Of a DNA stretch of 64,000 nucleotides, positions 1 to 64,000 are shown piece by piece. Source of the DNA: Pseudomonas sp. MM211 (GTDB taxonomy: Bacteria > Pseudomonadota > Gammaproteobacteria > Pseudomonadales > Pseudomonadaceae); assembly GCF_020386635.1 (NCBI RefSeq), contig NZ_CP081942.1:1550001-1614000 (forward strand), written 5' to 3'. The translations under genes and the position numbers were made by a program. The notes under the pieces were generated by a model. It searched no databases. It was not told the origin of the DNA and saw only the letters and a program-made list of their open reading frames with translations. Every line of letters starts with the position of its first letter. Positions within the stretch are counted from its first letter, which is position 1.

Positions 1-996
1 TACGCCAAGTACGGACTGGAAGTGGAAGCGGTGAAGACCGCAGGCTGGGCCGTGGCACGGGACAAGTCTCTGGCCGGTGAATACGATGCGTCGCACATGC
101 TCTCACCCATGCCGCTGGCCATCAGCCTTGGTCTGGGGGCGACGCCGACGCCCTACGTCATGCCGGCGCTGGAGAACATCAACGGCCAGGCCATCGTGCT
201 CAGCATGCAGCATCAGGACAAACGCGATCCCAAGCTGTGGAAAGGCATGCGCTTCGGAGTGCCTTTCGAATACTCGATGCACAATTTCCTGTTGCGTTAC
301 TACGTGGCCGAGCACGGCCTGGACCCGGATCGCGACATCCAGATACGGGTGGTGCCACCACCGGAAATGGTGGCCAACCTGCGCGCTGGCAACCTCGACG
401 GTTTTCTCTCACCCGATCCGTTCAACCAGCGCGCGGTGTGGGAGAAGGTGGGCTTCATCCACCTGCTGACCAAGGAACTTTGGCCCGGCCATCCCTGCTG
501 CGCCTTTGCTTGCAGTCAGCGCTTCGCCAGCGATAACCCCAATACTTACGGCGCCCTGTTGCATGCGCTGATTGACGCCACCCAGTACAGCTCCAAGGCC
601 GAGAATCGCAAAGCGGTCGCCGAGGTGATTTCCACCAAGAACTACCTCAATCAACCCGTAGCGGTGGTGCAGCAGGTGCTCAGCGGGCGTTATGCCGACG
701 GCTTGGGTAACGTCTATGACGAGCCGCAGCGCATCGACTTCGATCCGTTCCCCTGGCACTCGATGGCCGTGTGGATTCTGACCCAGATGAAGCGCTGGGG
801 TTACCTCAAGGGGGATGTCGACTACCGCGCCATCGCCGAGCGTGTATTTCTCGCCGCCGATGCTGGCAAGGTGATGAGTGATCTCGGGCTGCCGGTGCCG
901 GGCGACAGCTACAAGGGCTTCAGTGTGATGGGCAAGCCCTTCGATGCGGCCGACCCGGAAGGCTACCTGTCCAGCTTCCCATTGCGGAGGTCGTGA
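1..996 (+). CDS. cynA: ABC transporter substrate-binding protein, NrtA/CynA type (5' end outside window)
   Basis: The reading frame is open from the first base of the window, so the N-terminus including any signal peptide is missing. About 331 residues remain. The sequence is of the CmpA/NrtA/CynA family of periplasmic binding proteins for small anions, with family-like stretches such as NLRAGNLDGFLSPDPFNQRA and a C-terminal SMAVWILTQMKRWGYL segment. It is followed by its permease with a 1-base TGATG overlap, then ATPase and cyanase. That order is the cynABDS order known for cyanate uptake and use in cyanobacteria and P. pseudoalcaligenes, so cyanate is the likeliest ligand; nitrate or nitrite cannot be excluded from sequence. 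Confidence 0.85.
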   Translation, partial: YAKYGLEVEAVKTAGWAVARDKSLAGEYDASHMLSPMPLAISLGLGATPTPYVMPALENINGQAIVLSMQHQDKRDPKLWKGMRFGVPFEYSMHNFLLRYYVAEHGLDPDRDIQIRVVPPPEMVANLRAGNLDGFLSPDPFNQRAVWEKVGFIHLLTKELWPGHPCCAFACSQRFASDNPNTYGALLHALIDATQYSSKAENRKAVAEVISTKNYLNQPVAVVQQVLSGRYADGLGNVYDEPQRIDFDPFPWHSMAVWILTQMKRWGYLKGDVDYRAIAERVFLAADAGKVMSDLGLPVPGDSYKGFSVMGKPFDAADPEGYLSSFPLRRS

Positions 997-1832
997 TGAG
1001 CGCCTCCATGCCCCTGCGCGCGGCGATTCTTTCCGCGTTGCTGTTGGCACTGCTGCTGACCATCTGGGAAGTGCTCTGCCACGTGCCGGCCGGCAGCGCG
1101 ACGGCCGCCGATGACGAGTACGCACTGCTGATGGGCGAGGCCGAGCAACAGGCGCGAGTGCCGCCGCCCTCGGTGGTGCTGGCCCATGCCTACACGGAGC
1201 TGAGCCAGCCGTTCTATGACAACGGCCCCAACGACAAGGGCATCGGCATCCAGCTGGCGCACTCGTTGTACCGGGTGCTCAGCGGTTACCTGCTGGCGGC
1301 CTTGGTGGCGATTCCGGTCGGCTTCGTCATTGGCATGTCGCCTCTGATGTACCGGGTGCTGAATCCGTTCATCCAGATACTGCGGCCGATTTCGCCGTTG
1401 GCCTGGATGCCGCTGGCGTTGTTCGTGATCAAGGATTCGCAGACCTCGGCGATCTTCGTGATCTTCATCTGCTCGGTGTGGCCGATGCTGCTCAATACTG
1501 CGTTTGGCGTCGCGGGTGTACGCCGCGACTGGATCAACGTCGCCCGCACCCACGAGCTTGGCCCTTTACGCACGGCCATCAGCGTGATCCTGCCAGCAGC
1601 GCTGCCGACCATTCTCACCGGCATGCGGATCTCTGTGGGTATCGCCTGGCTGGTGATCGTCGCGGCCGAGATGCTCGTGGGCGGCACCGGTATCGGCTAC
1701 TACCTGTGGAACGAGTGGAACAACCTGGACCTGGCCAGCGTGATCTTCTCGATCCTGATGATCGGCGTGGTGGGTATGGTCCTCGATCTCATGCTTGGCA
1801 CTGTCGCCCGGCTCGTCAGTTACCAGGAGTGA
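996..1832 (+). CDS. cynB: ABC transporter permease, NrtB/CynB type
   Basis: Inner-membrane permease of the nitrate/sulfonate/cyanate ABC family, 278 residues. An N-terminal membrane anchor is followed by a periplasmic stretch and a BPD_transp_1 domain with several membrane helices (roughly residues 85-275). The ATPase-contact loop reads as DWINVARTHELGPLRTA. The ATG at 996 was chosen over the GTG just before it because GGAGG lies five bases upstream and the ATG overlaps the stop of the binding-protein gene by one base. It forms the membrane channel for the substrate delivered by the preceding gene product. Confidence 0.9.
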   Translation: MSASMPLRAAILSALLLALLLTIWEVLCHVPAGSATAADDEYALLMGEAEQQARVPPPSVVLAHAYTELSQPFYDNGPNDKGIGIQLAHSLYRVLSGYLLAALVAIPVGFVIGMSPLMYRVLNPFIQILRPISPLAWMPLALFVIKDSQTSAIFVIFICSVWPMLLNTAFGVAGVRRDWINVARTHELGPLRTAISVILPAALPTILTGMRISVGIAWLVIVAAEMLVGGTGIGYYLWNEWNNLDLASVIFSILMIGVVGMVLDLMLGTVARLVSYQE

Positions 1833-1836
1833 TGTC

Positions 1837-2742
1837 ATGTCCCGTTATTTTCTCGAAGCCTGGCGTCTGGCCAAGCGCTTCCCGCAGCCCGGCGGAGATC
1901 CGCTGACAGTGTTCGAAGAGGTCAGTTTCGGGCTCGCCAAAGGGGAGTTCGTCTGCATCATCGGTCATTCCGGTTGCGGAAAATCGACCATCCTCAATGC
2001 CCTCGCCGGGCTGGACAGCTTCAGTGAGGGCACGCTGGAGATGGCTGGCAAGGAGGTTGCCGGCCCCAGCCTGGAGCGCGGCGTGGTGTTCCAGAACTAC
2101 AGCCTGCTGCCTTGGTTGAGTGCACTGGATAACGTCGATTTTGGCGTGCGTGCGCGCTTCCCGGACTGGTCCAGGGCGCAGTGCCAGGCTCACAGTCGCC
2201 AATACCTGGCCATGGTCGGCCTGGGCGGCTCCGAGACACGCAAGCCGGCGCAACTTTCAGGTGGCATGCGCCAGCGGGTCAGCATTGCCCGCGCGTTTGC
2301 CACGCAGCCGCAACTGCTGTTGCTCGACGAGCCCTTCGGCGCATTGGATGCCCTGACCCGCGGCGTCATCCAGGACGAGCTGATCAAGATCTGGAGCGAG
2401 ACGCGGCAGACGGTGTTCATGATCACCCACGATGTCGACGAAGCGATCCTGCTCGCTGACCGCATCCTACTGATGACCAATGGCCCCCAGGCGCGTATCG
2501 CCGAGTCGGTACGCATCGATCTGCCCCGGCCACGCCAGCGCGATCAGGTCATCCATGACCCGGCGTACTACCGCATCCGCAATCACCTCGTGGATTTTCT
2601 GGTCAATCGATCCGCCCAACTGCGTGGCCACACCGTCGCCGATGCCAATGGGTTCGCCCCCGAGATCAATCCAGCCCTGGACGACAGCGTAGCGACCAGG
2701 GTCGTACCACCGTCCCCTGCTAAGGAGTTCCACCATGGATAA
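1837..2742 (+). CDS. cynD: ABC transporter ATP-binding protein, NrtD/CynD type
   Basis: Cytoplasmic ATPase of the importer, 301 residues. It carries Walker A (GHSGCGKST), the Q-loop, the signature LSGGMRQR, Walker B (LLLLDEPFGALD) and the switch His in MITHDVDEA. The frame is open further upstream, but the ATG at 1837 follows a CAGGAG ribosome site and leaves only four bases after the permease stop. The last 50 or so residues form a tail past the ATPase core. Its 3' end overlaps the cyanase start by eight bases, which suggests translational coupling of transport and cyanate breakdown. Confidence 0.9.
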   Translation: MSRYFLEAWRLAKRFPQPGGDPLTVFEEVSFGLAKGEFVCIIGHSGCGKSTILNALAGLDSFSEGTLEMAGKEVAGPSLERGVVFQNYSLLPWLSALDNVDFGVRARFPDWSRAQCQAHSRQYLAMVGLGGSETRKPAQLSGGMRQRVSIARAFATQPQLLLLDEPFGALDALTRGVIQDELIKIWSETRQTVFMITHDVDEAILLADRILLMTNGPQARIAESVRIDLPRPRQRDQVIHDPAYYRIRNHLVDFLVNRSAQLRGHTVADANGFAPEINPALDDSVATRVVPPSPAKEFHHG

Positions 2743-3175
2743 GCAACAGATGAGCAGCACCATCATCGCCGCCAAGCAGCGGCTCGGCCTCGACTGGGCG
2801 GCGATCGGCCAGGGCATCGACATGTCGCCGGTGTGGGTCACTTCGGCCTGCCTGGGTATGAACAGCATGCCCAAGGCGCACGCCGATGCGTTGTGCGAAA
2901 CGCTCGAGCTGTCCGAGGAAGTGTCTGCTGCGCTGCAGGCCTTCCCGCACAAGCACTGGGACAAGAGCATCCCCACCGACCCGCTGATCTACCGCTTCTA
3001 CGAGATGATCAATGTCTATGGTGAGACCATCAAGGAGCTGATTCACGAGGAATTCGGCGACGGCATCATGAGCGCCATCGACTTCAGCATGGATATTTCC
3101 CGCGTCGCCGACCCCAAGGGCGACCGCGTGCAGATCGTGCTCAATGGCAAGTTCCTGCCTTACCGGAGCTGGTGA
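2735..3175 (+). CDS. cynS: Cyanate hydratase (cyanase)
   Basis: Cyanase converts cyanate plus bicarbonate to ammonia and CO2, supplying nitrogen and removing toxic cyanate. The 146-residue protein has the family length: an N-terminal helix-turn-helix-like dimerisation domain (about 1-75) and the catalytic C-terminal domain. The catalytic residues are in place as Arg87 and Glu90 in LIYRFYEMI and Ser113 in GIMSAIDFSM. The ATG overlaps the end of the ATPase gene by eight bases. It is the last gene of the operon, closed by the terminator at 3206-3236. The regulator expected upstream lies outside the window. Confidence 0.97.
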   Translation: MDKQQMSSTIIAAKQRLGLDWAAIGQGIDMSPVWVTSACLGMNSMPKAHADALCETLELSEEVSAALQAFPHKHWDKSIPTDPLIYRFYEMINVYGETIKELIHEEFGDGIMSAIDFSMDISRVADPKGDRVQIVLNGKFLPYRSW

Positions 3176-3205
3176 CAGCGTCGCGGCATATCGTCGCGAT
3201 GGACG

Positions 3206-3236
3206 AAAGGCACGGCACCCGCCGTGCCTTTTGTTT
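3206..3236 (+). terminator. Rho-independent terminator of the cyn operon
   Basis: A perfect 11-bp stem AAAGGCACGGC (3206-3216) pairs with GCCGTGCCTTT (3221-3231) around an ACCC loop and runs into TTTTGTTTT. It lies 30 bases after the cynS stop and 45 bases before hemE. Confidence 0.92.
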
Positions 3237-3280
3237 TGGGGTCTGCGAAAATGCCCGCACTTTTCTGCTGGACACTGCCC

Positions 3281-4348
3281 ATGACTGCCCTGAAGAACGA
3301 CCGTTTCCTACGTGCCCTGCTCAAGCAGCCCGTCGACGTCACGCCGGTGTGGATGATGCGCCAGGCCGGTCGTTACCTGCCGGAATACCGGGCCAGCCGC
3401 GCCAAGGCTGGGGATTTCATGGGGCTGATGATGAACCCCGAGTTCGCCTGCGAAGTCACCCTGCAGCCGCTGGATCGCTACCCGCAGCTGGATGCTGCCA
3501 TCCTCTTTTCCGACATCCTCACCATCCCCCACGCCATGGGCCAGGGGCTGTATTTTGAGACCGGTGAGGGGCCGCGCTTCAAGAAGGTCATCAGCAGCGC
3601 TGCCGATATCGATGCGTTGCCGATTCCTGACCCCGAGAAGGATCTGGGCTATGTGATGGATGCCGTACGCACTATCAAATCTGCACTGGGTGGCCGTGTT
3701 CCGCTGATCGGCTTTTCCGGCAGCCCGTGGACGCTGGCGACCTACATGGTCGAGGGCGGCTCGTCGAAGGACTTCCGCAAGATCAAGGCGATGCTTTACG
3801 ACCAGCCCGAGGCCATGCATGCGTTGCTCGACAAGCTGGCGCAGTCGGTCACGGCTTACCTCAATGGGCAGATCCTTGCCGGTGCCCAGGCGGTACAGAT
3901 CTTCGATACCTGGGGTGGCAACCTGTCGTCAGCGGCCTACCAGGCGTTCTCCCTGGCTTACATGCAAAAGATCGTCGATGGCCTGATCCGCGAGCATGAC
4001 GGGCGCAAGATCCCGGTGATCCTGTTCACCAAGAATGGCGGGCTGTGGCTGGAGTCGATGGCAGCCACTGGCGCCGATGCGCTGGGGTTGGACTGGAGCT
4101 GTGATATCGGCGAGGCGCGCCGCCGTGTCGGTAGCCAAGTGGCTTTGCAAGGCAACATGGATCCTACCGTGCTGTATGCCAAGCCTGCGGCGATTCGCGC
4201 CGAGGTGGCGCGTATCCTCGCCAGCTACGGCACTGGCAGTGGTCATGTATTCAATCTGGGGCACGGCATCACCCCGGAAGTCGATCCTGCTCATGCCGGG
4301 GCCTTCCTCGAAGCGGTGCACGAGCTGTCTGCCGACTATCACCGCTGA
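3281..4348 (+). CDS. hemE: Uroporphyrinogen decarboxylase
   Basis: HemE decarboxylates the four acetate side chains of uroporphyrinogen III to give coproporphyrinogen III in heme biosynthesis; it is a cytosolic enzyme without cofactor. The protein is 355 residues, the usual length. It has the N-terminal signature [15 protein letters not shown] with the substrate-binding Arg, the conserved [16 protein letters not shown] segment, and a C-terminal [10 protein letters not shown] motif. The frame is open 57 bases further upstream, but that part overlaps the cyn terminator, so the ATG at 3281 is chosen. It stands alone between the cyn terminator and the convergent DUF2141 gene. Confidence 0.97.
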
Positions 4349-4354
4349 TCGGCA

Positions 4355-4807
4355 TCACTGCGCCTGGCGCCCTCCGCGAGGTTGGCGCAGGCGTATGTCG
4401 ATCAGGGTGTCGTCTTCGTCATGCTCGAATCTGGCGCCTTGGGGCTTGGGCTTGCCTTTCAGGAGTGACGGATTGCCGGAGAAGCCCACGGGCTCGAGCG
4501 GAATGCCGCGCGGGCTGAGGTCGAGACGCCCGTTGCCGTTGGCGTCCTGAAACAACTGCAGAGCGTATTGCCCAGGTGGTACGTCTTTCAGGATCAGTTG
4601 CTCGCCTTCACCTTGCTGCTCGCGCAGCATCGGTTCCCAGCTTTCCTGGTCGGCAGCGACCAGTGCCAGGTAAAGCTTGGCGGCACTCTCGTTGCCTTCC
4701 ACGCGTATCAGCAGATCCCCCGCCTGCGCCGACAAAGAGGCGAACAGGAGAACCACTGCGCAGACCGTGCAGCGTTTGGTTACGATTTGAAGAATTCTCT
4801 GTGGCAT
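4355..4807 (-). CDS. DUF2141-family secreted protein
   Basis: A 150-residue exported protein. Residues 1-29 look like a signal peptide (KRCTVCAVVLLFASLSAQAG). The rest matches the DUF2141 family, recognisable by FQDANGNGRLD and by GIPLEPVGFS, a small beta-rich domain often found beside pigment genes. It reads away from darA; the two starts are only 31 bases apart, so they probably share a bidirectional promoter. A CATAAT hexamer at 4805-4810 could be a -10 box for darA. Function unknown; the position suggests an envelope role for the resorcinol/polyene pigment. Confidence 0.75.
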   Translation of the reverse strand: MPQRILQIVTKRCTVCAVVLLFASLSAQAGDLLIRVEGNESAAKLYLALVAADQESWEPMLREQQGEGEQLILKDVPPGQYALQLFQDANGNGRLDLSPRGIPLEPVGFSGNPSLLKGKPKPQGARFEHDEDDTLIDIRLRQPRGGRQAQ

Positions 4808-4838
4808 AATCCGCCCATTTTGCAGGGATTCGCTTTAA

Positions 4839-5756
4839 ATGCGTCAGGTTCTAGTCGTTCACTTCTCACAGACTGGCCAATTGAACCGCCTGGTGCAATC
4901 GGTCTGTGCGCCGTTGCAGGCGAGTGAAGGCATTCAGGTGGATTTCCTGGCGCTGCAACCGGCCAAGCCTTTTCCCTTCCCGTGGCCCTTTCTTGGTTTC
5001 TTCCGGATCTTCCCGGAAACCGTGTTGATGAAGCCGCAGCCGTTGCTGCCGCTGACGGTCGACCCCGAGAAACGCTACGACCTGATCATTCTCGCCTATC
5101 AGGTGTGGTTTCTGTCGCCGTCGCTGCCGTTCACCAGTTTCCTCGCGTCGCCTGAAGCCGCTCGGTTGTTGAAGGATACGCCGGTAGTGACCCTGATCGG
5201 TTGTCGCAACATGTGGCTGATGGCCCAGGAAAAGGTCAAGGCACGCCTGCAGGCACTGGGCGCGAAGCTGGTCGACAACGTGGTGCTCACCGATGCTTGT
5301 GGTACGGCGGCGAGTTTCCTGGCCACACCACTGTGGATGTTCACCGGCCGGCAGAAGCCCTACAGCTGGGTGCCACGCGCCGGTATCGACGAAACGGAAA
5401 TGGCCAATGCCGGCCGCTTCGGCGATGCCATGGCACGCCGCCTGCTTGCAGACGAGCAGCCCATCGAGCAGCCGATGCTCAGCGGCCTTGGTGCAGTCAA
5501 AGTGGATGAAAAACTGATCGCCAGTGAAAAGGTCGGCAATCGCAGCTTCACGCTATGGAGCCGACTGCTTACCGCGCTCGGCCCGCAGCAAAGCAAGCGC
5601 CGCGGCGCCGGGCTGGTGGTGTACATCGTCTTCCTGATCTGCCTGATTCTGACCGTGGTGCCGATCAGTGCCCTGTTGAAAAAGTTGTTGGCCCCGCTGT
5701 TCAAGGCGCGAATCCAGCGTGAAAAGGCCTACTTCGCCGGCCCGTCCGGCGAGTGA
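4839..5756 (+). CDS. darA: Dialkylresorcinol condensing enzyme (DarA-like)
   Basis: DarA-type enzymes join two beta-keto acyl chains and cyclise and aromatise them into a 2,5-dialkylresorcinol. This 305-residue protein has an N-terminal flavodoxin-like start (VLVVHFSQTGQLNRL). The domain continues to about residue 215, and a hydrophobic C-terminal helix (about 262-285, VYIVFLICLILTVVPISAL) followed by basic residues would anchor it to the inner membrane. It is first in a + strand run with darB, an unknown gene and a BtrH-like gene. The assignment rests on family resemblance and on the adjacent DarB-type KAS III. Confidence 0.85.
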   Translation: MRQVLVVHFSQTGQLNRLVQSVCAPLQASEGIQVDFLALQPAKPFPFPWPFLGFFRIFPETVLMKPQPLLPLTVDPEKRYDLIILAYQVWFLSPSLPFTSFLASPEAARLLKDTPVVTLIGCRNMWLMAQEKVKARLQALGAKLVDNVVLTDACGTAASFLATPLWMFTGRQKPYSWVPRAGIDETEMANAGRFGDAMARRLLADEQPIEQPMLSGLGAVKVDEKLIASEKVGNRSFTLWSRLLTALGPQQSKRRGAGLVVYIVFLICLILTVVPISALLKKLLAPLFKARIQREKAYFAGPSGE

Positions 5757-5775
5757 AGTGACCCGAGGTAATCCC

Positions 5776-6933
5776 GTGGTAACACCCGTATTCATCAATC
5801 GCATCAGTGCCAGCCTGCCCCATGACCCAGTCGACAACGAGCAGATGGAAGCTCGCCTCGGTATGGTTGGCGGCAAGCCATCGCGCGCCCGCAAGCTGGT
5901 CTTGCGCCGTAATGGCATTCAGCAGCGCCACTACGTCATCGACCCGCTGACCGGTGAGCCGAGCATGAGCAATGCGCAACTGAGCGCCGAGGCGATCCGG
6001 GGTCTGGTAGGGGAGGGGTTCGCGCTGGACAGCCTGGACTGTCTGGTCGCCAGCACTTCGTCTCCCGACCAAGTGATGCCAGGCCATGCGGTGATGGTGC
6101 ATGGCGAGCTGGGCAATCCGCCTTGCGAGGTCGCGACCACGGCGGGTATCTGCCTGTGCGGAATGACCGCGCTGAAATACGCCTGGATGAGCGTGGCCAG
6201 CGGTGAAAGTCGCAATGCCGTGGCCTGCGGCTCCGAAGTGGCTTCGACGCTGATGCAGGCGCGCAACTTCAATGCCGAGTACGAGAGCCGCGTCGAGGAG
6301 CTGGAGAACCATCCGGAGATCGCTTTCGAGAAGGATTTCCTGCGATGGATGCTTTCCGACGGTGCTGGCGCCGTGCTGCTGCAGGATCATCCCAACGCTA
6401 GCGGGCTGAGCCTGCGTGTCGACTGGCTGGATATCCTCTCGTTCGCCGACCAGATGCCCGCCTGTATGTATGCCGGCGCCGAGATGCAAGACGGCAGCCT
6501 GCGTGGCTGGAGCCGCTATGACGCCGATGAGCGCGCCCGTCAGTCGGTGATGGCGATCAAGCAGGACGTCAAACTGCTCAACGAGAACATCGTCAAATAC
6601 ACCGTGGAAGAGGCTTTGCGGCGCATCATGGCGCGCCGTGAGCTGCGCGTGGCGGACATCGACTGGTTCCTGCCGCATTACTCGTCGGAGTTCTTCCGCG
6701 ACCGTCTGGCCGTGGGGCTGGCCAATGTCGACCTGCCAATCCCGATGGAGCGCTGGTTCACCAACCTGACCAGCAAGGGCAACACTGGCGCAGCGTCGAT
6801 CTTCATCATCCTTGAAGAGCTGTTCAATGGCGGGCAGCTGCGCAGTGGCCAGAAGCTGCTGTGCTACGTGCCGGAAAGTGGGCGCTTCTCCAGTGCATTC
6901 ATGCACCTCACGGTGGTCGGCAATGAAGCTTGA
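5776..6933 (+). CDS. darB: 3-oxoacyl-ACP synthase III (DarB-like)
   Basis: KAS III-family ketosynthase expected to elongate an acyl-CoA or acyl-ACP to the beta-keto intermediate used by DarA. The 385-residue protein has the catalytic His301 (WFLPHYSSEFF) and Asn336 (SKGNTGAAS). The nucleophile lies in ATTAGICLCGM, either Cys126 or Cys128. The GTG at 5776 is preferred over an upstream ATG that would overlap darA, because an AGG-rich site sits about eight bases upstream. It overlaps the next gene by 11 bases. Adjacent darA-darB is the hallmark of dialkylresorcinol clusters, including flexirubin loci. Confidence 0.88.
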   Translation: MVTPVFINRISASLPHDPVDNEQMEARLGMVGGKPSRARKLVLRRNGIQQRHYVIDPLTGEPSMSNAQLSAEAIRGLVGEGFALDSLDCLVASTSSPDQVMPGHAVMVHGELGNPPCEVATTAGICLCGMTALKYAWMSVASGESRNAVACGSEVASTLMQARNFNAEYESRVEELENHPEIAFEKDFLRWMLSDGAGAVLLQDHPNASGLSLRVDWLDILSFADQMPACMYAGAEMQDGSLRGWSRYDADERARQSVMAIKQDVKLLNENIVKYTVEEALRRIMARRELRVADIDWFLPHYSSEFFRDRLAVGLANVDLPIPMERWFTNLTSKGNTGAASIFIILEELFNGGQLRSGQKLLCYVPESGRFSSAFMHLTVVGNEA

Positions 6934-7330
6934 CGAGGTTCCTCAGGATCACAGCTCCACCTACGGTGGCCACAGCAAGCTGGTCTACGCCGTGGATGCC
7001 AGCGGCCATTACCAGGGCACCCAAAGCGATGGCTGGGAGCCCGAGTCGTACTCCACTCAGCTCGCGGTCGCCGAGCTGGAGGCTCAGGAGGCCGAGGCCG
7101 AAGCAGCCTGGCGCCGTGGCGAGCTGTCGCCGCTGAAATGCCTGATGTATCGCTACCGCATGGACGAGCCGGCGCTGGCGCAGATCTCCGGGCTCTGGCA
7201 ATGGCGCGTGCGCCGGCATTTTCGCCCCGAGATCTACCGGCGCCTGAGCGATTCGCTGCTGGCCCGCTATGCCGAGGCCTTTGGCCTGCCCGTCGACGAA
7301 TTGCGTCGCTATCAGAAGGAGCTGCCATGA
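6923..7330 (+). CDS. Unknown protein of the dar operon, possible helix-turn-helix
   Basis: Not recognised with certainty; 135 residues. The first third is polar (DHSSTYGGHSKLVYAVDASG). The middle is an acidic helix (LEAQEAEAEAAWRRGE). The last 70 residues, ALAQISGLWQWRVRRHFRPE through LARYAEAFGLPVDELRRYQ, look like a compact helical domain resembling an XRE-type helix-turn-helix. The ATG at 6923 overlaps darB by 11 bases, and its stop overlaps the next ATG (ATGA), so it is co-translated with its neighbours. It may be a regulator or a partner protein of resorcinol synthesis. Confidence 0.7.
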   Translation: MKLDEVPQDHSSTYGGHSKLVYAVDASGHYQGTQSDGWEPESYSTQLAVAELEAQEAEAEAAWRRGELSPLKCLMYRYRMDEPALAQISGLWQWRVRRHFRPEIYRRLSDSLLARYAEAFGLPVDELRRYQKELP

Positions 7331-8322
7331 GCGCATTCGAGCACCGCCAGAGCGCCCACTGCGAAAGCGGCGTGATGGCCAGTCTGCTGACCCATGCCGG
7401 TCTGCCGATGAGCGAACCGATGGCGTTCGGCCTGGCCTCTGGACTGGCGTTCGCCTACCTGCCGATCGTCAAGCTGGGCGGCATGCCGCTGATTGCCTAC
7501 CGCATGCCGCCCCGTCACCTGATCAAGACGCTGAGCAAGCGCCTGGGCGTGCGCCTGACTAGCCGTACCTTCTCCAATCCCGAGCAGGGACGTGTCGCCC
7601 TCGATGCCGCACTCGACAGTGGGCGCCTGGCTGGGCTGCAGAGCTCGGTTTTCTGGCTGCCGTACTTTCCGCCAGAAATGCGCTTTCACTTCAACGCCCA
7701 CAACCTGCTGGCCTATGGTCGCGAGGGTAACGAATACCTGCTCAGCGACCCAGTGTTCGAGGCGCCGGTACGCTGTGCCGCCGAGGATCTGCAGAAGGCA
7801 CGCTTCGCCAAGGGTGCTCTGGCGGCCAAGGGGCTGATGTATTACCTGGACGACGTGCCGCCCGATCAGGACTGGGAGCGGCTGATTCGCAAGAGCGTGC
7901 TGTCGACCGCGCGTATCCTCGATGGCATGCCGCTGCCGTGGATCGGCATTCGTGGCATTGGCCACCTGGCCAAGCGCGTCGAGGCACTCGATCCGGCTCA
8001 GGCCAAGTACAACCGCCTTTACCTCACCCACATCGTGCGCATGCAGGAGGAGATCGGTACCGGTGGTGCAGGCTTCCGCTTCATGTACGCGAGCTTCCTG
8101 CAGGAGGCCGGCGAGAAGATTGGCGATACCACGCTGCAGGAAGCTTCGGTGCGCATGACCGCAGTGGGCGATGATTGGCGCCAGTTCGCCTCAGCGTGCG
8201 TACGGGCCAGCCGTAGCAAGGGCGAAGCGCCGGACTTCCGGCCGATCGCCGATAGGCTGCGCGGCATTGCCAGTCAGGAACGCGCCTTGATGAAAGAGCT
8301 TGGCGCCTGGGCCAAGCGCTGA
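7327..8322 (+). CDS. BtrH-like putative acyltransferase
   Basis: 331 residues. The N-terminal part resembles the BtrH_N domain, named for the butirosin enzyme that moves an acyl group from an ACP to an acceptor; the C-terminal part resembles DUF4872. A papain-like Cys-His-Asp set is visible: Cys12 (SAHCESGVMA), His125 (HFNAHNLLAYG) and Asp141 (YLLSDPVF). It is coupled to the preceding gene by an ATGA overlap and ends the dar operon. By analogy it could transfer an acyl chain from an ACP to the resorcinol, for example forming the ester between dialkylresorcinol and aryl polyene. That role is inference. Confidence 0.75.
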   Translation: MSAFEHRQSAHCESGVMASLLTHAGLPMSEPMAFGLASGLAFAYLPIVKLGGMPLIAYRMPPRHLIKTLSKRLGVRLTSRTFSNPEQGRVALDAALDSGRLAGLQSSVFWLPYFPPEMRFHFNAHNLLAYGREGNEYLLSDPVFEAPVRCAAEDLQKARFAKGALAAKGLMYYLDDVPPDQDWERLIRKSVLSTARILDGMPLPWIGIRGIGHLAKRVEALDPAQAKYNRLYLTHIVRMQEEIGTGGAGFRFMYASFLQEAGEKIGDTTLQEASVRMTAVGDDWRQFASACVRASRSKGEAPDFRPIADRLRGIASQERALMKELGAWAKR

Positions 8323-8597
8323 GTGCGGCACCGATCTAAGTAAGGCGAGCTGGTGGGCTAAAGCACCACCCTACGGGACGAGCCGCATGATCGTTCCCAC
8401 GCTCCGCGTGGTAACGCCCCTGGCGGGCGCTCTGCGCCCAGTTAGAGTGTGCATCGCGGAGAGATGTGCTGCCAAGCTGGGCGGGCGATCCGTTGTAGGG
8501 TGGGCTTTAGCCCACCAAGCGTCCAACCGGGGCATCGATCTGCTGGGCTTAAGCGGATCGCCCCACCCCCTGTGAGGTGAGTTCGTCGGAGGAACGT
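8323..8597. repeat. Convergent intergenic region with inverted REP-like repeats
   Basis: No gene is seen between two convergent operons. The segment at 8350-8374 (TGGTGGGCTAAAGCACCACC core) is repeated in inverted order at 8496-8518 (GTAGGGTGGGCTTTAGCCCA). Between them, 8391-8415 holds an imperfect palindrome TTCCCACGCTCCGCGTGGTAA. These look like chromosomal REP-type palindromes and may stop transcription from both sides. Confidence 0.7.
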
Positions 8598-9149
8598 CTA
8601 CATCTGTAGCGTTACAACCTCGATGCCGACTGCCAGCTCAATGAAATCCTCTGCGGCGGTCGGTGCCTCGATCAGCACAGCCTGTGCCTGAAACTCGCCG
8701 TTCTCGTCGATCACCACCAGCAGCGCCTGGCTGACCACGCCATCTGCCAGATCCAACCCTGCCAATGCCTGCAGCTGTTTCCAGGCACGCGGCCCGGCAC
8801 CGATGAACAGGTTCGGCCCCTCCAGGCCCAGCTGTGCTGCGACGTGGAAGCCCGCGGCGTTGCTCACGCTGTTGACGAATTCGAAGGGCTTGGGCTGCAA
8901 CTGATGCACGCATACCGCGTCGAGCAGCGAGCCCATTGTCCCTCTTGCTGGGTGACGGGATGCCAGATAAAGCCCGCAGTCACTGCGTACCTTCGCCTTG
9001 AGTGGAGCGGTGCAAAGCAGCGCCTGGAGGATCAGCCGGTCGATGCGTCGAGGCGGGCTGGCCAGCCATTGGCTCAGGGTAGCCTTCAGATCCTTGTCGG
9101 AAGCGCTGGCGTCACCACTGACGCTGCACGCGGCGATGACTGTGCTCAT
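8598..9149 (-). CDS. Ketosynthase-like protein lacking the active-site Cys
   Basis: 183 residues, about half of a ketosynthase. The stretch SVSNAAGFHVAAQLGLEGPN aligns with the N-terminal half of KAS proteins. Where the nucleophile motif TACTS should be, the sequence is GPNLFIGAGPRA, so the catalytic Cys is missing. The active-site His loops of the C-terminal half are also absent. It starts inside the stop of the full ketosynthase before it (4-base overlap) and is last in its operon. It may act as a chain-length-factor-like partner of that enzyme. Not a decayed gene by appearance: the frame is intact. Confidence 0.75.
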   Translation of the reverse strand: MSTVIAACSVSGDASASDKDLKATLSQWLASPPRRIDRLILQALLCTAPLKAKVRSDCGLYLASRHPARGTMGSLLDAVCVHQLQPKPFEFVNSVSNAAGFHVAAQLGLEGPNLFIGAGPRAWKQLQALAGLDLADGVVSQALLVVIDENGEFQAQAVLIEAPTAAEDFIELAVGIEVVTLQM

Positions 9150-10249
9150 GGTGTTTCTCCCGTGCAGCGCTGCAGCACCAGGCTGGCGTTGTTGCCGCCA
9201 AAGCCGAAGAAGTTGGCCAACAGCAGGCTGTCATCGGCAATGGCGAGTGGCTCGCCTGGTAGCGGTAGCAGGGCTTCACTGGCGTAATCACAAGCCGGTA
9301 GGTGCCCGAGGTTCTGCACCAGCAGCAGGGTTTCAGCGAGGCCGCAGGCGCCCAGGGTGTGGCCAATCCACGGCTTGAGCACGCACAGCGGCGGCAGCGC
9401 CTCGCCAAACAGCAGGCGTACACCGTTGCTCTCGGCGCGATCATTGGCGCCGGTGGCGGTGCCGTGCAGTTTCACCAGGCCGATCTGCTCGACGCTGGTG
9501 TCTGCGCTGCGCAAGGCCTCGCGCATCACCCAGTCGATGTGGCTGCCGTCTTCGCGGGTGGTGGTCAGGTTGCTGGTGTCGCAGGCGCTAAAACCGCCCA
9601 GCAGCCTGGCCAGCGGTGCCGGGCCAGGTTCCAGTGCCAGCAGCGTGGCCACGTACGCTTCACCGAGCACCAGGCCATCACGCTGCGGGTGAAAGGGTCG
9701 GTAGAGGCCACTGGGCGAAATCAGATCCAGTGCGCCGAAGCCTTGCTGGGCTATCGCGCTGGGCGTTTCGAAAGCCAGCACCAGAGCGCGGCGATAAAGG
9801 TTCGCGCCGAGCAGTCGGGCGCCGTACAGCAGCCCGTTGGCGGCGCTGGTACAGGCGGTATTGAGGGTGAAGGCGTCGGCGAAGCCCCAGCGCTCGCGCA
9901 GCTGCTCGGCGATCAGGTCGAGGGAGGTCGAATGATCGGGGCGAAAGCCGCCGTCCTGTTTCGCCAGGTCTTCCAGTTCATTGATGTCCAGGCTGGTACT
10001 GGCCACGATCAACAGGCAATCCTCCAGCGCACTGTCGTCGCCAAGGGTCTCGCGGATCAGTCGGTCGAAGTGCTGGTCTCGGCTCTCGCCTGCCGCTACG
10101 GCCAGGTAAGGGCGTGGCTGCCGCAGTTCATGCAGTACGAAGGTGTCCGCCTCAGGCAGCACGCCGCGCTGCAGCGCCTCACCAGCCGCGCGTAGGTTCG
10201 CGCCAAGTGCACTGTGCAGAGCGCCTCGCTGGAGGTAGATGGGCGTCAC
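9146..10249 (-). CDS. 3-oxoacyl-ACP synthase (KAS I/II type)
   Basis: Condensing enzyme that extends an ACP-bound chain by two carbons. 367 residues with a full Cys-His-His triad: Cys133 in NTACTSAANG, His262 in KLHGTATG, His297 in KPWIGHTLGACG. The C-terminal NFFGFGGNNASLVL is typical. It lies between an ACP gene (start/stop overlap) and a Cys-less ketosynthase-like gene, a KS/partner arrangement reminiscent of KS/CLF pairs. It may serve the resorcinol acyl chains or the polyene chain. Confidence 0.88.
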   Translation of the reverse strand: MTPIYLQRGALHSALGANLRAAGEALQRGVLPEADTFVLHELRQPRPYLAVAAGESRDQHFDRLIRETLGDDSALEDCLLIVASTSLDINELEDLAKQDGGFRPDHSTSLDLIAEQLRERWGFADAFTLNTACTSAANGLLYGARLLGANLYRRALVLAFETPSAIAQQGFGALDLISPSGLYRPFHPQRDGLVLGEAYVATLLALEPGPAPLARLLGGFSACDTSNLTTTREDGSHIDWVMREALRSADTSVEQIGLVKLHGTATGANDRAESNGVRLLFGEALPPLCVLKPWIGHTLGACGLAETLLLVQNLGHLPACDYASEALLPLPGEPLAIADDSLLLANFFGFGGNNASLVLQRCTGETP

Positions 10250-10512
10250 TGTTTCTGCCTGATGAAGGCCGCGATACTGGCGATGCTATTGAGAATGCGC
10301 CGACCGTCCTTGGCGCCTTCGATGCGCACGCCGTAGTGCTGCTGCAACGCGAGCGAGACTTGCAGCGCGTCCAGGCTGTCCATCTGGATGCGGCTCTGCT
10401 GGCCGAACAGCGGCTCGTCGTCGTCGATGCTTTGCCAGTCGATGTCGTCTTCCTTGTCGCACTCGCGAATCAGCAATTGCTTGAGCTTTTCTTCTAGTAG
10501 TGTGTGGTCCAT
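10246..10512 (-). CDS. Acyl carrier protein
   Basis: 88-residue carrier protein. The phosphopantetheine-bearing Ser is in QMDSLDALQV, followed by the helix IASIAAFIRQ. The start at 10512 (MDHTLLEEKLKQ) is chosen as the ACP-like beginning; the frame extends upstream but only into the ABC permease gene, which it overlaps by 19 bases. One of three ACPs in the cluster. Its operon with KS and hot-dog dehydratase suggests a dedicated carrier. Confidence 0.88.
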   Translation of the reverse strand: MDHTLLEEKLKQLLIRECDKEDDIDWQSIDDDEPLFGQQSRIQMDSLDALQVSLALQQHYGVRIEGAKDGRRILNSIASIAAFIRQKQ

Positions 10513-11681
10513 TGCGTTTGCTGTACTCGTTTGTGGAACAGGAACAAGCCGCTGGCGCCGGCCAGTGCTGCGAACAGCAGCAGGCGTACGCACCAGGGGG
10601 CTATGTCGTTCAGTGAGCCATGGCCCACCAGCAGGGTGAGAAAGGCGTCGAGCGCCCAACTCATCGGGGAAACTTCCGCCAGTTGGCGCATGGCCTCCGG
10701 CATCACGCTCTTGGGCACCATGATGCCGCCGATGGCGGCGAGGATGATATTGATCCCGCCGCCAAGCAATAGGGCTTGTTCACTACTGCGTGCCAATGCC
10801 GCCAGCAGCAGACCCAGGCTGCTGGTGGCCAGTGCGATACTCGCAGCCAGCAGAGCGTAAGCGGGCAGGCTGCCATTGAGCTCCAGCGCCGGCAGACCGA
10901 CCAGTGGTAGGCCATGCATGCCAATGCTCAGCAGCAGCACGAACTGCAACAGGTTGATGGCCAGGTAAGGCAGCATCTTGCTCAGTGCCAGGGTGCCGAG
11001 CCCCAGGCCCAGGCAGCGGAAGCGCAGCAGCGCGCCACTCCGCTGCTCGCGCTGAAAGCTGCCGGCCATCGGCAGCACGACGAAGAACATGCCGAAGATC
11101 AGCCAGGCCGGGACGCTCATCTGCGTGGCGTTGGCCTGGTTGCTCAGGTCGCCGCTGGCCAGGCGCTCCTGCTCGTCGATCTGGCTCTCGGTACGTTGCT
11201 GGATCAGCTCGAGCTGTTCGGCCTGGGTGAGCCCCTCATCCAGCGCACCGCTGTCCTGCAGGTAGGCGAGCAGTCGGGTCTGCGCCAGGGCGATGGTGAC
11301 CGCGCCATGCAGGCGCTGGCGCGAGAGACGGTCGAACTGCGCGGGAAAGCTCAGGGTCGGCCCCTGGTGAGGCGTATCCAGCAGCCTGTCGTCGAAGTCG
11401 GCGGCCAGGCTGATGCGCGTCACCTCGGGCGGGCCGCTGGCCAGCAACTTGCTGTCAGGCAGTTGCGCCTGCAGTGCACTGTGGAAAAAACGGCTGGAAT
11501 CGCTTTGCTGCGGCGCATCGATTACCAACTGCAGGGGCGGCAGGCGATCCTGCAGGTAGCTGGACATGGCCCCGGCCATGATCACCAGAAACAGCGTCGG
11601 CATGATGAACAGCACGGCCAGCGCGTGCGGGTCACGCAGCAGCAGGAGGATTTCCTTGCGAACCAGGGCGCGCAGCCTCAT
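10494..11681 (-). CDS. ABC-2 type transporter permease
   Basis: 395-residue ABC-2 family membrane protein. An N-terminal helix (about 20-42) is followed by a large periplasmic loop to about residue 190, and then five or six membrane helices. It pairs with the ATPase encoded just upstream (4-base overlap). With the ACP, KS and dehydratase genes in the same run, it probably exports a lipid or pigment precursor across the inner membrane. Substrate is unknown. Confidence 0.85.
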   Translation of the reverse strand: MRLRALVRKEILLLLRDPHALAVLFIMPTLFLVIMAGAMSSYLQDRLPPLQLVIDAPQQSDSSRFFHSALQAQLPDSKLLASGPPEVTRISLAADFDDRLLDTPHQGPTLSFPAQFDRLSRQRLHGAVTIALAQTRLLAYLQDSGALDEGLTQAEQLELIQQRTESQIDEQERLASGDLSNQANATQMSVPAWLIFGMFFVVLPMAGSFQREQRSGALLRFRCLGLGLGTLALSKMLPYLAINLLQFVLLLSIGMHGLPLVGLPALELNGSLPAYALLAASIALATSSLGLLLAALARSSEQALLLGGGINIILAAIGGIMVPKSVMPEAMRQLAEVSPMSWALDAFLTLLVGHGSLNDIAPWCVRLLLFAALAGASGLFLFHKRVQQTQWTTHY

Positions 11682-12562
11682 AGCCGGCCTCCATTGAGGC
11701 GCAGGTAGAGCTGCTCCAGTGATGGGCGGCCAAAGCGCAGCAGGCTGGGGGCTTGCGGCTGTTCGGCGATGAAACCGGTGATCGCCAGCAACTGCGCCAC
11801 ATCCAGTTCCGCGATGCGCACGCCATTGGCCAGCTGTTCGATACTCAGACCCAGGCTGTCGAGTAGCGGCAGCAAGGCTTCAGGCTGGCGCTCTGGCCAT
11901 TCCAGAAACAGCCCCGGCTGATCGCCGAGCAACTGATGCTTGTCGATATCCAGCTGCACGCGACCTTCGTGGAGCAGCAGGATGCGATCCGCCACCCGCT
12001 CCACCTCGTCGAGATAATGACTGGTGTAAATCACCGCCTTGCCCTCGGCAGTCAGTAACTGGACGGCTTCAAGGAGCATCTGTCGGCTGGCGGCATCGAC
12101 GCCCACGGTGGCTTCGTCGAACAGATACAGCTCTGCCGGTTGCAGCAGGCCGATGGCGAAGTTCAGGCGTCGCTGCTCACCGCCAGACAGGCGTTCAGCG
12201 CGGCGATCGAGCTTGTCTTCCAGCGCCGTACTGGCGATGCAGAGATCGAGGCGTTGACGACGCTCTGGGCCGCGCAGCTCATAGAGATCGGCGAACAGCT
12301 CGAGGTTTTCCTTCACCTTCAGCCCGGCATAGAACGCCAGTTGCTGCGGTACCAGGCCCAGGCGCCGTTCGCCATGCCAAACGATTTCGCCACTCAGCGG
12401 CTGCAGCACTCCGCTGAGCAGTGACAGCAGGGTCGTTTTGCCGGCGCCGTTGCTGCCGAGCAGCCCCAGGCATTGCCCGGCTTGCAGGTGCAGGTCGATA
12501 TTCTGCAGTGCAGGTTGTTGGGCTTCCGGGTAGCGATAGCCGAGGTTCTTGAGTTCAAGCAC
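11678..12562 (-). CDS. ABC transporter ATP-binding protein
   Basis: 294-residue ATPase of the ABC-2 exporter. It has Walker A (GSNGAGKTT), signature LSGGEQRRLN, Walker B (LYLFDEATVGVDA) and switch His (YTSHYLDE). The GTG at 12562 is taken as start because it gives VLELKNLGYRYPEA, the usual beginning of this family. It overlaps the upstream gene by eight bases; a longer frame to 12628 lies within that gene. The C-terminal 80 residues are an accessory domain often seen in drug/lipid exporters. Confidence 0.87.
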   Translation of the reverse strand: MLELKNLGYRYPEAQQPALQNIDLHLQAGQCLGLLGSNGAGKTTLLSLLSGVLQPLSGEIVWHGERRLGLVPQQLAFYAGLKVKENLELFADLYELRGPERRQRLDLCIASTALEDKLDRRAERLSGGEQRRLNFAIGLLQPAELYLFDEATVGVDAASRQMLLEAVQLLTAEGKAVIYTSHYLDEVERVADRILLLHEGRVQLDIDKHQLLGDQPGLFLEWPERQPEALLPLLDSLGLSIEQLANGVRIAELDVAQLLAITGFIAEQPQAPSLLRFGRPSLEQLYLRLNGGRL

Positions 12563-12962
12563 GGACGAGCACCAGCAGGAGTTTGCCATCGAGCAGTAAA
12601 CGTTGTTCATCGTGCACACTGAAGCCATACAGGGCGCCCGCCGGGCTCATTGCTTCTTGGGTGGCGCTGACCAGCAGATCGCCTTGACGTTGCGCGGGGT
12701 GATCATGCAATTGCAGCTGCGAGAGTTTGCCGACCAGGGCCATTTTGATGGCGCTGTCGTTGCCGTATAAGGCACCATGCGCGGCACACAATTGGGCGGC
12801 AGCTTCGAACAGCAGGCAAGGCGAAGCGTTTTCGCCCAGGCTGTCGAGATGGTGCCAGCCGCTCAGACCTTGGATGCTGCTCGCATCGTGTTCGAGCAGC
12901 GCGTCCAACCAGAGTGCTTTGCCCTGGTGTGGCAGCAGTGTGTGCAGTTGGGTGCGATCCAT
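12555..12962 (-). CDS. Hot-dog fold 3-hydroxyacyl-ACP dehydratase-like protein
   Basis: 135 residues of the FabZ/ApeP-like hot-dog family. The start LLPHQGKALWLDALLEHD parallels VPHAGDMILIDEVLAF in the second such protein of this cluster (17009-17590). CLLFEAAAQLCAAHGALYG is the central hot-dog helix. Start 12962 (MDRTQLHTLL) is preferred to the longer frame to 13037, which would overlap the divergent methyltransferase gene. It heads the run dehydratase, ABC ATPase, permease, ACP, KS, KS-like. Confidence 0.75.
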   Translation of the reverse strand: MDRTQLHTLLPHQGKALWLDALLEHDASSIQGLSGWHHLDSLGENASPCLLFEAAAQLCAAHGALYGNDSAIKMALVGKLSQLQLHDHPAQRQGDLLVSATQEAMSPAGALYGFSVHDEQRLLLDGKLLLVLVRA

Positions 12963-13022
12963 GGCGAGCGTCTGGGCGTGCGAGCGCAGCAGTGTAACAG
13001 AGGGCGATTGGGGAGGAATGTG

Positions 13023-13577
13023 GTGGGGGTCTGGCAATTACTGGTTTTCGTGGTACTGAGCATCGTTCTGACGGGCATTTCCTGGCGCTCGCTGGGTAAC
13101 CCGCGTAGTCATGGATTTTATCGCTTTATCGCCTGGGAACTGATGCTGGTGTTGTTAGTGCTCAATGCGCCGTTCTGGTTCGAGAACCGCGATGCGACCC
13201 ATCAACAGGTTTCCTGGGTATTACTGACGGTTTCACTGCTGGTGCTGTTCGCCGGCATATACCAGATGCGTCGCTTCGGGCGTGCCGACGAGCGGCGCCA
13301 GGATGATGAGTTGTTCGCCTTCGAGCGCACGTCGAAGCTGGTCACCAGCGGCATCTTTCGCTACATCCGCCATCCGATGTACTGCTCGCTGCTGCTGCTC
13401 GCCTGGGGCATTGCCTGGAAGCAGCCGACTGCGCTGACGCTGGTACTGGCATTGCTGTCGAGTGTGGCGCTGTGGCTCGCCGCCAGGTGCGAGGAGCGTG
13501 AGTGCCAGGCCTACTTTGGCGATGCCTATCGCGACTACATGGCGCGCAGCCGGATGTTCGTACCGTTCATTTTCTGA
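13023..13577 (+). CDS. Isoprenylcysteine/phospholipid methyltransferase-family membrane protein
   Basis: 184-residue membrane protein with about five hydrophobic helices. The C-terminal catalytic-looking region reads LVTSGIFRYIRHPMYCSLLL, then ARCEERECQAYFGDAYRDYM. These are the RHPxY and E-rich motifs of the ICMT/PEMT methyltransferase family, which use S-adenosylmethionine on membrane-embedded acceptors. GTG at 13023 is taken as start, six bases after GGAGG. It is the only + strand gene inside the minus-strand part of the pigment locus and diverges from the dehydratase gene. It may O-methylate the aryl head group. Confidence 0.78.
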   Translation: MGVWQLLVFVVLSIVLTGISWRSLGNPRSHGFYRFIAWELMLVLLVLNAPFWFENRDATHQQVSWVLLTVSLLVLFAGIYQMRRFGRADERRQDDELFAFERTSKLVTSGIFRYIRHPMYCSLLLLAWGIAWKQPTALTLVLALLSSVALWLAARCEERECQAYFGDAYRDYMARSRMFVPFIF

Positions 13578-13586
13578 GCCCCGCGT

Positions 13587-14183
13587 TCAGGGATTTACTG
13601 GCTGACTCTCGAGCATCAGTTGGCGATAAGCTCGCTGATAGGCCTCATAGTCGAGGTTCTGCTGCTGCAGTTCGCGCAGTCGCTCATCGAGACGGGTGGT
13701 ACTCGCGGCAGGGGTTTTCGCCGCTGCACTCGGGGCAGGCTCGGTAATCAACTGGGCATCGCTCAGTAGCTCATCGATAACCGGATCCATCTTGCTTTGC
13801 GTGCCTTGCCATTTCATCAGGGAGAGGCCGCCCTTGCCGCGCAGGTGGTAGTTGGCTTTTGCCAACGTCTGGCGCCGTGGGCCGAGGATGGTCAGCTCTG
13901 CACTCGACAGATAGGGCGCCATATCCCAGGAGCGCCTTGCCGTGTAGGTCACCACGTAAGGGCATTGGGCCCAGGGTATCTGCGAATACAGCTGCGTATA
14001 GATGCCATGCCGAGCGAAGCCTTCCTGCAGCACCGGTACGAAGTCACTGACTTTTACCTTGAGATTTTCCTCGATACACATCGTGTTCGATGCACTTTGC
14101 AGCGGTGTCACACGCACTGCGGTGCAGGCACTCAGGGCGATTACCAGTGCAGCCAGCGGTATAGCGGCTAAGGCATTGGGCAT
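13587..14183 (-). CDS. Putative outer-membrane lipoprotein (Sbal_3080-like)
   Basis: 198 residues with a lipoprotein signal peptide ending in the lipobox LSAC, lipid-bearing Cys20. The mature part has a domain of about 110 residues (CIEENLKVKVSDFVPVLQEG, then YVVTYTARRSWDM). A low-complexity Pro/Ala linker and a helical tail rich in Gln/Leu (RLRELQQQNLDYEAYQ) follow. It resembles a conserved lipoprotein family of unknown function. First of three small exported proteins in a row, separated from the next by a terminator. Confidence 0.72.
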   Translation of the reverse strand: MPNALAAIPLAALVIALSACTAVRVTPLQSASNTMCIEENLKVKVSDFVPVLQEGFARHGIYTQLYSQIPWAQCPYVVTYTARRSWDMAPYLSSAELTILGPRRQTLAKANYHLRGKGGLSLMKWQGTQSKMDPVIDELLSDAQLITEPAPSAAAKTPAASTTRLDERLRELQQQNLDYEAYQRAYRQLMLESQPVNP

Positions 14184-14204
14184 GATGAGCTTCTTCCTTG
14201 ATAT

Positions 14205-14229
14205 GAAAAAGCCGCCCGCAGGCGGCTTG
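14205..14229 (-). terminator. Rho-independent terminator between exported-protein genes
   Basis: On the minus strand AAGCCGCC, loop TGCG and GGCGGCTT are followed by TTTC. The stem occupies 14209-14228, 24 bases after the stop of the 146-residue secreted protein gene. Confidence 0.88.
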
Positions 14230-14251
14230 GCTTGCTGAAGCCGGGCAGCGC

Positions 14252-14692
14252 TTACTTGACGCGAGCGTACTTGGCCTTCAGCGCGACGCCGGCCATGATG
14301 GCGCCGGCATGGCATTCGTATTTGCTGTTGTCGCGGTATTCCTTGTTCTTGTAGTTGCTGGCCAGGTCGACCACAGCGTTGGCGCCGGCGGCTTTGGCCG
14401 AGTTCTGCAGTTTGATCAGCGCCGACTGCAGCGCCCAGCTGCAGGCAGCTTCGTCGGTCTTGTTGAAGGCGTTGGTCTTTTGGCTGGTGGTGACGTTGGC
14501 GTTGATGATCTTGGCGCCAGCCGGGGTCTTGTTCAGGTAGAACTTAACCGAACCATCGAGGCGGCCAGCCTGGGTGGCTTCGTTGACCACCGAGTGGAAA
14601 TCCAGGAAGTGGGCGGTGTCACGGGCCTGGCTGACGGCAGGCAGCAGGGCGGCGGTGAGTAGGGCAACAGCGGTCCAGGTTTTTGCGTTCAT
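14252..14692 (-). CDS. Small secreted protein of unknown function
   Basis: 146 residues with a clear signal peptide (KTWTAVALLTAALLPAVSQA). The mature domain is Ala/Lys/Asn-rich and ends with a conserved-looking YECHAGAIMAGVALKAK. Similar Pseudomonas proteins are often labelled 'excinuclease ATPase subunit', which is not supported by any nucleotide-binding motif here. The fold may resemble small periplasmic proteins with the pattern AAGANAVVDL, as in YbjQ-type domains. It ends in a good terminator. Its link to pigment formation is unknown. Confidence 0.75.
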   Translation of the reverse strand: MNAKTWTAVALLTAALLPAVSQARDTAHFLDFHSVVNEATQAGRLDGSVKFYLNKTPAGAKIINANVTTSQKTNAFNKTDEAACSWALQSALIKLQNSAKAAGANAVVDLASNYKNKEYRDNSKYECHAGAIMAGVALKAKYARVK

Positions 14693-14710
14693 GGGTAACT
14701 CCTTGAGTGT

Positions 14711-15115
14711 TTACTGGGGCATGTAAAGGGAAGGGCTGCTCAATTCCTGCTGAATGCTGCGATCGAGATTCTGTGTCCACGTGTTGTAGGTTCGGTGGAT
14801 CTTGCCGTTGCGGTAGTCGAGGTTGCGACTGTCGCGGTAGCGGATCGAGTAAGTCGATGCGGTATAGGGAATGGTGACTTTCGCCTGGTGGCTGCGGCGC
14901 GTGACCGACGCCAGGATCTGCCCCTGATCCGCGCTCTCGACCGTCCATTGACGGCGTTGCAGGGCGGTGAGAATCGCCCGGCGCATGTCTTCCTGGCCCT
15001 TAACCGCGGAAGGCGGTGCGCTGTTTTCGATGTTTACCACCGGCTTTGAGGTGCAGGCGGTGATGCCCAGAACAAGAAGGGCGAGCAGGGCAATGCGGCT
15101 GAAACGAGACATCAT
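14711..15115 (-). CDS. Putative lipoprotein, unknown function
   Basis: 134 residues with a lipoprotein signal (ALLALLVLGITAC, lipid-bearing Cys21; the second Met is an equally possible start). The mature part contains RAILTALQRRQWTVESADQG followed by alternating beta-strand-like segments (KVTIPYTASTYSIRYRDS). It sits between the ketosynthase at 15150 and the 146-residue secreted protein, in the same direction. No enzyme motif is visible. Confidence 0.72.
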   Translation of the reverse strand: MMSRFSRIALLALLVLGITACTSKPVVNIENSAPPSAVKGQEDMRRAILTALQRRQWTVESADQGQILASVTRRSHQAKVTIPYTASTYSIRYRDSRNLDYRNGKIHRTYNTWTQNLDRSIQQELSSPSLYMPQ

Positions 15116-15149
15116 CCATGTTCCTTGTCAGTGTGAAATTTACGGTTTT

Positions 15150-16376
15150 TCAGTGCCAGCGTCGGAAGATCAACGACGTATTGACACCGCCAAAGGCGAA
15201 ATTGTTGTTCATCACGTATTCATTGTTCATCTCGCGGAATTCACCGCGCAGATAGTCCAATTCGCCGCAGCGTGGGTCGATCTGATCCAGATTCAGCGTG
15301 TGCACGTAGCTGTCGCTGTTGAGCATTTCGATGCTGAACCAGGATTCCAATGAGCCGCAGGCGCCCAGGGTGTGGCCGAGGTAACTCTTTTGCGAGCTGA
15401 TCGGCATGCGCGTGCCGAACAGGCTGCTGGTGGCCTGGGTTTCCGCTACGTCGCCCTGCTCGGTGGCGGTGCCATGGCCGTTGACGTAGCCGATGGCATC
15501 CGGCGCCAGCGCGGCGTCTTCCAGCGCCAGCTCCATGGCCCGGCGCATGGTGGCCTGCACCGGTTTGGTGGCGTGCTGGCCGTCGGCGTTGCAGCCGAAA
15601 CCGACGATTTCGGCGTAGATGGTGGCGCCGCGGGCGAGCGCATGTTCGAGCTCTTCGAGTACCAGCATGCCGGCGCCTTCACCGATCACCAGACCGTCGC
15701 GGCCCTGATCGTAGGGGCGCGGGCTGGTGTGCGGCGCATCGTTTTTCAGGCTGGTGGCGTAGAGCGCGTCGAAGACCATGGCTTCGGTCGGGCACAGCTC
15801 CTCGGCACCGCCGGCAAGCATCAGCGGCAAGCGGCCGAACTTGATCGCTTCGTAGGCATAGCCGATGCCCTGGCTGCCGCTGGTGCAGGCGCTGGAGGTC
15901 GGAATCAGTCGGCCGGTGAGGCCGAAGAAGATGCTGATATTGGCCGCTGTGGTGTGCGGCATCATGCGGATGTAGGAGTTGGCGTTGAGGCCGTCGGCGA
16001 TCGAGTTGAGCAGCATGTTGCCGAACGCCTTGATCTCGTCGGTGCTGCCGGTGGACGAGCCGCAGGCCACGCCCATGCGGCCGTCACCGATCAGCGGGTC
16101 GCCGAGCAGGCCAGCGTGGGCCAGCGCGCGTTCGGCGGCATAGACGGACAGCTTCGATACGCGGCCCATGCTGCGCAGCTGTTTGCGCGTCCAGTGGCTG
16201 GGCACGACGAAGTCATCCACCGGGCCGCCCAGGCGGGTGTTCATTTCGCTGAAGCGATCCCACTCGTGCATGACACGAATGCCGTTGCGGTTGGCGCGAA
16301 AATTCGCCGAGATACTGTCCCAGCTATCGCCCAGGGAGGTAATGCCGGCCATGCCGGTAACGACTACGCGCTTCAT
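15150..16376 (-). CDS. 3-oxoacyl-ACP synthase II, aryl polyene type (ApeO-like)
   Basis: Condensing enzyme for iterative extension of the polyene. 408 residues with the full FabF triad: Cys164 in TSSACTSGSQG, His301 in VNGHGTATEQGD, His335 in SYLGHTLGACG. The N-terminal KRVVVTGMAGITSLG is typical of KAS II. It is preceded on the operon by FabG, a hot-dog dehydratase and another KS, which together form a complete elongation set without an enoyl reductase, as expected for a conjugated polyene. Confidence 0.92.
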   Translation of the reverse strand: MKRVVVTGMAGITSLGDSWDSISANFRANRNGIRVMHEWDRFSEMNTRLGGPVDDFVVPSHWTRKQLRSMGRVSKLSVYAAERALAHAGLLGDPLIGDGRMGVACGSSTGSTDEIKAFGNMLLNSIADGLNANSYIRMMPHTTAANISIFFGLTGRLIPTSSACTSGSQGIGYAYEAIKFGRLPLMLAGGAEELCPTEAMVFDALYATSLKNDAPHTSPRPYDQGRDGLVIGEGAGMLVLEELEHALARGATIYAEIVGFGCNADGQHATKPVQATMRRAMELALEDAALAPDAIGYVNGHGTATEQGDVAETQATSSLFGTRMPISSQKSYLGHTLGACGSLESWFSIEMLNSDSYVHTLNLDQIDPRCGELDYLRGEFREMNNEYVMNNNFAFGGVNTSLIFRRWH

Positions 16377-16395
16377 CGTGCAACTTCACTCTTGA

Positions 16396-17124
16396 TCAAC
16401 ACAGACCGCCATTCACGGCGATTACCTGGCGGGTGATGTAAGCCGCCTCTTCGGACATCAGAAAATTCACCGTGCCGGCCACTTCTTCCGGAGTGCCCAT
16501 GCGCGCCGCCGGGATCATCTTGAGAATCTCCTCCAGCGGTACGTGCTCGTCGAGAATCTCGGTATCGATCAGCCCCGGTGCCACGCAGTTGACGGTGATC
16601 TTGCGTTTGCCCAGCTCGATGGCCAGCGCCTTGGCCGCACCGATGATACCGGCTTTGGAGGCACTGTAATTGACCTGGCCGCGATTGCCGATCAGCCCGG
16701 AAACCGAGGTGATACAGACGATACGCCCAGGTTTGCGGCGGCGCACCATGGGCATCGTCAATGGATGCAGGACATTGTAGAAACCGTCCAGATTTGTGCG
16801 CAGCACCACATCCCAGTCCTCTTCGCTGAGCGCCGGGAAGGCGCCGTCGCGGGTCAGGCCAGCATTGCACACGACGCCGTAATAGGCGCCGTGGGCTTCC
16901 ACGTCTGCTTCCAGGGCGTCGCGGCAAGCGGCGCGGTCGGCCACGTCGAATTGCAGGATGCGGGCGCTCTGGCCGAGGGCTTCGATCTGCGCCTGCACCG
17001 CTTCGGCCTCATCGCGGCGCGAACGGCAATGCAGCACCAGGTCGTAACCGGCGCGCGCCAGGCGCAGTGCAATGGCACGGCCGATACCGCGGCTCGATCC
17101 GGTGACCAGAATGGTCTCGCTCAT
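16396..17124 (-). CDS. 3-oxoacyl-ACP reductase, FabG type (ApeQ-like)
   Basis: Short-chain dehydrogenase that reduces the 3-oxoacyl-ACP made by the ketosynthases. 242 residues. The NADPH site is VTGSSRGIG, the NAG motif is CNAGLTRDG, and the catalytic residues are Ser140, Tyr153 and Lys157 (VNYSASKAG). The start at 17124 (MSETILVTGSS) is preferred; a longer frame runs to 17172 inside the upstream dehydratase gene. The two genes overlap by 116 bases as sequenced, which is unusual. Confidence 0.92.
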   Translation of the reverse strand: MSETILVTGSSRGIGRAIALRLARAGYDLVLHCRSRRDEAEAVQAQIEALGQSARILQFDVADRAACRDALEADVEAHGAYYGVVCNAGLTRDGAFPALSEEDWDVVLRTNLDGFYNVLHPLTMPMVRRRKPGRIVCITSVSGLIGNRGQVNYSASKAGIIGAAKALAIELGKRKITVNCVAPGLIDTEILDEHVPLEEILKMIPAARMGTPEEVAGTVNFLMSEEAAYITRQVIAVNGGLC

Positions 17125-17590
17125 GCAGACGGCTCCTGAGAAAGGGGGGTTCCTGAATATAGGTGGCCACATCGCGGGGCTGAAACACGTTCAGCCTGGC
17201 CTCGACGAGAATGTCCGGGCCTTGCAGGCGGCATTCGAATACGCACATGCCGTTGTCATCCTGCAGCGAGCGGGTGGCGGTGATGTGCAGTGTACTGCCG
17301 GCCGGGAAACGATCCGCATTGCAGGTGAAATTGCGCGTACCGAGCAGGAAGCCGAGTTCCACCGGGCGGCCTTGCTGGCGCGCGTGGCAACCTGCGAAGG
17401 CCGCAACGCTCTGGGCCATCAGCTCGATGCCGACCGACGCGGGCAGGCTGCCGTCCGAATGACTGAACAGCCCGCCCGGGCGTACCACCAGGCGGGTCTC
17501 GATATGCTCGGCGCCAAACGCCAGCACTTCGTCGATCAGAATCATGTCGCCAGCGTGGGGCACCAGCTCGGCGACGGGCCAGACACTCAC
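17009..17590 (-). CDS. 3-hydroxyacyl-ACP dehydratase, ApeP-like (possible 3' frameshift)
   Basis: Hot-dog dehydratase that removes water from 3-hydroxyacyl-ACP to make each conjugated double bond. Residues 1-145 are family-like (ELVPHAGDMILIDEVLAF; GIELMAQSVAAFAGCHA). From about residue 155 onward the frame runs 116 bases into fabG and the sequence becomes basic and unlike the family. A run of six G at 17144-17149 lies at the change. One extra base there would end the protein at ...QEPSA with a TGA overlapping the fabG ATG (ATGA). So either a sequencing or real frameshift, or an extended tail. Confidence 0.85.
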   Translation of the reverse strand: MSVWPVAELVPHAGDMILIDEVLAFGAEHIETRLVVRPGGLFSHSDGSLPASVGIELMAQSVAAFAGCHARQQGRPVELGFLLGTRNFTCNADRFPAGSTLHITATRSLQDDNGMCVFECRLQGPDILVEARLNVFQPRDVATYIQEPPFLRSRLHERDHSGHRIEPRYRPCHCTAPGARRLRPGAALPFAPR

Positions 17591-18795
17591 GGCAGGTCTC
17601 CTAAAATCAAGGACAGGTTGTTGCCGCCAAAGGCGAACGAGTTGCTCATCAGGTAACGGCGCCCATCCGCTGGCAATTGTGCAGGGGCGGTCGCATCGAC
17701 CAGATTCAGGCGTGGCAGTTGCGTATCGGCCTGACCATCCCAGACATGAGGCGGCAGTCGATTGGCAGCGTTGTAATCGCTCAGGGTCAGCCAGCAGAAC
17801 GCAGCCTCCAGTGCCCCGGCAGCGCCGAGGGTATGACCGGTCAGTGATTTGCTCGACGAGCAGGCCACGCCCGCAGGGAACAGCGCCTGCACGGCGATGC
17901 TTTCCATGGCGTCGTTGTGGGTGGTGGCGGTGCCATGCAGGTTCAGATAACTGATCTGTTCAGCCGCCAGCCCTGCCGCGCTCAGCGCCTTGTGCATAGC
18001 CTGCTGGGCGCCCAGCCCTTCGGGATGAGGCGCGGAAATATGGTGGGCGTCAGAGCTGGCGCCGCCGCCGAGCAGGGCGATGCCCGGGGCGTGATCGTCG
18101 TCGCTCGCGCGGGTCATCAGGAACAGGGCTGCGGCTTCACCGATATTGATCCCGTGGCGGTTGATCGAGAATGGGTTGCAGCGCTCGTCGGATACCGCCT
18201 CCAGGCTGGCGAAACCGTTCAGGGTGAGCTTGCAGAGGCTGTCGACACCGCCGCACAGCACGGCATCGCACACGCCCAGTTGCAGCAGGCGCTGGGCACT
18301 GAGCAGGGCGCGAGCGCTGGAGGTGCAGGCGGTGGACTGGCAGTACACCGGCCCGCTCAGCCCCAGCCAGTCGGCGAGGAAGGTGGCCGGTGCGGCGATT
18401 TCCTGGTGACTGTAGTGGTACTCGGCAGGCAGCACGCCGTCGTTCACGTAGGCAGCGATATGCTCGCCCGCTTCGGCGATGCCCGAGGTGCTGGTGCCAA
18501 GCATCACGGCGATGCGCCCGGCACCATGCCGGGCGATGGCGGCCTGGATCTCGTCGTGGATTTCCAGCGCCGCGGCCAGCAGCAGCCTGTTGTTGCGGCT
18601 CGACGCGTGTTCCTGGCCAGCTGGCATGTCCGGCAACGGCGTCTCGACCGCGCCGACGGTCACGCTGCGCTCCGCTATCCAGCCGGCCTGGCGGCGCATG
18701 CCGCTGGTATCGCCGGCGAACAGGGCATCAGCCACTGCCTGCTTACCCTGGCCAAGGGCGCAGACCACACCGAGGGCGTCGAGTCGAGCGATCAT
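17587..18795 (-). CDS. 3-oxoacyl-ACP synthase, ApeR-like
   Basis: Second full ketosynthase of the polyene set, 402 residues. Active residues are Cys157 (STACTSSARA), His287 (LNLHGTATTH) and His321 (SLTGHTLGAAG). It ends with NSFAFGGNNLSLIL. It overlaps the dehydratase downstream and the lipoprotein gene upstream by four bases each, so it is in the middle of a tightly coupled operon. In known aryl polyene clusters two such enzymes (ApeO and ApeR) divide initiation and extension. Confidence 0.9.
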   Translation of the reverse strand: MIARLDALGVVCALGQGKQAVADALFAGDTSGMRRQAGWIAERSVTVGAVETPLPDMPAGQEHASSRNNRLLLAAALEIHDEIQAAIARHGAGRIAVMLGTSTSGIAEAGEHIAAYVNDGVLPAEYHYSHQEIAAPATFLADWLGLSGPVYCQSTACTSSARALLSAQRLLQLGVCDAVLCGGVDSLCKLTLNGFASLEAVSDERCNPFSINRHGINIGEAAALFLMTRASDDDHAPGIALLGGGASSDAHHISAPHPEGLGAQQAMHKALSAAGLAAEQISYLNLHGTATTHNDAMESIAVQALFPAGVACSSSKSLTGHTLGAAGALEAAFCWLTLSDYNAANRLPPHVWDGQADTQLPRLNLVDATAPAQLPADGRRYLMSNSFAFGGNNLSLILGDLP

Positions 18796-19274
18796 GGTTG
18801 TGTCTCCAGTGGGCTCACCCGGTAGCGCTGCTTGCCGTTATCCAGGCGCATGGCCAGCGGCGCCGTGTACTGGATGTGCCAGTTGGGCGCCAGCTGTCGG
18901 CTGTCGGCGCCTTGCTGCTGCCAATCGGCTTGATGGTAGGTATGGGCCAGTTGATCAGTCGGCGTGAGGGCGAACAGCAGCGCGGCGAACAGTTCGCGGG
19001 CATCGCCGTTGGGCGGCAGCAGGCCGTCATTGTGCCAGGCGCCGGCGATCAGTGACTGGCGAGCCAGAGGTACGCCGAGCGGGTCGAACAGCGACAGGCG
19101 CAGGCTGCCGCCTTCCGCCTGAATCACCAGCAGCCAGTCCTGGCCATCGGCTGTGCTTACTTGCAGCGATATCGGCAAGGGCGCTACCAGCGCTGGTGAC
19201 GACTCGGGCAGCGGCGTGCGGGCGGCACAGGCCGTCAGCAATAGCGCGCAGGCGAGCAGCAACAGCTTGTTCAT
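18792..19274 (-). CDS. DUF3261-family lipoprotein
   Basis: 160 residues with lipoprotein signal LLLLACALLLTAC (lipid-bearing Cys16). The mature part matches the DUF3261 pattern: VIQAEGGSLRLSLFDPLGVP followed by an acidic/hydrophobic helix (ELFAALLFALTPTDQL). DUF3261 lipoproteins are regular members of aryl polyene clusters. With the LolA-like protein and the MMPL exporter of this operon, it probably helps move the pigment to the outer membrane. Overlaps by four bases on both sides. Confidence 0.85.
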   Translation of the reverse strand: MNKLLLLACALLLTACAARTPLPESSPALVAPLPISLQVSTADGQDWLLVIQAEGGSLRLSLFDPLGVPLARQSLIAGAWHNDGLLPPNGDARELFAALLFALTPTDQLAHTYHQADWQQQGADSRQLAPNWHIQYTAPLAMRLDNGKQRYRVSPLETQP

Positions 19275-19999
19275 GTCGGCGTCTGCTCGAAGGGTTTGCG
19301 CACTGCCGCATTGACCAGGGTTTCATTGCGCTGGCCAAAGGGCTTCGGCCGGCGAATGCCCCAGCGCTCGAGCAGACCGAAGTCCTGGGAGCGGCTCCAC
19401 CACAGGTAAGGGTAGGAGACATTGCGCTCGCTGAACTCGAAGCCTTGGTCACGCAGCATGCTCAGGTATTCGTCGGCGCTCTTCTGCACCTCCATCGGGT
19501 GGCGGAACAGCCAGCGAATCACCCAGGTATCGATGTAGTACTTGGTCGACTCGGCGAACAGCAGCAGGCCACCCGGCTTGAGCACGCGCCAGAATTCGGC
19601 GAGGGCCTGTTGCTGCTCGACCAGATGGTGGAACGTCTGGTGACAGAAGAGGATGTCGACACTGCCATCGGGCAGCTGGATTGCCGCGCAGTCACTGGCG
19701 ATGAGCTGCACGTCCAGGCCCAGGCGCTGTGCTTCGGCGCGCGAGCAGTCGAGGCTGTGCGGGTCGGCATCCAGGCCGATGATGCTGGCTGGCTGAAAGG
19801 CCCGTTGCAGCAGGGAGAACGATTTGCCCTGGCCACAGCCAGCGTCCAGCAGCACTGGAGCGCTCGGCAGCGGGCCGCTGATCAGCGTGTGCAGATCATC
19901 GATGGCCACGCGCAGCACATGGTGCTGCCACACGTGGCTTTGCAGGAACCAGAAGCCGAAACCGGTTTCCTCGACGTAGTTGGATGCGGCGCGATCCAT
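19271..19999 (-). CDS. Class I SAM-dependent methyltransferase
   Basis: 242-residue methyltransferase. The SAM-binding motif I is LLDAGCGQGKS, with the acidic motif II IIGLDADPHS and post-motif FWRVLKPGGLLLFAE. The start at 19999 (MDRAASNYVEETGFG) is taken because the longer frame to 20092 enters the upstream flavoprotein gene. Methyltransferases in aryl polyene loci modify the aryl head group, either on the ring or as an O-methyl ether. Ten bases separate it from the flavoprotein gene before it. Confidence 0.88.
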   Translation of the reverse strand: MDRAASNYVEETGFGFWFLQSHVWQHHVLRVAIDDLHTLISGPLPSAPVLLDAGCGQGKSFSLLQRAFQPASIIGLDADPHSLDCSRAEAQRLGLDVQLIASDCAAIQLPDGSVDILFCHQTFHHLVEQQQALAEFWRVLKPGGLLLFAESTKYYIDTWVIRWLFRHPMEVQKSADEYLSMLRDQGFEFSERNVSYPYLWWSRSQDFGLLERWGIRRPKPFGQRNETLVNAAVRKPFEQTPT

Positions 20000-20009
20000 C
20001 GCAATCTCC

Positions 20010-21254
20010 TCAGGCACTGGCGCACAACTCGGCGAGAACCCGCAGGCGACGGCGCGGCTCGGCAACGTACGGGTTGCGTTCGTCCCAGGCATAGCCGGCG
20101 AGGATGGAGCTGATCATGGCGCGGATTTCGGGTGAGGCATTGGGGTAATAGATCACGTCCTGGAAGCTGCCGTCGTACCAGCCTTCCACGTAAACGCGGA
20201 AGGTGTCGACGCCGCGTTTGAGCGGCACGGCGAAGTCCAGTTCCCAATCCACGCTTTCCCCGCTCAACTGACGGTGCAGCAGGTTGGCGGCCATGCTCGC
20301 CGAACGCATGGCGATGGTCACGCCGGAAGAGAACACCGGGTCGAGGAACTCGGCGGCGTTGCCGAGCAGCGCGAAGCCAGGGCCGTGCAGGGTTTTGACG
20401 TTGGCCGAGTAGCCCTTGATCTCGCCCACCGGGGTATCCCAGACGGCGTTGCCCAGCACCTTGGTCAGGCTCGGCGTCTCGGCGACGAACTGCTTGAGCG
20501 CCGCGTCCTTGTCTTCCGGGTAACCGTCGAAGCGCTCGGCCAAGCCGACCACGCCCAGGGAGCAGCGGCCGTTGCTGAACGGAATGGTCCAGAACCACAC
20601 ATCGCGCAGGGTCGGATGGGTGGTGATGAGGATCTTCTCGCGGTCGAAGGCCGGGTGATCGATACGGTCTTCGATATGGGTGAACAGCGCCTTGCGCATC
20701 GGCAGGTTGGACGGCAGCTCGAGGTCGAGCAGGCGCGGCAGCAGGCGGCCATAGCCACTGGCGTCGAATACGAAGGTGCAGCTCACCTGGTACTCGTAGC
20801 CGTCGGCCAGGCGACGCACCGACAGCAGCGGTTGCTCGCCGCTGAAGTCCACTGCGACGATTTCCTCTTCGTAGCGGATGGTCACGCCCTGGCGTTCGGC
20901 GTCGTCGGCCAGCACCTTGTCGAACGTGGCGCGCTGCACCTGGAAAGTCGAGCCGAAGCTTTTCGTGAAGGTCTCGCGAAAGTCGAAGTCGGTATACCGA
21001 TCGTCCCAGGCAAAGGCTGCACCGTGCTTGGTCTGGAAGCCGGCAGCGCGCACCGCGTCGATCATCCCGGCTTCTTCGACGAAGTCCAGGCAATGGGACA
21101 GCAGGCTCTCGCCAATCGAGAAGCGCGGGAAACGCTGGCGCTCGAGGATCAGCACCTCGTGGCCCTTGCGCTTGAGGATGGCGGCAGCGATGGCGCCGGA
21201 TGGGCCCGCACCGACTACGACGATCTGATGGTGTTGGACTTCAGGAGACTTCAT
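20010..21254 (-). CDS. Flavin-dependent halogenase-like oxidoreductase
   Basis: 414-residue FAD enzyme. The dinucleotide site is VVVGAGPSGAIAA (residues 12-24), followed by RFSIGESLL. Two marks of flavin-dependent halogenases are present: a WxWxIP motif at 220-225 (WFWTIP) and a Lys at residue 76 in FQTKHGAAFAW, the position of the halide-activating Lys. Xanthomonadins are brominated and flexirubins chlorinated, so ring halogenation of the pigment is plausible. Close relatives in non-halogenated polyene clusters also exist, so hydroxylation or reduction remains possible. It overlaps the next upstream gene by 14 bases. Confidence 0.85.
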   Translation of the reverse strand: MKSPEVQHHQIVVVGAGPSGAIAAAILKRKGHEVLILERQRFPRFSIGESLLSHCLDFVEEAGMIDAVRAAGFQTKHGAAFAWDDRYTDFDFRETFTKSFGSTFQVQRATFDKVLADDAERQGVTIRYEEEIVAVDFSGEQPLLSVRRLADGYEYQVSCTFVFDASGYGRLLPRLLDLELPSNLPMRKALFTHIEDRIDHPAFDREKILITTHPTLRDVWFWTIPFSNGRCSLGVVGLAERFDGYPEDKDAALKQFVAETPSLTKVLGNAVWDTPVGEIKGYSANVKTLHGPGFALLGNAAEFLDPVFSSGVTIAMRSASMAANLLHRQLSGESVDWELDFAVPLKRGVDTFRVYVEGWYDGSFQDVIYYPNASPEIRAMISSILAGYAWDERNPYVAEPRRRLRVLAELCASA

Positions 21255-22389
21255 AGCGGCGTTTCGCCTCGCGTGTGTAAGCGCGCCGGCCCAACAGGGC
21301 TGGCAGCAGAGTAGAGAACAGGCTCATCAGCAGCAGGCCGAAATAGACCATTGCATCGATCAGCTGCAATTGCAGGAGCAGGTTGAGGAACACGATTTCG
21401 GTCAGGCCGCGAATATTCAGCAGCATGCTTTCGCGCCACTTGATCTGCGCCGATGCGGCCGGGTCGGCCCAGTGCAGGCCAAGCCAGCTGCCCACGACCT
21501 TGCTGACCACCGGCGCCACCAGCAGCACGCCGACGGCGAACCAGGAGTCCGTGGCGTCAATGCCGTGGAAGTCCACGCGCAGGACGCCGCAGGTGAGAAT
21601 CAGCGGGACGGCCAGGCCATTCATCAGCAGCTTCCACTGGCGCTCTGGCAGCGGCAGACGGAACGGCACGCGGATCGCGGCGAGGCACAGCATGTAGGCG
21701 ATGCCGAATACCAACGCGTTGAGCTTGAGGTTGTGCAGCAGCACCATCAGCGCGAAGAACGGCAGGCTGTAGAACAGCGGGTGGCGCAGCTTCAGTACGT
21801 GCAACAGCAGCGGCAGGGCGGCGGCCAGTAGCGGCCACAGCAGGCTGATCGGGTGGCTGCTGCCCTGGGCCAGACCGAACAGGCTCCAACACATGAAATC
21901 CATCAGGATCGCCGCGTGCAGCAGGCGTTTGGTCGCCGCTGGCGGATAGTCAATGCTCTGCAGGAACAGATAGAGCACCGGGATCGCGGTGATCGAGAAC
22001 AGCAGACCGATACCCACCGCGCTCAGCCAGCCATAGTCGCCGGGCAGCACCCACAGCGCACAAGTCAGGCCGGCCAGCAGCGGAATCAGAAAGCTTGGCA
22101 GGGCGATCTTCAGGCATGCCGGGCTCAGCTCCAGATCGATCACGTCGCTGAGGATATAGCCCAGCAGCAGGGCGAAGCACAGGCCGTAAAGCAGGTCTAT
22201 CCAGATGGGCGCGAGCAGGTCGGTTGCGCTGAGTTGCAGGTGTGGTTCCACCCAGCCTAGCAGCAGCGCGGGAACCGCCAGACTGGCGACCAGCAACTGG
22301 CCGACGATGGGAATCAGGCGACGACCGCCAACGATGCTGACCAACGCGTAGATCGCCAGGGCCAGCAGCCAGAAACCGAGCACGGTCAT
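21241..22389 (-). CDS. CPA2/Kef-type exchanger-like membrane protein
   Basis: 382 residues with 11-12 predicted membrane helices and no soluble regulatory domain. The last third contains LNIRGLTEIVFLNLLLQLQL, resembling the GLTEI region of Kef/CPA2 cation-proton exchangers. It starts inside the end of the MMPL gene (4-base overlap) and overlaps the flavoprotein gene, so it is a bona fide operon member. It might couple ion flow to pigment export. That is inference; exchanger activity is not shown by sequence alone. Confidence 0.75.
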   Translation of the reverse strand: MTVLGFWLLALAIYALVSIVGGRRLIPIVGQLLVASLAVPALLLGWVEPHLQLSATDLLAPIWIDLLYGLCFALLLGYILSDVIDLELSPACLKIALPSFLIPLLAGLTCALWVLPGDYGWLSAVGIGLLFSITAIPVLYLFLQSIDYPPAATKRLLHAAILMDFMCWSLFGLAQGSSHPISLLWPLLAAALPLLLHVLKLRHPLFYSLPFFALMVLLHNLKLNALVFGIAYMLCLAAIRVPFRLPLPERQWKLLMNGLAVPLILTCGVLRVDFHGIDATDSWFAVGVLLVAPVVSKVVGSWLGLHWADPAASAQIKWRESMLLNIRGLTEIVFLNLLLQLQLIDAMVYFGLLLMSLFSTLLPALLGRRAYTREAKRRYEVS

Positions 22390-24728
22390 GCTGCGGCCTC
22401 CTTGTCAGACCGTGTGGCGGCCCATGGCGACAGCAGGAAACAGAACATCAGACCAAGGCTAATGGCCAGGCCGAAGTTGGCGATGGCGGGCGTCTGGCTG
22501 ATCAGCAACAGGCCGAACGACAGCCAGCTGGAGACTGCCGAGAGCAGCGTGCCGAGCAGGCTGACTGCCGGGCCGCCGATGTTCTCGCGCATCAGGATGG
22601 CGTAATCGACACCGATGGCAGTGATCAGCAGCAGGCCGAACAGGCTGAACAGGGTCAGTGGCTGGCCCAGCCAACCCAGGCAGGCCAGCGCCGCGAGGGC
22701 GGCCAGCAGCGGCAGGCAGACCACCCGCAGGGCGCCGCCGATACCGAACGGGATGCACAGCAGCAGCACGATCGCCAGGCAGGAGATCAGCTTGAGTTCG
22801 GCGGCGCTGATCTGGGTGGCGGCGAACAGCTTGTTCAACTCGCCCAGGCGGTCGACCAGTTGTACGCCGTCGAGGCCATCTGCGGCGGTTTGTAGCAGGG
22901 CACTGTCGGTCTGGCCCTGCAGGCTGACGATGGCCGCCACGCCGCTGTCGTCGCGGCCGAGCCACAGGGTTCGCCACGGCTCGCCCAGTGGGCCGGCGAG
23001 GGCTTGATCCAGAGTGGTTTGCGGCTGTTCCAGCAGTTGCTGCAGCTCGGCCTGCAAGGCGCTTACCGGCACGCCGAGGTCGAGCAGCGCCTGCCAATGC
23101 TTCGGCAGCTCTGTCAGGGCAGCACGCAGCGATTGCAGCTGGGCGTCAGGGGCTACCAGTCCATTGAGCGACAGGTAGCTGCGCAACTGCTGATTTTGCA
23201 CCAGCGTATCCAGGCGTGCGCCCAGCGCCTGCTGGCGCTGCAGCAGCTGCGCCTCGTCGCTGGCGCGCACCAGGAAGAACTGGCTGGTGGGCTGCTGTCC
23301 GGTGAGTTCGACGATGCGCTGCGACTGAGCGAACAGCGCCGGATCCTTGCCTAGCCATTGGCGCAAATCGTTCTGGCTGTGCAGTTGCCAGATGCCGCCA
23401 GCGCAGAACAGCAGGAACAGGCCAAGCAGCCAGAAATTGCCGTTGCCCCTCTGCACGCGGGAATGCCAGCTCAACAGGCGCGTGGCAACCGCCAACAGGC
23501 GCGGTGCCGGGCGCAGTTGCATGCCGTCCAGCCAAGCGGGGAGCAGGCAGACCGAGCAGAGATAAGCACCGATGAGGCCGGCGGCGGAGAACGCCGCGAT
23601 CTGGGTAAGGGCCGGGAACGGCGTGAAGGCCAGTGCCAGGTAGCCGATCAGGTTGGTGCCCAGGCTCAGGCTCAAACCCGGCAGGGTGCTGCGCAGGGCG
23701 CTCCAGCTGCGCCACTCGGCATGGCCCCAGCTCTTGCTCAGGTAATGCAGTGGGTAGTCGGCGGCGACGCCGATCAGGCTGGCGCCGAGTACCAGGGTCA
23801 GGGCGTTGATCTGCCCGAAGATCAGCACGCAGGCGGCGCTGCCAGCCAGCAGGGCGACGCCGATGGGCAGCAGGCTGAGCAGCACGCGCGGGCGCCTGAA
23901 GGCCAGCAGCAACAGCAGCAGGGTGCCTAGGCTGGCGGCGCCGCCAATCAGGGTCATCTCGCCCATGGCTTTGCTCTGACCTGCCGCGGCGTATAGCGCG
24001 CCGCCAGTGGCGAGCAACTGGCCGCCGGCTGCTTCAGTCGTGACGCGCGCCGCCTCGATGCTCTGGGCGATGGCCAGCGGCGCCTGCATATCGAAGGCGT
24101 CACCGCGGCTGTGTAGGTTCAGCACCACCCAGGTCATGCCTGGTTCTTTGACCAGCAGGGCGCCGCTGGCCAGGTCCGGCTGCACGCGGCCGCCAAAGCT
24201 CAGCGCCTGTTGAGCGCGCCCGCCGAGGCCGAGCCAGTCCTGTTCTGGGGCGAGCAGGCTGAAGGAGGCGAAGGGATCGAACAGCTCGGCAGCGCGCTGC
24301 TCGATGAAGGCTTGCGGTTGCTCGGTCAGCAACTGGCGGTCGGCTGCTGGCAGCAGGTTGAGGCGGCTTTCGCGCAGGTTCTGGCGCAGCGCATCGAGAT
24401 CGCTGTCGAGTGTCCAGCGCACGCGTTCGAAGTGGCCGCTGTCGCGCCATTGCTGGCCGAGAGTTGTTGCCAGTTCGACGGCACGCTCGCGCTCAGGGTG
24501 GCCGACCAGTACCAGCACGTCGTGCTGAATGGGTTCCTGCATGCGTGCTTCTGCCTGTTGCAGGCGTGCATCGCCTGCGCCGCTGGGCAGCAGGGCGAGC
24601 ATGCTGGCCGCCACCGGCGGGCCGCTGCGCCACTGCCAGGCAGTCAGTGCGAGCAGCGCCAGCAGCAGCACGGCGAACAGCCGCGGCAGGCGGCGTTCTA
24701 TAAGTGATTTTCCGGCTTCAGCGGGCAA
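22386..24728 (-). CDS. MMPL/RND-family exporter
   Basis: 780-residue membrane protein with the RND/MMPL layout. One N-terminal helix and a periplasmic loop (about 40-240) are followed by five or six helices (245-410). A second periplasmic loop (440-610) and a final helix block with GVDYAILMREN follow. Such exporters are standard in aryl polyene clusters and act with a LolA-like periplasmic carrier and a DUF3261 lipoprotein. Both partners lie in the same operon. Likely exports the polyene lipid from the inner membrane. Confidence 0.9.
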   Translation of the reverse strand: MPAEAGKSLIERRLPRLFAVLLLALLALTAWQWRSGPPVAASMLALLPSGAGDARLQQAEARMQEPIQHDVLVLVGHPERERAVELATTLGQQWRDSGHFERVRWTLDSDLDALRQNLRESRLNLLPAADRQLLTEQPQAFIEQRAAELFDPFASFSLLAPEQDWLGLGGRAQQALSFGGRVQPDLASGALLVKEPGMTWVVLNLHSRGDAFDMQAPLAIAQSIEAARVTTEAAGGQLLATGGALYAAAGQSKAMGEMTLIGGAASLGTLLLLLLAFRRPRVLLSLLPIGVALLAGSAACVLIFGQINALTLVLGASLIGVAADYPLHYLSKSWGHAEWRSWSALRSTLPGLSLSLGTNLIGYLALAFTPFPALTQIAAFSAAGLIGAYLCSVCLLPAWLDGMQLRPAPRLLAVATRLLSWHSRVQRGNGNFWLLGLFLLFCAGGIWQLHSQNDLRQWLGKDPALFAQSQRIVELTGQQPTSQFFLVRASDEAQLLQRQQALGARLDTLVQNQQLRSYLSLNGLVAPDAQLQSLRAALTELPKHWQALLDLGVPVSALQAELQQLLEQPQTTLDQALAGPLGEPWRTLWLGRDDSGVAAIVSLQGQTDSALLQTAADGLDGVQLVDRLGELNKLFAATQISAAELKLISCLAIVLLLCIPFGIGGALRVVCLPLLAALAALACLGWLGQPLTLFSLFGLLLITAIGVDYAILMRENIGGPAVSLLGTLLSAVSSWLSFGLLLISQTPAIANFGLAISLGLMFCFLLSPWAATRSDKEAAA

Positions 24729-25326
24729 AATCGCTGCGCTCCTGCTCGCTCAGGGCATCGGCCGAAACGCTGGCGGGCATGCGCATCAGCGTGCGGTCAC
24801 CCTGGGTTTCGTGCAGCTCGATGCGCTCGACCAGTTCGCCACCGCTGATCTCGATACGACTGAACACTTGCTTGAGCAGCATCGAGGTCGGCAGCAGGGT
24901 CAGCGTCCAGGCCTTGGCGTCGCCACTTAGTTGCAGGTCGAAATCTCGCGCCAGGCCGCTGTGGTTGCCCTTGAGCACATCGAGAAACAGGCGGCTTTGC
25001 TGGGCGGCAACATCGCGCCCCGGTTGCATCTGCCAGCCGTCGGCGCTGCGTCGGGCAATGCCCTTGGTGTCGATGCGGTATTCCTGTTGTAGCGGTTTCT
25101 GCAGTTTCCAGAGCAGACCCGCGTCGGCGGCGAGCACGAACTCGCCACTGCTGGTCAGTGGCTGGGGCAGGGCGCGCAGGTGTTTCTCCTGAATGAAGGG
25201 CCCGCGCACCACCGGGTGTTGCGCCAATTGCTTGCTCAACTGGTCGAGGCTGAAGGCGTCGGCCTGACTGACCAGCGTCGTCAGCAGCAGACCGAATGCC
25301 AGGGCGATGCGGGCCAGGGCTTTCAT
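24718..25326 (-). CDS. LolA-like periplasmic carrier protein
   Basis: 202 residues with a signal peptide (ARIALAFGLLLTTLVSQADA). The mature part has the LolA-type beginning LSKQLAQHPVVRGPFIQEKH and the hydrophobic half-barrel strands SGEFVLAADAGLLWKLQKP. It probably ferries the hydrophobic polyene across the periplasm. The ATG at 25326 overlaps the thioesterase stop by four bases, and its end overlaps the exporter gene by 11 bases. Confidence 0.88.
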   Translation of the reverse strand: MKALARIALAFGLLLTTLVSQADAFSLDQLSKQLAQHPVVRGPFIQEKHLRALPQPLTSSGEFVLAADAGLLWKLQKPLQQEYRIDTKGIARRSADGWQMQPGRDVAAQQSRLFLDVLKGNHSGLARDFDLQLSGDAKAWTLTLLPTSMLLKQVFSRIEISGGELVERIELHETQGDRTLMRMPASVSADALSEQERSDFAR

Positions 25327-25748
25327 CCGATCACCCGCTGCACGGCATCGATAAACACCGTGGGCGAGGCCAGCTGCATCTCGCGGCTGGCGATTTCCAC
25401 GGCCACTTGCACGCTGCTGCCGCGAGTCATGCGTTCGCCAGTGGCGGTGTCGCTGATCAGGTAATGGATCTTCAGGCGGTTTTCCCACTCCACCAGATCG
25501 GCGCACACGGTAATGCGCTGGCCGAACTGGGCACCGCGGATATAGCGCAGCTGCAGGTCGATCACCGGCCAGGCATAACCGCTGTCGCGCATCTGCGGGT
25601 AGCCGTGGTCGAGGCGGTCGAGCAGCGCACAACGGGCCTGTTCGAAGTATTTGACGTAGTGGCCGTGCCAGACGATTTCCATCATGTCCACGTCGAAGAA
25701 CGGCACGAGGATTTCCACCTCGGCCTGGAGTACGCCCTTGCTACGCAT
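25323..25748 (-). CDS. Acyl-CoA/ACP thioesterase (4HBT hot-dog)
   Basis: 141-residue 4HBT-type thioesterase. The catalytic segment is PFFDVDMMEIVWHGHYVKYF, with the conserved Asp and the HGHY turn. In aryl polyene pathways it would release or proof-read chains on the ACP. It is the first gene downstream of the REP array that separates it from the ammonia-lyase, and it starts a tight block with the LolA-like and MMPL genes. Confidence 0.88.
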   Translation of the reverse strand: MRSKGVLQAEVEILVPFFDVDMMEIVWHGHYVKYFEQARCALLDRLDHGYPQMRDSGYAWPVIDLQLRYIRGAQFGQRITVCADLVEWENRLKIHYLISDTATGERMTRGSSVQVAVEIASREMQLASPTVFIDAVQRVIG

Positions 25749-26227
25749 AACTGCTTCGTCCCTGTAGGCGCTGGCTTGCCAGCGATAGCGGTTTACCTGG
25801 CAACACCGAAGCCGATTTCAACATCGTTATCGCCGGCAAGCCGGCTCCTACGGATACCTGAGCTGCACGGTCGTGTTGCGCGCTCGGTAGGAGCTGGCTT
25901 GCCAGCGAAAGCGATTTACGCGGCAACACCGAGGCGGATCTCAGCATCGTTATCGCCGGCAAGCCGGCTCCTACGGATACCTGAGTTACGCGGTCGTGTT
26001 GCGCGCTCGGTAGGAGCTGGCTTGCCAGCGAAAGCGATTTACGCGGCAACACCGAAGTGGATTTCAACATCGTTATCGCCGGCAAGCCGGCTCCTACGGA
26101 TACCTGCGTTACGCGGTCGTGTTGCACGCTCTGTAGGAGCTGGCTTGCCAGCGAAAGCGATTTACGCGGCAACACCGAAGCAGATTTCAACCGCGTTATC
26201 GCCAGCATGGCTCCTGCACAGCATGCG
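25749..26227. repeat. Four-unit REP tandem array inside the pigment operon
   Basis: Four copies of a 123-bp unit begin at 25764, 25887, 26010 and 26133, the last one degenerate at its right end. Each unit carries TAGGAGCTGGCTTGCCAGCG and, about 65 bases on, the inverted partner TCGCCGGCAAGCCGGCTCC. These are the known Pseudomonas REP palindrome type, so each unit is a REP doublet. The open frames seen across it are artefacts of the period being divisible by three. It could form large hairpins that lower expression of downstream genes or protect the upstream mRNA end. Confidence 0.92.
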
Positions 26228-27769
26228 TTACGCATACAGGCTCCAGTGCTGGGCACGGATGCGTAGCAGGCACAGGCGTAATTCGCCTTCCAGGGCGCGA
26301 TCTTCGATCAGCGGCGGGAAGTCTTCGCCCAGTTGCCCGCGCATGTCCGCCAGGGCTGCCGGCAAAACGGTGGCCTCGGCGCGCTGGCGCAACCACACGC
26401 CCTGGTTGGCAGCCAGCAGCGTGGCCGCGGCGACCTGTTCGGCTAGTTCCAGGCTGCGCAGGGCGTCGCGGGCGGCGATGGTGCCCATGCTCACCTTGTC
26501 CTGGTTGTGGCATTCGGTGGAGCGCGAGAATACGCTCGCCGGCATGGTGTTCTTCAGCGCTTCGGCCGTCCAGGCGCTGGCGCCGATCTGCACGGCCTTG
26601 AAGCCATGGTTGATCATCGCGGTTTCCGTTGGGGCGCCGGATAGATTGCTTGGCAGGCCGTGGTTGTAACGGGTGTCGACCAGCAGGGCGAGTTGACGGT
26701 CGAGCAGGTCGGCGAGGTTGCCGATCAGGTTCTTCAAGCTGTCCATGGCAAAGGCGATATGCCCGCCGTAGAAGTGCCCACCATGCAGCACGCGCTCTTC
26801 ATCGGGATCGATCAGTGGGTTGTCGTTGGCGCTGTTCAGCTCGGTTTCGATGAACTGGCGCAGCAGCCCTAGGCTGTCGGCCAGCACGCCAAGCACGTGC
26901 GGTGCGCAGCGGATCGAGTAGCGATCCTGCAGGCGATGCAGCGGCGCGGTCGGCGCGTCGATGGCCAGATCCTGGCGAATCCAGGCGGCGACCTGATTCT
27001 GGCCCGGGTGCGGTTTGGCGGCGAACAGGCGTTCGTCGAAGTGCTCCGGGTTGCCCTGCAGGGCGATCACGTTGAGCGCGGTGATGCGCGTCGCCAGCTT
27101 GAGCAGGTAATCGGCACGGGAATAGGCCTGGCAGGCCAGGGCGGTCATCACCGCGGTGCCGTTCATCAGCGCCAGCGCTTCCTTGGGGCGCAGCACCAGC
27201 GGCGTCCAGCCCAGCTCGGCGTGCACGTCAGCGGCGCTGCGGCGCTCGCCGCGATACATCACCTCGCGCTCGCCACACAGGGTCGCAGCAATGTAGGACA
27301 GTGGCGTCAGGTCGCCACTGGCGCCCACCGAGCCCTCTTCCGGGATCAGCGGCAGCACGTCATGTTCGATGAACGCCTGCAGGCGCTCCAGCAGCTCCAG
27401 GCGCACCCCGGACATGCCCTGGCACAGCGACTGCAAACGAGCAGCCAGCACTGCACGGGTGGCCTGCTCGTCGAGCAGCTTGCCCAGGCCGCAGCCGTGG
27501 AAGGTATACAGATGACGCGGCAACGCCTCGACCTGATGCAGCGGCACGGCCACTACGCAGGAGTCGCCATAGCCGGTGGTGATGCCGTAGATCATGCCTT
27601 CGCGGTCGAGCAGGCTGTCGACGAAGCGTGCGCCGCGGCCGATGCGATCGCGCCATTCGGCACTGCCATCCAGCTCGCCGCGCGCACTGCGCTGGGCCAG
27701 GCCGACGATCTGTTCAAGACGCAGCGGCTGAGCGCCGAAGGTCACCGTTTCAGGCTGATTGGTTGTCAT
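26228..27769 (-). CDS. Aromatic amino acid ammonia-lyase (HAL/PAL/TAL family)
   Basis: 513-residue lyase that removes ammonia from an aromatic amino acid through the self-made MIO group. The MIO triad Ala150-Ser151-Gly152 is present in GSVGASGDLTPL, and the catalytic Tyr61 is in YGITTGYG. The substrate-selection pair reads Phe90-His91, in HLYTFHGCG, where TAL has His-Leu, PAL Phe-Leu and many HAL Ser-His. In flexirubin and related clusters a tyrosine ammonia-lyase supplies 4-coumarate as aryl starter; that is its likely role here. Start 27769 follows the acyltransferase with a 20-base overlap. Confidence 0.88.
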   Translation of the reverse strand: MTTNQPETVTFGAQPLRLEQIVGLAQRSARGELDGSAEWRDRIGRGARFVDSLLDREGMIYGITTGYGDSCVVAVPLHQVEALPRHLYTFHGCGLGKLLDEQATRAVLAARLQSLCQGMSGVRLELLERLQAFIEHDVLPLIPEEGSVGASGDLTPLSYIAATLCGEREVMYRGERRSAADVHAELGWTPLVLRPKEALALMNGTAVMTALACQAYSRADYLLKLATRITALNVIALQGNPEHFDERLFAAKPHPGQNQVAAWIRQDLAIDAPTAPLHRLQDRYSIRCAPHVLGVLADSLGLLRQFIETELNSANDNPLIDPDEERVLHGGHFYGGHIAFAMDSLKNLIGNLADLLDRQLALLVDTRYNHGLPSNLSGAPTETAMINHGFKAVQIGASAWTAEALKNTMPASVFSRSTECHNQDKVSMGTIAARDALRSLELAEQVAAATLLAANQGVWLRQRAEATVLPAALADMRGQLGEDFPPLIEDRALEGELRLCLLRIRAQHWSLYA

Positions 27770-28685
27770 GGTCGTTCCAGAACGGATAGAAATTGAACCA
27801 CTGCCGCGGGGCTTGCAGGCAGCGTTGGGCCAGGTGGTCGGCGTAGCGTTGTGCCCAGCCTTGGATGACCGCTTCGCGCTCACTGCGCTTCCACTGCACG
27901 GCATCGGTAAAGGGCTGCAGCATGACCTTGTAGCGGCCATCGATCTTCAGGCAATCGATCAGGTTGACCGGGCACTGCAGCAGCCCGGCGAGTAGCCAGG
28001 GGCCCTGAGGCAGCGGTGCCGACTGGCCGAGAAAGTCCACGTTCACCGTACGCTCGCCGTGCAGTGGCACGCGGTCGCCGGCAATCGCCAGCCATTCGCC
28101 GCGCTCCAGGTGATCTGCGAGGCGCATCATCACCGCCGGATCCAGCTCGCTGACCTGAATCAGCCGCAGGTTGTTGGCGCCGGTTTCCTTGAGCAGGCGA
28201 TTGAACTGCTCGGCATGCCGGGTGTGAACGAGCACGTTCATGCGCACCTGGGCGCTCAGCTCGGCCAGGGCGCGGCATACTTCGAGATTACCGAGGTGGG
28301 CGCCGACCAATAGCTGGCCGCGTGTTCCGCTCATCTGGCCGTGCAGGCCGTGCGGATCGATCAGCTCGATATCGCTGAAATTTAGGCGGCCGCTCCATAC
28401 GTCCAGCTTGTCCAGCAGGCTGTCGGCGAAAGCCATGAACTGGGCGAATACCGAGCGACGGGTCGGGCGCAGCTCAGGGCGGCCGCTCCAGCTTGCGAGG
28501 TTGTTCTGATACTGGCGAACGCTACGCCGCGCCTTGGCGCCAAACAGGAAAAAGTAAGCGACGATCAGGTGCAGCAACGGGCTCAGCGCACGGCGACCCA
28601 GGTAGCGGGAGGCCAGGGCGGTGAATTTCATCAGGGCGAAACTGCCGCGCTCGCGCTGGCCGGCCCAATGCCTGCTGCGATCCAT
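27750..28685 (-). CDS. Lipid A acyltransferase-like protein (HtrB/LpxL fold)
   Basis: 311-residue membrane-associated acyltransferase. The N-terminus HWAGQRERGS is the typical beginning of the polyene-cluster acyltransferases, followed by a hydrophobic stretch (LSPLLHLIVAYFFLFGAKA). The LpxL-like motif LLVGAHLGNLEVCRAL carries the H-x4-E site and is followed by AIAGDRVPL. Its start overlaps the glycosyltransferase stop by one base. It probably transfers the polyene or a fatty acyl chain onto the glycosylated lipid product. Confidence 0.87.
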   Translation of the reverse strand: MDRSRHWAGQRERGSFALMKFTALASRYLGRRALSPLLHLIVAYFFLFGAKARRSVRQYQNNLASWSGRPELRPTRRSVFAQFMAFADSLLDKLDVWSGRLNFSDIELIDPHGLHGQMSGTRGQLLVGAHLGNLEVCRALAELSAQVRMNVLVHTRHAEQFNRLLKETGANNLRLIQVSELDPAVMMRLADHLERGEWLAIAGDRVPLHGERTVNVDFLGQSAPLPQGPWLLAGLLQCPVNLIDCLKIDGRYKVMLQPFTDAVQWKRSEREAVIQGWAQRYADHLAQRCLQAPRQWFNFYPFWNDHDNQSA

Positions 28686-29434
28686 CAGCGCCACCGCCGG
28701 TAGAGCAGCCAGGGCGCCCGGCAGAGCATGCCGAAGAACAGCCGCGCATGCATTTTCGAGATCAGCACGTTGTCCTGCCACAGGCGGAAGTGCGAGATGC
28801 CGTCCGCAGGGTAGTGCACACGAGTCGGCAGCCAGCGCATGGGCTGCCCGCGCCAGGACAGGCGCACGAGAATTTCCGAGTCGAAATCCATGCGCTTGCC
28901 GAGTTTCGCCGAGTCGATCAGCGCCACGCTGGCAACCAGCGGGTAGACACGAAAGCCGCACATGGAATCGCGGATCTGCAGCGACAGGCTGTTGATCCAC
29001 ACCCACACGTGAGTCAGGTAGCGGGCGTAAAGGCGGCCCTTAGGCACGCTGGCGTCGTACTGCGGGTAGCCGCAGACAATCGCTTCGGGATGGGTGCGGG
29101 ATTCGTCGAGAAAGGCCTGTACCGCCAGCAGATCGTGCTGACCGTCGGCGTCCACTTGCAGGGCATGGCTGAAACCCAGGCGCTGCGCCTCGCGCAGGCC
29201 GGCCATTACCGCGCCGCCCTTGCCTTGGTTGTCCGCTAGGCGCAAGAGGTGGACATCGGCTTGCTTGGCCAACTCGTCCATCACCGCAGCACAGCTCGGG
29301 CTGGATGCATCATCGACCAGCACGCAAGGCAAGCCGGCGTCGAGCAGCGCGGTCACCACGTTGGGCAGCGGCCCTTCATGGTTGTACACCGGGATCAGCG
29401 CGCAAGGGCGATGAACGGCTGCAATCGGCGTCAT
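28685..29434 (-). CDS. Family 2 glycosyltransferase
   Basis: 249-residue GT-A fold glycosyltransferase. The N-terminal CALIPVYNHEGPLPNVV is typical of GT2. The metal-binding DxD motif is in LQVDADGQHDLLA, and the acceptor/base region reads DFDSEILVRLSWRG. The family resembles dolichol-phosphate-mannose synthase-like enzymes. In aryl polyene loci this gene precedes the HtrB-like acyltransferase, as here. Coupled by ATGA to the AMP-ligase gene before it. Confidence 0.88.
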   Translation of the reverse strand: MTPIAAVHRPCALIPVYNHEGPLPNVVTALLDAGLPCVLVDDASSPSCAAVMDELAKQADVHLLRLADNQGKGGAVMAGLREAQRLGFSHALQVDADGQHDLLAVQAFLDESRTHPEAIVCGYPQYDASVPKGRLYARYLTHVWVWINSLSLQIRDSMCGFRVYPLVASVALIDSAKLGKRMDFDSEILVRLSWRGQPMRWLPTRVHYPADGISHFRLWQDNVLISKMHARLFFGMLCRAPWLLYRRWR

Positions 29435-31089
29435 GGCGCGGCCTTGAGCAGGATGCGGCCGGAGGAGCAACTGGCCTCGCCGTTGCGGAAGGTGAAGTAC
29501 AGCTTGTTGCGCTCGGCGTCGAAGCGCAGGGTCAGTTGCAGGCGGTCGCCAGGGCGCACCAGTTGCTGGAACTTGAGCACTTCCATGCCGCCGAACAATG
29601 GCGGCAGATCGCTGATCAGGGTGCGCGCGAGCTGCTGCGCCCAATCGATCTGCACCACGCCAGGAAGCACCGGCGTGCCTGGAAAGTGACCGCTGAAATG
29701 CGCCAGATCCAGGGGCACGTCCAGCTCCAGATGCCACTCGCCTTGCTCTTCCCGCGCGCTGATTGGCTCGACCCGCGTGGGGCGATCGGCGGCCAGCAGG
29801 TCGTTGACCTGTGCCTGACCCAGCTTGCCCTGGCTGCTGTACGGCAGATGGGGCAGCAGGCGCCAGCGGCGTGGCAGGGCGATGGTCTCGCAATGGCCGG
29901 CCAGGTGCTGGCGCAGGCCCTCGGTCAGATGACGGCGGCCCTGGTTGCGCAGCACGTGCAGGCCTTCGGGAGACAGCGCCACCAATGCGCCGAGAAAGGC
30001 ACGGCCCTGCTGCAATACACCCAGGCGTGCCTCAACGACCCAGTCGTGCAGCGCCAGGGCCTGTTCCAGCAGGGGCAGGGAAATGCGTTTTTCTTCCAGC
30101 TTGACGATGCGATCCAGGCGCGCGCCGAGAATGAAGCGGCCATCGGCGTCGATTTGCGCGGCGTCGGCCATCTGTTCCCAGTGCCCGGCGGGCAGATAAG
30201 GCGAGCTCAGGCGCAGTGCGCCTTCGTCGTTCAGCTCGAGCCTTACGTCAGCGAAAGGCAGCCAGTGTTCGCCACCCTGACGCCAGGCGATGCCGCCGGT
30301 TTCCGAGCTGCCGTAGATTTCCGTCGGCCACTGGCCCAGACGCTGCTGCACGGAGGCGGCCGCCTCGGCTGGCAATGCGCCGCCAGAAGAAAACACCTGG
30401 CGTACGCGGCTCAGTGCCGGCCAGTCCAGGTTGTCGCCCATGCGCTTGAGCAGCGCCGGGCTGGTGATCCAGGCGAAAGCCGGGTGGGGCAGGCTGGCCA
30501 GTTGCAGGTCTTCAGGGAAGGGCAGTGCCCTGGGCAGAAATACCCGTCCGGCGCACAGTGGCCAGAGTACGCGGAACAGCAGCCCGTAGATGTGCTGGGC
30601 GGCCACGCTGCCGATGATCAGCGCATCGCCGAGGCGCTCGCCCCACAGGTTCTCCAGTGCCTGCACTTCGTTGGCCAGTTGGCCGAGGCTCTTGTCGATC
30701 AGCTTGGGTTCGCCACTGGAGCCCGATGTGCACAGGGTCAGGCGGCAGCGCTCGCGATCCAGCGGGCGAGCGGCCAGCGGGGCGGCGGCCATGGAATCAT
30801 CGAGGCGCTCCAGCCACAGGTCGACCTGGGCACCAAGGCGCTGGCGCGTCTGTTGCTGGGCATCGGCAGGCAGCAGCACGTGAATGTCGGCCTGCCAGGC
30901 AGCGAGCAGGGCGATGGCCAGTTCGGAGGCGTCCTCCAGGTGCAGCGCAACGTGCTTCACGCCTGCGCTCTGCCACTGCGCCGCCAGGCTCAGTGCGCGT
31001 TGACACAGCTGCGCGTGATCGAGCGCTGGGGTTACCGGGCGGCTGGCATCCGCCTCCAGCAGCAGGTTTTCGAGGCTAAGCCAGTTCAT
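29431..31089 (-). CDS. AMP-ligase fused to a C-terminal hot-dog dehydratase domain (ApeH-ApeI-like)
   Basis: 552 residues with two parts. Residues 1-445 form an acyl-adenylate ligase: P-loop-like LTLCTSGSSGEPKLIDKS, EIYGSSETGGIAWR and a C-terminal GARLDRIVKLEEKRIS motif. Residues about 450-552 form a hot-dog domain with HFSGHFPGTPVLPGVVQIDW, matching ApeI/FabA-like dehydratases. The ligase would activate coumarate or hydroxybenzoate for loading on an ACP. In E. coli these two functions are separate genes. Start 31089 gives MNWLSLENLL and follows the upstream gene with a 4-base overlap. Confidence 0.88.
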   Translation of the reverse strand: MNWLSLENLLLEADASRPVTPALDHAQLCQRALSLAAQWQSAGVKHVALHLEDASELAIALLAAWQADIHVLLPADAQQQTRQRLGAQVDLWLERLDDSMAAAPLAARPLDRERCRLTLCTSGSSGEPKLIDKSLGQLANEVQALENLWGERLGDALIIGSVAAQHIYGLLFRVLWPLCAGRVFLPRALPFPEDLQLASLPHPAFAWITSPALLKRMGDNLDWPALSRVRQVFSSGGALPAEAAASVQQRLGQWPTEIYGSSETGGIAWRQGGEHWLPFADVRLELNDEGALRLSSPYLPAGHWEQMADAAQIDADGRFILGARLDRIVKLEEKRISLPLLEQALALHDWVVEARLGVLQQGRAFLGALVALSPEGLHVLRNQGRRHLTEGLRQHLAGHCETIALPRRWRLLPHLPYSSQGKLGQAQVNDLLAADRPTRVEPISAREEQGEWHLELDVPLDLAHFSGHFPGTPVLPGVVQIDWAQQLARTLISDLPPLFGGMEVLKFQQLVRPGDRLQLTLRFDAERNKLYFTFRNGEASCSSGRILLKAAP

Positions 31090-31631
31090 GCGAATCTCCT
31101 TACACGTTGACGCACCAACCATTCGCCGGCGAATAGCAGGCCCATCAGGAGGTAGGAAATCAGCCCGGTGTAGAGCGCCCACCAGGACAGCGGCGCCCAC
31201 AGGTTCAGGGCTACCACGACCAAGCCGTTGGCGAGCAGAAAAATGGCCCACACTTCGGTCACCCGGCGCGTGTAACGCACCGCGACCTCTGGCAACTCGG
31301 GTTCGTGCAGGCGTGCCAGGCGTTCGGCCATCGGCATGCCGATCTTCAGGCTGCTGGCGAACAGCACCAGTAACAGCGCGCTGACTAATACCGGATACCA
31401 GCGCAGCAGCGCCGGCTCGTCAGCCAGGGCGAGCAGCAGGCAAAACACCAGCACCGCGCCGGTCATGCGGCGGCTGTTACGGTCGTGCGGGTTGCTGAGC
31501 AGGCGCGCCAGCCAAAGGCCGCCGAGCAGCCCGGCGAACAACGCCGGTGAAAGGTGGCCCGCGCCGAAATACACGGCGAACGGATAGGCCACACTGACCA
31601 GCGCTACCAGCAGGCCAAGCAGACGGCTCAT
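31086..31631 (-). CDS. Small polytopic membrane protein of the polyene cluster (COG4648-like)
   Basis: 181 residues with five or six hydrophobic helices and conserved-looking loops (SNPHDRNSRRMTGAVLV; RYTRRVTEVWAIFLL). Proteins of this type occur in aryl polyene clusters between ACP and ligase genes. Enzymatic role unknown; possibly a scaffold for the assembly line at the membrane. Overlaps by four bases on both sides. Confidence 0.82.
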   Translation of the reverse strand: MSRLLGLLVALVSVAYPFAVYFGAGHLSPALFAGLLGGLWLARLLSNPHDRNSRRMTGAVLVFCLLLALADEPALLRWYPVLVSALLLVLFASSLKIGMPMAERLARLHEPELPEVAVRYTRRVTEVWAIFLLANGLVVVALNLWAPLSWWALYTGLISYLLMGLLFAGEWLVRQRVRRFA

Positions 31632-31885
31632 GCGGGTTCCGCGTTGACCAGCTGATACACCGCTTCGACCACGTCACCGACGGTACGCACCGACTTGAAC
31701 GCTTCGGCGGCAATCTTCTTGCCGGTCTGGCGCTTGATATGGTCGATCAGGTCGACAGCATCGATGCTGTCGATTTCCAGGTCTTCGTAGAGATTGGCGT
31801 CCAGGCTGATCCGCTCGGGGCTCAGCTCGAACAGCTCCACCAGAGCGTCGCGCAAGGTGGCGAAAATTTCGTCACGGGTTTGCAT
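31628..31885 (-). CDS. Acyl carrier protein (aryl polyene, second ACP)
   Basis: 85-residue ACP. The phosphopantetheine Ser is in LEIDSIDAVDLIDH, preceded by the ELSPERISLDANLYEDL helix-loop. It lies 11 bases from the ACP gene before it, so the two carriers are made together. Two adjacent ACPs are a constant feature of aryl polyene clusters (ApeE/ApeF). Confidence 0.93.
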   Translation of the reverse strand: MQTRDEIFATLRDALVELFELSPERISLDANLYEDLEIDSIDAVDLIDHIKRQTGKKIAAEAFKSVRTVGDVVEAVYQLVNAEPA

Positions 31886-31896
31886 GGTGGTTGTCC

Positions 31897-32157
31897 TCAG
31901 GCTGCCTGGCGGCTGGCAACGAAGGCTGCCAGGCTGGCCACGTTGGCGAAATGGGTGCGGGTGTCCTTGGCTTCGGCATCGATCTTGATGCCGAAACGCT
32001 TCTGGATCGCCAGGCCCAGTTCCAGGGCGTCTACCGAATCGAGGCCTAGGCCTTCACCGAACAGGGTGAGGTCGTCGCCGATGTCCAGAGGGGTGATGTC
32101 TTCGAGTCCCAGAGAGTCGATGATCAGTTGTTTGATCTCAAGCTTTAGAGCGCTCAT
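31897..32157 (-). CDS. Acyl carrier protein (aryl polyene, first ACP)
   Basis: 86-residue ACP with modification site LGLDSVDALELGLAI. The start at 32157 (MSALKLEIKQL) overlaps the acyltransferase gene by 20 bases; a longer frame upstream is inside that gene. One ACP of the pair probably carries the aryl starter and growing polyene. Confidence 0.93.
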   Translation of the reverse strand: MSALKLEIKQLIIDSLGLEDITPLDIGDDLTLFGEGLGLDSVDALELGLAIQKRFGIKIDAEAKDTRTHFANVASLAAFVASRQAA

Positions 32158-32947
32158 CGCTTGCGAGCTCCTTAATGAAATGCTGATGCAAATGGTCGTT
32201 GAGTTTGCGAGATGCAACCGGTGCCGCGCCCATGGCAGCGAACTGCCCCGGGTCAATGTCCTGGCCCACCCGCAGGTGAACGTGAAAACGCCGCGCTGGA
32301 ATACGGTACCAGGGCTCCGCTTTGGTCAGTGTGGTAGGTGAGACGCTGATAACTACCGGGGTAATCACACGGGCGCCACGCAAGGCGATGGCCGCGGCGC
32401 CGCGATGGAACTCTGGTGGGCAGCCAGGCGTCGTGCGCGTGCCTTCCGGAAAGATCACCAGGGTCTGGCCTTGCTGCAATACGCCGGCCGCTTCGTCGAG
32501 CATGTCCATGCTGCCGCTGTTGCTGATGTAACCCGCTGAGCGGATCGGCCCACGCATGCAGGGGTTGTTCCACAGGCTTTGTTTCACCACGCAGTTGGCG
32601 TTGCGGGTAAAGGCGATGGTCACCACCACATCGATCAGCGAAGGGTGATTGGCAATGATCATCTGCCCGGGGCGGCCCAGGCGTTCGGCATTTTCGACTT
32701 CATAGGTGAGCACGCCACTGCGGTGCATGAATTTGACGAAGGTACGGAAATTCCAGCTCACCACTTGCCGGGCGCGGCGCTGATGGGCGGCGGCGTCGCC
32801 CGGTAGCAGAGACAAAGCCGGAAACACCAGCACACGCAGCATCACGCCGCCGATACCGAACAGGGTAAAGCTCGCCGCCGTGGCGATCAGCCGCCACCAG
32901 TAAGGCGCGCTGTAGCGCTTCACAGGCTTTTGTGTGACCAGATCCAT
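32138..32947 (-). CDS. 1-acylglycerol-3-phosphate acyltransferase-like protein (PlsC family)
   Basis: 269 residues with an N-terminal membrane helix (about 20-45). The PlsC catalytic motif HX4D is NHPSLID, and the acyl-acceptor motif is FPEGTRT. The start at 32947 (MDLVTQKPVKRYS) lies inside the preceding gene. Such acyltransferases are conserved in aryl polyene clusters and may attach the polyene chain to glycerol phosphate or a similar lipid head. Confidence 0.9.
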   Translation of the reverse strand: MDLVTQKPVKRYSAPYWWRLIATAASFTLFGIGGVMLRVLVFPALSLLPGDAAAHQRRARQVVSWNFRTFVKFMHRSGVLTYEVENAERLGRPGQMIIANHPSLIDVVVTIAFTRNANCVVKQSLWNNPCMRGPIRSAGYISNSGSMDMLDEAAGVLQQGQTLVIFPEGTRTTPGCPPEFHRGAAAIALRGARVITPVVISVSPTTLTKAEPWYRIPARRFHVHLRVGQDIDPGQFAAMGAAPVASRKLNDHLHQHFIKELASDERSKA

Positions 32948-33633
32948 TGGCGCTCTTTCCAGGTGTGTTCGAGGGTTGCGCAGCCATTGCACAGAGCTTG
33001 TATCAGGCTCAGTGGATGCGGCCACTGCGTGCGCGGGCCGGTGCCCGTGCGTAGCTGCAAGTCCCAGTCGTCGCCGGGCACCAGTAGTAAAGCCAGTGCG
33101 TAAGGGAACGGGACATCATCGATGAATGGGGCGTAAAGCTCCGGTTGCGCTTCCTCGCCAATCACCAGCAGCACGGCTGGCGCGCCATCGGCGAGTAGCG
33201 TGGCTGCCTCCAGCATGGCCATCTCCAGGCCATCGCCTTCGCCAGCCAGCGCGGTCATCTCGCTGGTGTCGCCGCGTAGGATCGACCACTGACCGATGAT
33301 CGCGTTGTGTACTGAAAGACTGAACTGCGTCGGCGACAGCGGCTCTGCTACTGCAAGGTCTTGAAGAATGGCCAGGCTTCGCGGCGTTTCGCCATGGCGC
33401 GAAGCGAATACCAGCGGCAGCGCCGAGTGACCCTCGGCAAGCGGCCAGGCGACCTGGAAAACCATGCGAGCCAGGCGGCTCAAGCGACGGCGTTGCAGGG
33501 CTGGCAGGAAGCTGACATCAGGCTGTTCGCCAGTATCGTGCAGGCGTTCGGGCGCCTTGCTCCAGGCGAGCCAGTCATCCGTACTGTCCAGGCCAGGAGC
33601 CCAGGCACGCCATTGATCAATCCTGAAATGCAT
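32920..33633 (-). CDS. Beta-ketoacyl synthase chain-length-factor-like protein
   Basis: 237 residues of the ketoacyl-synt_2 type. It starts FRIDQWRAWAPGLDSTDDW and contains PTQFSLSVHNAIIGQWSI, which aligns with the KS region before the nucleophile. No catalytic Cys or HGT motif follows. It is the first gene of the long polyene operon. In characterised clusters its homolog (ApeC-like) pairs with ApeO to set chain length. Start 33633 is the Met of MHFRID; an upstream extension of 22 residues is possible. Confidence 0.88.
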   Translation of the reverse strand: MHFRIDQWRAWAPGLDSTDDWLAWSKAPERLHDTGEQPDVSFLPALQRRRLSRLARMVFQVAWPLAEGHSALPLVFASRHGETPRSLAILQDLAVAEPLSPTQFSLSVHNAIIGQWSILRGDTSEMTALAGEGDGLEMAMLEAATLLADGAPAVLLVIGEEAQPELYAPFIDDVPFPYALALLLVPGDDWDLQLRTGTGPRTQWPHPLSLIQALCNGCATLEHTWKERQWIWSHKSL

Positions 33634-33865
33634 GTCTAGATGAAACTCTGCTTGGCCCGCCGGGCATTTCCTTGTCTGAACGACTGTCCTATGCGACAAG
33701 AGCCTGTCGATGGGGAGCTATGCTGCGCTGGCATTATCCGGGTGATAACTTGGCCTCGCAAACATTAAGTAGCGATTTTCTGATGTGTGACGCGTTTCTT
33801 CCCGCTTCTCACGACTGTCAAGAACATATGCCTAGTATCAATGTACTAGAGAGGAGGAGGTGCAG
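33634..33865. promoter_or_regulatory. Divergent regulatory region: polyene operon / parA-like gene
   Basis: 232 bases without a gene between the starts of the long minus-strand operon and the ParA-like gene. It is AT-richer than the flanks, and the promoters of both sides should lie here. A TTGACA hexamer is present on the minus strand at 33821-33816, but no good -10 follows at 16-18 bases. The ribosome site GGAGGAGG (33853-33860) fixes the parA start. No clear operator palindrome was found. Confidence 0.6.
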
Positions 33866-34636
33866 ATGCGGCGCGTAGTTTTCAATCAGAAGGGCGGAGT
33901 GGGCAAATCCAGCATTGCTTGCAATCTGGCCGCGGTAAGCGCCTCCCAAGGCTACCGGACACTGCTGGTCGATCTGGATGCTCAGGCTAATTCGTCCCAC
34001 TACCTGACCGGGTTGACTGGCGATGACATCCCCATGGGCATCGCCGATTTCTTCAAGCAGACCCTGTCCAGCGGGCTGACTGCCAAGAAGGGCAAAGTCG
34101 ATATCTACGAAACGCCCTTCGACAACCTGCACGTGATCACCGCCACCGCCGAGTTGGCGGAGCTGCAGCCCAAGCTGGAGCAGAAGCACAAGATCAACAA
34201 GCTGCGCAAACTGCTCGAGGAGCTTTCCGAGGACTACGAGCAGATCTATCTGGATACGCCGCCAGCGCTGAATTTCTATACCGTTTCCGCGTTGATCGCC
34301 GCCGATCGCGTGCTGATCCCCTTCGACTGCGACACCTTCTCGCGTAACGCCTTGTTCGGCCTGCTGCGCGAGATCGAAGAATTGAAGGAGGATCACAACG
34401 AAACGCTGGAAGTGGAAGGCATTGTGGTCAACCAGTTCCAGCCACGTGCGACGCTGCCGCAGCAACTGCTCGACGAACTGATCGCCGAAGGCCTGCCGGT
34501 GCTGCCGGTGAACCTGATGAGTTCGGTGAAGATGCGCGAATCACACCAGGCCTGTACGCCGCTGATCTATCTCGATCCGCGGCACAAGCTCACTCAGCAG
34601 TACGTCGCGCTGCACGACCTGCTGCAGCAACGCTGA
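33866..34636 (+). CDS. ParA-family ATPase
   Basis: 256-residue deviant-Walker ATPase with [11 protein letters not shown] at residues 6-16, [15 protein letters not shown] and the [13 protein letters not shown] motif B. It is not in the parAB-oriC setting and no parB follows, so it is an orphan ParA that may position another cell component. The ATG at 33866 lies five bases after GGAGGAGG; the frame-internal GTG at 33860 is part of that site. It diverges from the polyene operon. A CCCAGG/CCTGGG hairpin at 34648-34664 follows the gene, without a T run. Confidence 0.88.
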
Positions 34637-34725
34637 TCGCGGCGAAGCCCAGGGATTTCCTGGGTATCGCTGTGCTCAACCGCAGGCGACGGTGATGTTG
34701 CTCTGGTAGCCCGGCGCGCTGCCCG

Positions 34726-35160
34726 TCAAACGCTCTGAGCGTTCAGCCAAGCGAGCAGTTGCGGCAAGGGCAGGGCGCCGCTCTGCCTGGCCACTTCCTT
34801 GCCGTCACGAAACAGAATCAGGCTGGGAATCGAGCGGATACCCAGTTGGGTGGATAGCTGCGGGTTGGCTTCGCTGTCCAGTTTTCCCAATCGGCAGCGG
34901 GTGCGCAGTTCGCTGGCTGCTTGCGTGAACGTCGGCGCGAAACTGCGGCAAGGGCCGCACCACGAGGCCCACACATCGACCAGCAGCGGCAGATCGCCCT
35001 TTAGCTGCGCGGCGAAGTTGCCCTGGTTCAGGTCGAACGGGGCACCCGGCAGCACCTCGGCCTTGCAATGGCCGCAGCGCGGCGCCTCACTCAGGCGGGC
35101 GGCAGGGATACGGTTGAGGCTGCTGCAGCTGGGGCAGGGGATGATCGGTGAATCGCTCAT
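34726..35160 (-). CDS. trxC: Thioredoxin 2
   Basis: Zinc-containing thioredoxin that reduces protein disulfides under oxidative stress. The 144-residue protein has the N-terminal zinc ribbon CPSC...CGHC (residues 9-33) and then a thioredoxin domain with active site WASWCGPCR and cis-Pro in IRSIPSLILF. Start 35160 (MSDSPIIPCPSC) is chosen; an 8-residue extension to 35184 is less typical. Single gene between the ParA-like gene and the TauE/SafE transporter. Confidence 0.93.
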   Translation of the reverse strand: MSDSPIIPCPSCSSLNRIPAARLSEAPRCGHCKAEVLPGAPFDLNQGNFAAQLKGDLPLLVDVWASWCGPCRSFAPTFTQAASELRTRCRLGKLDSEANPQLSTQLGIRSIPSLILFRDGKEVARQSGALPLPQLLAWLNAQSV

Positions 35161-35235
35161 GACAGGCTCCGCAAAGTCATACAACTCTCTGCAGCCTATG
35201 GACTGCGCCCTGGCATCGCAAGGCGCAGGTCGTTC

Positions 35236-36213
35236 TCAAGTCAGGCTGGCGTAGATGTTGTAGGCACTGATACAGGTAATCAGGCAGCCAACGATGGTCA
35301 GCAGCGTGCGTGCAGAGAGTTTCTTGCACAGCAGTGCCGCCAGTGGCGCAGCGAACATGCCGCCGAATACCAGCCCGGCGACCATCAGCCAGGTATCCGG
35401 CTGACCCGCCAGCAGGATGAAGGAGGTGGCGCTGGTGATGGTCAGGAAGAATTCGGCGAAGTTGACCGAGCCGATGGTGGTACGCGGGTCGCTGCCCGAG
35501 CCGAGCAGGCTGCTGGTGACCACCGGGCCCCAGCCACCACCGCCAGCGGCGTCGACGAAACCACCGAACAGCGCCAGCTTGCCGACGTGCTTGGGCTCCT
35601 TCTTCACCAGTCGCACGTGGCGATAGGCTTTGTGCAGGATGTACAGGCCCATCAGCAGCAGGTAGGCCGAGATGAAGGGCTTCATCACGTCGCCGTCGAA
35701 GGTGGTGATCAGCACCGCGCCGAGAATCGCACCGATCATGCCCGGCAGCAGCAGGCGCAGAAAAAGCGCCTTGTTGACGTTGCCCAGCTTGGCGTGGGAA
35801 ATCCCCGATAACCCGGTGGTGAACACTTCGGCGATGTGCACGCTGGCGCTGGCTGCAGCCGGCGTGGCGCCGGTGCTGAGCAGGAAGGTCGTGGCAGTGA
35901 TGCCATAGGCCATGCCCAGAGCACCGTCGATGACCTGAGCGAAGAAGCCGACTGCCACGGCGCTCCAGAAGGCGCGGCTGGTCAGGGCATCTTCAATGAT
36001 CTCCAAGCCGGTGCTTTCGTGGTTGCCGAAGAACAGGCGCCAGGCGAGGAACAGCAGCAGGCCAGCCAGGGTGAGGATGGCGAACCACATGGCGGCGCGC
36101 AGGATCGGATGGTTGTCCGGGTGGGAGACGTGGTCTTCCAGAGGGGGCAATCCCAGCGCCTGATGTTCGTCGTTGACCGGGCTGTTGCTGAGATCGAGAT
36201 TGCGAATTTTCAT
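35236..36213 (-). CDS. TauE/SafE-family sulfite/organosulfonate transporter
   Basis: 325-residue membrane protein with an N-terminal cytoplasmic extension, about eight helices and the TauE/SafE repeats (GFFAQVIDGALGMAYGI and GFVDAAGGGGWGPVV). Members move sulfite, sulfoacetate or related anions across the inner membrane. Direction and ligand are not evident. The upstream 221 bases are AT-rich and shared with a divergent hydrolase gene, which would fit control by sulfur supply, though no CysB site can be proved by eye. Confidence 0.88.
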   Translation of the reverse strand: MKIRNLDLSNSPVNDEHQALGLPPLEDHVSHPDNHPILRAAMWFAILTLAGLLLFLAWRLFFGNHESTGLEIIEDALTSRAFWSAVAVGFFAQVIDGALGMAYGITATTFLLSTGATPAAASASVHIAEVFTTGLSGISHAKLGNVNKALFLRLLLPGMIGAILGAVLITTFDGDVMKPFISAYLLLMGLYILHKAYRHVRLVKKEPKHVGKLALFGGFVDAAGGGGWGPVVTSSLLGSGSDPRTTIGSVNFAEFFLTITSATSFILLAGQPDTWLMVAGLVFGGMFAAPLAALLCKKLSARTLLTIVGCLITCISAYNIYASLT

Positions 36214-36434
36214 GCGGTGTAAAGGCCTGACAGCGGGTGGTAGAACAGGCGAGTTGAAGCGGCGCGACGATAAACGGCTTTTTCCTGGAGGTCTAAGAAC
36301 CTTTGGAAAGGTCTATATGCCTATTCGGTTTAATAGATAAGCAAATGTTCACCAGTCGGCTATACCAAGACTGCGCACCAGCGTTCGCGTGCGGTGAGGG
36401 TTATCATGGATCGTTTGCGGTTGGGAGTTGAGGC
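36214..36434. promoter_or_regulatory. Divergent promoter region (TauE/SafE and hydrolase)
   Basis: 221 bases without a gene. The centre (36299-36355) is AT-rich. It holds a short palindrome ACCTTT-GG-AAAGGT at 36299-36312. On the minus strand TTGCTT (about 36350) lies 17-19 bases before GGCATATAG, a plausible sigma-70 promoter for the transporter gene. Confidence 0.5.
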
Positions 36435-37898
36435 ATGAAGGCGGTGGTGAAAAAGTGGGTGCGCCTGACCGGGCTGGTAGTTGCCGTGACTGCCATGACC
36501 TTCTTCGCCCTGCGGATTTACGACGCCCAGAGCAAGCCTGACCTCAGTCCCTGGCATACCTTCGTGCCTCACGAGCTGAGTGTCGATGAACTGGACTCCG
36601 CCAGTTGGCAGGATTACCTGCTGGCCGAACAGGCGCTGTTCGCCTCCCTGCCTGACAGGGTCTACCAACGCCTCGACGATGCCGAGCGCGTGCCGGACAA
36701 CCGCTATTTCGCTGACAGCCCGCTGAACGCCTCGCGCTTCGAATGGGACTGGAACCGATCCTACGTCCTGGAGCCCGATGGCGAGCCGAAAGGCGCTGCC
36801 GTGATGCTTCACGGGCTGACCGATTCACCCTACAGCCTGCGCCACATCGCCAAGCTATATCGCGATGCTGGCTTCATCGTCGTCGGCCTGCGTCTGCCGG
36901 GGCATGGCACCACGCCCGGCGCGCTCACCGACGTGACCTGGCAGGACTGGCTGGCTGCCACGCGCTTGGCCGTTCGCGAGGCCAGGCGCCTGACCAGTGC
37001 CGGTGATCCGCTACACCTGGTCGGCTATTCGGCAGGCGGTGGTCTGGCCCTCAAGTACGCACTCGATGCCCTCGGCAATGATGAGCTGGCGCGGCCGGAT
37101 CGCCTGACCCTGATCTCGCCGATGATCGGCGTGGCCGGTTATGCCCGCTTCGCCGGGCTGGCGGGGCTGCCAGCCATATTCCCGGCTTTCGCCAAGGCCG
37201 CCTGGCTGGATGTGCTGCCCGAGTACAACCCGTTCAAGTACAACTCCTTCGCCCTCAACGCCGCGCGGCAGTCGTATCTGTTCACCTCGGCGCTGCAGGA
37301 GCAGATCGCCACGTTGAGTCAACGCGGTGCGTTGCAGGATCTGCCGCCGCTGCTGACGTTCCAGTCGTTGGTCGATTACACGGTCAGCACGCCCGCGGTG
37401 GTCAACGCCCTGTACGCGCAGTTGCCCGCCAATGGGAGCGAGCTGGTGCTGTTCGACCTCAATCGATTCGTCGACTTCGGGCCGTTGCTGGGTACTCACG
37501 CCAAATCACCCACCGACCTGCTGCCAGCCACGCCCCGTCATTACCGCACCACGCTGATCGGCAATACCTCGTCGCAGACGCTGGATGCTGCCGCCCGTAT
37601 CATCGAAGCCGGTGCCACTGAGGAACAGGTGACACCACTCGGCCTGGCATTTCCCCGCGAGGTGTTCTCGCTGTCCCACGTCGCCTTGCCATTTCCGCTG
37701 AGCGATTCGTTGTACGGGTTGCAGCCTGACGAACCGGAGGATTACGGCGTGCACCTCGGCGCGTTGTCCGTGCGTGGTGAGCGGGGCGTGCTGCTGGTCA
37801 GCATGGAGGCGCTACAGCGAGTGACGTCCAATCCGTTCTATCCCTATATGGTCGAGCGGCTGGCTGAGCATGCCGGGTTCGAGACGACTAGGCAGTAG
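36435..37898 (+). CDS. Alpha/beta hydrolase, membrane-anchored
   Basis: 487 residues. An N-terminal helix (LTGLVVAVTAMTFFALRIY) anchors or exports it. The hydrolase domain has the oxyanion segment MLHGLTDSPYSLRHI, the nucleophile elbow LVGYSAGGGLAL (Ser in GYSAG), and a late His in FSLSHVALPFPL. It resembles serine aminopeptidase/lysophospholipase S33 proteins. Substrate unknown; the envelope location suggests a lipid or ester. Single gene followed by a REP-containing spacer. Confidence 0.82.
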   Translation: MKAVVKKWVRLTGLVVAVTAMTFFALRIYDAQSKPDLSPWHTFVPHELSVDELDSASWQDYLLAEQALFASLPDRVYQRLDDAERVPDNRYFADSPLNASRFEWDWNRSYVLEPDGEPKGAAVMLHGLTDSPYSLRHIAKLYRDAGFIVVGLRLPGHGTTPGALTDVTWQDWLAATRLAVREARRLTSAGDPLHLVGYSAGGGLALKYALDALGNDELARPDRLTLISPMIGVAGYARFAGLAGLPAIFPAFAKAAWLDVLPEYNPFKYNSFALNAARQSYLFTSALQEQIATLSQRGALQDLPPLLTFQSLVDYTVSTPAVVNALYAQLPANGSELVLFDLNRFVDFGPLLGTHAKSPTDLLPATPRHYRTTLIGNTSSQTLDAAARIIEAGATEEQVTPLGLAFPREVFSLSHVALPFPLSDSLYGLQPDEPEDYGVHLGALSVRGERGVLLVSMEALQRVTSNPFYPYMVERLAEHAGFETTRQ

Positions 37899-38158
37899 TT
37901 CGTATCGCCCATGCGGGTGGCGGGCCCTGTAAGCCGCGACCCTGCGGCGAATGACGGCCGTGGCGCGTACTTACGCAATGACCATCATTGCATCGCCCGC
38001 AAGCGGGCTCCTACGGAGTTGGTGACGCACCCGACCATGTAGGAGCCGGCTTGCCGGCGAATAGCGGCCATGGCGCGTACTTGCGAAATGACCGCCATCG
38101 CAGCGCGCCGAGGTCGACGATTCTGCAGTGGTGGCGTTTCACTGCTTTTGGGGCGCTG
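37899..38158. repeat. REP doublet in convergent spacer
   Basis: No gene is seen. TCGCCCGCAAGCGGGCTCCTA at 37993-38013 and TAGGAGCCGGCTTGCCGGCGA at 38040-38060 form an inverted REP pair. The flanking words GTGGCGCGTACTT...CAATGACC recur on both sides (about 37961-37984 and 38072-38092), making the whole a roughly symmetrical element. Convergent genes end on both sides, the usual REP setting. Confidence 0.88.
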
Positions 38159-40357
38159 TCAGCTGGCTGAAACCATTGCATTGGCTCTCGCCGCATGCAG
38201 CTTCTTGTAGCTGTCGATCAGGCGCAGATGCCGGTCGAGGCCTTCGAGCTTCATGCTGGTCGGCGTCAGGCCATGGAAGCGCACGCTGCCGTCCACTGAG
38301 CCGATTGCCGCGTCCATGCGCTCGCCGCCGAACATGCGCCGCAGGTTGTGTTCGAAGTTGCTCAGCTCGAGATCGTCCTCCAACTGGATTTCCAGCACCG
38401 CGTTTACCGCCTGATAGAACAGCCCGCGCTCGACGGTGTTGTCGTTGTATTGCAGGAAGGCCTCGACCAGCTCTTTGGCATCGTCGTATTTCTTCAGCGC
38501 CAGGTGGATCATCAGCTTCAGCTCGAGAATGGTCAGTTGGCCCCACACCGTGTTGTCGTCGAATTCGATGCCGATCAATGTGCTGATATCGGTGTAGTCG
38601 TCGACCTCGGTGTTGTTCAGGTTGCGCAGCAGCGACTTGAGTTCGCGGTCGCTCAGGGCATGCAGGTTGAGGATGTCCTTGCGGAACAGCAGCGCCTTGT
38701 TGGTGTTGTCCCAGATCAGGTCTTCGACCGGATAGATCTCCGAATAACCCGGCACCAGGATGCGGCAGGCGTTGGCGCCGAGGTCGTCGTAGGTCGCTAC
38801 GTACACCTCCTTGCCGAGGTCTTCGAGAATGCCGAACAGGGTGGCGGCTTCCTGCTCGTTGGAGTCGGCGCCTTGCCCGGAGAAATCCCACTCGACGAAT
38901 TCGAAGTCGGCCTTGGCGCCGAAGAAGCGCCAGGACACCACGCCGCTGGAGTCGATGAAGTGCTCGACGAAGTTGTTCGGCTCGGTCAGTGCCAGGCTGT
39001 CGAACGTCGGCTGCGGCAGGTCGTTGAGGCCCTCGAAGCTGCGGCCTTGCAGCAGTTCGGTGAGGCTGCGCTCCACCGCCACCTCCAGGCTGGGGTGCGC
39101 GCCGAAGGAGGCGAACACCCCGCCGGTGCGCGGGTTCATCAGGGTGACGCACATCACCGGAAATTCACCACCCAGGGAAGCGTCCTTCACCAGCACCGGG
39201 AAGCCTTGTTCTTCCAGGCCCTGGATGCCGGCGACGATGCCCGGGTATTTGGCCAGCACGTCCTGCGGCACATCCGGCAGGCACAGCTCGCCTTCGAGGA
39301 TCTCGCGTTTCACCGCCCGCTCGAAAATCTCCGACAAGCACTGCACCTGCGCTTCGGCCATCGTGTTGCCGGCGCTCATACCGTTCGAGAGGTACAGGTT
39401 CTCGATCAGGTTGGACGGGAAATACACCGTCTCGCCATCGCTCTGGCGCACGAAGGGCAGCGAGCAGATGCCGCGCAGCGTGTTGCCCGAGTTGGTGTCG
39501 TACAGGTGCGAGCCGCGCAGCTCGCCATCCGGGTTGTAGGTGGCCAGGCAATGCGCGTCGAGGATCTCTTCGGGCAGCGCATCCTTCGGGCCCGGCTTGA
39601 ACCAGCGCTCGTTGGGGTAATGGACGAACTCGGCATTGGCGATGTCCTCGCCCCAGAACTGGTCGTTATAGAAGAAGTTGCAGTTCAGCCGTTCGATGAA
39701 CTCGCCCAGCGCCGAGGCCAGGGCGCTTTCCTTGGTCGAGCCCTTGCCGTTGGTGAAGCACATCGGCGACTGCGCGTCGCGAATGTGCAACGACCAGACG
39801 TTGGGCACGATGTTGCGCCAGGAGGCGATCTCGATCTTCATCCCCAGGTCGGCGAGGATGCCCGACATGTTGGCGATGGTCTGCTCCAGCGGCAGATCCT
39901 TGCCCGCAATGTAGGTGGTGGTATCGGACACCGGCATCAACAGCGCCTGGGCATCGGCGTCTAGGTTGTCGACTTCCTCGATGATGAATTCGGGGCCCTG
40001 CTGCACCACCTTTTTGACCGTGCAGCGATCGATGGAACGCAGAATCCCTAAGCGATCCTTGTCGGAAATATCGGCAGGCAGCTCGACCTGGATCTTGAAT
40101 ATCTGCGCGTAGCGGTTCTCTGGGTCGACGATGTTGTTCTGCGACAGGCGAATGTTCTCGGTGGGGATGTCCCGCGTCTGGCAGTACAGCTTGACGAAGT
40201 AGGCCGCACACAAGGCCGACGAAGCCAGGAAGTAGTCGAACGGCCCCGGCGCCGAGCCATCGCCCTTGTAGCGGATGGGCTGATCGGCGATCACCGTGAA
40301 GTCATCGAACTTGGCTTCAAGTCGAAGGTTGTCGAGAAAATTGACCTTGATTTCCAT
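38159..40357 (-). CDS. ycaO: OsmC-domain/YcaO fusion protein
   Basis: 732-residue bifunctional protein. Residues 1-140 are an OsmC-like domain, with FDYFLASSALCAAYFVKLYC bearing the typical Cys region. The rest is a YcaO domain with the ATP-binding features KGSTKESALASALGEFIERL and EAQVQCLSEIFERAVKREI. In E. coli YcaO supports beta-methylthiolation of ribosomal protein S12 by RimO; YcaO proteins activate amides with ATP. The start at 40357 (MEIKVNFLDNL) is the family start; the frame continues upstream to 40486. It stands alone, with no precursor peptide gene nearby, so a RiPP role is unlikely. Confidence 0.9.
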   Translation of the reverse strand: MEIKVNFLDNLRLEAKFDDFTVIADQPIRYKGDGSAPGPFDYFLASSALCAAYFVKLYCQTRDIPTENIRLSQNNIVDPENRYAQIFKIQVELPADISDKDRLGILRSIDRCTVKKVVQQGPEFIIEEVDNLDADAQALLMPVSDTTTYIAGKDLPLEQTIANMSGILADLGMKIEIASWRNIVPNVWSLHIRDAQSPMCFTNGKGSTKESALASALGEFIERLNCNFFYNDQFWGEDIANAEFVHYPNERWFKPGPKDALPEEILDAHCLATYNPDGELRGSHLYDTNSGNTLRGICSLPFVRQSDGETVYFPSNLIENLYLSNGMSAGNTMAEAQVQCLSEIFERAVKREILEGELCLPDVPQDVLAKYPGIVAGIQGLEEQGFPVLVKDASLGGEFPVMCVTLMNPRTGGVFASFGAHPSLEVAVERSLTELLQGRSFEGLNDLPQPTFDSLALTEPNNFVEHFIDSSGVVSWRFFGAKADFEFVEWDFSGQGADSNEQEAATLFGILEDLGKEVYVATYDDLGANACRILVPGYSEIYPVEDLIWDNTNKALLFRKDILNLHALSDRELKSLLRNLNNTEVDDYTDISTLIGIEFDDNTVWGQLTILELKLMIHLALKKYDDAKELVEAFLQYNDNTVERGLFYQAVNAVLEIQLEDDLELSNFEHNLRRMFGGERMDAAIGSVDGSVRFHGLTPTSMKLEGLDRHLRLIDSYKKLHAARANAMVSAS

Positions 40358-40494
40358 GCGCGGGCACCAGCGAGTAAAACGAATGGCCGGCATTATCCGG
40401 GTTTTCGCCAGGAAGTCTTGTGCGCGGCGGGTTGGCGGCTGAGTGGTGGCCTGTTGGCTGAATGCATCGGAAAGCCGCTTTACCAAGATCTTTT

Positions 40495-40515
40495 ATGCGC
40501 ATAAATTGTGCGCAT
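40495..40515. promoter_or_regulatory. Operator palindrome upstream of ccdAB
   Basis: ATGCGCA (40495-40501) and TGCGCAT (40509-40515) form a perfect 7-bp inverted repeat separated by TAAATTG, 21 bases before the ccdA start. It is a likely autoregulatory site for the CcdA-CcdB complex. Confidence 0.7.
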
Positions 40516-40535
40516 TACTTGGCAAGGAAATTCTC

Positions 40536-40781
40536 ATGCTGTCTTCGTACGATCTGAACGCCCCGAAACGAGCCGCCAACCTTCGTGTGAACGAGGATCT
40601 GCTCAACAAGGCCAAGTCTCTCGACATCAACCTCTCTGCCACTCTGGAGAAGGCATTGGCCCAGGCGCTAAAGGAAAAGCAGCGTGAGCAATGGTTGGCA
40701 GACAACCGACAGGCCATCACTGCATACAATGAGCATGTAGAGTCAAATGGCGTGTTCAGTGACGAATTGCGGAGCTTCTGA
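40536..40781 (+). CDS. ccdA: Antitoxin, CcdA family
   Basis: 81-residue antitoxin. The N-terminal part (NAPKRAANLRVNEDLLNKAK) is a ribbon-helix-helix DNA-binding domain. The C-terminal part (KQREQWLADNRQAITAYNEH) is the toxin-binding helix, as in CcdA. It would neutralise CcdB and repress the operon through the palindrome upstream. Start 40536 is preceded by AAGGAAA. The stop shares one base with the toxin start (TGATG). Confidence 0.92.
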   Translation: MLSSYDLNAPKRAANLRVNEDLLNKAKSLDINLSATLEKALAQALKEKQREQWLADNRQAITAYNEHVESNGVFSDELRSF

Positions 40782-41098
40782 TGGCGCAGTTTGCCGTTTA
40801 CGAAAACACCAATCCTGCCACCAAGGCCGCCGTGCCCTTGCTGCTCAATGTACAGAGCGACCTGCTCGCGGAGCTCGGTACGCGGGTTGTCGTGCCGCTG
40901 TATACAGCCAGCGCCATGCAGGGGAAAATGCTGAGAACCCTCACCCCGCGGTTTGATATTGAGGGTGAGCCCTACGTGATGATGACGCCGCAAATGGCCG
41001 GTATTGCCAAAAAGCAGCTGGGTGCCAAGGTTGCGGATTTAGCGGCGCAGCGTGATGAAATCATCGCGGCGCTTGATCTGCTCATTACCGGTATTTGA
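40781..41098 (+). CDS. ccdB: Toxin, CcdB family (gyrase poison)
   Basis: 105-residue CcdB-family protein. The beginning AQFAVYENTNPATKAAVPLL and the C-terminal helix DEIIAALDLLITGI match CcdB, whose last residues contact gyrase. In F plasmid CcdB the final residues are WGI; here they are TGI, so the key Trp is replaced. Whether it still poisons gyrase is uncertain. It lies between the YcaO gene and the cassette region and may be an addiction element that stabilises it. Confidence 0.9.
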   Translation: MAQFAVYENTNPATKAAVPLLLNVQSDLLAELGTRVVVPLYTASAMQGKMLRTLTPRFDIEGEPYVMMTPQMAGIAKKQLGAKVADLAAQRDEIIAALDLLITGI

Positions 41099-41115
41099 GC
41101 AGCCTTGTCCGAGGT

Positions 41116-41190
41116 GTAGGGCGTATTAGCCGCAGGCGTAATTCGACAAAGCGGTTCGCGGTAAACGACGGATTACGCCTTTGGCTAGGC
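41116..41190. repeat. REP-like inverted repeat
   Basis: GTAGGGCGTATTAGCCGCAG... (41116-41143) and its imperfect inverse CGGATTACGCCTTTGGCTAG (41169-41188) lie 25 bases apart. The same element in inverted order reappears at 46836-46868, on the other side of the cassette array. It looks like a dispersed chromosomal repeat rather than an array component. Confidence 0.75.
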
Positions 41191-41265
41191 TGCGCGTCCC
41201 GATCCATCTACGAGTTATTTTCCGTCTTACCGCGTTCGGACACTCGTACCTGCTAGACGATGGAG

Positions 41266-41730
41266 CTAGAACTCACCCTGCTTGAGTACCACCGGCTCGA
41301 TCAACGGCGCCTGCCACAGCTGCACAAGGTAGTGATCCTCTCCATCGAGGCCATCTTCGGACAGCGTATCGAAGCCGGAAATCGACAGCCGCACCCTGTA
41401 GTTCCCTGCCGCCAGAGCGAAGCGCGCCGCATCCGGGAAATAGTCCGTGCAGCCGGCGATCACCAGCGTACCACTGCGAACTACGAGCGAGGCCTCGGCA
41501 ATATGATCGAAGCCCGCCGGATCGGCGGTTGGTTCCGCGTCGAGTAGTTCGAGCGTCACCGAAACCTCCATATTGCGCAGCGTGCCGACGCCCACCACAC
41601 CATCGGCTACCGCGAGCATCCGCTCGACGGCTTCAGTGCCCCAACACTGGGAGAGATCACCTTCGGCCGCTTCATCCTGCAGATAGAACTGGTGGTAGTC
41701 GGCGAAGAGTTTGAGGGCGCGTGAGGGCAT
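41266..41730 (-). CDS. ComJ-like protein (putative nuclease inhibitor family)
   Basis: 154 residues, soluble and acidic. The pattern ADYHQFYLQDEA, then CWGTEAVERMLAVADGVVGVG, then AAGNYRVRLSISG and GEDHYLVQLW resembles Bacillus ComJ, the inhibitor of the NucA nuclease (YHQF, W-x-EA, ADG, G-x-Y-x-L, D-x-Y). The resemblance is from memory and moderate. Start 41730 gives MPSRALKLFADYHQ. No partner nuclease is seen nearby. It lies just beyond the distal end of the integron cassette array and in the same direction, but has no attC. Confidence 0.6.
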   Translation of the reverse strand: MPSRALKLFADYHQFYLQDEAAEGDLSQCWGTEAVERMLAVADGVVGVGTLRNMEVSVTLELLDAEPTADPAGFDHIAEASLVVRSGTLVIAGCTDYFPDAARFALAAGNYRVRLSISGFDTLSEDGLDGEDHYLVQLWQAPLIEPVVLKQGEF

Positions 41731-41770
41731 AAGGGCTCCTGATTGAGTTGTGGTCAACAATCGGTAGGGG

Positions 41771-41835
41771 CAGAGTGATTGATTCTGGGGGGCGCAATCA
41801 ACGACTCTGACCCTATTGATTTGACCCTATTGATT
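41771..41835. repeat. Stem-loop and 14-bp tandem duplication at the array's distal edge
   Basis: CAGAGTGATTGATT (41771-41784) pairs with AATCAACGACTCTG (about 41796-41809) with two mismatches. Immediately after, TGACCCTATTGATT occurs twice in tandem (41808-41821 and 41822-41835). The second copy contains the stop of the last cassette gene. No attC follows that gene, so this marks the edge or a deletion scar of the array. Confidence 0.7.
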
Positions 41836-42141
41836 TTGCTCTGTTTGCTTATGAACGAACTGCCCTTGATACATATCGCAGAACTCGAAGCGACGAGGGA
41901 TTATTAGATGTGCGATTGATGTGTAGGGGAATGGTTGCCCCCAGTTTCCTCCATCGTTAACACCATGCTCGCCGTACTCACCTACTTTGGGAAGGCCTCT
42001 TGCCCAGTAAAGGGCATCACTAGTTACTCGTTTGAATGTAGTCCAGGAGCACCAGTTCTTGGAGTGGTAAAGAGAATAGTCTCCCTCTCCGAGCACTTGG
42101 TTGCAGAGGTCAAAGAACTTGATCCAGTCCTTGGTTTTCAT
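41827..42141 (-). CDS. Cassette 11 hypothetical protein (last cassette, no attC)
   Basis: 104 residues, soluble, rich in Trp, Tyr and Cys (HSKNWCSWTTFKRVTSDALYW; GGNWGQPFPYTSIAHLIIP). Family not recognised. It begins six bases past the GTTAGGC end of attC1, as a cassette gene should. Its own attC is missing: the stop lies in a 14-bp tandem duplication. It may therefore have lost mobility. Confidence 0.7.
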   Translation of the reverse strand: MKTKDWIKFFDLCNQVLGEGDYSLYHSKNWCSWTTFKRVTSDALYWARGLPKVGEYGEHGVNDGGNWGQPFPYTSIAHLIIPRRFEFCDMYQGQFVHKQTEQNQ

Positions 42142-42146
42142 AGAGT

Positions 42147-42222
42147 GCCTAACGATTAAGCTAAGGGGCCGCGGAACGCGGCCCCAGCGAACGAAGTGAG
42201 CGCTTTGAGCGCATTGTTAGGT
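42147..42222 (-). other. attC1
   Basis: 76-bp attC. On the minus strand it opens ACCTAAC and ends GTTAGGC, with the internal palindrome GGGGCCGCGTTCCGCGGCCC. The variant arm differs from the GGGACGGGCT type of its neighbours. It belongs to cassette 10 (gene 42217-42483), whose TAA is inside it. Confidence 0.92.
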
Positions 42223-42483
42223 GCCATAGCTATTGCTTGCCATGAGACGGGCAAGGATGTAATAGCCAAAGCTTGCTAGCTCTTCCTCAGGAAACGAATT
42301 TAGCTCAGCAAGAGTTTCCGGCGGGTAGTCCTTGAAAGTGAACAGGTTTTGGTGCTCCCAAGTGTTCAGCTGCTTACCTTTAGCGACATCATCTAGTGTC
42401 ACTCGCAATGAGCCATCAGGCAGCTCAGCTAGGCTGCACAGAACTGCCATATTCTTGGTCGAGGCTTTCTGAGAACTTTCCAT
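42217..42483 (-). CDS. Cassette 10 hypothetical protein
   Basis: 88 residues, acidic and soluble. It contains AVLCSLAELPDGSLRVTLDD and NLFTFKDYPPETLAELNSF, ending in a helix SFGYYILARLMA. Not recognised. The stop codon is within attC1, and the ATG is three bases from attC2, so the cassette is almost all coding. Confidence 0.72.
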   Translation of the reverse strand: MESSQKASTKNMAVLCSLAELPDGSLRVTLDDVAKGKQLNTWEHQNLFTFKDYPPETLAELNSFPEEELASFGYYILARLMASNSYGT

Positions 42484-42486
42484 GGC

Positions 42487-42562
42487 ACCTAACGTTTGGT
42501 TAAGGGGCCGGCTTTAGCCGGTCCGAGTGAGCGAAGCGAACGACTTGAACCATTTGTTAGGC
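42487..42562 (-). other. attC2
   Basis: 76-bp attC (minus strand GCCTAAC ... GTTAGGT) of the common Pseudomonas type, with arm CGGACCGGCTAAAGCCGGCC. Belongs to cassette 9 (gene 42557-42838). Confidence 0.92.
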
Positions 42563-42838
42563 GGCAACGCTTTGTATCAGAAGTGCAACACCTTGTAGTG
42601 CTGCAGCTATTGCTGCTGCATAAGCCCCACGCCTACTCCAAACTGATTGAACCGAAACCGTACCAATGAAGTCCGTATTGTCGTCAGTAATTATGGCGGC
42701 AGGGTACATACCGCTCGCATCAGGTTCGTCTTTGTGCGGAACCTTGACTGTAGCTGATTTGTGCCACAGATATGCTGCAGCTAAGGCCGCGAAGGCTGCC
42801 CCAAAATTTAAATACATGACTACAAGGTTAGAGTTCAC
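42557..42838 (-). CDS. Cassette 9 membrane protein
   Basis: 93 residues with an N-terminal helix (LVVMYLNFGAAFAALAAAYL) and a C-terminal helix (AYAAAIAAALQGVALLIQSV). A short loop between them contains PHKDEPDASG and AIITDDNTDFIG. A two-helix membrane protein of unknown role. The stop is inside attC2. Confidence 0.72.
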   Translation of the reverse strand: MNSNLVVMYLNFGAAFAALAAAYLWHKSATVKVPHKDEPDASGMYPAAIITDDNTDFIGTVSVQSVWSRRGAYAAAIAAALQGVALLIQSVAA

Positions 42839-42856
42839 TACGGTATTCCCTGTGTT

Positions 42857-42932
42857 ACCTAACGTTTGGTTAAGGGGCGGGCTCTATCACGTCCCAGTGA
42901 GCAAAGCGAACGATTTGAACCACTAGTTAGGG
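42857..42932 (-). other. attC3
   Basis: 76-bp attC. The common core is present with changes in the arm (GGGACGTGATAGAGCCCGCC), which weaken the stem by a few pairs. The opening box on the minus strand is CCCTAAC and the end is GTTAGGT. Belongs to cassette 8. Confidence 0.88.
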
Positions 42933-43405
42933 AGTTTGCGCGCATAGGTCAAGCCTGCCCAAGCACCAAATATGGCAGATGTCGGCACTACTACTATCCA
43001 TATAAATTCAAATCTCCCTGACTTTCCAGATGCTAATGCTAATAAATAAAATCCGCCATAAATAACAATGCCAATGAGTATGCTGAGAACTATTATTGCA
43101 ACTATCTTCGTCCTGGTGGTTACGTTGTATTTTGACAGAAAACAAAAAACTCTACCTGTGAAATATGTTAGCAGCAATGAATATGCCGCTAATGGAATTA
43201 TACCCGGCAGGAAACCAAATGATGGAATAAATACCATTAGGTATGCAGCTATTATAGTGATAAGTAAGGTTCCGAGTACCTCAGATGTACCTAGGCCGGG
43301 TTTTGAACCTGAGAAGTAATGTGACAATAAACCTATAAGTACGAATATCGTGGCGCTAAATAAAGGGCCAAGTACTAAAGTTCGAATAAAAATGTATTTT
43401 TTCAT
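42923..43405 (-). CDS. Cassette 8 multi-pass membrane protein
   Basis: 160 residues with about five hydrophobic helices (TLVLGPLFSATIFVLIGLLS; IAAYLMVFIPSFGFLPGIIP; IVAIIVLSILIGIVIYGGFY; WIVVVPTSAIFGAWAGL). Low GC and Ile-rich, unlike the host genes, so a likely foreign origin. No family recognised. The stop is inside attC3. Confidence 0.75.
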   Translation of the reverse strand: MKKYIFIRTLVLGPLFSATIFVLIGLLSHYFSGSKPGLGTSEVLGTLLITIIAAYLMVFIPSFGFLPGIIPLAAYSLLLTYFTGRVFCFLSKYNVTTRTKIVAIIVLSILIGIVIYGGFYLLALASGKSGRFEFIWIVVVPTSAIFGAWAGLTYARKLPN

Positions 43406-43409
43406 AATA

Positions 43410-43485
43410 TCCTAACGATAAGCTAAGGGGCGGGCTTTAGCCCGTCCCAGTGAGCGCAGCGAACGGTTTTAACCACTTGTTAGAG
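43410..43485 (-). other. attC4
   Basis: 76-bp attC with arm GACGGGCTAAAGCCCGCC; minus-strand opening CTCTAAC, end GTTAGGA. Belongs to cassette 7. Confidence 0.9.
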
Positions 43486-43488
43486 GCG

Positions 43489-43737
43489 TTACTCGGAGAC
43501 CGAGATTTTTACCCCTATTGACTCAAGCGTAAGTATTAGCGCGTTAGCGGACTCGGCGCTAATTATTTTTATTTCTAAAACCTCTTTCTTTCTGATATTC
43601 CGTGCTGCGCGCTTTAATTCAGTGCCTTTGAGATTTGTACAAAGTCCAAGCCGATATACGAAAGACTCCAGCGACCAGTGGGATTCCTCAACCCAACCTA
43701 GCTCCGCTGACCACGACTCGATGCGCAGTGTCGTCAT
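43489..43737 (-). CDS. Cassette 7 hypothetical protein
   Basis: 82 residues. A Trp-rich N-terminus (RIESWSAELGWVEESHWSLE) is followed by a basic helix (KGTELKRAARNIRKKEVLE) and a C-terminal ANALILTLESIGVKISVSE. The last part resembles ribosomal L7/L12-like or similar small alpha/beta folds, but no family can be named. It starts six bases past attC5 and stops four bases before attC4. Confidence 0.7.
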   Translation of the reverse strand: MTTLRIESWSAELGWVEESHWSLESFVYRLGLCTNLKGTELKRAARNIRKKEVLEIKIISAESANALILTLESIGVKISVSE

Positions 43738-43743
43738 GCATGC

Positions 43744-43820
43744 CTCTAACGATTAAGCTAAGGGGCGGGCTTTAGCCCGTCCCAGTGAGCGAAGCGAACG
43801 ATTTGAACCACTTGTTAGGT
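43744..43820 (-). other. attC5
   Basis: 77-bp attC of the common type (minus-strand opening ACCTAAC, end GTTAGAG). The right arm carries GCTTAATC instead of ACCAAAC, as in attC1. Belongs to cassette 6. Confidence 0.92.
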
Positions 43821-44132
43821 GTTGAGTGGAAATAGCCCGTTAATTTTACTAGCGACATCGGTACGATTGAAGATTTCGACACATGCCAATTGGCCTTTGA
43901 AAACATCAATTGTATATAAGCCATCGACTTGAGGGATTACATGCTTTAATGGTTTGTCCTGCCATGTTGATCTTTTTAACGTATAGAACGTGCCGCAATT
44001 ATCATCGCTGCAGGTACATCTCCCGACGATTTCCAAATCTATCAATGAAGATGCTAATTCATTTTCTCCAATTTCTTTTAATCCCAATTCTATTTCTTTG
44101 AATAATCCAGGTAGCGCTTGAGACAACCTCAT
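43815..44132 (-). CDS. Cassette 6 hypothetical protein
   Basis: 105 residues, soluble. Two close Cys motifs (GRCTCSDDNCGTFY) might bind metal. The C-terminal part (YTIDVFKGQLACVEIFNRTD) suggests beta strands. Not recognised. Its TAA lies within attC5. Confidence 0.7.
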   Translation of the reverse strand: MRLSQALPGLFKEIELGLKEIGENELASSLIDLEIVGRCTCSDDNCGTFYTLKRSTWQDKPLKHVIPQVDGLYTIDVFKGQLACVEIFNRTDVASKINGLFPLNT

Positions 44133-44142
44133 TCAGATTTAC

Positions 44143-44218
44143 ACCTAACGTTTGGTTAAGGGGCGGGCTTTAGCCCGTCCCAGTGAGCAAAGCGAACGGT
44201 TTGAACCACGAGTTAGGC
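44143..44218 (-). other. attC6
   Basis: 76-bp attC of the common type; minus-strand opening GCCTAAC, end GTTAGGT. Belongs to cassette 5. Confidence 0.92.
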
Positions 44219-44650
44219 GCTAGTTGCCACGATTTCATTGAGCGCGCCTCTGATTAATGGCTCTGACTCCGAAAATGACTTAACCCCTTCGCTGCATAGG
44301 TATATTTCATCTGATGCCCAGTGTAGTAGCTCACAAGCACGACCTTTTGAAATTAACGCCAATTGATAACAATGAAACCCGAATTCATTGAGATCAGCTG
44401 TTCTGTTTAGTGTTTCAAAAATCAGCCTCGCCAGCCGGGATATCTCAACTTCGCTTGCTTCGTTACGAGTAAAGTCTAGTTCTTTTGGACTAACTGGTAT
44501 CTCACCTAGCGCAAGATCAATAATAAAGCTGGGCGGTTCATCTGTGCTAAGTACTTTCTCATCTGCCCATGCGGTCAACTCCGCCATAGATACTGCCCCG
44601 ATGCGGTTAGCAAGGATCATGAATCTTGATTCACAGAGCAGTATGTTCAT
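44213..44650 (-). CDS. Cassette 5 hypothetical protein
   Basis: 145 residues, soluble, mainly helical (GAVSMAELTAWADEKVLSTD; FHCYQLALISKGRACELLHW). No motif of a known enzyme. The ATG is three bases from attC7 and the stop is in attC6. Codon use is AT-richer than in chromosomal neighbours. Confidence 0.72.
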   Translation of the reverse strand: MNILLCESRFMILANRIGAVSMAELTAWADEKVLSTDEPPSFIIDLALGEIPVSPKELDFTRNEASEVEISRLARLIFETLNRTADLNEFGFHCYQLALISKGRACELLHWASDEIYLCSEGVKSFSESEPLIRGALNEIVATSA

Positions 44651-44653
44651 AGC

Positions 44654-44785
44654 GCCTAACGCCGAGCTAAGCGGCAGTTTTTAAGTTGTGATTTTGTGGA
44701 AGCCTTTTGCGTAGCAAACCACAAAAGCGCGGCTTGAAAACTGTCCAGCACACGTAGTGTGCAGTGCTTGAGCGACTTGTTATAC
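44654..44785 (-). other. attC7, long and unlike the others
   Basis: 132 bp. On the minus strand it opens GTATAACAAGTCGCTCAAGC and ends CTTAGCTCGGCGTTAGGC. The inner arms (AAACTGTCCAGCA region versus AAAACTGCCGC; TTTTGTGGTTTGC versus GCAAACCACAAAA-like) build a long imperfect stem. This is close in style to Vibrio/Shewanella-type repeats rather than the Pseudomonas type. Belongs to cassette 4. Confidence 0.85.
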
Positions 44786-44798
44786 GCCTACGATTTTA

Positions 44799-45254
44799 CT
44801 ACTGATAATCACCCAAATAAAATTTTGTTTTTTCCCATTCATAGTCCTCTTCCATTCGATAGTCGAACTCTCTCGGATAGCTTTGGCTTGATACAACTTC
44901 TTGCAAGTATTCATTTGCCACTTCAGGGTCATAGACTCTAAATAGGATTTCGCGTGTTGCATTCCAGGTGACACGAGCAAGAAATAATGCATTGGGCTTT
45001 TCGGTATTACCACAAATACGCCGCTCAAGCTCTTCACCAAATGGGTCAACTATTTCACGCTCTTCAATGGACGGCATGCCATTTTCAATAAGATCTTTTA
45101 GATTTATGACTATTGATAAATGCCAAACAAATACTTCCTTTAGCTCACACTTTTTTAGAGCGGAATTTGCATAGACTATACCGGGCAAATTGTTCTGCGT
45201 GAACTTAAATAGCTCAGGTTTCTCTTCCGGGATTTCTAAAGTTATTTCTCTCAT
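44799..45254 (-). CDS. Cassette 4 protein, DUF695-like
   Basis: 151 residues, acidic. The segment ALFLARVTWNATREILFRVY followed by REFDYRMEEDYEWEKTKFYL resembles the C-terminal pattern of DUF695 proteins (D-x-x-W-x-x-x-x-FYL). Function of DUF695 is unknown. It carries an attC of a different lineage, so this cassette probably came from a marine gammaproteobacterial integron. An in-frame shadow gene in another frame (44780-45049) was discarded. Confidence 0.75.
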   Translation of the reverse strand: MREITLEIPEEKPELFKFTQNNLPGIVYANSALKKCELKEVFVWHLSIVINLKDLIENGMPSIEEREIVDPFGEELERRICGNTEKPNALFLARVTWNATREILFRVYDPEVANEYLQEVVSSQSYPREFDYRMEEDYEWEKTKFYLGDYQ

Positions 45255-45263
45255 TATTTACTC

Positions 45264-45339
45264 GTATAACGTTTGGTTAAGGGGCGGGCTTTAGCCCGTC
45301 CCAGCGAGCGGAGCGAGCGACTTGAACCACTAGTTAGAC
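45264..45339 (-). other. attC8
   Basis: 76-bp common-type attC. Its minus-strand opening is GTCTAAC and its end is GTTATAC, the latter matching the non-canonical opening of the long attC7. Belongs to cassette 3. Confidence 0.9.
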
Positions 45340-45618
45340 GCAGTGGTAAATCGAGCATTGAATGTGCAGGCGACGCCAAATGTACCTCAAGCCGAACCGA
45401 AAGGGTGGGCAACGAACGTGCGGGCGTTGGCAGATAAAGAAAGGTGAGGCGGTCAACGAGGCTTGCTCCGGCGATGGGCCGGTAAGGCCACTGCAGAACG
45501 CTGCGGACATTCAGCTGACTGGTGCGCCGATGCCTAATGCTTGTAGCTGCGCAAAGGTTTGGCTGATGAACTGATTTAATGCTTCCGTGCATATAAAACC
45601 ACCAAAACGAATAACCGT
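45340..45618 (-). other. Cassette 3, no convincing coding gene
   Basis: About 280 bases between attC8 and attC9. Frames exist on both strands: 45254-45592 on minus, which runs through attC8, and 45362-45574 on plus (70 residues starting MCRRRQMYLKPNRKG). Neither has protein-like composition or a ribosome site, and the minus one ends in translated attC sequence. It may be non-coding, a decayed gene, or carry a promoter or RNA. Confidence 0.6.
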
Positions 45619-45693
45619 TTCTAACGTTTGGTTAAGGGGCCGCGGAACGCGGTCCGAACGAGCGAAGCGAGTGGCTTGAACCAGTTGTTAGAA
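45619..45693 (-). other. attC9
   Basis: 75-bp attC. Right arm as in the common type (CCTTAACCAAACGTTAG), inner arm CGGACCGCGTTCCGCGGCC related to attC1; minus-strand opening TTCTAAC. Belongs to cassette 2. Confidence 0.9.
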
Positions 45694-45702
45694 GCGCACC
45701 CA

Positions 45703-46059
45703 TTAACCTGGCAGGCTCATATTTTGTTTGTTTTTATGAATTCTTTGATTGGATAGCAGGAGGATGCTGAGAGAAATAAATATAAAGCAGATTGGATCAA
45801 CCCATAACGAAGTGCTCTGCCAGAGTGTCATCTCAAAATTGGCCGAAATCACTTGACCATCCTCGTTCTTTACATATGAAATCATTTGTTCGTTGAATGA
45901 TATTTTGTGCATTACTCTTAGCGTTATCATTGCTGATGCGCTTAAGAACACTATGACGCCAGGGATTATGTATCTGGCTGCGAATAATGATATCCCTGCG
46001 ATAAAGAAAATAAGTAGCGCCGCGTCGTATCCGTAGTCTGTCAGGTACTGAGTTATCAA
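45703..46059 (-). CDS. Cassette 2 membrane protein
   Basis: 118 residues with three membrane helices (AALLIFFIAGISLFAARYI; PGVIVFLSASAMITLRVM; WVDPICFIFISLSILLLSN). The loop between helices 2 and 3 (NEQMISYVKNEDGQVISAN) probably faces the periplasm or cytoplasm as a small domain. AT-rich. Unknown function. Confidence 0.75.
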   Translation of the reverse strand: MITQYLTDYGYDAALLIFFIAGISLFAARYIIPGVIVFLSASAMITLRVMHKISFNEQMISYVKNEDGQVISANFEMTLWQSTSLWVDPICFIFISLSILLLSNQRIHKNKQNMSLPG

Positions 46060-46066
46060 TTGACGC

Positions 46067-46141
46067 CTCTAACGTTTGGTTAAGGGGCGGCGGCACGCCC
46101 TCCCAGTGAGCGTAGCGAACGATTTAAACCACTTGTTAGGC
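46067..46141 (-). other. attC10
   Basis: 75-bp attC with a modified inner arm (GGGAGGGCGTGCCGCCGCCC); minus-strand opening GCCTAAC, end GTTAGAG. Belongs to cassette 1. Confidence 0.9.
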
Positions 46142-46147
46142 GTTCCG

Positions 46148-46456
46148 CTACTCATCTGATGTTCTCCAGTTCTTGAGGCAGTGCATACACTGTTTGGCAC
46201 GCCACGTTCGGAGTTGACCATTGCAGAATGGGCAATAAGCGATTTTTAGTTGGCACTTAGAGTACATACGATGATCCGCGTACTCCGTGAGGATGCTTCG
46301 ATCAACTCCCTCAATTTCAATGATTTTCTCCAGCGTAGTTTCTTTGCTTGAAATATTGAATTTACTCAGCAGTGAGAATGTTTCAACCGCAGGACAATAT
46401 GCAGTAATTAGTTTCCCGCATCTATTACATATCCTTCTGTCGTACTCTCGCTGCAT
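46148..46456 (-). CDS. Cassette 1 zinc-ribbon-like protein
   Basis: 102 residues. Two Cys groups are visible: an N-terminal CNRCGK with a nearby YCP, and a C-terminal YCPFCNGQLRTWRAKQCMHC that looks like a zinc ribbon. The middle is helical (ETTLEKIIEIEGVDRSILTE). It could bind nucleic acid or protein. First cassette in the transcription order, starting six bases beyond the GTTAGGC core at 46463-46469. Confidence 0.78.
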   Translation of the reverse strand: MQREYDRRICNRCGKLITAYCPAVETFSLLSKFNISSKETTLEKIIEIEGVDRSILTEYADHRMYSKCQLKIAYCPFCNGQLRTWRAKQCMHCLKNWRTSDE

Positions 46457-46462
46457 TTGGTT

Positions 46463-46469
46463 GCCTAAC
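46463..46469 (-). other. Orphan recombination core GTTAGGC (attI remnant?)
   Basis: A GTTAGGC core on the minus strand precedes cassette 1, but the sequence beyond it (CTAATCACT side) has no attC partner box or inner palindrome. It may be the core of an attI site or of a truncated attC. Confidence 0.55.
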
Positions 46470-46874
46470 AGTGATTAGATGGAGTTCTTCATTAGTGCGT
46501 TATGGCGGAATTCCGCATAACTCCCCTGCCTCATTAACGATGCAGGCTGGATTTCCATAGAAAACAATGAGTTGACACGTGAATACGCAGTGCCCCGCGT
46601 ATTCGCGCGACTTGTGTTCTGCACAGCATTTCTGCCCGGCGATGCAGGCGGCGATGTCGGGACGGAGGTACGAAGATAGGCGAGGTGCACTGCAAGTTCC
46701 TTTTGGCAATGGTTTACGCGTGCGGGCATCCACCCGCAGAGGGTTTTGACGATAAGAGGTTGCCTGACAAACGGCAAGTGCTTGCCGAGCAGTATGCTGC
46801 ACGTTGCGTTGCGGGACGGTACGTGCAGGCACGCTCGCGGATTACGCCTTCGGCTAATACGCCCTACGTAGCTG
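46470..46874. other. Non-coding flank beyond the array's proximal end
   Basis: About 400 bases without a supported gene. A near-perfect palindrome GTTATGGCGGAATTCCGCATAA lies at 46499-46521. A REP-like element at 46836-46868 is the inverse of that at 41116-41143. The only long frame (46500-46832 on minus, Cys-rich) has no ribosome site or recognisable motif. No integrase remnant (no R-H-R-Y motifs) could be seen. Confidence 0.6.
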
Positions 46875-47390
46875 TCAGTTGGCGTCCCAAGTGCAGTGCT
46901 TGGCGCCGTTGCTCGTGAACAGGTAGACAGTTACGTCGCCGCCTTGGCGGTGATGAGTCAGGCGCTTTGCTGGGAGAATTTCCCAGAGCCAGTCCAGGTC
47001 GGAGCCTGGATAGCGATCGCCGAAGGATGCCATGAATTCGGCCTTGTCGATGAAGTCTTCCCGGGAAGCGAAGCGCTCGAAGACGCAGAACCGGCCGTCG
47101 ATCCGCGGCCAGACACGGTCTTGCCAGGTCGGTAGTGCCGGTGTGGCGTAGACGATGATGTCTATCTCTTCCTGCGAACCTTCCATGGCGTCATTGGTTT
47201 CGATACCCAGCGCCTTGAGTTTGCCGGAAGCCAGGCAGGTGTCGCAGATGCAGTCGATCGTCTCGCGGCCGTAGAAGCCTCCGGCCGAGAACCACAGTCC
47301 AGACGCACTGCACAACGAGCAGGGCACCGCCTCGGCGAGGCGATAGGCGAAGTTGTCAGGGTCTCGAAAGTAGGGAAAGAGCATTAGCAC
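46875..47390 (-). CDS. CbrC family protein (UPF0167)
   Basis: 171 residues. The N-terminal FPYFRDPDNFAYRLAEAVPC, the CSLCSASG cluster and CICDTCLASGKL form the Cys-rich pattern of the CbrC/UPF0167 family. In E. coli CbrC is linked to colicin E2 tolerance. Zinc binding is probable from the Cys pairs. It lies next to the cassette region but has no attC and normal GC. Its end meets the repeat-bearing spacer, and SelO lies four bases beyond its start. Confidence 0.85.
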   Translation of the reverse strand: MLMLFPYFRDPDNFAYRLAEAVPCSLCSASGLWFSAGGFYGRETIDCICDTCLASGKLKALGIETNDAMEGSQEEIDIIVYATPALPTWQDRVWPRIDGRFCVFERFASREDFIDKAEFMASFGDRYPGSDLDWLWEILPAKRLTHHRQGGDVTVYLFTSNGAKHCTWDAN

Positions 47391-47394
47391 GGCC

Positions 47395-52199
<4,805 letters not shown>

Positions 52200-52261
52200 G
52201 ATCGCGGGGGTGGAGTCCTGCTGAGTCTACAGACTGGTGGGGAGTCCCGCGCGGCGATCTG

Positions 52262-54004
52262 TCAGAACGATAGACCGGGCCCCGGGCGGGCGCCTTCGGG
52301 GAATCTGACGCCGACCTTGCGGATCTTGTTCCCGTCCATCTCCGCGACCGTCCAGGTAAGGCCCTGCCACTCGACCTGATCGCCTACCACTGCGCCGCCG
52401 CCGACTTGTTGGGCAATGAAGCGGCCCAACTCTAGCGAGCTGTCCAGGCCTTCAGTAGACAGGCCATAGAGCGCCGCGATCGCGCCTAGCTGCGCATCGC
52501 CTTCGAGCACGAAATCACCGAAGAAGCGCAGATCCAGGCCACGTTGCGGCGCCTGGCTGAACAGTTTGCCGAGGGTCGGTAGGTCGTGTTCATGGCCGAT
52601 CACGCAGAGCATGTCGCCGGCTTCCAGTACGGTGCTGCCCGAGGGGTGCAGCAACTGGTGATTGCGGAACAGGGCAGCGACGCGGGTGGCTTCGGGCATC
52701 TTCAGGTCACGCAGGTGCGCGCCGATGCACCACTTTTCAGCGCCCAGGCGATAGACGAACAGCTCCCACTGGCTGGTTGGATGCACCTCCAGGCCGGCGC
52801 GGGAAATCGGTGCCGGGTCCGGCGGCACCGTGACTTTCAATAGCTTGGCCACCCACGGCAGGCTGGCGCCCTGCAGCAGCAGCGAGACCAGCACGATGAA
52901 GAACGCCAGGTTGAAATACAGCTGCGCGTTGGGCAGGCCGGCCATCATCGGGAACACGGCAAGAATGATCGGCACCGCACCGCGCAGGCCGACCCAGGCG
53001 ATGAACACTTTCTCGCGATTGTGGAAGGCGCGGAACGGAATCAGGCCGACCATCACCGATAGCGGGCGGGCGAAGAGAATCATCCACAGCGCCAGGCCCA
53101 GGGCGGGCAGGGCGATGGGCAGCAGATCGTGTGGGGTGACCAGCAGCCCGAGCACCAGGAACATGCCGATCTGCGCTAACCAGGCCATGCCATCGAGCAT
53201 GTGCAGGATGCCGTGGCGAGAACGAATCGGCCGGTTGCCCAGCACCAGACCGCACAGGTACACGGCCAGGAAACCGCTGCCATGCAGGGCGTTGGTCAGT
53301 GCGAAGACCAGCAGCCCGCCGCTGACCACCAGTAGCGGATACAGGCCGTGAGCCAGCTCGAGGCGATTGATGATTTTCAGCAGCAGCCAGCCGCCGCCCA
53401 GGCCGAGCACCGCACCGATGCCGAACTCCTGCACGAGGTGACCGAGGAAACTCAGGTGGAATTCGCCCTGACCCTTGGCGAGCATGTCGATCAGAGTCAC
53501 GGTGAGGAACACCGCCATCGGATCGTTGCTGCCGGACTCGATTTCCAGGGTCGCGCTGACCCGCTCGTTGAGGCCCTTGCCACCGAGCAGCGAGAACACC
53601 GCCGCGGCGTCCGTAGAGCCGACGATGGCGCCGATCAGTAGGCCCTGCATCAGGCTCAGGTCGAACAGCCAGGCCGCGACCATGCCGGTCAGCCCGGTGG
53701 TGATCAGCACGCCGACCGTGGCCAGCGACAACGCCGGCCACAAGGCCACCCGGAAGCTGCCGACGCGGGTGCGCACGCCGCCGTCGAGCAGGATGATGGC
53801 CAGGGCCAGGTTGCCCACCAGGTAGGCGGTCGGGTAATTGTTGAAGATGATGCCGCCACCATCGACGCCCGCCACCATGCCGACGGCCAGGATGATGACC
53901 AGAATCGGGATGCCGAGACGCGAGGACAGCGAGCTGACCATGATGCTCGCGCCCACCATCAGGGCACCGACCAGAAGCAGGCTGTTGATCGTACTGGCAT
54001 CCAA
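52262..54004 (-). CDS. cvrA: K+/H+ antiporter, CvrA/NhaP2 type
   Basis: 580-residue CPA1 antiporter with about 12 helices (residues 1-400). The conserved [25 protein letters not shown] and [14 protein letters not shown] motifs contain the ion-coupling Asp residues. The cytoplasmic tail has an RCK_C domain (about 405-490) and a CorC_HlyC-type domain at the end. It exchanges K+ for protons in osmotic and pH adaptation. It lies upstream of the channel gene in the same direction, with 62 bases between. Confidence 0.93.
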
Positions 54005-54181
54005 GGCGGCGTGACTCCCGGGTCATGAGGCGAGCCCGATTCTAGCCTGCGTGTTGGCGCCGCTGTCAAAAATAGTTACAACTCAATGGGCTGCCGAATT
54101 ATCTGCCTGAAGCCGCTGCTTGAGGCGCGGTGCACGTATCTGCCTTTCAGGAGCTGTCGCGTATCGAGGGGAGCGTTCAAG

Positions 54182-54203
54182 CGGCACTGCAGGAGCAGTG
54201 CCG
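54182..54203. other. Perfect hairpin after ppx
   Basis: CGGCACTGC (54182-54190) pairs with GCAGTGCCG (54195-54203) around AGGA, 12 bases beyond the ppx stop. No T run follows on either strand, so it may be an mRNA end stabiliser rather than an intrinsic terminator. Confidence 0.6.
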
Positions 54204-54214
54204 TTCTCACCGCA

Positions 54215-55720
54215 TCAGCGTACGGTGAGGGTAATGTCGATGCGCTTGAGCCAGTCGGCTTCGCTTTCGAAATCCGCCTGAGTCAGCGGATTGGCGGCCA
54301 GCCAGCCATCGGGAAACTGAATCGCCAGGCTGGTAGGGCCAGCTTTCAAGCGCACGGTCGGCATGTTCTGGCTGCCACGGATGTGGTGGAACAGGATGGC
54401 GAAACGCAGCAGTACACAGAGGCGCACCAGCTTCACGCCATCCTCGCCGAAGTCGGTGAGCTTGTCCTTGGGGATGTTGCGGCGGTGGCCACGCACCAGC
54501 AGGGCCAGCATCTGCTGATCCTGGCGCGAGAAACCGGACAGATCCGAGTGCTCGATCAGGTAGGCGCCATGCTTGTGGTACTGGTAGTGGGCGATATCCA
54601 GGCCGACTTCATGCACTTTGGCCGCCCAGCTGAGCAATTCGCGGTGCCAGTCGTCGGTCAGCTCCCAATCCTTCGCCACTTTGTCCAGGGCGGAAAGCGC
54701 TTTGGCTTCGACGCGCGCGGCCTGCTCCTGATCGACGTGATAACGCTCCATGAACGCCGACAGCGTGCGCTCGCGTACGTCCTCATGCTGATGACGGCCG
54801 AGCAGGTCATAAAGCACGCCTTCACGCAGGGCACCTTCGGAGTGGCTCATGCGGTTCAGTTCACAGGCATCGAAGATGGCCTCGAGAATCGCCAGCCCCG
54901 CCGGGAAGATTGGCCGGCGATCCGGCTTCAGGCCGTCCAGATCGAGGCGTTCGACGTCACCGCACTTGAACACTTTGCGCTTGAGCCAGGCCAGGCCTTC
55001 GCTGGTCACTTCGCCGTTGGTGCTCAGCCCTGCAGACTGGATCGCCAGGCCGATGGCCTTGATGGTGCCCGAGGCGCCCACCGCATCCTGCCAGCCGAGG
55101 CGGGCCAGGCCGTGCTCGATGCCCATGATTTCCAGGCGCGCAGCGGTGTATGCCTGCGCATAGCGTGCCGGGGTAATCTTGCCGTCCTTGAAGTAACGCT
55201 GTGTGTAGCTTACGCAGCCCATCTGCAGGCTTTCGCGCAGCAGCGGCTCGAAACGCTGGCCGATGATGAATTCGGTGCTGCCGCCACCGATATCGGCCAC
55301 CAGGCGTTTACCGGGTGTGTCGGCAATGGTGTGGGAGACGCCGAGGTAGATCAGCCGCGCTTCCTCGCGACCGGAGATAACTTCCACCTGATGGCCCAGC
55401 AGCGCCTCGGCGCGGCGGATGAACTCGGCCCGGTTGCGGGCTTCGCGCAGCGCATTGGTGCCGACGATACGCACGGCGCCCTGGGGCAGGCTGTTGGTCA
55501 GTTGGGCAAAGCGGCGCAGGCAGTCGAGACCGCGCTGCATGGCTTCTTCGCTGAGCAGGCGCTGTTCATCGATACCCGCCGCCAACTGCACCTTGTCACC
55601 GAGCCGCTCGAGAATACGGATTTCGCCATGATCGGCCTTGGCCAGCACCATGTGGAAGCTGTTGGAGCCCAGGTCGATGGCGGCGACCAGGGGAAAGGAC
55701 TCAGCATGGGTGTGCGGCAT
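54215..55720 (-). CDS. ppx: Exopolyphosphatase
   Basis: 501-residue Ppx/GppA enzyme that releases phosphate from polyphosphate ends. The ASKHA phosphate-binding motifs are clear: [13 protein letters not shown] (P-loop 1) and [14 protein letters not shown] (P-loop 2). The C-terminal HD-like part has [20 protein letters not shown] and [11 protein letters not shown]. It diverges from trxA. The polyphosphate kinase gene is not adjacent in this window. Confidence 0.95.
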
Positions 55721-55973
55721 GATCAGTTTATCTCGAGGCAGAACCCCGTCATCGTGCCACGATAGGGCGCGCGCGCCAACGCATACTGCGGCTGTGGGGT
55801 GGTGGATTGTGTGGTCGGCACGTTGTGCCGCGTGGCCTGCCTGGGGTATTTCCCATCGTTATTGTTGATAGGCGACATGGCTACGCTCAATGGCGCGCGC
55901 CTTCCTGTGTCAGCCTAGCCGGGCTATGATGGCGCCACTTTATCGTTATTGCCCGCGAACACGGAGACTTCCC
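55721..55973. promoter_or_regulatory. Divergent ppx/trxA promoter region
   Basis: 253 bases without a gene. A TATGAT -10 candidate for trxA lies at 55925-55930, with TTCCTG at 55902-55907 as a weak -35 at 17-bp spacing. The trxA ribosome site is ACGGAGA just before 55974. Confidence 0.55.
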
Positions 55974-56300
55974 ATGAGTGAATTCATCACCAACGTCAGC
56001 GATGCCAGCTTCGACCAGGATGTCATCCAGGCAGATGGCCCGGTACTGGTCGACTACTGGGCTGAGTGGTGCGGCCCGTGCAAGATGATTGCACCGGTTC
56101 TGGACGAAATTTCCAAGGAATACCAGGGCAAGCTGAAGATCTGCAAACTGAACATCGACGAAAATCAGGACACCCCGCCGAAGTACGGCGTGCGTGGTAT
56201 CCCGACTCTGATGCTGTTCAAGAACGGCAGTGTCGAAGCTACCAAGGTCGGCGCTCTGTCCAAGTCGCAGCTGGCCGCTTTCATCGACGCCAACCTGTAA
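55974..56300 (+). CDS. trxA: Thioredoxin 1
   Basis: 108-residue thioredoxin, the general cytosolic disulfide reductant. The active site is [11 protein letters not shown] and the cis-Pro loop is [10 protein letters not shown]. Length and sequence are typical. The start at 55974 ([10 protein letters not shown]) is the usual one. A strong terminator follows within 14 bases, so rho has its own transcript. Confidence 0.97.
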
Positions 56301-56313
56301 GCTGCCCCGAAAG

Positions 56314-56338
56314 GCCCCGTAAACAGCGGGGCTTTTTT
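56314..56338 (+). terminator. Rho-independent terminator of trxA
   Basis: GCCCCG (56314-56319) pairs with CGGGGC (56327-56332) around TAAACAG and runs into six T. Confidence 0.92.
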
Positions 56339-56539
56339 CTGTGTAAAGGCTAGACGCATTCGTAAAGCCGATGTTACATTCGGGGCCGTTGCTTTTCCTA
56401 AGTGACCCCCTGCACGCCGCTGCCGACGCATTCCTAATCGAACATTCGACAATAAAGCGGGCGCCTGTCGCCTATCTGCGCCGCGGCCTCTCAAGCTCAA
56501 TGCTTACCATCCCCTCCTTTACGATTACGTCATTCCTAT
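56339..56539 (+). promoter_or_regulatory. rho leader, pyrimidine-rich and without a clear ribosome site
   Basis: 200 bases between the trxA terminator and rho. The last 52 bases (56488-56539) contain only four G, with C/T-rich words such as CCATCCCCTCCTTTACG, the composition of a Rho-binding (rut) region. No Shine-Dalgarno motif precedes the ATG at 56540. It fits autogenous control of rho by Rho-dependent attenuation, known in E. coli. Confidence 0.6.
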
Positions 56540-57799
<1,260 letters not shown>

Positions 57800-57815
57800 C
57801 GTCTGGTGGTATGAC

Positions 57816-57838
57816 AAAGCCGGGGAAACCCGGCTTTT
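57816..57838 (+). terminator. Rho-independent terminator of rho
   Basis: AAGCCGGG (57817-57824) pairs with CCCGGCTT (57829-57836) around GAAA and is followed by TTG. Confidence 0.85.
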
Positions 57839-57917
57839 GTCTGTCTGTAGTATCGCTATTCTTCTGCAATACCGACTTCGGCGCTAAACTTTGCGCCCCG
57901 ATTCGAGAGGCTCCAGC

Positions 57918-59384
57918 ATGCAGTATCGCGACCTGCGCGACTTTATCCGCGGCCTGGAACAGCGCGGCGAGCTCAAGCGCATTCAGGCGCCGGTGTCGCC
58001 AATCCTGGAAATGACCGAGATTTGCGACCGTACCCTGCGCAAGGGCGGCCCGGCATTGCTGTTCGAAAACCCCACTGGCCATAATGTGCCGGTGCTCGGC
58101 AACCTGTTTGGCACGCCGAAGCGCGTGGCGCTGGGCATGGGCGCGGAAGAGGTGTCGGAGCTGCGCGAAATCGGCAAACTGCTGGCATTTCTCAAGGAGC
58201 CTGAGCCGCCGAAGGGGCTCAAGGATGCCTGGAGCAAGCTGCCGATCTTCAGAAAAATCATCAGCATGGCGCCCAAGGTGCTCAAGGATGCGCCGTGCCA
58301 CGAAGTGATCGAGGAGGGCGATGACGTCGACCTCGGCAAACTGCCAATCCAGCATTGCTGGCCGGGCGATGTGGCACCGCTGATCACCTGGGGTCTGACG
58401 ATCACCAAGGGGCCGAACAAGGAGCGCCAGAACCTCGGCATCTACCGCCAGCAGGTCATCGGTCGCAACAAGGTGATCATGCGCTGGCTCAGCCACCGTG
58501 GTGGCGCGCTGGACTATCGCGAGTGGTGCGAGAAGCATCCAGGCAAACCTTATCCAGTCTGTGTGGCCCTGGGCGCTGACCCGGCGACCATTCTCGGCGC
58601 GGTGACGCCGGTGCCCGATAGTTTGTCCGAATATGCGTTCGCCGGCCTGTTGCGTGGCCACCGTACCGAGCTGGTCAAGGCCATCGGCAGTGATCTGCAG
58701 GTGCCGGCCAGTGCTGAAATCGTCCTCGAGGGCGTTATCCATCCGGGCGAGACCGCGCCAGAGGGGCCGTACGGCGATCACACCGGCTACTACAACGAAG
58801 TCGACACCTTCCCGGTGTTCACCATCGAGCGCATCACCCGGCGTCGCGACCCGATCTATCACTCGACCTACACCGGTCGGCCGCCGGATGAGCCGGCGAT
58901 TCTCGGCGTGGCGCTGAACGAAGTGTTCGTGCCGATTCTGCAGAAGCAATTCCCCGAAATCACTGACTTCTACCTGCCGCCGGAAGGCTGTTCCTACCGC
59001 ATGGCGGTGGTGACCATCAAGAAGCAGTACCCCGGTCATGCCAAGCGCGTGATGCTCGGTGTGTGGTCGTTCCTGCGACAGTTCATGTACACCAAGTTCG
59101 TTATCGTCACCGACGACGACATCAACGCCCGGGACTGGAACGACGTAATCTGGGCCATCACCACGCGCATGGATCCCAAGCGCGACACGGTGATGATTGA
59201 GAACACGCCGATCGACTACCTGGATTTCGCTTCGCCGATCTCCGGTCTGGGCTCGAAGATGGGCCTCGACGCCACCCACAAGTGGCCGGGCGAGACCAAT
59301 CGCGAGTGGGGGCGGGCGATCGTCAAGGACGACGCGGTCACGCGTCGTGTGGATGAAATCTGGAGCCAGTTGGGAATCGATTGA
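57918..59384 (+). CDS. ubiD: 3-octaprenyl-4-hydroxybenzoate carboxy-lyase
   Basis: 488-residue UbiD decarboxylase of ubiquinone biosynthesis, using prenylated FMN made by UbiX. Family stretches include [37 protein letters not shown] and [17 protein letters not shown]. The start at 57918 (MQYRDLRDF) is the family start. The TGA shares a base with the ATG of the following reductase gene, so the two are coupled. Membrane-peripheral, cytosolic side. Confidence 0.97.
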
Positions 59385-60349
59385 TGAAGGTCACCCTGCA
59401 ACCGTCCGGTGCGGTTCTCGATGTCGACGCCGGCGAACGCATCCTCGATGCTGCCCGGCGCCTCGGCTACACCTGCCCGCAGAGCTGCCGTAATGGCAAT
59501 TGTCACGTGTGTATGGCGCTGCTGGTCGAAGGGCGCGTGCGCCAAGGCGATGCCGAACTCGACCACGGCGAGCTGTACACCTGCATTGCCGAACCGTTGG
59601 AAGACTGTGTGCTGCACTGGGATGGTGTGCTGGCGCCTGGTGAACTCGCGGTACGCAGCCTGGGCTGTCAGGTGCTGGCGTGCATCGATGCCGGTGGCGA
59701 CGTCTGGCGTGTGCGCTTGCGTGCACCGGCAGGCAAGCCGCCGCGCTACCACGCCGGTCAGTACCTGCTGATCGAGCGTCGGGATGGCGAGAAGTCGGCG
59801 TTTTCCATGGCGTCTGCCCCCCAGGAAGGTCGCGATCTGGAGCTGCATATCCTTGGCCGCGAAGCGAGCGCCTTGAACCTGCTGCAGCAACTGCGCGAGG
59901 ACGGTGTGGCGCGGGTGCAACTGCCGTTCGGCGATGCCCATCTGGCCGAGCTGCCGAACGGCCCGCTGGTGCTGATCGCCGCCGGTACCGGCATGGCGCA
60001 GATGCATAGCCTGATCGAGGAATGTCGCTCGCGCGGCTTCGAGCATCCCGTACACCTGTACTGGGGGGCGCGGCAGCCCGAGGATTTCTACAGCTTGCCG
60101 CACTGGGATGAATGGCAGGCGCTGCCCAATCTGTTCCTGCACCAGGTGGTCAGCGACCAGTGTGGCTGGCAGGGCCGTTGCGGCCTGCTGCACGAAGCGA
60201 TCCGCGAGGACTTCGACGACCTTGGCGCACTGCACGTCTACGCCAGCGGCTCCCCGAGCATGGTCTACGCCACGCTGGATGCGCTGGTCGAAGCCGGCAT
60301 GGACGCCCACCAGATGCGCGCCGACGTATTCGCCTACGCGCCACGCTGA
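59384..60349 (+). CDS. Ferredoxin-type NAD(P)H oxidoreductase (CDP-6-deoxyglucoseen reductase-like)
   Basis: 321-residue electron-transfer enzyme. Residues 1-85 are a plant-type ferredoxin with the [2Fe-2S] cysteines Cys35, Cys40, Cys43 and Cys67 (SCRNGNCHVCM). Residues 95-190 are the FAD domain (YHAGQYLLIERRDG, SAFSMAS). The rest is the NAD(P) domain (LIAAGTGMAQMHSLIEE). It is often annotated as CDP-6-deoxy-delta-3,4-glucoseen reductase. Overlap with ubiD suggests it may reduce flavin or feed electrons into quinone biosynthesis; this is inference. Confidence 0.9.
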   Translation: MKVTLQPSGAVLDVDAGERILDAARRLGYTCPQSCRNGNCHVCMALLVEGRVRQGDAELDHGELYTCIAEPLEDCVLHWDGVLAPGELAVRSLGCQVLACIDAGGDVWRVRLRAPAGKPPRYHAGQYLLIERRDGEKSAFSMASAPQEGRDLELHILGREASALNLLQQLREDGVARVQLPFGDAHLAELPNGPLVLIAAGTGMAQMHSLIEECRSRGFEHPVHLYWGARQPEDFYSLPHWDEWQALPNLFLHQVVSDQCGWQGRCGLLHEAIREDFDDLGALHVYASGSPSMVYATLDALVEAGMDAHQMRADVFAYAPR

Positions 60350-60493
60350 CCCGCGCAACGCCGCGAAGCCTGGCGTAGAGCGCAGCGAAACCCAGGGCAG
60401 TGTTCATCGTGACATGGGTACATGCCCGACGAACGCTCCCCGCACATCGCTGCGCTCAGTGACGGGCTACGGTCAGGCGTTCACCGCCACCGA

Positions 60494-62869
60494 TCAGAAT
60501 GCCAGCGACGTCTGCAGATAGACGGTGCGCGGCTGGCCGAGGTACTTGCCGCTGTTGTTGTCGTCGAACGAGCGGGTGTAGTACTCACGACCGAACACGT
60601 TCTTGACCCCCGCCGCGACCGTCAGGTCGGACAGCTGCGGGCCGAAGTCGTACGCGCCGCGCAGCCCCCATACCATGTAGCCGGGAATCTCGCCGTTGTT
60701 GCCTGCCGCGTTTTCCGCCTTGGTATTGGCGTTGTCGGCGAACTGGCTGCTCTGGTAGCTGCCATCCACGCCCCACTGCCACGGGCCGGTTTCATAGCGA
60801 GCGCCCACCACGCCCTTGTGACGCGACGAGAAGGGCACCTGATTGCCCTTGTTGGCGCCGTTCTCGCGGATCTCGGCATCGACGAAGGTGTAGGTGGCGT
60901 ACACCGACAGGCCGCTGAGTGCCGGGTTCAGTGCCTCCAGGGCGTAGTTGAGGCTGCTTTCCACGCCGCGATGGCGGGTCTCGCCCCGTGCGGTCACGTC
61001 GTTGGTCTGCTGGTTGCTCTCGTACTGGTTGTCGAAGTTGATCAGGAAGGCGCCGATTTCCGCCTGCAGCAGGCCGTCGTCATAGCGCGTGCCGAGTTCC
61101 CAGGTGCGTGCCTTCTCCGGCTCGACGTCGCCGCTGGCCAGCGCCTTGCCCATTTGGCTGTACTGCACGGCGCCGAAGGAGCCCTCGGTGTTGGCGTACA
61201 GGTTGACCCGATCATTGACCCGGTACAGCACGTTCAGCGCCGGCAGGGCGGTGTTGTAGCGCCCGGCGGCACGGGTGCCGTTGAGCTTGTTGTCCTGGCG
61301 CGAGGCGATCTTCTCGTAGCGCACGCCAGGGGTAATGGTCCAGTTGCCGATATCGACACGGTCATCGATATACACCGCGCTGGCTTCGGTTTCGCCGCGG
61401 CTGTTGCGATCACGCTGGCTGCTGGTGCTCGGTAATACACCGCTGCTGGCTGGATTGACGAAGCGCTGCTCGTGGCTCTCCTCGCTGACATAGCGGTAGC
61501 CCACGCCCACTTCGTGGTGCAGTGCGCCGGTATCGAAGGCCTGGGAGTAGCGGGTCTCGATACCGCGTACCCAGTATTCCCGAGGCGACAGGGAAAGAAT
61601 GTTGCGCTGATCGAGAAAGCCACTGCGCAGGGTCTTGGTGAAGAAACTGGTCACGCTGAGTTCGCGATCGGCGTCCGGTGTGTAGGTGTAGCTGGCGCTG
61701 GCCAGGGTGCGGCGGCCCCAGAAGCTGTCGTAGGGGCGGGTGGACTGATACGGATCGGCATCGAAGGCCGCGGTACTGAGGCCGCCAGGCATGTCGGCTT
61801 CACCTTCGTAGTACTGACCCATGGCCGAGAAAGTGTGCACATCGTCGGCGCTGTATTTGCCCTTGAGGATCAGGTCGTCGATCTGCGTGTCGCTGTGCTC
61901 GCGCCAGTCGCTGCCGCGGGTACCCGAGTAGAGCAGCGCGCCGCCCAGGCCATTTTCGTTGGTGCCGCCGATCAGCAGGTTGCCGGTCTTCTTGAAGCCA
62001 TCCTGGCTGCTGGAAGGGCTGACTTCGGTCTGCAAGCCGCCCTTGATGGTCGGCTGGTCAGGAATGGCGCGGGTCACGAAGTTGACGATACCGCCGACGT
62101 TCTGTGGGCCGTAACGTACCGCGCCGCCGCCGCGAACCACGTCGATGGCGTCCATGTTGCCCAGGGAGATCGGGGCCAGGGACAGCTGTGGCTGGCCATA
62201 GGGTGCGAAGGGCACCGGAATGCCATCCATCAATACCGTTGAACGCGAGGCCAGGCGCGGGTTGAGGCCGCGGATGCCGAAGTTGAGCGCGAGGTCATGG
62301 CTGCCGGTGCCATTGTTTTCCGGCGCGTTGACACCGGGAATGCGGTTGAGCACTTCCCGGGCGCTGCTGGCGCCCACCTGCTCGAAGGTTTCGCGGCGGA
62401 TCACGTCGCGAGCGCCCGGGTGGTTGTACACATCGAGCGCATCGGCGCTTCCTAGCCAGTCACCCACCACGCTGGAGGCCTGCAACTGCAGGGGTTCGCC
62501 ACTGGCAACGCTGCTCAGCGCCCGCAGGCGGTAACCGCCGTCGGCGTCCCGCTCGGTGCTCAGGTCACTGCCTTGCAGCAGTCTGGCGAAGCCTTCGTCG
62601 ACTCCGTAGCTACCCTTCAGGCCCGCGCTGCTCTTGTCGGCGGTCAGAGCGGGATCGAAGGACAGCAGCACGCCACTCTGCGCGGCGAAGCGCGACAGTG
62701 CAGTACCCAGCGGGCCGGCGGGCACGTCATAGCTGTGGGTTGCCGTGCTGGTCGCGGGGTTCTCGGCGGCCACGGCCAGGTTGATCGGAAGTGTGCTCAG
62801 GGCGCCAAGGGTCAGGCCGATGGCGAGGGTGAGCGGGTGACGGCTGGTAAAGGACGTGAGCGAGACCAT
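60494..62869 (-). CDS. TonB-dependent siderophore receptor with signalling domain (FecA-like)
   Basis: 791-residue outer-membrane receptor. A signal peptide (about 1-35) precedes the STN signalling domain (YDVPAGPLGTALSRFAAQSG, residues 45-100). A TonB-box region and plug domain (EVLNRIPGVNAPENN; GPQNVGGIVNFVTRAIPD) and a barrel ending in YLQTSLAF follow. The STN domain means it talks to the FecR-type regulator encoded upstream. The ATG at 62869 follows GGAGG; a TTG four codons earlier was not used. Ligand is probably a ferric chelate such as citrate. Confidence 0.93.
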   Translation of the reverse strand: MVSLTSFTSRHPLTLAIGLTLGALSTLPINLAVAAENPATSTATHSYDVPAGPLGTALSRFAAQSGVLLSFDPALTADKSSAGLKGSYGVDEGFARLLQGSDLSTERDADGGYRLRALSSVASGEPLQLQASSVVGDWLGSADALDVYNHPGARDVIRRETFEQVGASSAREVLNRIPGVNAPENNGTGSHDLALNFGIRGLNPRLASRSTVLMDGIPVPFAPYGQPQLSLAPISLGNMDAIDVVRGGGAVRYGPQNVGGIVNFVTRAIPDQPTIKGGLQTEVSPSSSQDGFKKTGNLLIGGTNENGLGGALLYSGTRGSDWREHSDTQIDDLILKGKYSADDVHTFSAMGQYYEGEADMPGGLSTAAFDADPYQSTRPYDSFWGRRTLASASYTYTPDADRELSVTSFFTKTLRSGFLDQRNILSLSPREYWVRGIETRYSQAFDTGALHHEVGVGYRYVSEESHEQRFVNPASSGVLPSTSSQRDRNSRGETEASAVYIDDRVDIGNWTITPGVRYEKIASRQDNKLNGTRAAGRYNTALPALNVLYRVNDRVNLYANTEGSFGAVQYSQMGKALASGDVEPEKARTWELGTRYDDGLLQAEIGAFLINFDNQYESNQQTNDVTARGETRHRGVESSLNYALEALNPALSGLSVYATYTFVDAEIRENGANKGNQVPFSSRHKGVVGARYETGPWQWGVDGSYQSSQFADNANTKAENAAGNNGEIPGYMVWGLRGAYDFGPQLSDLTVAAGVKNVFGREYYTRSFDDNNSGKYLGQPRTVYLQTSLAF

Positions 62870-62944
62870 GTTGCCCTCCAATGGGTGGTGTATTGAAGGG
62901 CCAGTCGAGAATCGAAAAGGTACAGGCCGCGCAGAGGATTTTTT

Positions 62945-63904
62945 TCAGCGCGGCTCGATATGCACCCAGTAGCGGGTGAAGCGGCGGATGCGCACCGGCA
63001 GGTTGGCGGTCAGGGAATCGAGAGCGCGGTCACTGTCGTTCAGGGGGAATGCGCCGGATATGCGCAGGTCGGCCACCGCTGCGGCGCAAGTCACTCTGCC
63101 GCGGCGCTGGCGCTCGAAGGCACTGGCGAATTCGCTTAGCGGCATGTCATCGGCAATCAGCATGCCGTGCAGCCAGGCGAGTAGGTCATCGCTGGCAGGC
63201 ATCGGCGTGTCGCTACTGGCGCGGTACAGGCGCGACACCTGTCCGCTGTCGAGCTGGCGCCGGCTGCTCGGGGCGGCGCTGGGGGTGAGCTCTACGCGGC
63301 CACTGAATACCGCGACCCGTGAATGTCCGGCTTGTTGGCTGACGGAGAAGCGCGTGCCGATGGGGCGGACGCTGCCTTCGGCGGTGATCACCCTTAGCGG
63401 ACGGGGATCGCGGCCGGTTTCCAGCAGCAGTTCGCCATCGAGCAGATGCAGGATGCGTTCTGCCTGGCTGAACTCGACGCGAACGGCGCTGCTGCTGTTG
63501 AGGTTCAGCAGGCTGCCGTCGGCCAGGCGCCATTCACCCTGCTCGGCCAGGCCGGTCTGATAGTCGGCAGTCCAGCGCTGCCAGGGCTGCTCACGCAAGG
63601 CGAACCAGCCGCTGCCAGCAACGCCCATCAGCAGTGCCAGGTGCTTTATCGCGCGGCGACGGCCGATACCCGCCGGTGCATTCAGCGTGGCTCTGGCCAG
63701 ATCGGCCGGCAGCCCCTTGAAGTGGCCGCCGACGCCATTGGCGCAGGCCCAGGCCCGGGCGTTCTCGGGCGACGCTTCGAGCCATAGCCGCCAGTGCTGG
63801 TGGTCCTGTTCGCTGGCATCGCCGGCATGCAGGGTGACGTACCAGTGTGCAGCCTGGTCGAGCGCGTTATCGGACAGCGGTTGATAGGGCGCTCGGGAAC
63901 TCAT
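62945..63904 (-). CDS. FecR-type sigma regulator
   Basis: 319-residue inner-membrane anti-sigma/sigma-activator. The N-terminal cytoplasmic part has HWYVTLHAGDASEQDHQHWR and WLEASPENARAWA. A membrane helix (about 85-103, AIKHLALLMGVAGSGWFAL) follows. The periplasmic FecR domain (RVEFSQAERILHLLDGELLL; PIGTRFSVSQQ) and a C-terminal STN-contact domain come last. It relays the receptor signal to the sigma factor. Starts three bases past the sigma gene stop. Confidence 0.93.
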   Translation of the reverse strand: MSSRAPYQPLSDNALDQAAHWYVTLHAGDASEQDHQHWRLWLEASPENARAWACANGVGGHFKGLPADLARATLNAPAGIGRRRAIKHLALLMGVAGSGWFALREQPWQRWTADYQTGLAEQGEWRLADGSLLNLNSSSAVRVEFSQAERILHLLDGELLLETGRDPRPLRVITAEGSVRPIGTRFSVSQQAGHSRVAVFSGRVELTPSAAPSSRRQLDSGQVSRLYRASSDTPMPASDDLLAWLHGMLIADDMPLSEFASAFERQRRGRVTCAAAVADLRISGAFPLNDSDRALDSLTANLPVRIRRFTRYWVHIEPR

Positions 63905-63906
63905 GT

Positions 63907-64000
63907 TCAGAGGCCTGGCTGCATGCAGTGGCGGATGGCCTTGAACATGTACTGCTTCACCGAACTGAGCGACACGCCCAGGTGCTCGGCGATCTGCGGG
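63907..64000 (-). CDS. FecI-type ECF sigma factor (5' part outside window)
   Basis: Only the last 30 codons are present. They read PQIAEHLGVSLSSVKQYMFK and end AIRHCMQPGL, a sigma-70 region 4 helix-turn-helix of FecI type. The order sigma, FecR, FecA is that of cell-surface signalling operons. Confidence 0.88.
   Translation of the reverse strand, partial: PQIAEHLGVSLSSVKQYMFKAIRHCMQPGL

Follow-up and report, generated by a model that had tools for sequence, protein, structure and literature searches.

A predicted hybrid aryl polyene-dialkylresorcinol locus in Pseudomonas sp. MM211 and DarH as a candidate linking enzyme

Introduction

Flexirubins and arcuflavin have long been known as pigments in which a polyene is joined to a resorcinol, while the joining enzyme is only guessed at in the literature surveyed. 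Arcuflavin from Azoarcus BH72, reported in 2014, is a hybrid of a polyene and a dialkylresorcinol (DAR), and the names DAR-cyclase and DAR-aromatase for DarB and DarA come from the same work (PMC3949708). For the flexirubin cluster of Chitinophaga pinensis, the ligase-like protein FlxW, not a BtrH protein, is proposed as the linker in the available text of PMC3992019. Hybrid aryl polyene (APE)-DAR clusters of the variants V1-V3, joining an APE part resembling those of E. coli and V. fischeri to a DAR part, are described for marine Pseudomonadaceae including Pseudomonas sp. 8O (in the part of PMC10165715 available), and P. seleniipraecipitans is reported to carry arylpolyene and resorcinol clusters (PMC12239753). 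Among the open-licence PMC papers surveyed, we found no product of such a hybrid cluster reported for MM211 or any Pseudomonas.

Gene content and layout of the locus

We analyzed a stretch of 64,000 nucleotides of the MM211 genome (the window), in which NCBIfam/Pfam scans and open reading frames place a DAR cassette at 4839-12962 and an adjoining APE cluster at 15150-33633 on the minus strand. Within the DAR cassette, darA-darB-darG-darH lie on the plus strand and the genes of the KS-like protein, ketosynthase (KS), ACP, ABC permease, ABC ATPase and dehydratase on the minus strand, the DAR and APE transcription units being convergent and opposite. The region described ends with the DUF2141 gene end at 4355 and the likely apeC start at 33633.

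DAR cassette and adjoining genes
4355..4807 (-): DUF2141 protein, divergent from darA; Pfam PF09912 68 bits; matched in 63/80 fetched loci
4839..5756 (+): darA, predicted DAR aromatase
5719..6933 (+): darB, StlD/DarB-type ketosynthase-cyclase; NF005293; true start probably near 5788
6923..7330 (+): darG, small conserved protein; DarG_fam 173 bits, cut-off 70; possible Cro/C1-like helix-turn-helix fold at the C-terminus
7327..8322 (+): darH, BtrH-related acyltransferase and proposed linker forming the ester; Pfam BtrH_N, DUF4872
8598..9149 (-): KS-like protein of 183 aa lacking the active-site cysteine, darK position; hhalign to ApeO profile
9146..10249 (-): ketosynthase, darJ-like; PF02801; Cys-His-His kept
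10246..10512 (-): acyl carrier protein, darC-like; weak matches, PRK09184 47 bits (cut-off 70), PP-binding 19.7 (cut-off 20.8)
10494..11681 (-): ABC transporter permease, darI-like; matches below curated cut-offs
11678..12562 (-): ABC transporter ATPase, darF-like; Walker and signature motifs conserved
12555..12962 (-): hot-dog dehydratase belonging to the DAR cassette and resembling ApeP (hhalign E 3e-7)
13050..13577 (+): ICMT/PEMT-type membrane methyltransferase adjoining the DAR cassette; PF04191, PF04140; matched in 54/80 fetched loci

APE cluster
15150..16376 (-): apeR ketosynthase; NF006587 726 bits, cut-off 470; 56% to E. coli ApeR
16396..17124 (-): apeQ ketoreductase (FabG2); TIGR01831 395 bits, cut-off 339; 59% to E. 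coli ApeQ
17009..17590 (-): apeP dehydratase; PF22817 79 bits; 3' end altered
17587..18795 (-): apeO ketosynthase; NF006618 525 bits, cut-off 407; 44% to E. coli ApeO
18792..19274 (-): apeN-like DUF3261 lipoprotein; PF11659 24.2 bits, cut-off 22.3
19271..19999 (-): SAM methyltransferase; generic matches only
20010..21254 (-): halogenase-like FAD oxidoreductase, ArcA-like; PDB 3nix 357 bits; halogenases 3e1t 168, CmlS 133 bits
21241..22389 (-): membrane protein, antiporter-like by sequence reading only; Azoarcus arcG is annotated as antiporter-like
22386..24728 (-): apeM MMPL/RND exporter; PF03176; 29% to E. coli ApeM
24718..25326 (-): apeL LolA-like chaperone; PF19574; LolA2_flexi 48 bits, below the cut-off of 125
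25323..25748 (-): apeK thioesterase; 50% to E. coli ApeK; NCBIfam thioesterase matches below cut-off
25764..26207 (no strand): tandem array within the APE unit, 123-nt units of dispersed repeats, taken as non-coding
26228..27769 (-): aromatic amino acid ammonia-lyase that may supply the starter unit; HutH subfamily 391 bits, below the cut-off of 524; FlxA 305, below 700
27750..28631 (-): lipid-A-type acyltransferase, one half of ApeJ; PF03279; 34% to E. coli ApeJ
28685..29434 (-): family 2 glycosyltransferase, the other ApeJ half, start uncertain; PF00535
29431..31089 (-): apeH-apeI fusion, AMP-ligase and dehydratase; PF00501 and PF22818 in one frame
31086..31631 (-): apeG membrane protein; 39% to E. 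coli ApeG
31628..31885 (-): apeF acyl carrier protein; NF003757 127 bits, cut-off 65
31897..32157 (-): apeE acyl carrier protein; NF006617 86 bits, cut-off 70
32138..32947 (-): apeD acyltransferase; 39% to E. coli ApeD
32920..33633 (-): apeC chain length factor; PF13723 256 bits

The scans and open reading frames confirm what a sequence-only reading of this DNA had proposed, namely darA-darB beside an aryl polyene assembly line with exporter, and the gene content supports its description as a DAR-APE hybrid locus in a Pseudomonas: darA-darB and aryl polyene KS, chain length factor, ketoreductase, dehydratase, ligase and ACP genes are found at one locus, with darA assigned by context only. DarA matches no NCBIfam or Pfam model and is named so because it is placed before darB in 80/80 loci. 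DarB is a member of the StlD/DarB ketosynthases (598 bits, cut-off 450) and stays below the cut-off of the resorcinol_DarB model NF053539 (488 bits, cut-off 550). The KS-like protein at 8598..9149 shows no match in Pfam and aligns to the ApeO profile over 70 columns with 70% probability and E 4e-5 in hhalign. The catalytic residues C133, H262 and H297 of the darJ-like ketosynthase are kept in at least 97% of 69 sequences, the DSL serine motif of the ACP in at least 97% of 65 sequences, and His12/Glu53 of the cassette's dehydratase, which has no Pfam or NCBIfam match, in 22/22. In the APE part, the halogenase-like FAD oxidoreductase carries WFWTIP as read in its sequence, and the membrane protein at 21241..22389 matches neither NCBIfam nor Pfam. 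The genes across the locus have open frames of expected sizes. No tRNA was found in the window, and 4000-34000 gave no Rfam match reaching the gathering score; a sigma-70 scan of 4300-17000 gave 1 site vs 2.0 in shuffles, and no promoter is claimed.

Comparison with described clusters

Among the closest described systems is the locus of Pseudomonas sp. 8O, a different species. Its genes are arranged as in MM211, starting at hemE and running via darABGH and the KS-ACP-ABC-dehydratase genes as far as apeR-apeO, with 62-94% protein identity; the comparison covers the DAR half and the first APE genes, to apeO. The novelty of this kind of cluster, as implied by the sequence-only reading, does not hold, such clusters being already published (PMC3949708 and, in its available part naming Pseudomonas sp. 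8O, PMC10165715).

According to the available text of PMC3949708, the dar genes of Azoarcus BH72 comprise darA, darB, a small conserved gene, a BtrH-like gene, ABC ATPase and permease, ACP, KS and a hypothetical protein, all with equivalents here, and its polyene-side genes for halogenase, LolA, exporter and AMP-ligase are found here as well. The Azoarcus-type dar set including the BtrH-like gene and the ABC pair is recognized by family and order. The KS/ACP/dehydratase genes and the ABC exporter, formerly read as a second set between the DAR and polyene parts, are indeed present; they are however no separate set but the DAR cassette's own, much as in Azoarcus. The two systems differ in that the Azoarcus polyene genes are divided between two clusters that are not linked and include a XanB2-type chorismatase for 3-hydroxybenzoate, whereas MM211 has one block with an ammonia-lyase; moreover, a PilT/prevent-host-death pair is found in the dar locus of Azoarcus, for which no dehydratase is listed, the MM211 cassette being the reverse (available text of PMC3949708). 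Among the NCBIfam-scanned ORFs of 4355-33699, no XanB2/ArcB chorismatase was found, a difference in this respect from the arc type.

With the C. pinensis flexirubin cluster, as described in the available text of PMC3992019, the locus shares genes for ammonia-lyase, AMP-ligase, ketoreductase, dehydratases, LolA, exporter and darA/darB; the curated flexirubin models nevertheless score below their cut-offs (DarG 122/170, FlxA 305/700, FlxB 270/340, LolA2 48/125 bits).

The APE cluster is of the E. coli type, with the ammonia-lyase and the halogenase-like flavoprotein as extra genes. For E. coli isolate 23S01245-7 (NZ_OZ197100.1), 15/17 Ape proteins (B to R), lettered by the gene order of the CFT073 table in the available part of PMC8253772, have BLASTP counterparts here in matching order, the glycosyltransferase query being excluded from the BLASTP comparisons. 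The ApeC-to-ApeR order typical of E. coli and V. fischeri is found, the sequences compared being those of E. coli. ApeB and ApeN have no BLASTP counterpart; a methyltransferase and the DUF3261 protein stand in the cluster. The annotated 35 kb of the E. coli locus contain no DAR genes, ammonia-lyase or halogenase-like protein, and ApeH and ApeI are fused in MM211 whereas the glycosyltransferase and the acyltransferase, which E. coli has as the single protein ApeJ, are encoded by separate genes.

Conservation and co-occurrence of the DAR genes

In all 80 fetched loci, darA-darB-darG-darH are collinear, and across Pseudomonas loci their identity is about 70-97%. An APE-type assembly line is present in every DarH genome tested (21/21, 45/45 and 10/10), in six cases by distant homologues only. 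Since ApeR is also frequent where DarH is lacking (213/277 such genus-sample genomes), the DarH-ApeR test in the genus sample is weak; its Fisher test also ignores kinship, and some genus-sample genomes look identical to fetched-locus genomes. DarB without DarH occurs in 3/24 cases in the genus sample, and as all three genomes also carry ApeR, the presence of APE and DAR genes need not mean a hybrid.

Some APE types escape the ApeR marker NF006587, which was below cut-off in 2/42 and 4/10 genomes. PF13723 matched all six, and because the long KS-like protein of the DAR set may be matched by it as well, the DNA of these genomes was fetched, revealing several other Ape-like genes; one (G710) had only ApeO-like, ApeC-like and weak flavoprotein matches, on a separate contig. 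In some of the 45 loci classed as lacking APE genes in the flank, one or two matches did occur; they were weak in L017, L021, L026, L042, L079 and L081, and L076 had a weak ApeD-like plus a 39% ApeR-like match. Locus L063 (ApeC match 45%) was left out of both flank groups, and genome G102, with a weak DarH match of 137 bits, below the cut-off, was excluded.

DarH as candidate linker

DarH belongs to the BtrH-related family DarH_acyl (476 bits, cut-off 300). For DarH and the dehydratase of the DAR cassette, sequence searches against solved structures found no true relative, making fold and profile comparisons necessary. Comparing the AlphaFold model of DarH, we found its predicted fold to be that of the cysteine acyltransferases AziU3/U2, CtaG and CcbD (PDB 8gs1, 9qvj, 7yn1), the match spanning about 290-305 residues at a sequence identity of only 10-17%. 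Cys12, His125 and Asp141 are invariant in DarH, and the predicted model thereby shows the Cys-His-Asp set common to AziU3, CtaG and CcbD. Because of this predicted fold with its invariant triad, DarH is the best candidate for making the polyene-resorcinol ester bond. It offers a candidate enzyme for the new yellow pigment ester that the sequence-only reading put forward as possible. CtaG and CcbD form amides, not phenol esters; the acceptors of AziU3, CtaG and CcbD are amines or carrier-bound chains, whereas the acceptor proposed for DarH is a phenol. The conservation of DarH, its co-occurrence with APE genes and its predicted active site make the linker question addressable through one gene and one residue.

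Proposed pathway and rival explanations

Gene content and predicted structures suggest that the product of the locus is probably an ester of an aryl polyene with a dialkylresorcinol, similar in kind to arcuflavin and the flexirubins and located in the outer membrane. The ammonia-lyase, or 4-hydroxybenzoate of central metabolism, would supply the aryl acid, loaded by ApeH onto ApeE/F. By analogy with the homologues in the available text of PMC8253772, ApeR would initiate the polyene and ApeO-ApeC, ApeQ, ApeP and ApeI elongate it. An acyl chain may come from the ACP, KS, KS-like protein and dehydratase that the DAR cassette encodes, with DarB condensing and cyclizing and DarA aromatizing the ring to give the dialkylresorcinol. 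The polyene would then move from ApeE/F to Cys12 of DarH and on to a resorcinol hydroxyl, forming the ester, a step suggested by the predicted fold, the invariant residues and the computed co-occurrence; export would use the ABC pair and the ApeL-M-N set.

We regard it as unlikely that the locus instead makes two separate products, one being a free dialkylresorcinol that serves as signal or antibiotic and leaves the cell through the ABC pair, the other a polyene lipid of the E. coli type, with DarH acylating something else. The convergent, opposite transcription units would fit this, as would the distance of 54 kb to about 1 Mb between DarH and ApeR in 7/13 measurable DarH genomes of the genus sample and the retention of ApeD and ApeJ-type acyl/glycosyltransferases, predicted in E. 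coli to attach the polyene to lipid (available text of PMC8253772). The assembly line accompanying DarH in every genome tested and the rarity of DarB without DarH argue against it, as does Azoarcus, where a locus of almost identical dar gene content is linked to a hybrid product despite unlinked clusters (available text of PMC3949708). Rather improbable is a hybrid in which ApeD, an ApeJ half or ApeH forms the ester and DarH modifies a DAR precursor: the locus holds several acyltransferases and a ligase-like enzyme was proposed for flexirubin (available text of PMC3992019), but ApeD and ApeJ are also present in the E. coli locus with no DAR genes in its annotated extent, and DarH over cut-off is absent from 213/234 ApeR-bearing genus-sample genomes.

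The same genome carries a carotenoid operon, crtY-crtI-crtB, separate from the hybrid locus. It would fit a locus intact by sequence but silent or decayed, any colour being that of a carotenoid, as would the repeat array within the APE unit and the changed apeP end; we consider this very improbable in view of open frames of expected size and the conservation of the four dar genes among Pseudomonas loci. The separate operon means that colour cannot test the hybrid-pigment idea, and it is a warning that the colony colour of yellow pseudomonads does not separate carotenoid from aryl polyene.

Returning to the ester-linked hybrid, we put forward, tentatively and at somewhat below an even chance, a broader model: DarH as general joining enzyme of polyene-resorcinol pigments, papain-like, of the CtaG/CcbD kind and converting a carrier-bound polyene into an aryl ester; a darA-darB-darG-darH core making any APE cluster hybrid; DarG as a Cro/C1-fold switch sensing or docking the pathway; and a Pseudomonas lyase whose unusual Phe-His selectivity pair leads to a new arcuflavin-like pigment. 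To the published hybrid clusters we add the darA-darB-darG-darH collinearity, the co-occurrence of DarH and APE genes, the predicted fold and active site of DarH, a possible fold of DarG and the carotenoid operon.

DarG, ammonia-lyase and repeat array

The model of DarG suggests that its C-terminus may adopt the Cro/C1-like helix-turn-helix fold, and the protein may regulate the pathway or serve for docking. Its profile found nothing convincing among PDB sequences, and homology to the best structural match, 3kxa of Neisseria gonorrhoeae, is not claimed at an identity of only 16-19%.

The ammonia-lyase shows the ASGD motif and an F87-H88 pair in 34/34 sequences, the latter differing from the pairs of TAL, PAL and HAL. 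For the FlxA lyase, substrate specificity is described as not predictable from sequence (available text of PMC3992019). The enzyme is not peculiar to the hybrid locus, being found at an identity of at least 81% in 50/59 genus genomes, 45 of those lacking DarH over cut-off. The same holds for the array at 25764..26207, whose repeats, presumably of REP type, are dispersed over 68 places.

Organization of the locus

We show the dialkylresorcinol (DAR) genes and the aryl polyene (APE) assembly line being adjacent in one locus, as the sequence-only reading had proposed, and this is borne out by family scans and gene order. The window (G000:C1:1550001-1614000, from a genome of a single 5.28 Mb contig) contains the following units:

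4839 to 8322, plus strand: darA, darB, darG, darH (family and profile scans, context)
12962 down to 8598, minus strand: dehydratase, ABC ATPase, ABC permease, ACP, ketosynthase, ketosynthase-like protein
33633 down to 15150, minus strand: APE block from apeC (33633) to apeR (15150)

The two DAR units are convergent, the last minus-strand gene encoding the ketosynthase-like protein, which has no active cysteine. The APE genes are ordered as in E. coli (C-D-E-F-G-HI-J-K-L-M-N-O-P-Q-R), with an ammonia-lyase gene inserted between J and K. Three more genes separate M from N, coding for a membrane protein, a halogenase-like flavoprotein and a methyltransferase. The spacer between the DAR and APE blocks codes for an ICMT-type methyltransferase on the plus strand and for three small proteins, of which one is a Sbal_3080-type lipoprotein. 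The ICMT/PEMT-type membrane protein (13050-13577) is also present where APE genes are not near the DAR cassette; it could act in resorcinol methylation or be a mere passenger. A DUF2141 gene (4355-4807) is divergent from darA, 31 bases separating both frames.

The family content and order of the two convergent DAR units match the dar locus of Azoarcus BH72 (Table 1, PMC3949708), although the dehydratase is absent from the listing given there and the PilT/prevent-host-death pair of Azoarcus is missing from the window. Arcuflavin is a known kind of hybrid (PMC3949708) and hybrid APE-DAR clusters are described in Pseudomonas, strain 8O among them (PMC10165715); the window locus is another member of this known kind. 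As a point against the hybrid reading, scores of the window proteins remain below the cut-offs of the curated flexirubin models and of resorcinol_DarB.

Conservation and co-occurrence

Judged by DarH, the genome has its closest named relatives in P. flavescens, P. daroniae, P. dryadis and P. punonensis, which bears out the assignment to Pseudomonas. Conservation was assessed by tblastn of the window genes in 80 named loci fetched with DarH, being the best 80 of 324 related places, so that distant relatives lie outside this view. Order and strand of darA-darB-darG-darH are kept in 80/80 loci and all six minus-strand DAR genes are matched in 56, the 24 others being L018, L031 and 22 of L058 to L081, mostly from other genera; DUF2141 is matched in 63/80 and the ICMT protein in 54/80. 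In 19 loci of flavescens/straminea and mendocina/alcaliphila type the cassette has the neighbours that it has in the window, hemE on one side and apeR on the other. The arrangement is beyond chance.

Co-occurrence of the DAR cassette with an APE cluster served as a comparative test of the hybrid product. In a genus sample of 298 genomes DarH scores over cut-off in 21, DarB is matched in 24, of which 23 exceed the cut-off, and ApeR (NF006587) is over cut-off in 234. ApeR is present in 21/21 DarH genomes (Fisher p 0.010, kinship ignored), exceeding the 79% background only modestly, kinship again being ignored; 213 ApeR genomes have no DarH over cut-off, and the three with DarB but no DarH over cut-off (G060, G150, G164) all have ApeR. 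The DarH-ApeR distance, measurable in 13 of the 21 genomes, is ~7.7-7.9 kb in six, 54-58 kb in five and 0.93-0.98 Mb in two.

At least two APE genes flank the cassette in 34/80 loci, and an ApeC match stands alone in one further flank (L063). Fewer than two clear APE matches, mostly zero, are found in the flanks of 45 loci, the genomes of which have ApeR over cut-off in 43 cases (40/42 and 3/3); the remaining two are MAGs, one of Desulfocapsa and one of Proteobacteria, that carry distant ApeO/ApeC/ApeR-like genes. A phylum sample of 398 genomes contains DarH in 13, three of them counted already; among the other ten, ApeR is over cut-off in six and distant APE-like genes occur in four, sharing one short stretch with the cassette (G606, G695), lying ~19-27 kb away (G616) or, as the weakest evidence of the four, located on another contig (G710). 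DarH without an APE-type assembly line was seen in none of the genomes tested.

DarH as candidate linker

DarH contains BtrH_N and DUF4872 domains (Pfam), and NCBIfam already names its family a BtrH-related acyltransferase. The predicted model (pLDDT 83.5, pTM 0.86) is nearest in fold to AziU3/U2, CtaG and CcbD, with alignments spanning nearly the whole chain and C39 and papain-like peptidases ranking below these. Cys12, His125 and Asp141 are invariant in 44/44 sequences and lie in the model at the beginning of the first helix, at the beginning of a strand and after the next strand, respectively; the residues mutated in CtaG according to PDB titles are Cys11, His128 and Asp144. A closthioamide paper predicts CtaG to shift hydroxybenzoyl between carrier proteins, onto the chain on the second one. 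By analogy, DarH would take the polyene off ApeE/F and pass it on to the resorcinol. The linker proposed for flexirubin is the ligase-like FlxW (PMC3992019), and the Azoarcus BtrH-like gene is listed in PMC3949708 only as a peptidase. What this locus newly contributes is the case for DarH as the candidate linker.

The C-terminal half of DarG is predicted with high confidence to adopt a Cro/C1-like helical fold. Helical folds, however assigned, reach a middling Z by chance; the Foldseek search gave zero matches below 0.001 and sequence support for this fold is weak. Our guess would be a regulator or docking protein.

Starter unit, tailoring and pigment background

APE clusters of Pseudomonas normally include the ammonia-lyase, which is present at ≥81% identity in 50/59 genomes. 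Its selectivity pair, Phe87-His88 in 34/34 sequences including the window's own, differs from those of TAL (His-Leu), PAL (Phe-Leu) and HAL (Ser-His). The substrate of such enzymes is described as unpredictable from sequence (PMC3992019). The flavoprotein is closest to 3nix with halogenases next, so that the head group may be halogenated.

The genome also contains a carotenoid operon (G000:C1:3626566-3631942; L113 67-5443) with crtY, crtI and crtB over curated cut-offs, preceded by a glycosyltransferase frame and followed by a 164-aa frame without match; colour is therefore no test of the polyene hypothesis. Carotenoid, arylpolyene and resorcinol clusters are also all present in P. seleniipraecipitans ABP-B9, which forms a yellow water-insoluble pigment (PMC12239753).

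Two features within the APE unit may weigh against the hybrid reading. The C-terminus of apeP is altered, its frame overlapping apeQ at 17009-17124 in a different frame and counting 193 aa versus 149-160 in relatives. A 123-nt tandem array of three copies (25764-26207) lies between the ammonia-lyase gene and apeK; its repeat is dispersed over 68 genome places, the array included, and we take it to be REP-type. Elsewhere in the window, a CcdA-CcdB toxin-antitoxin pair (40443-41098; Pfam 97 and 122 bits) sits on the margin of a region of low GC (~41-47 kb, falling as low as 0.45) with small frames, one of six scanned having a Pfam match.
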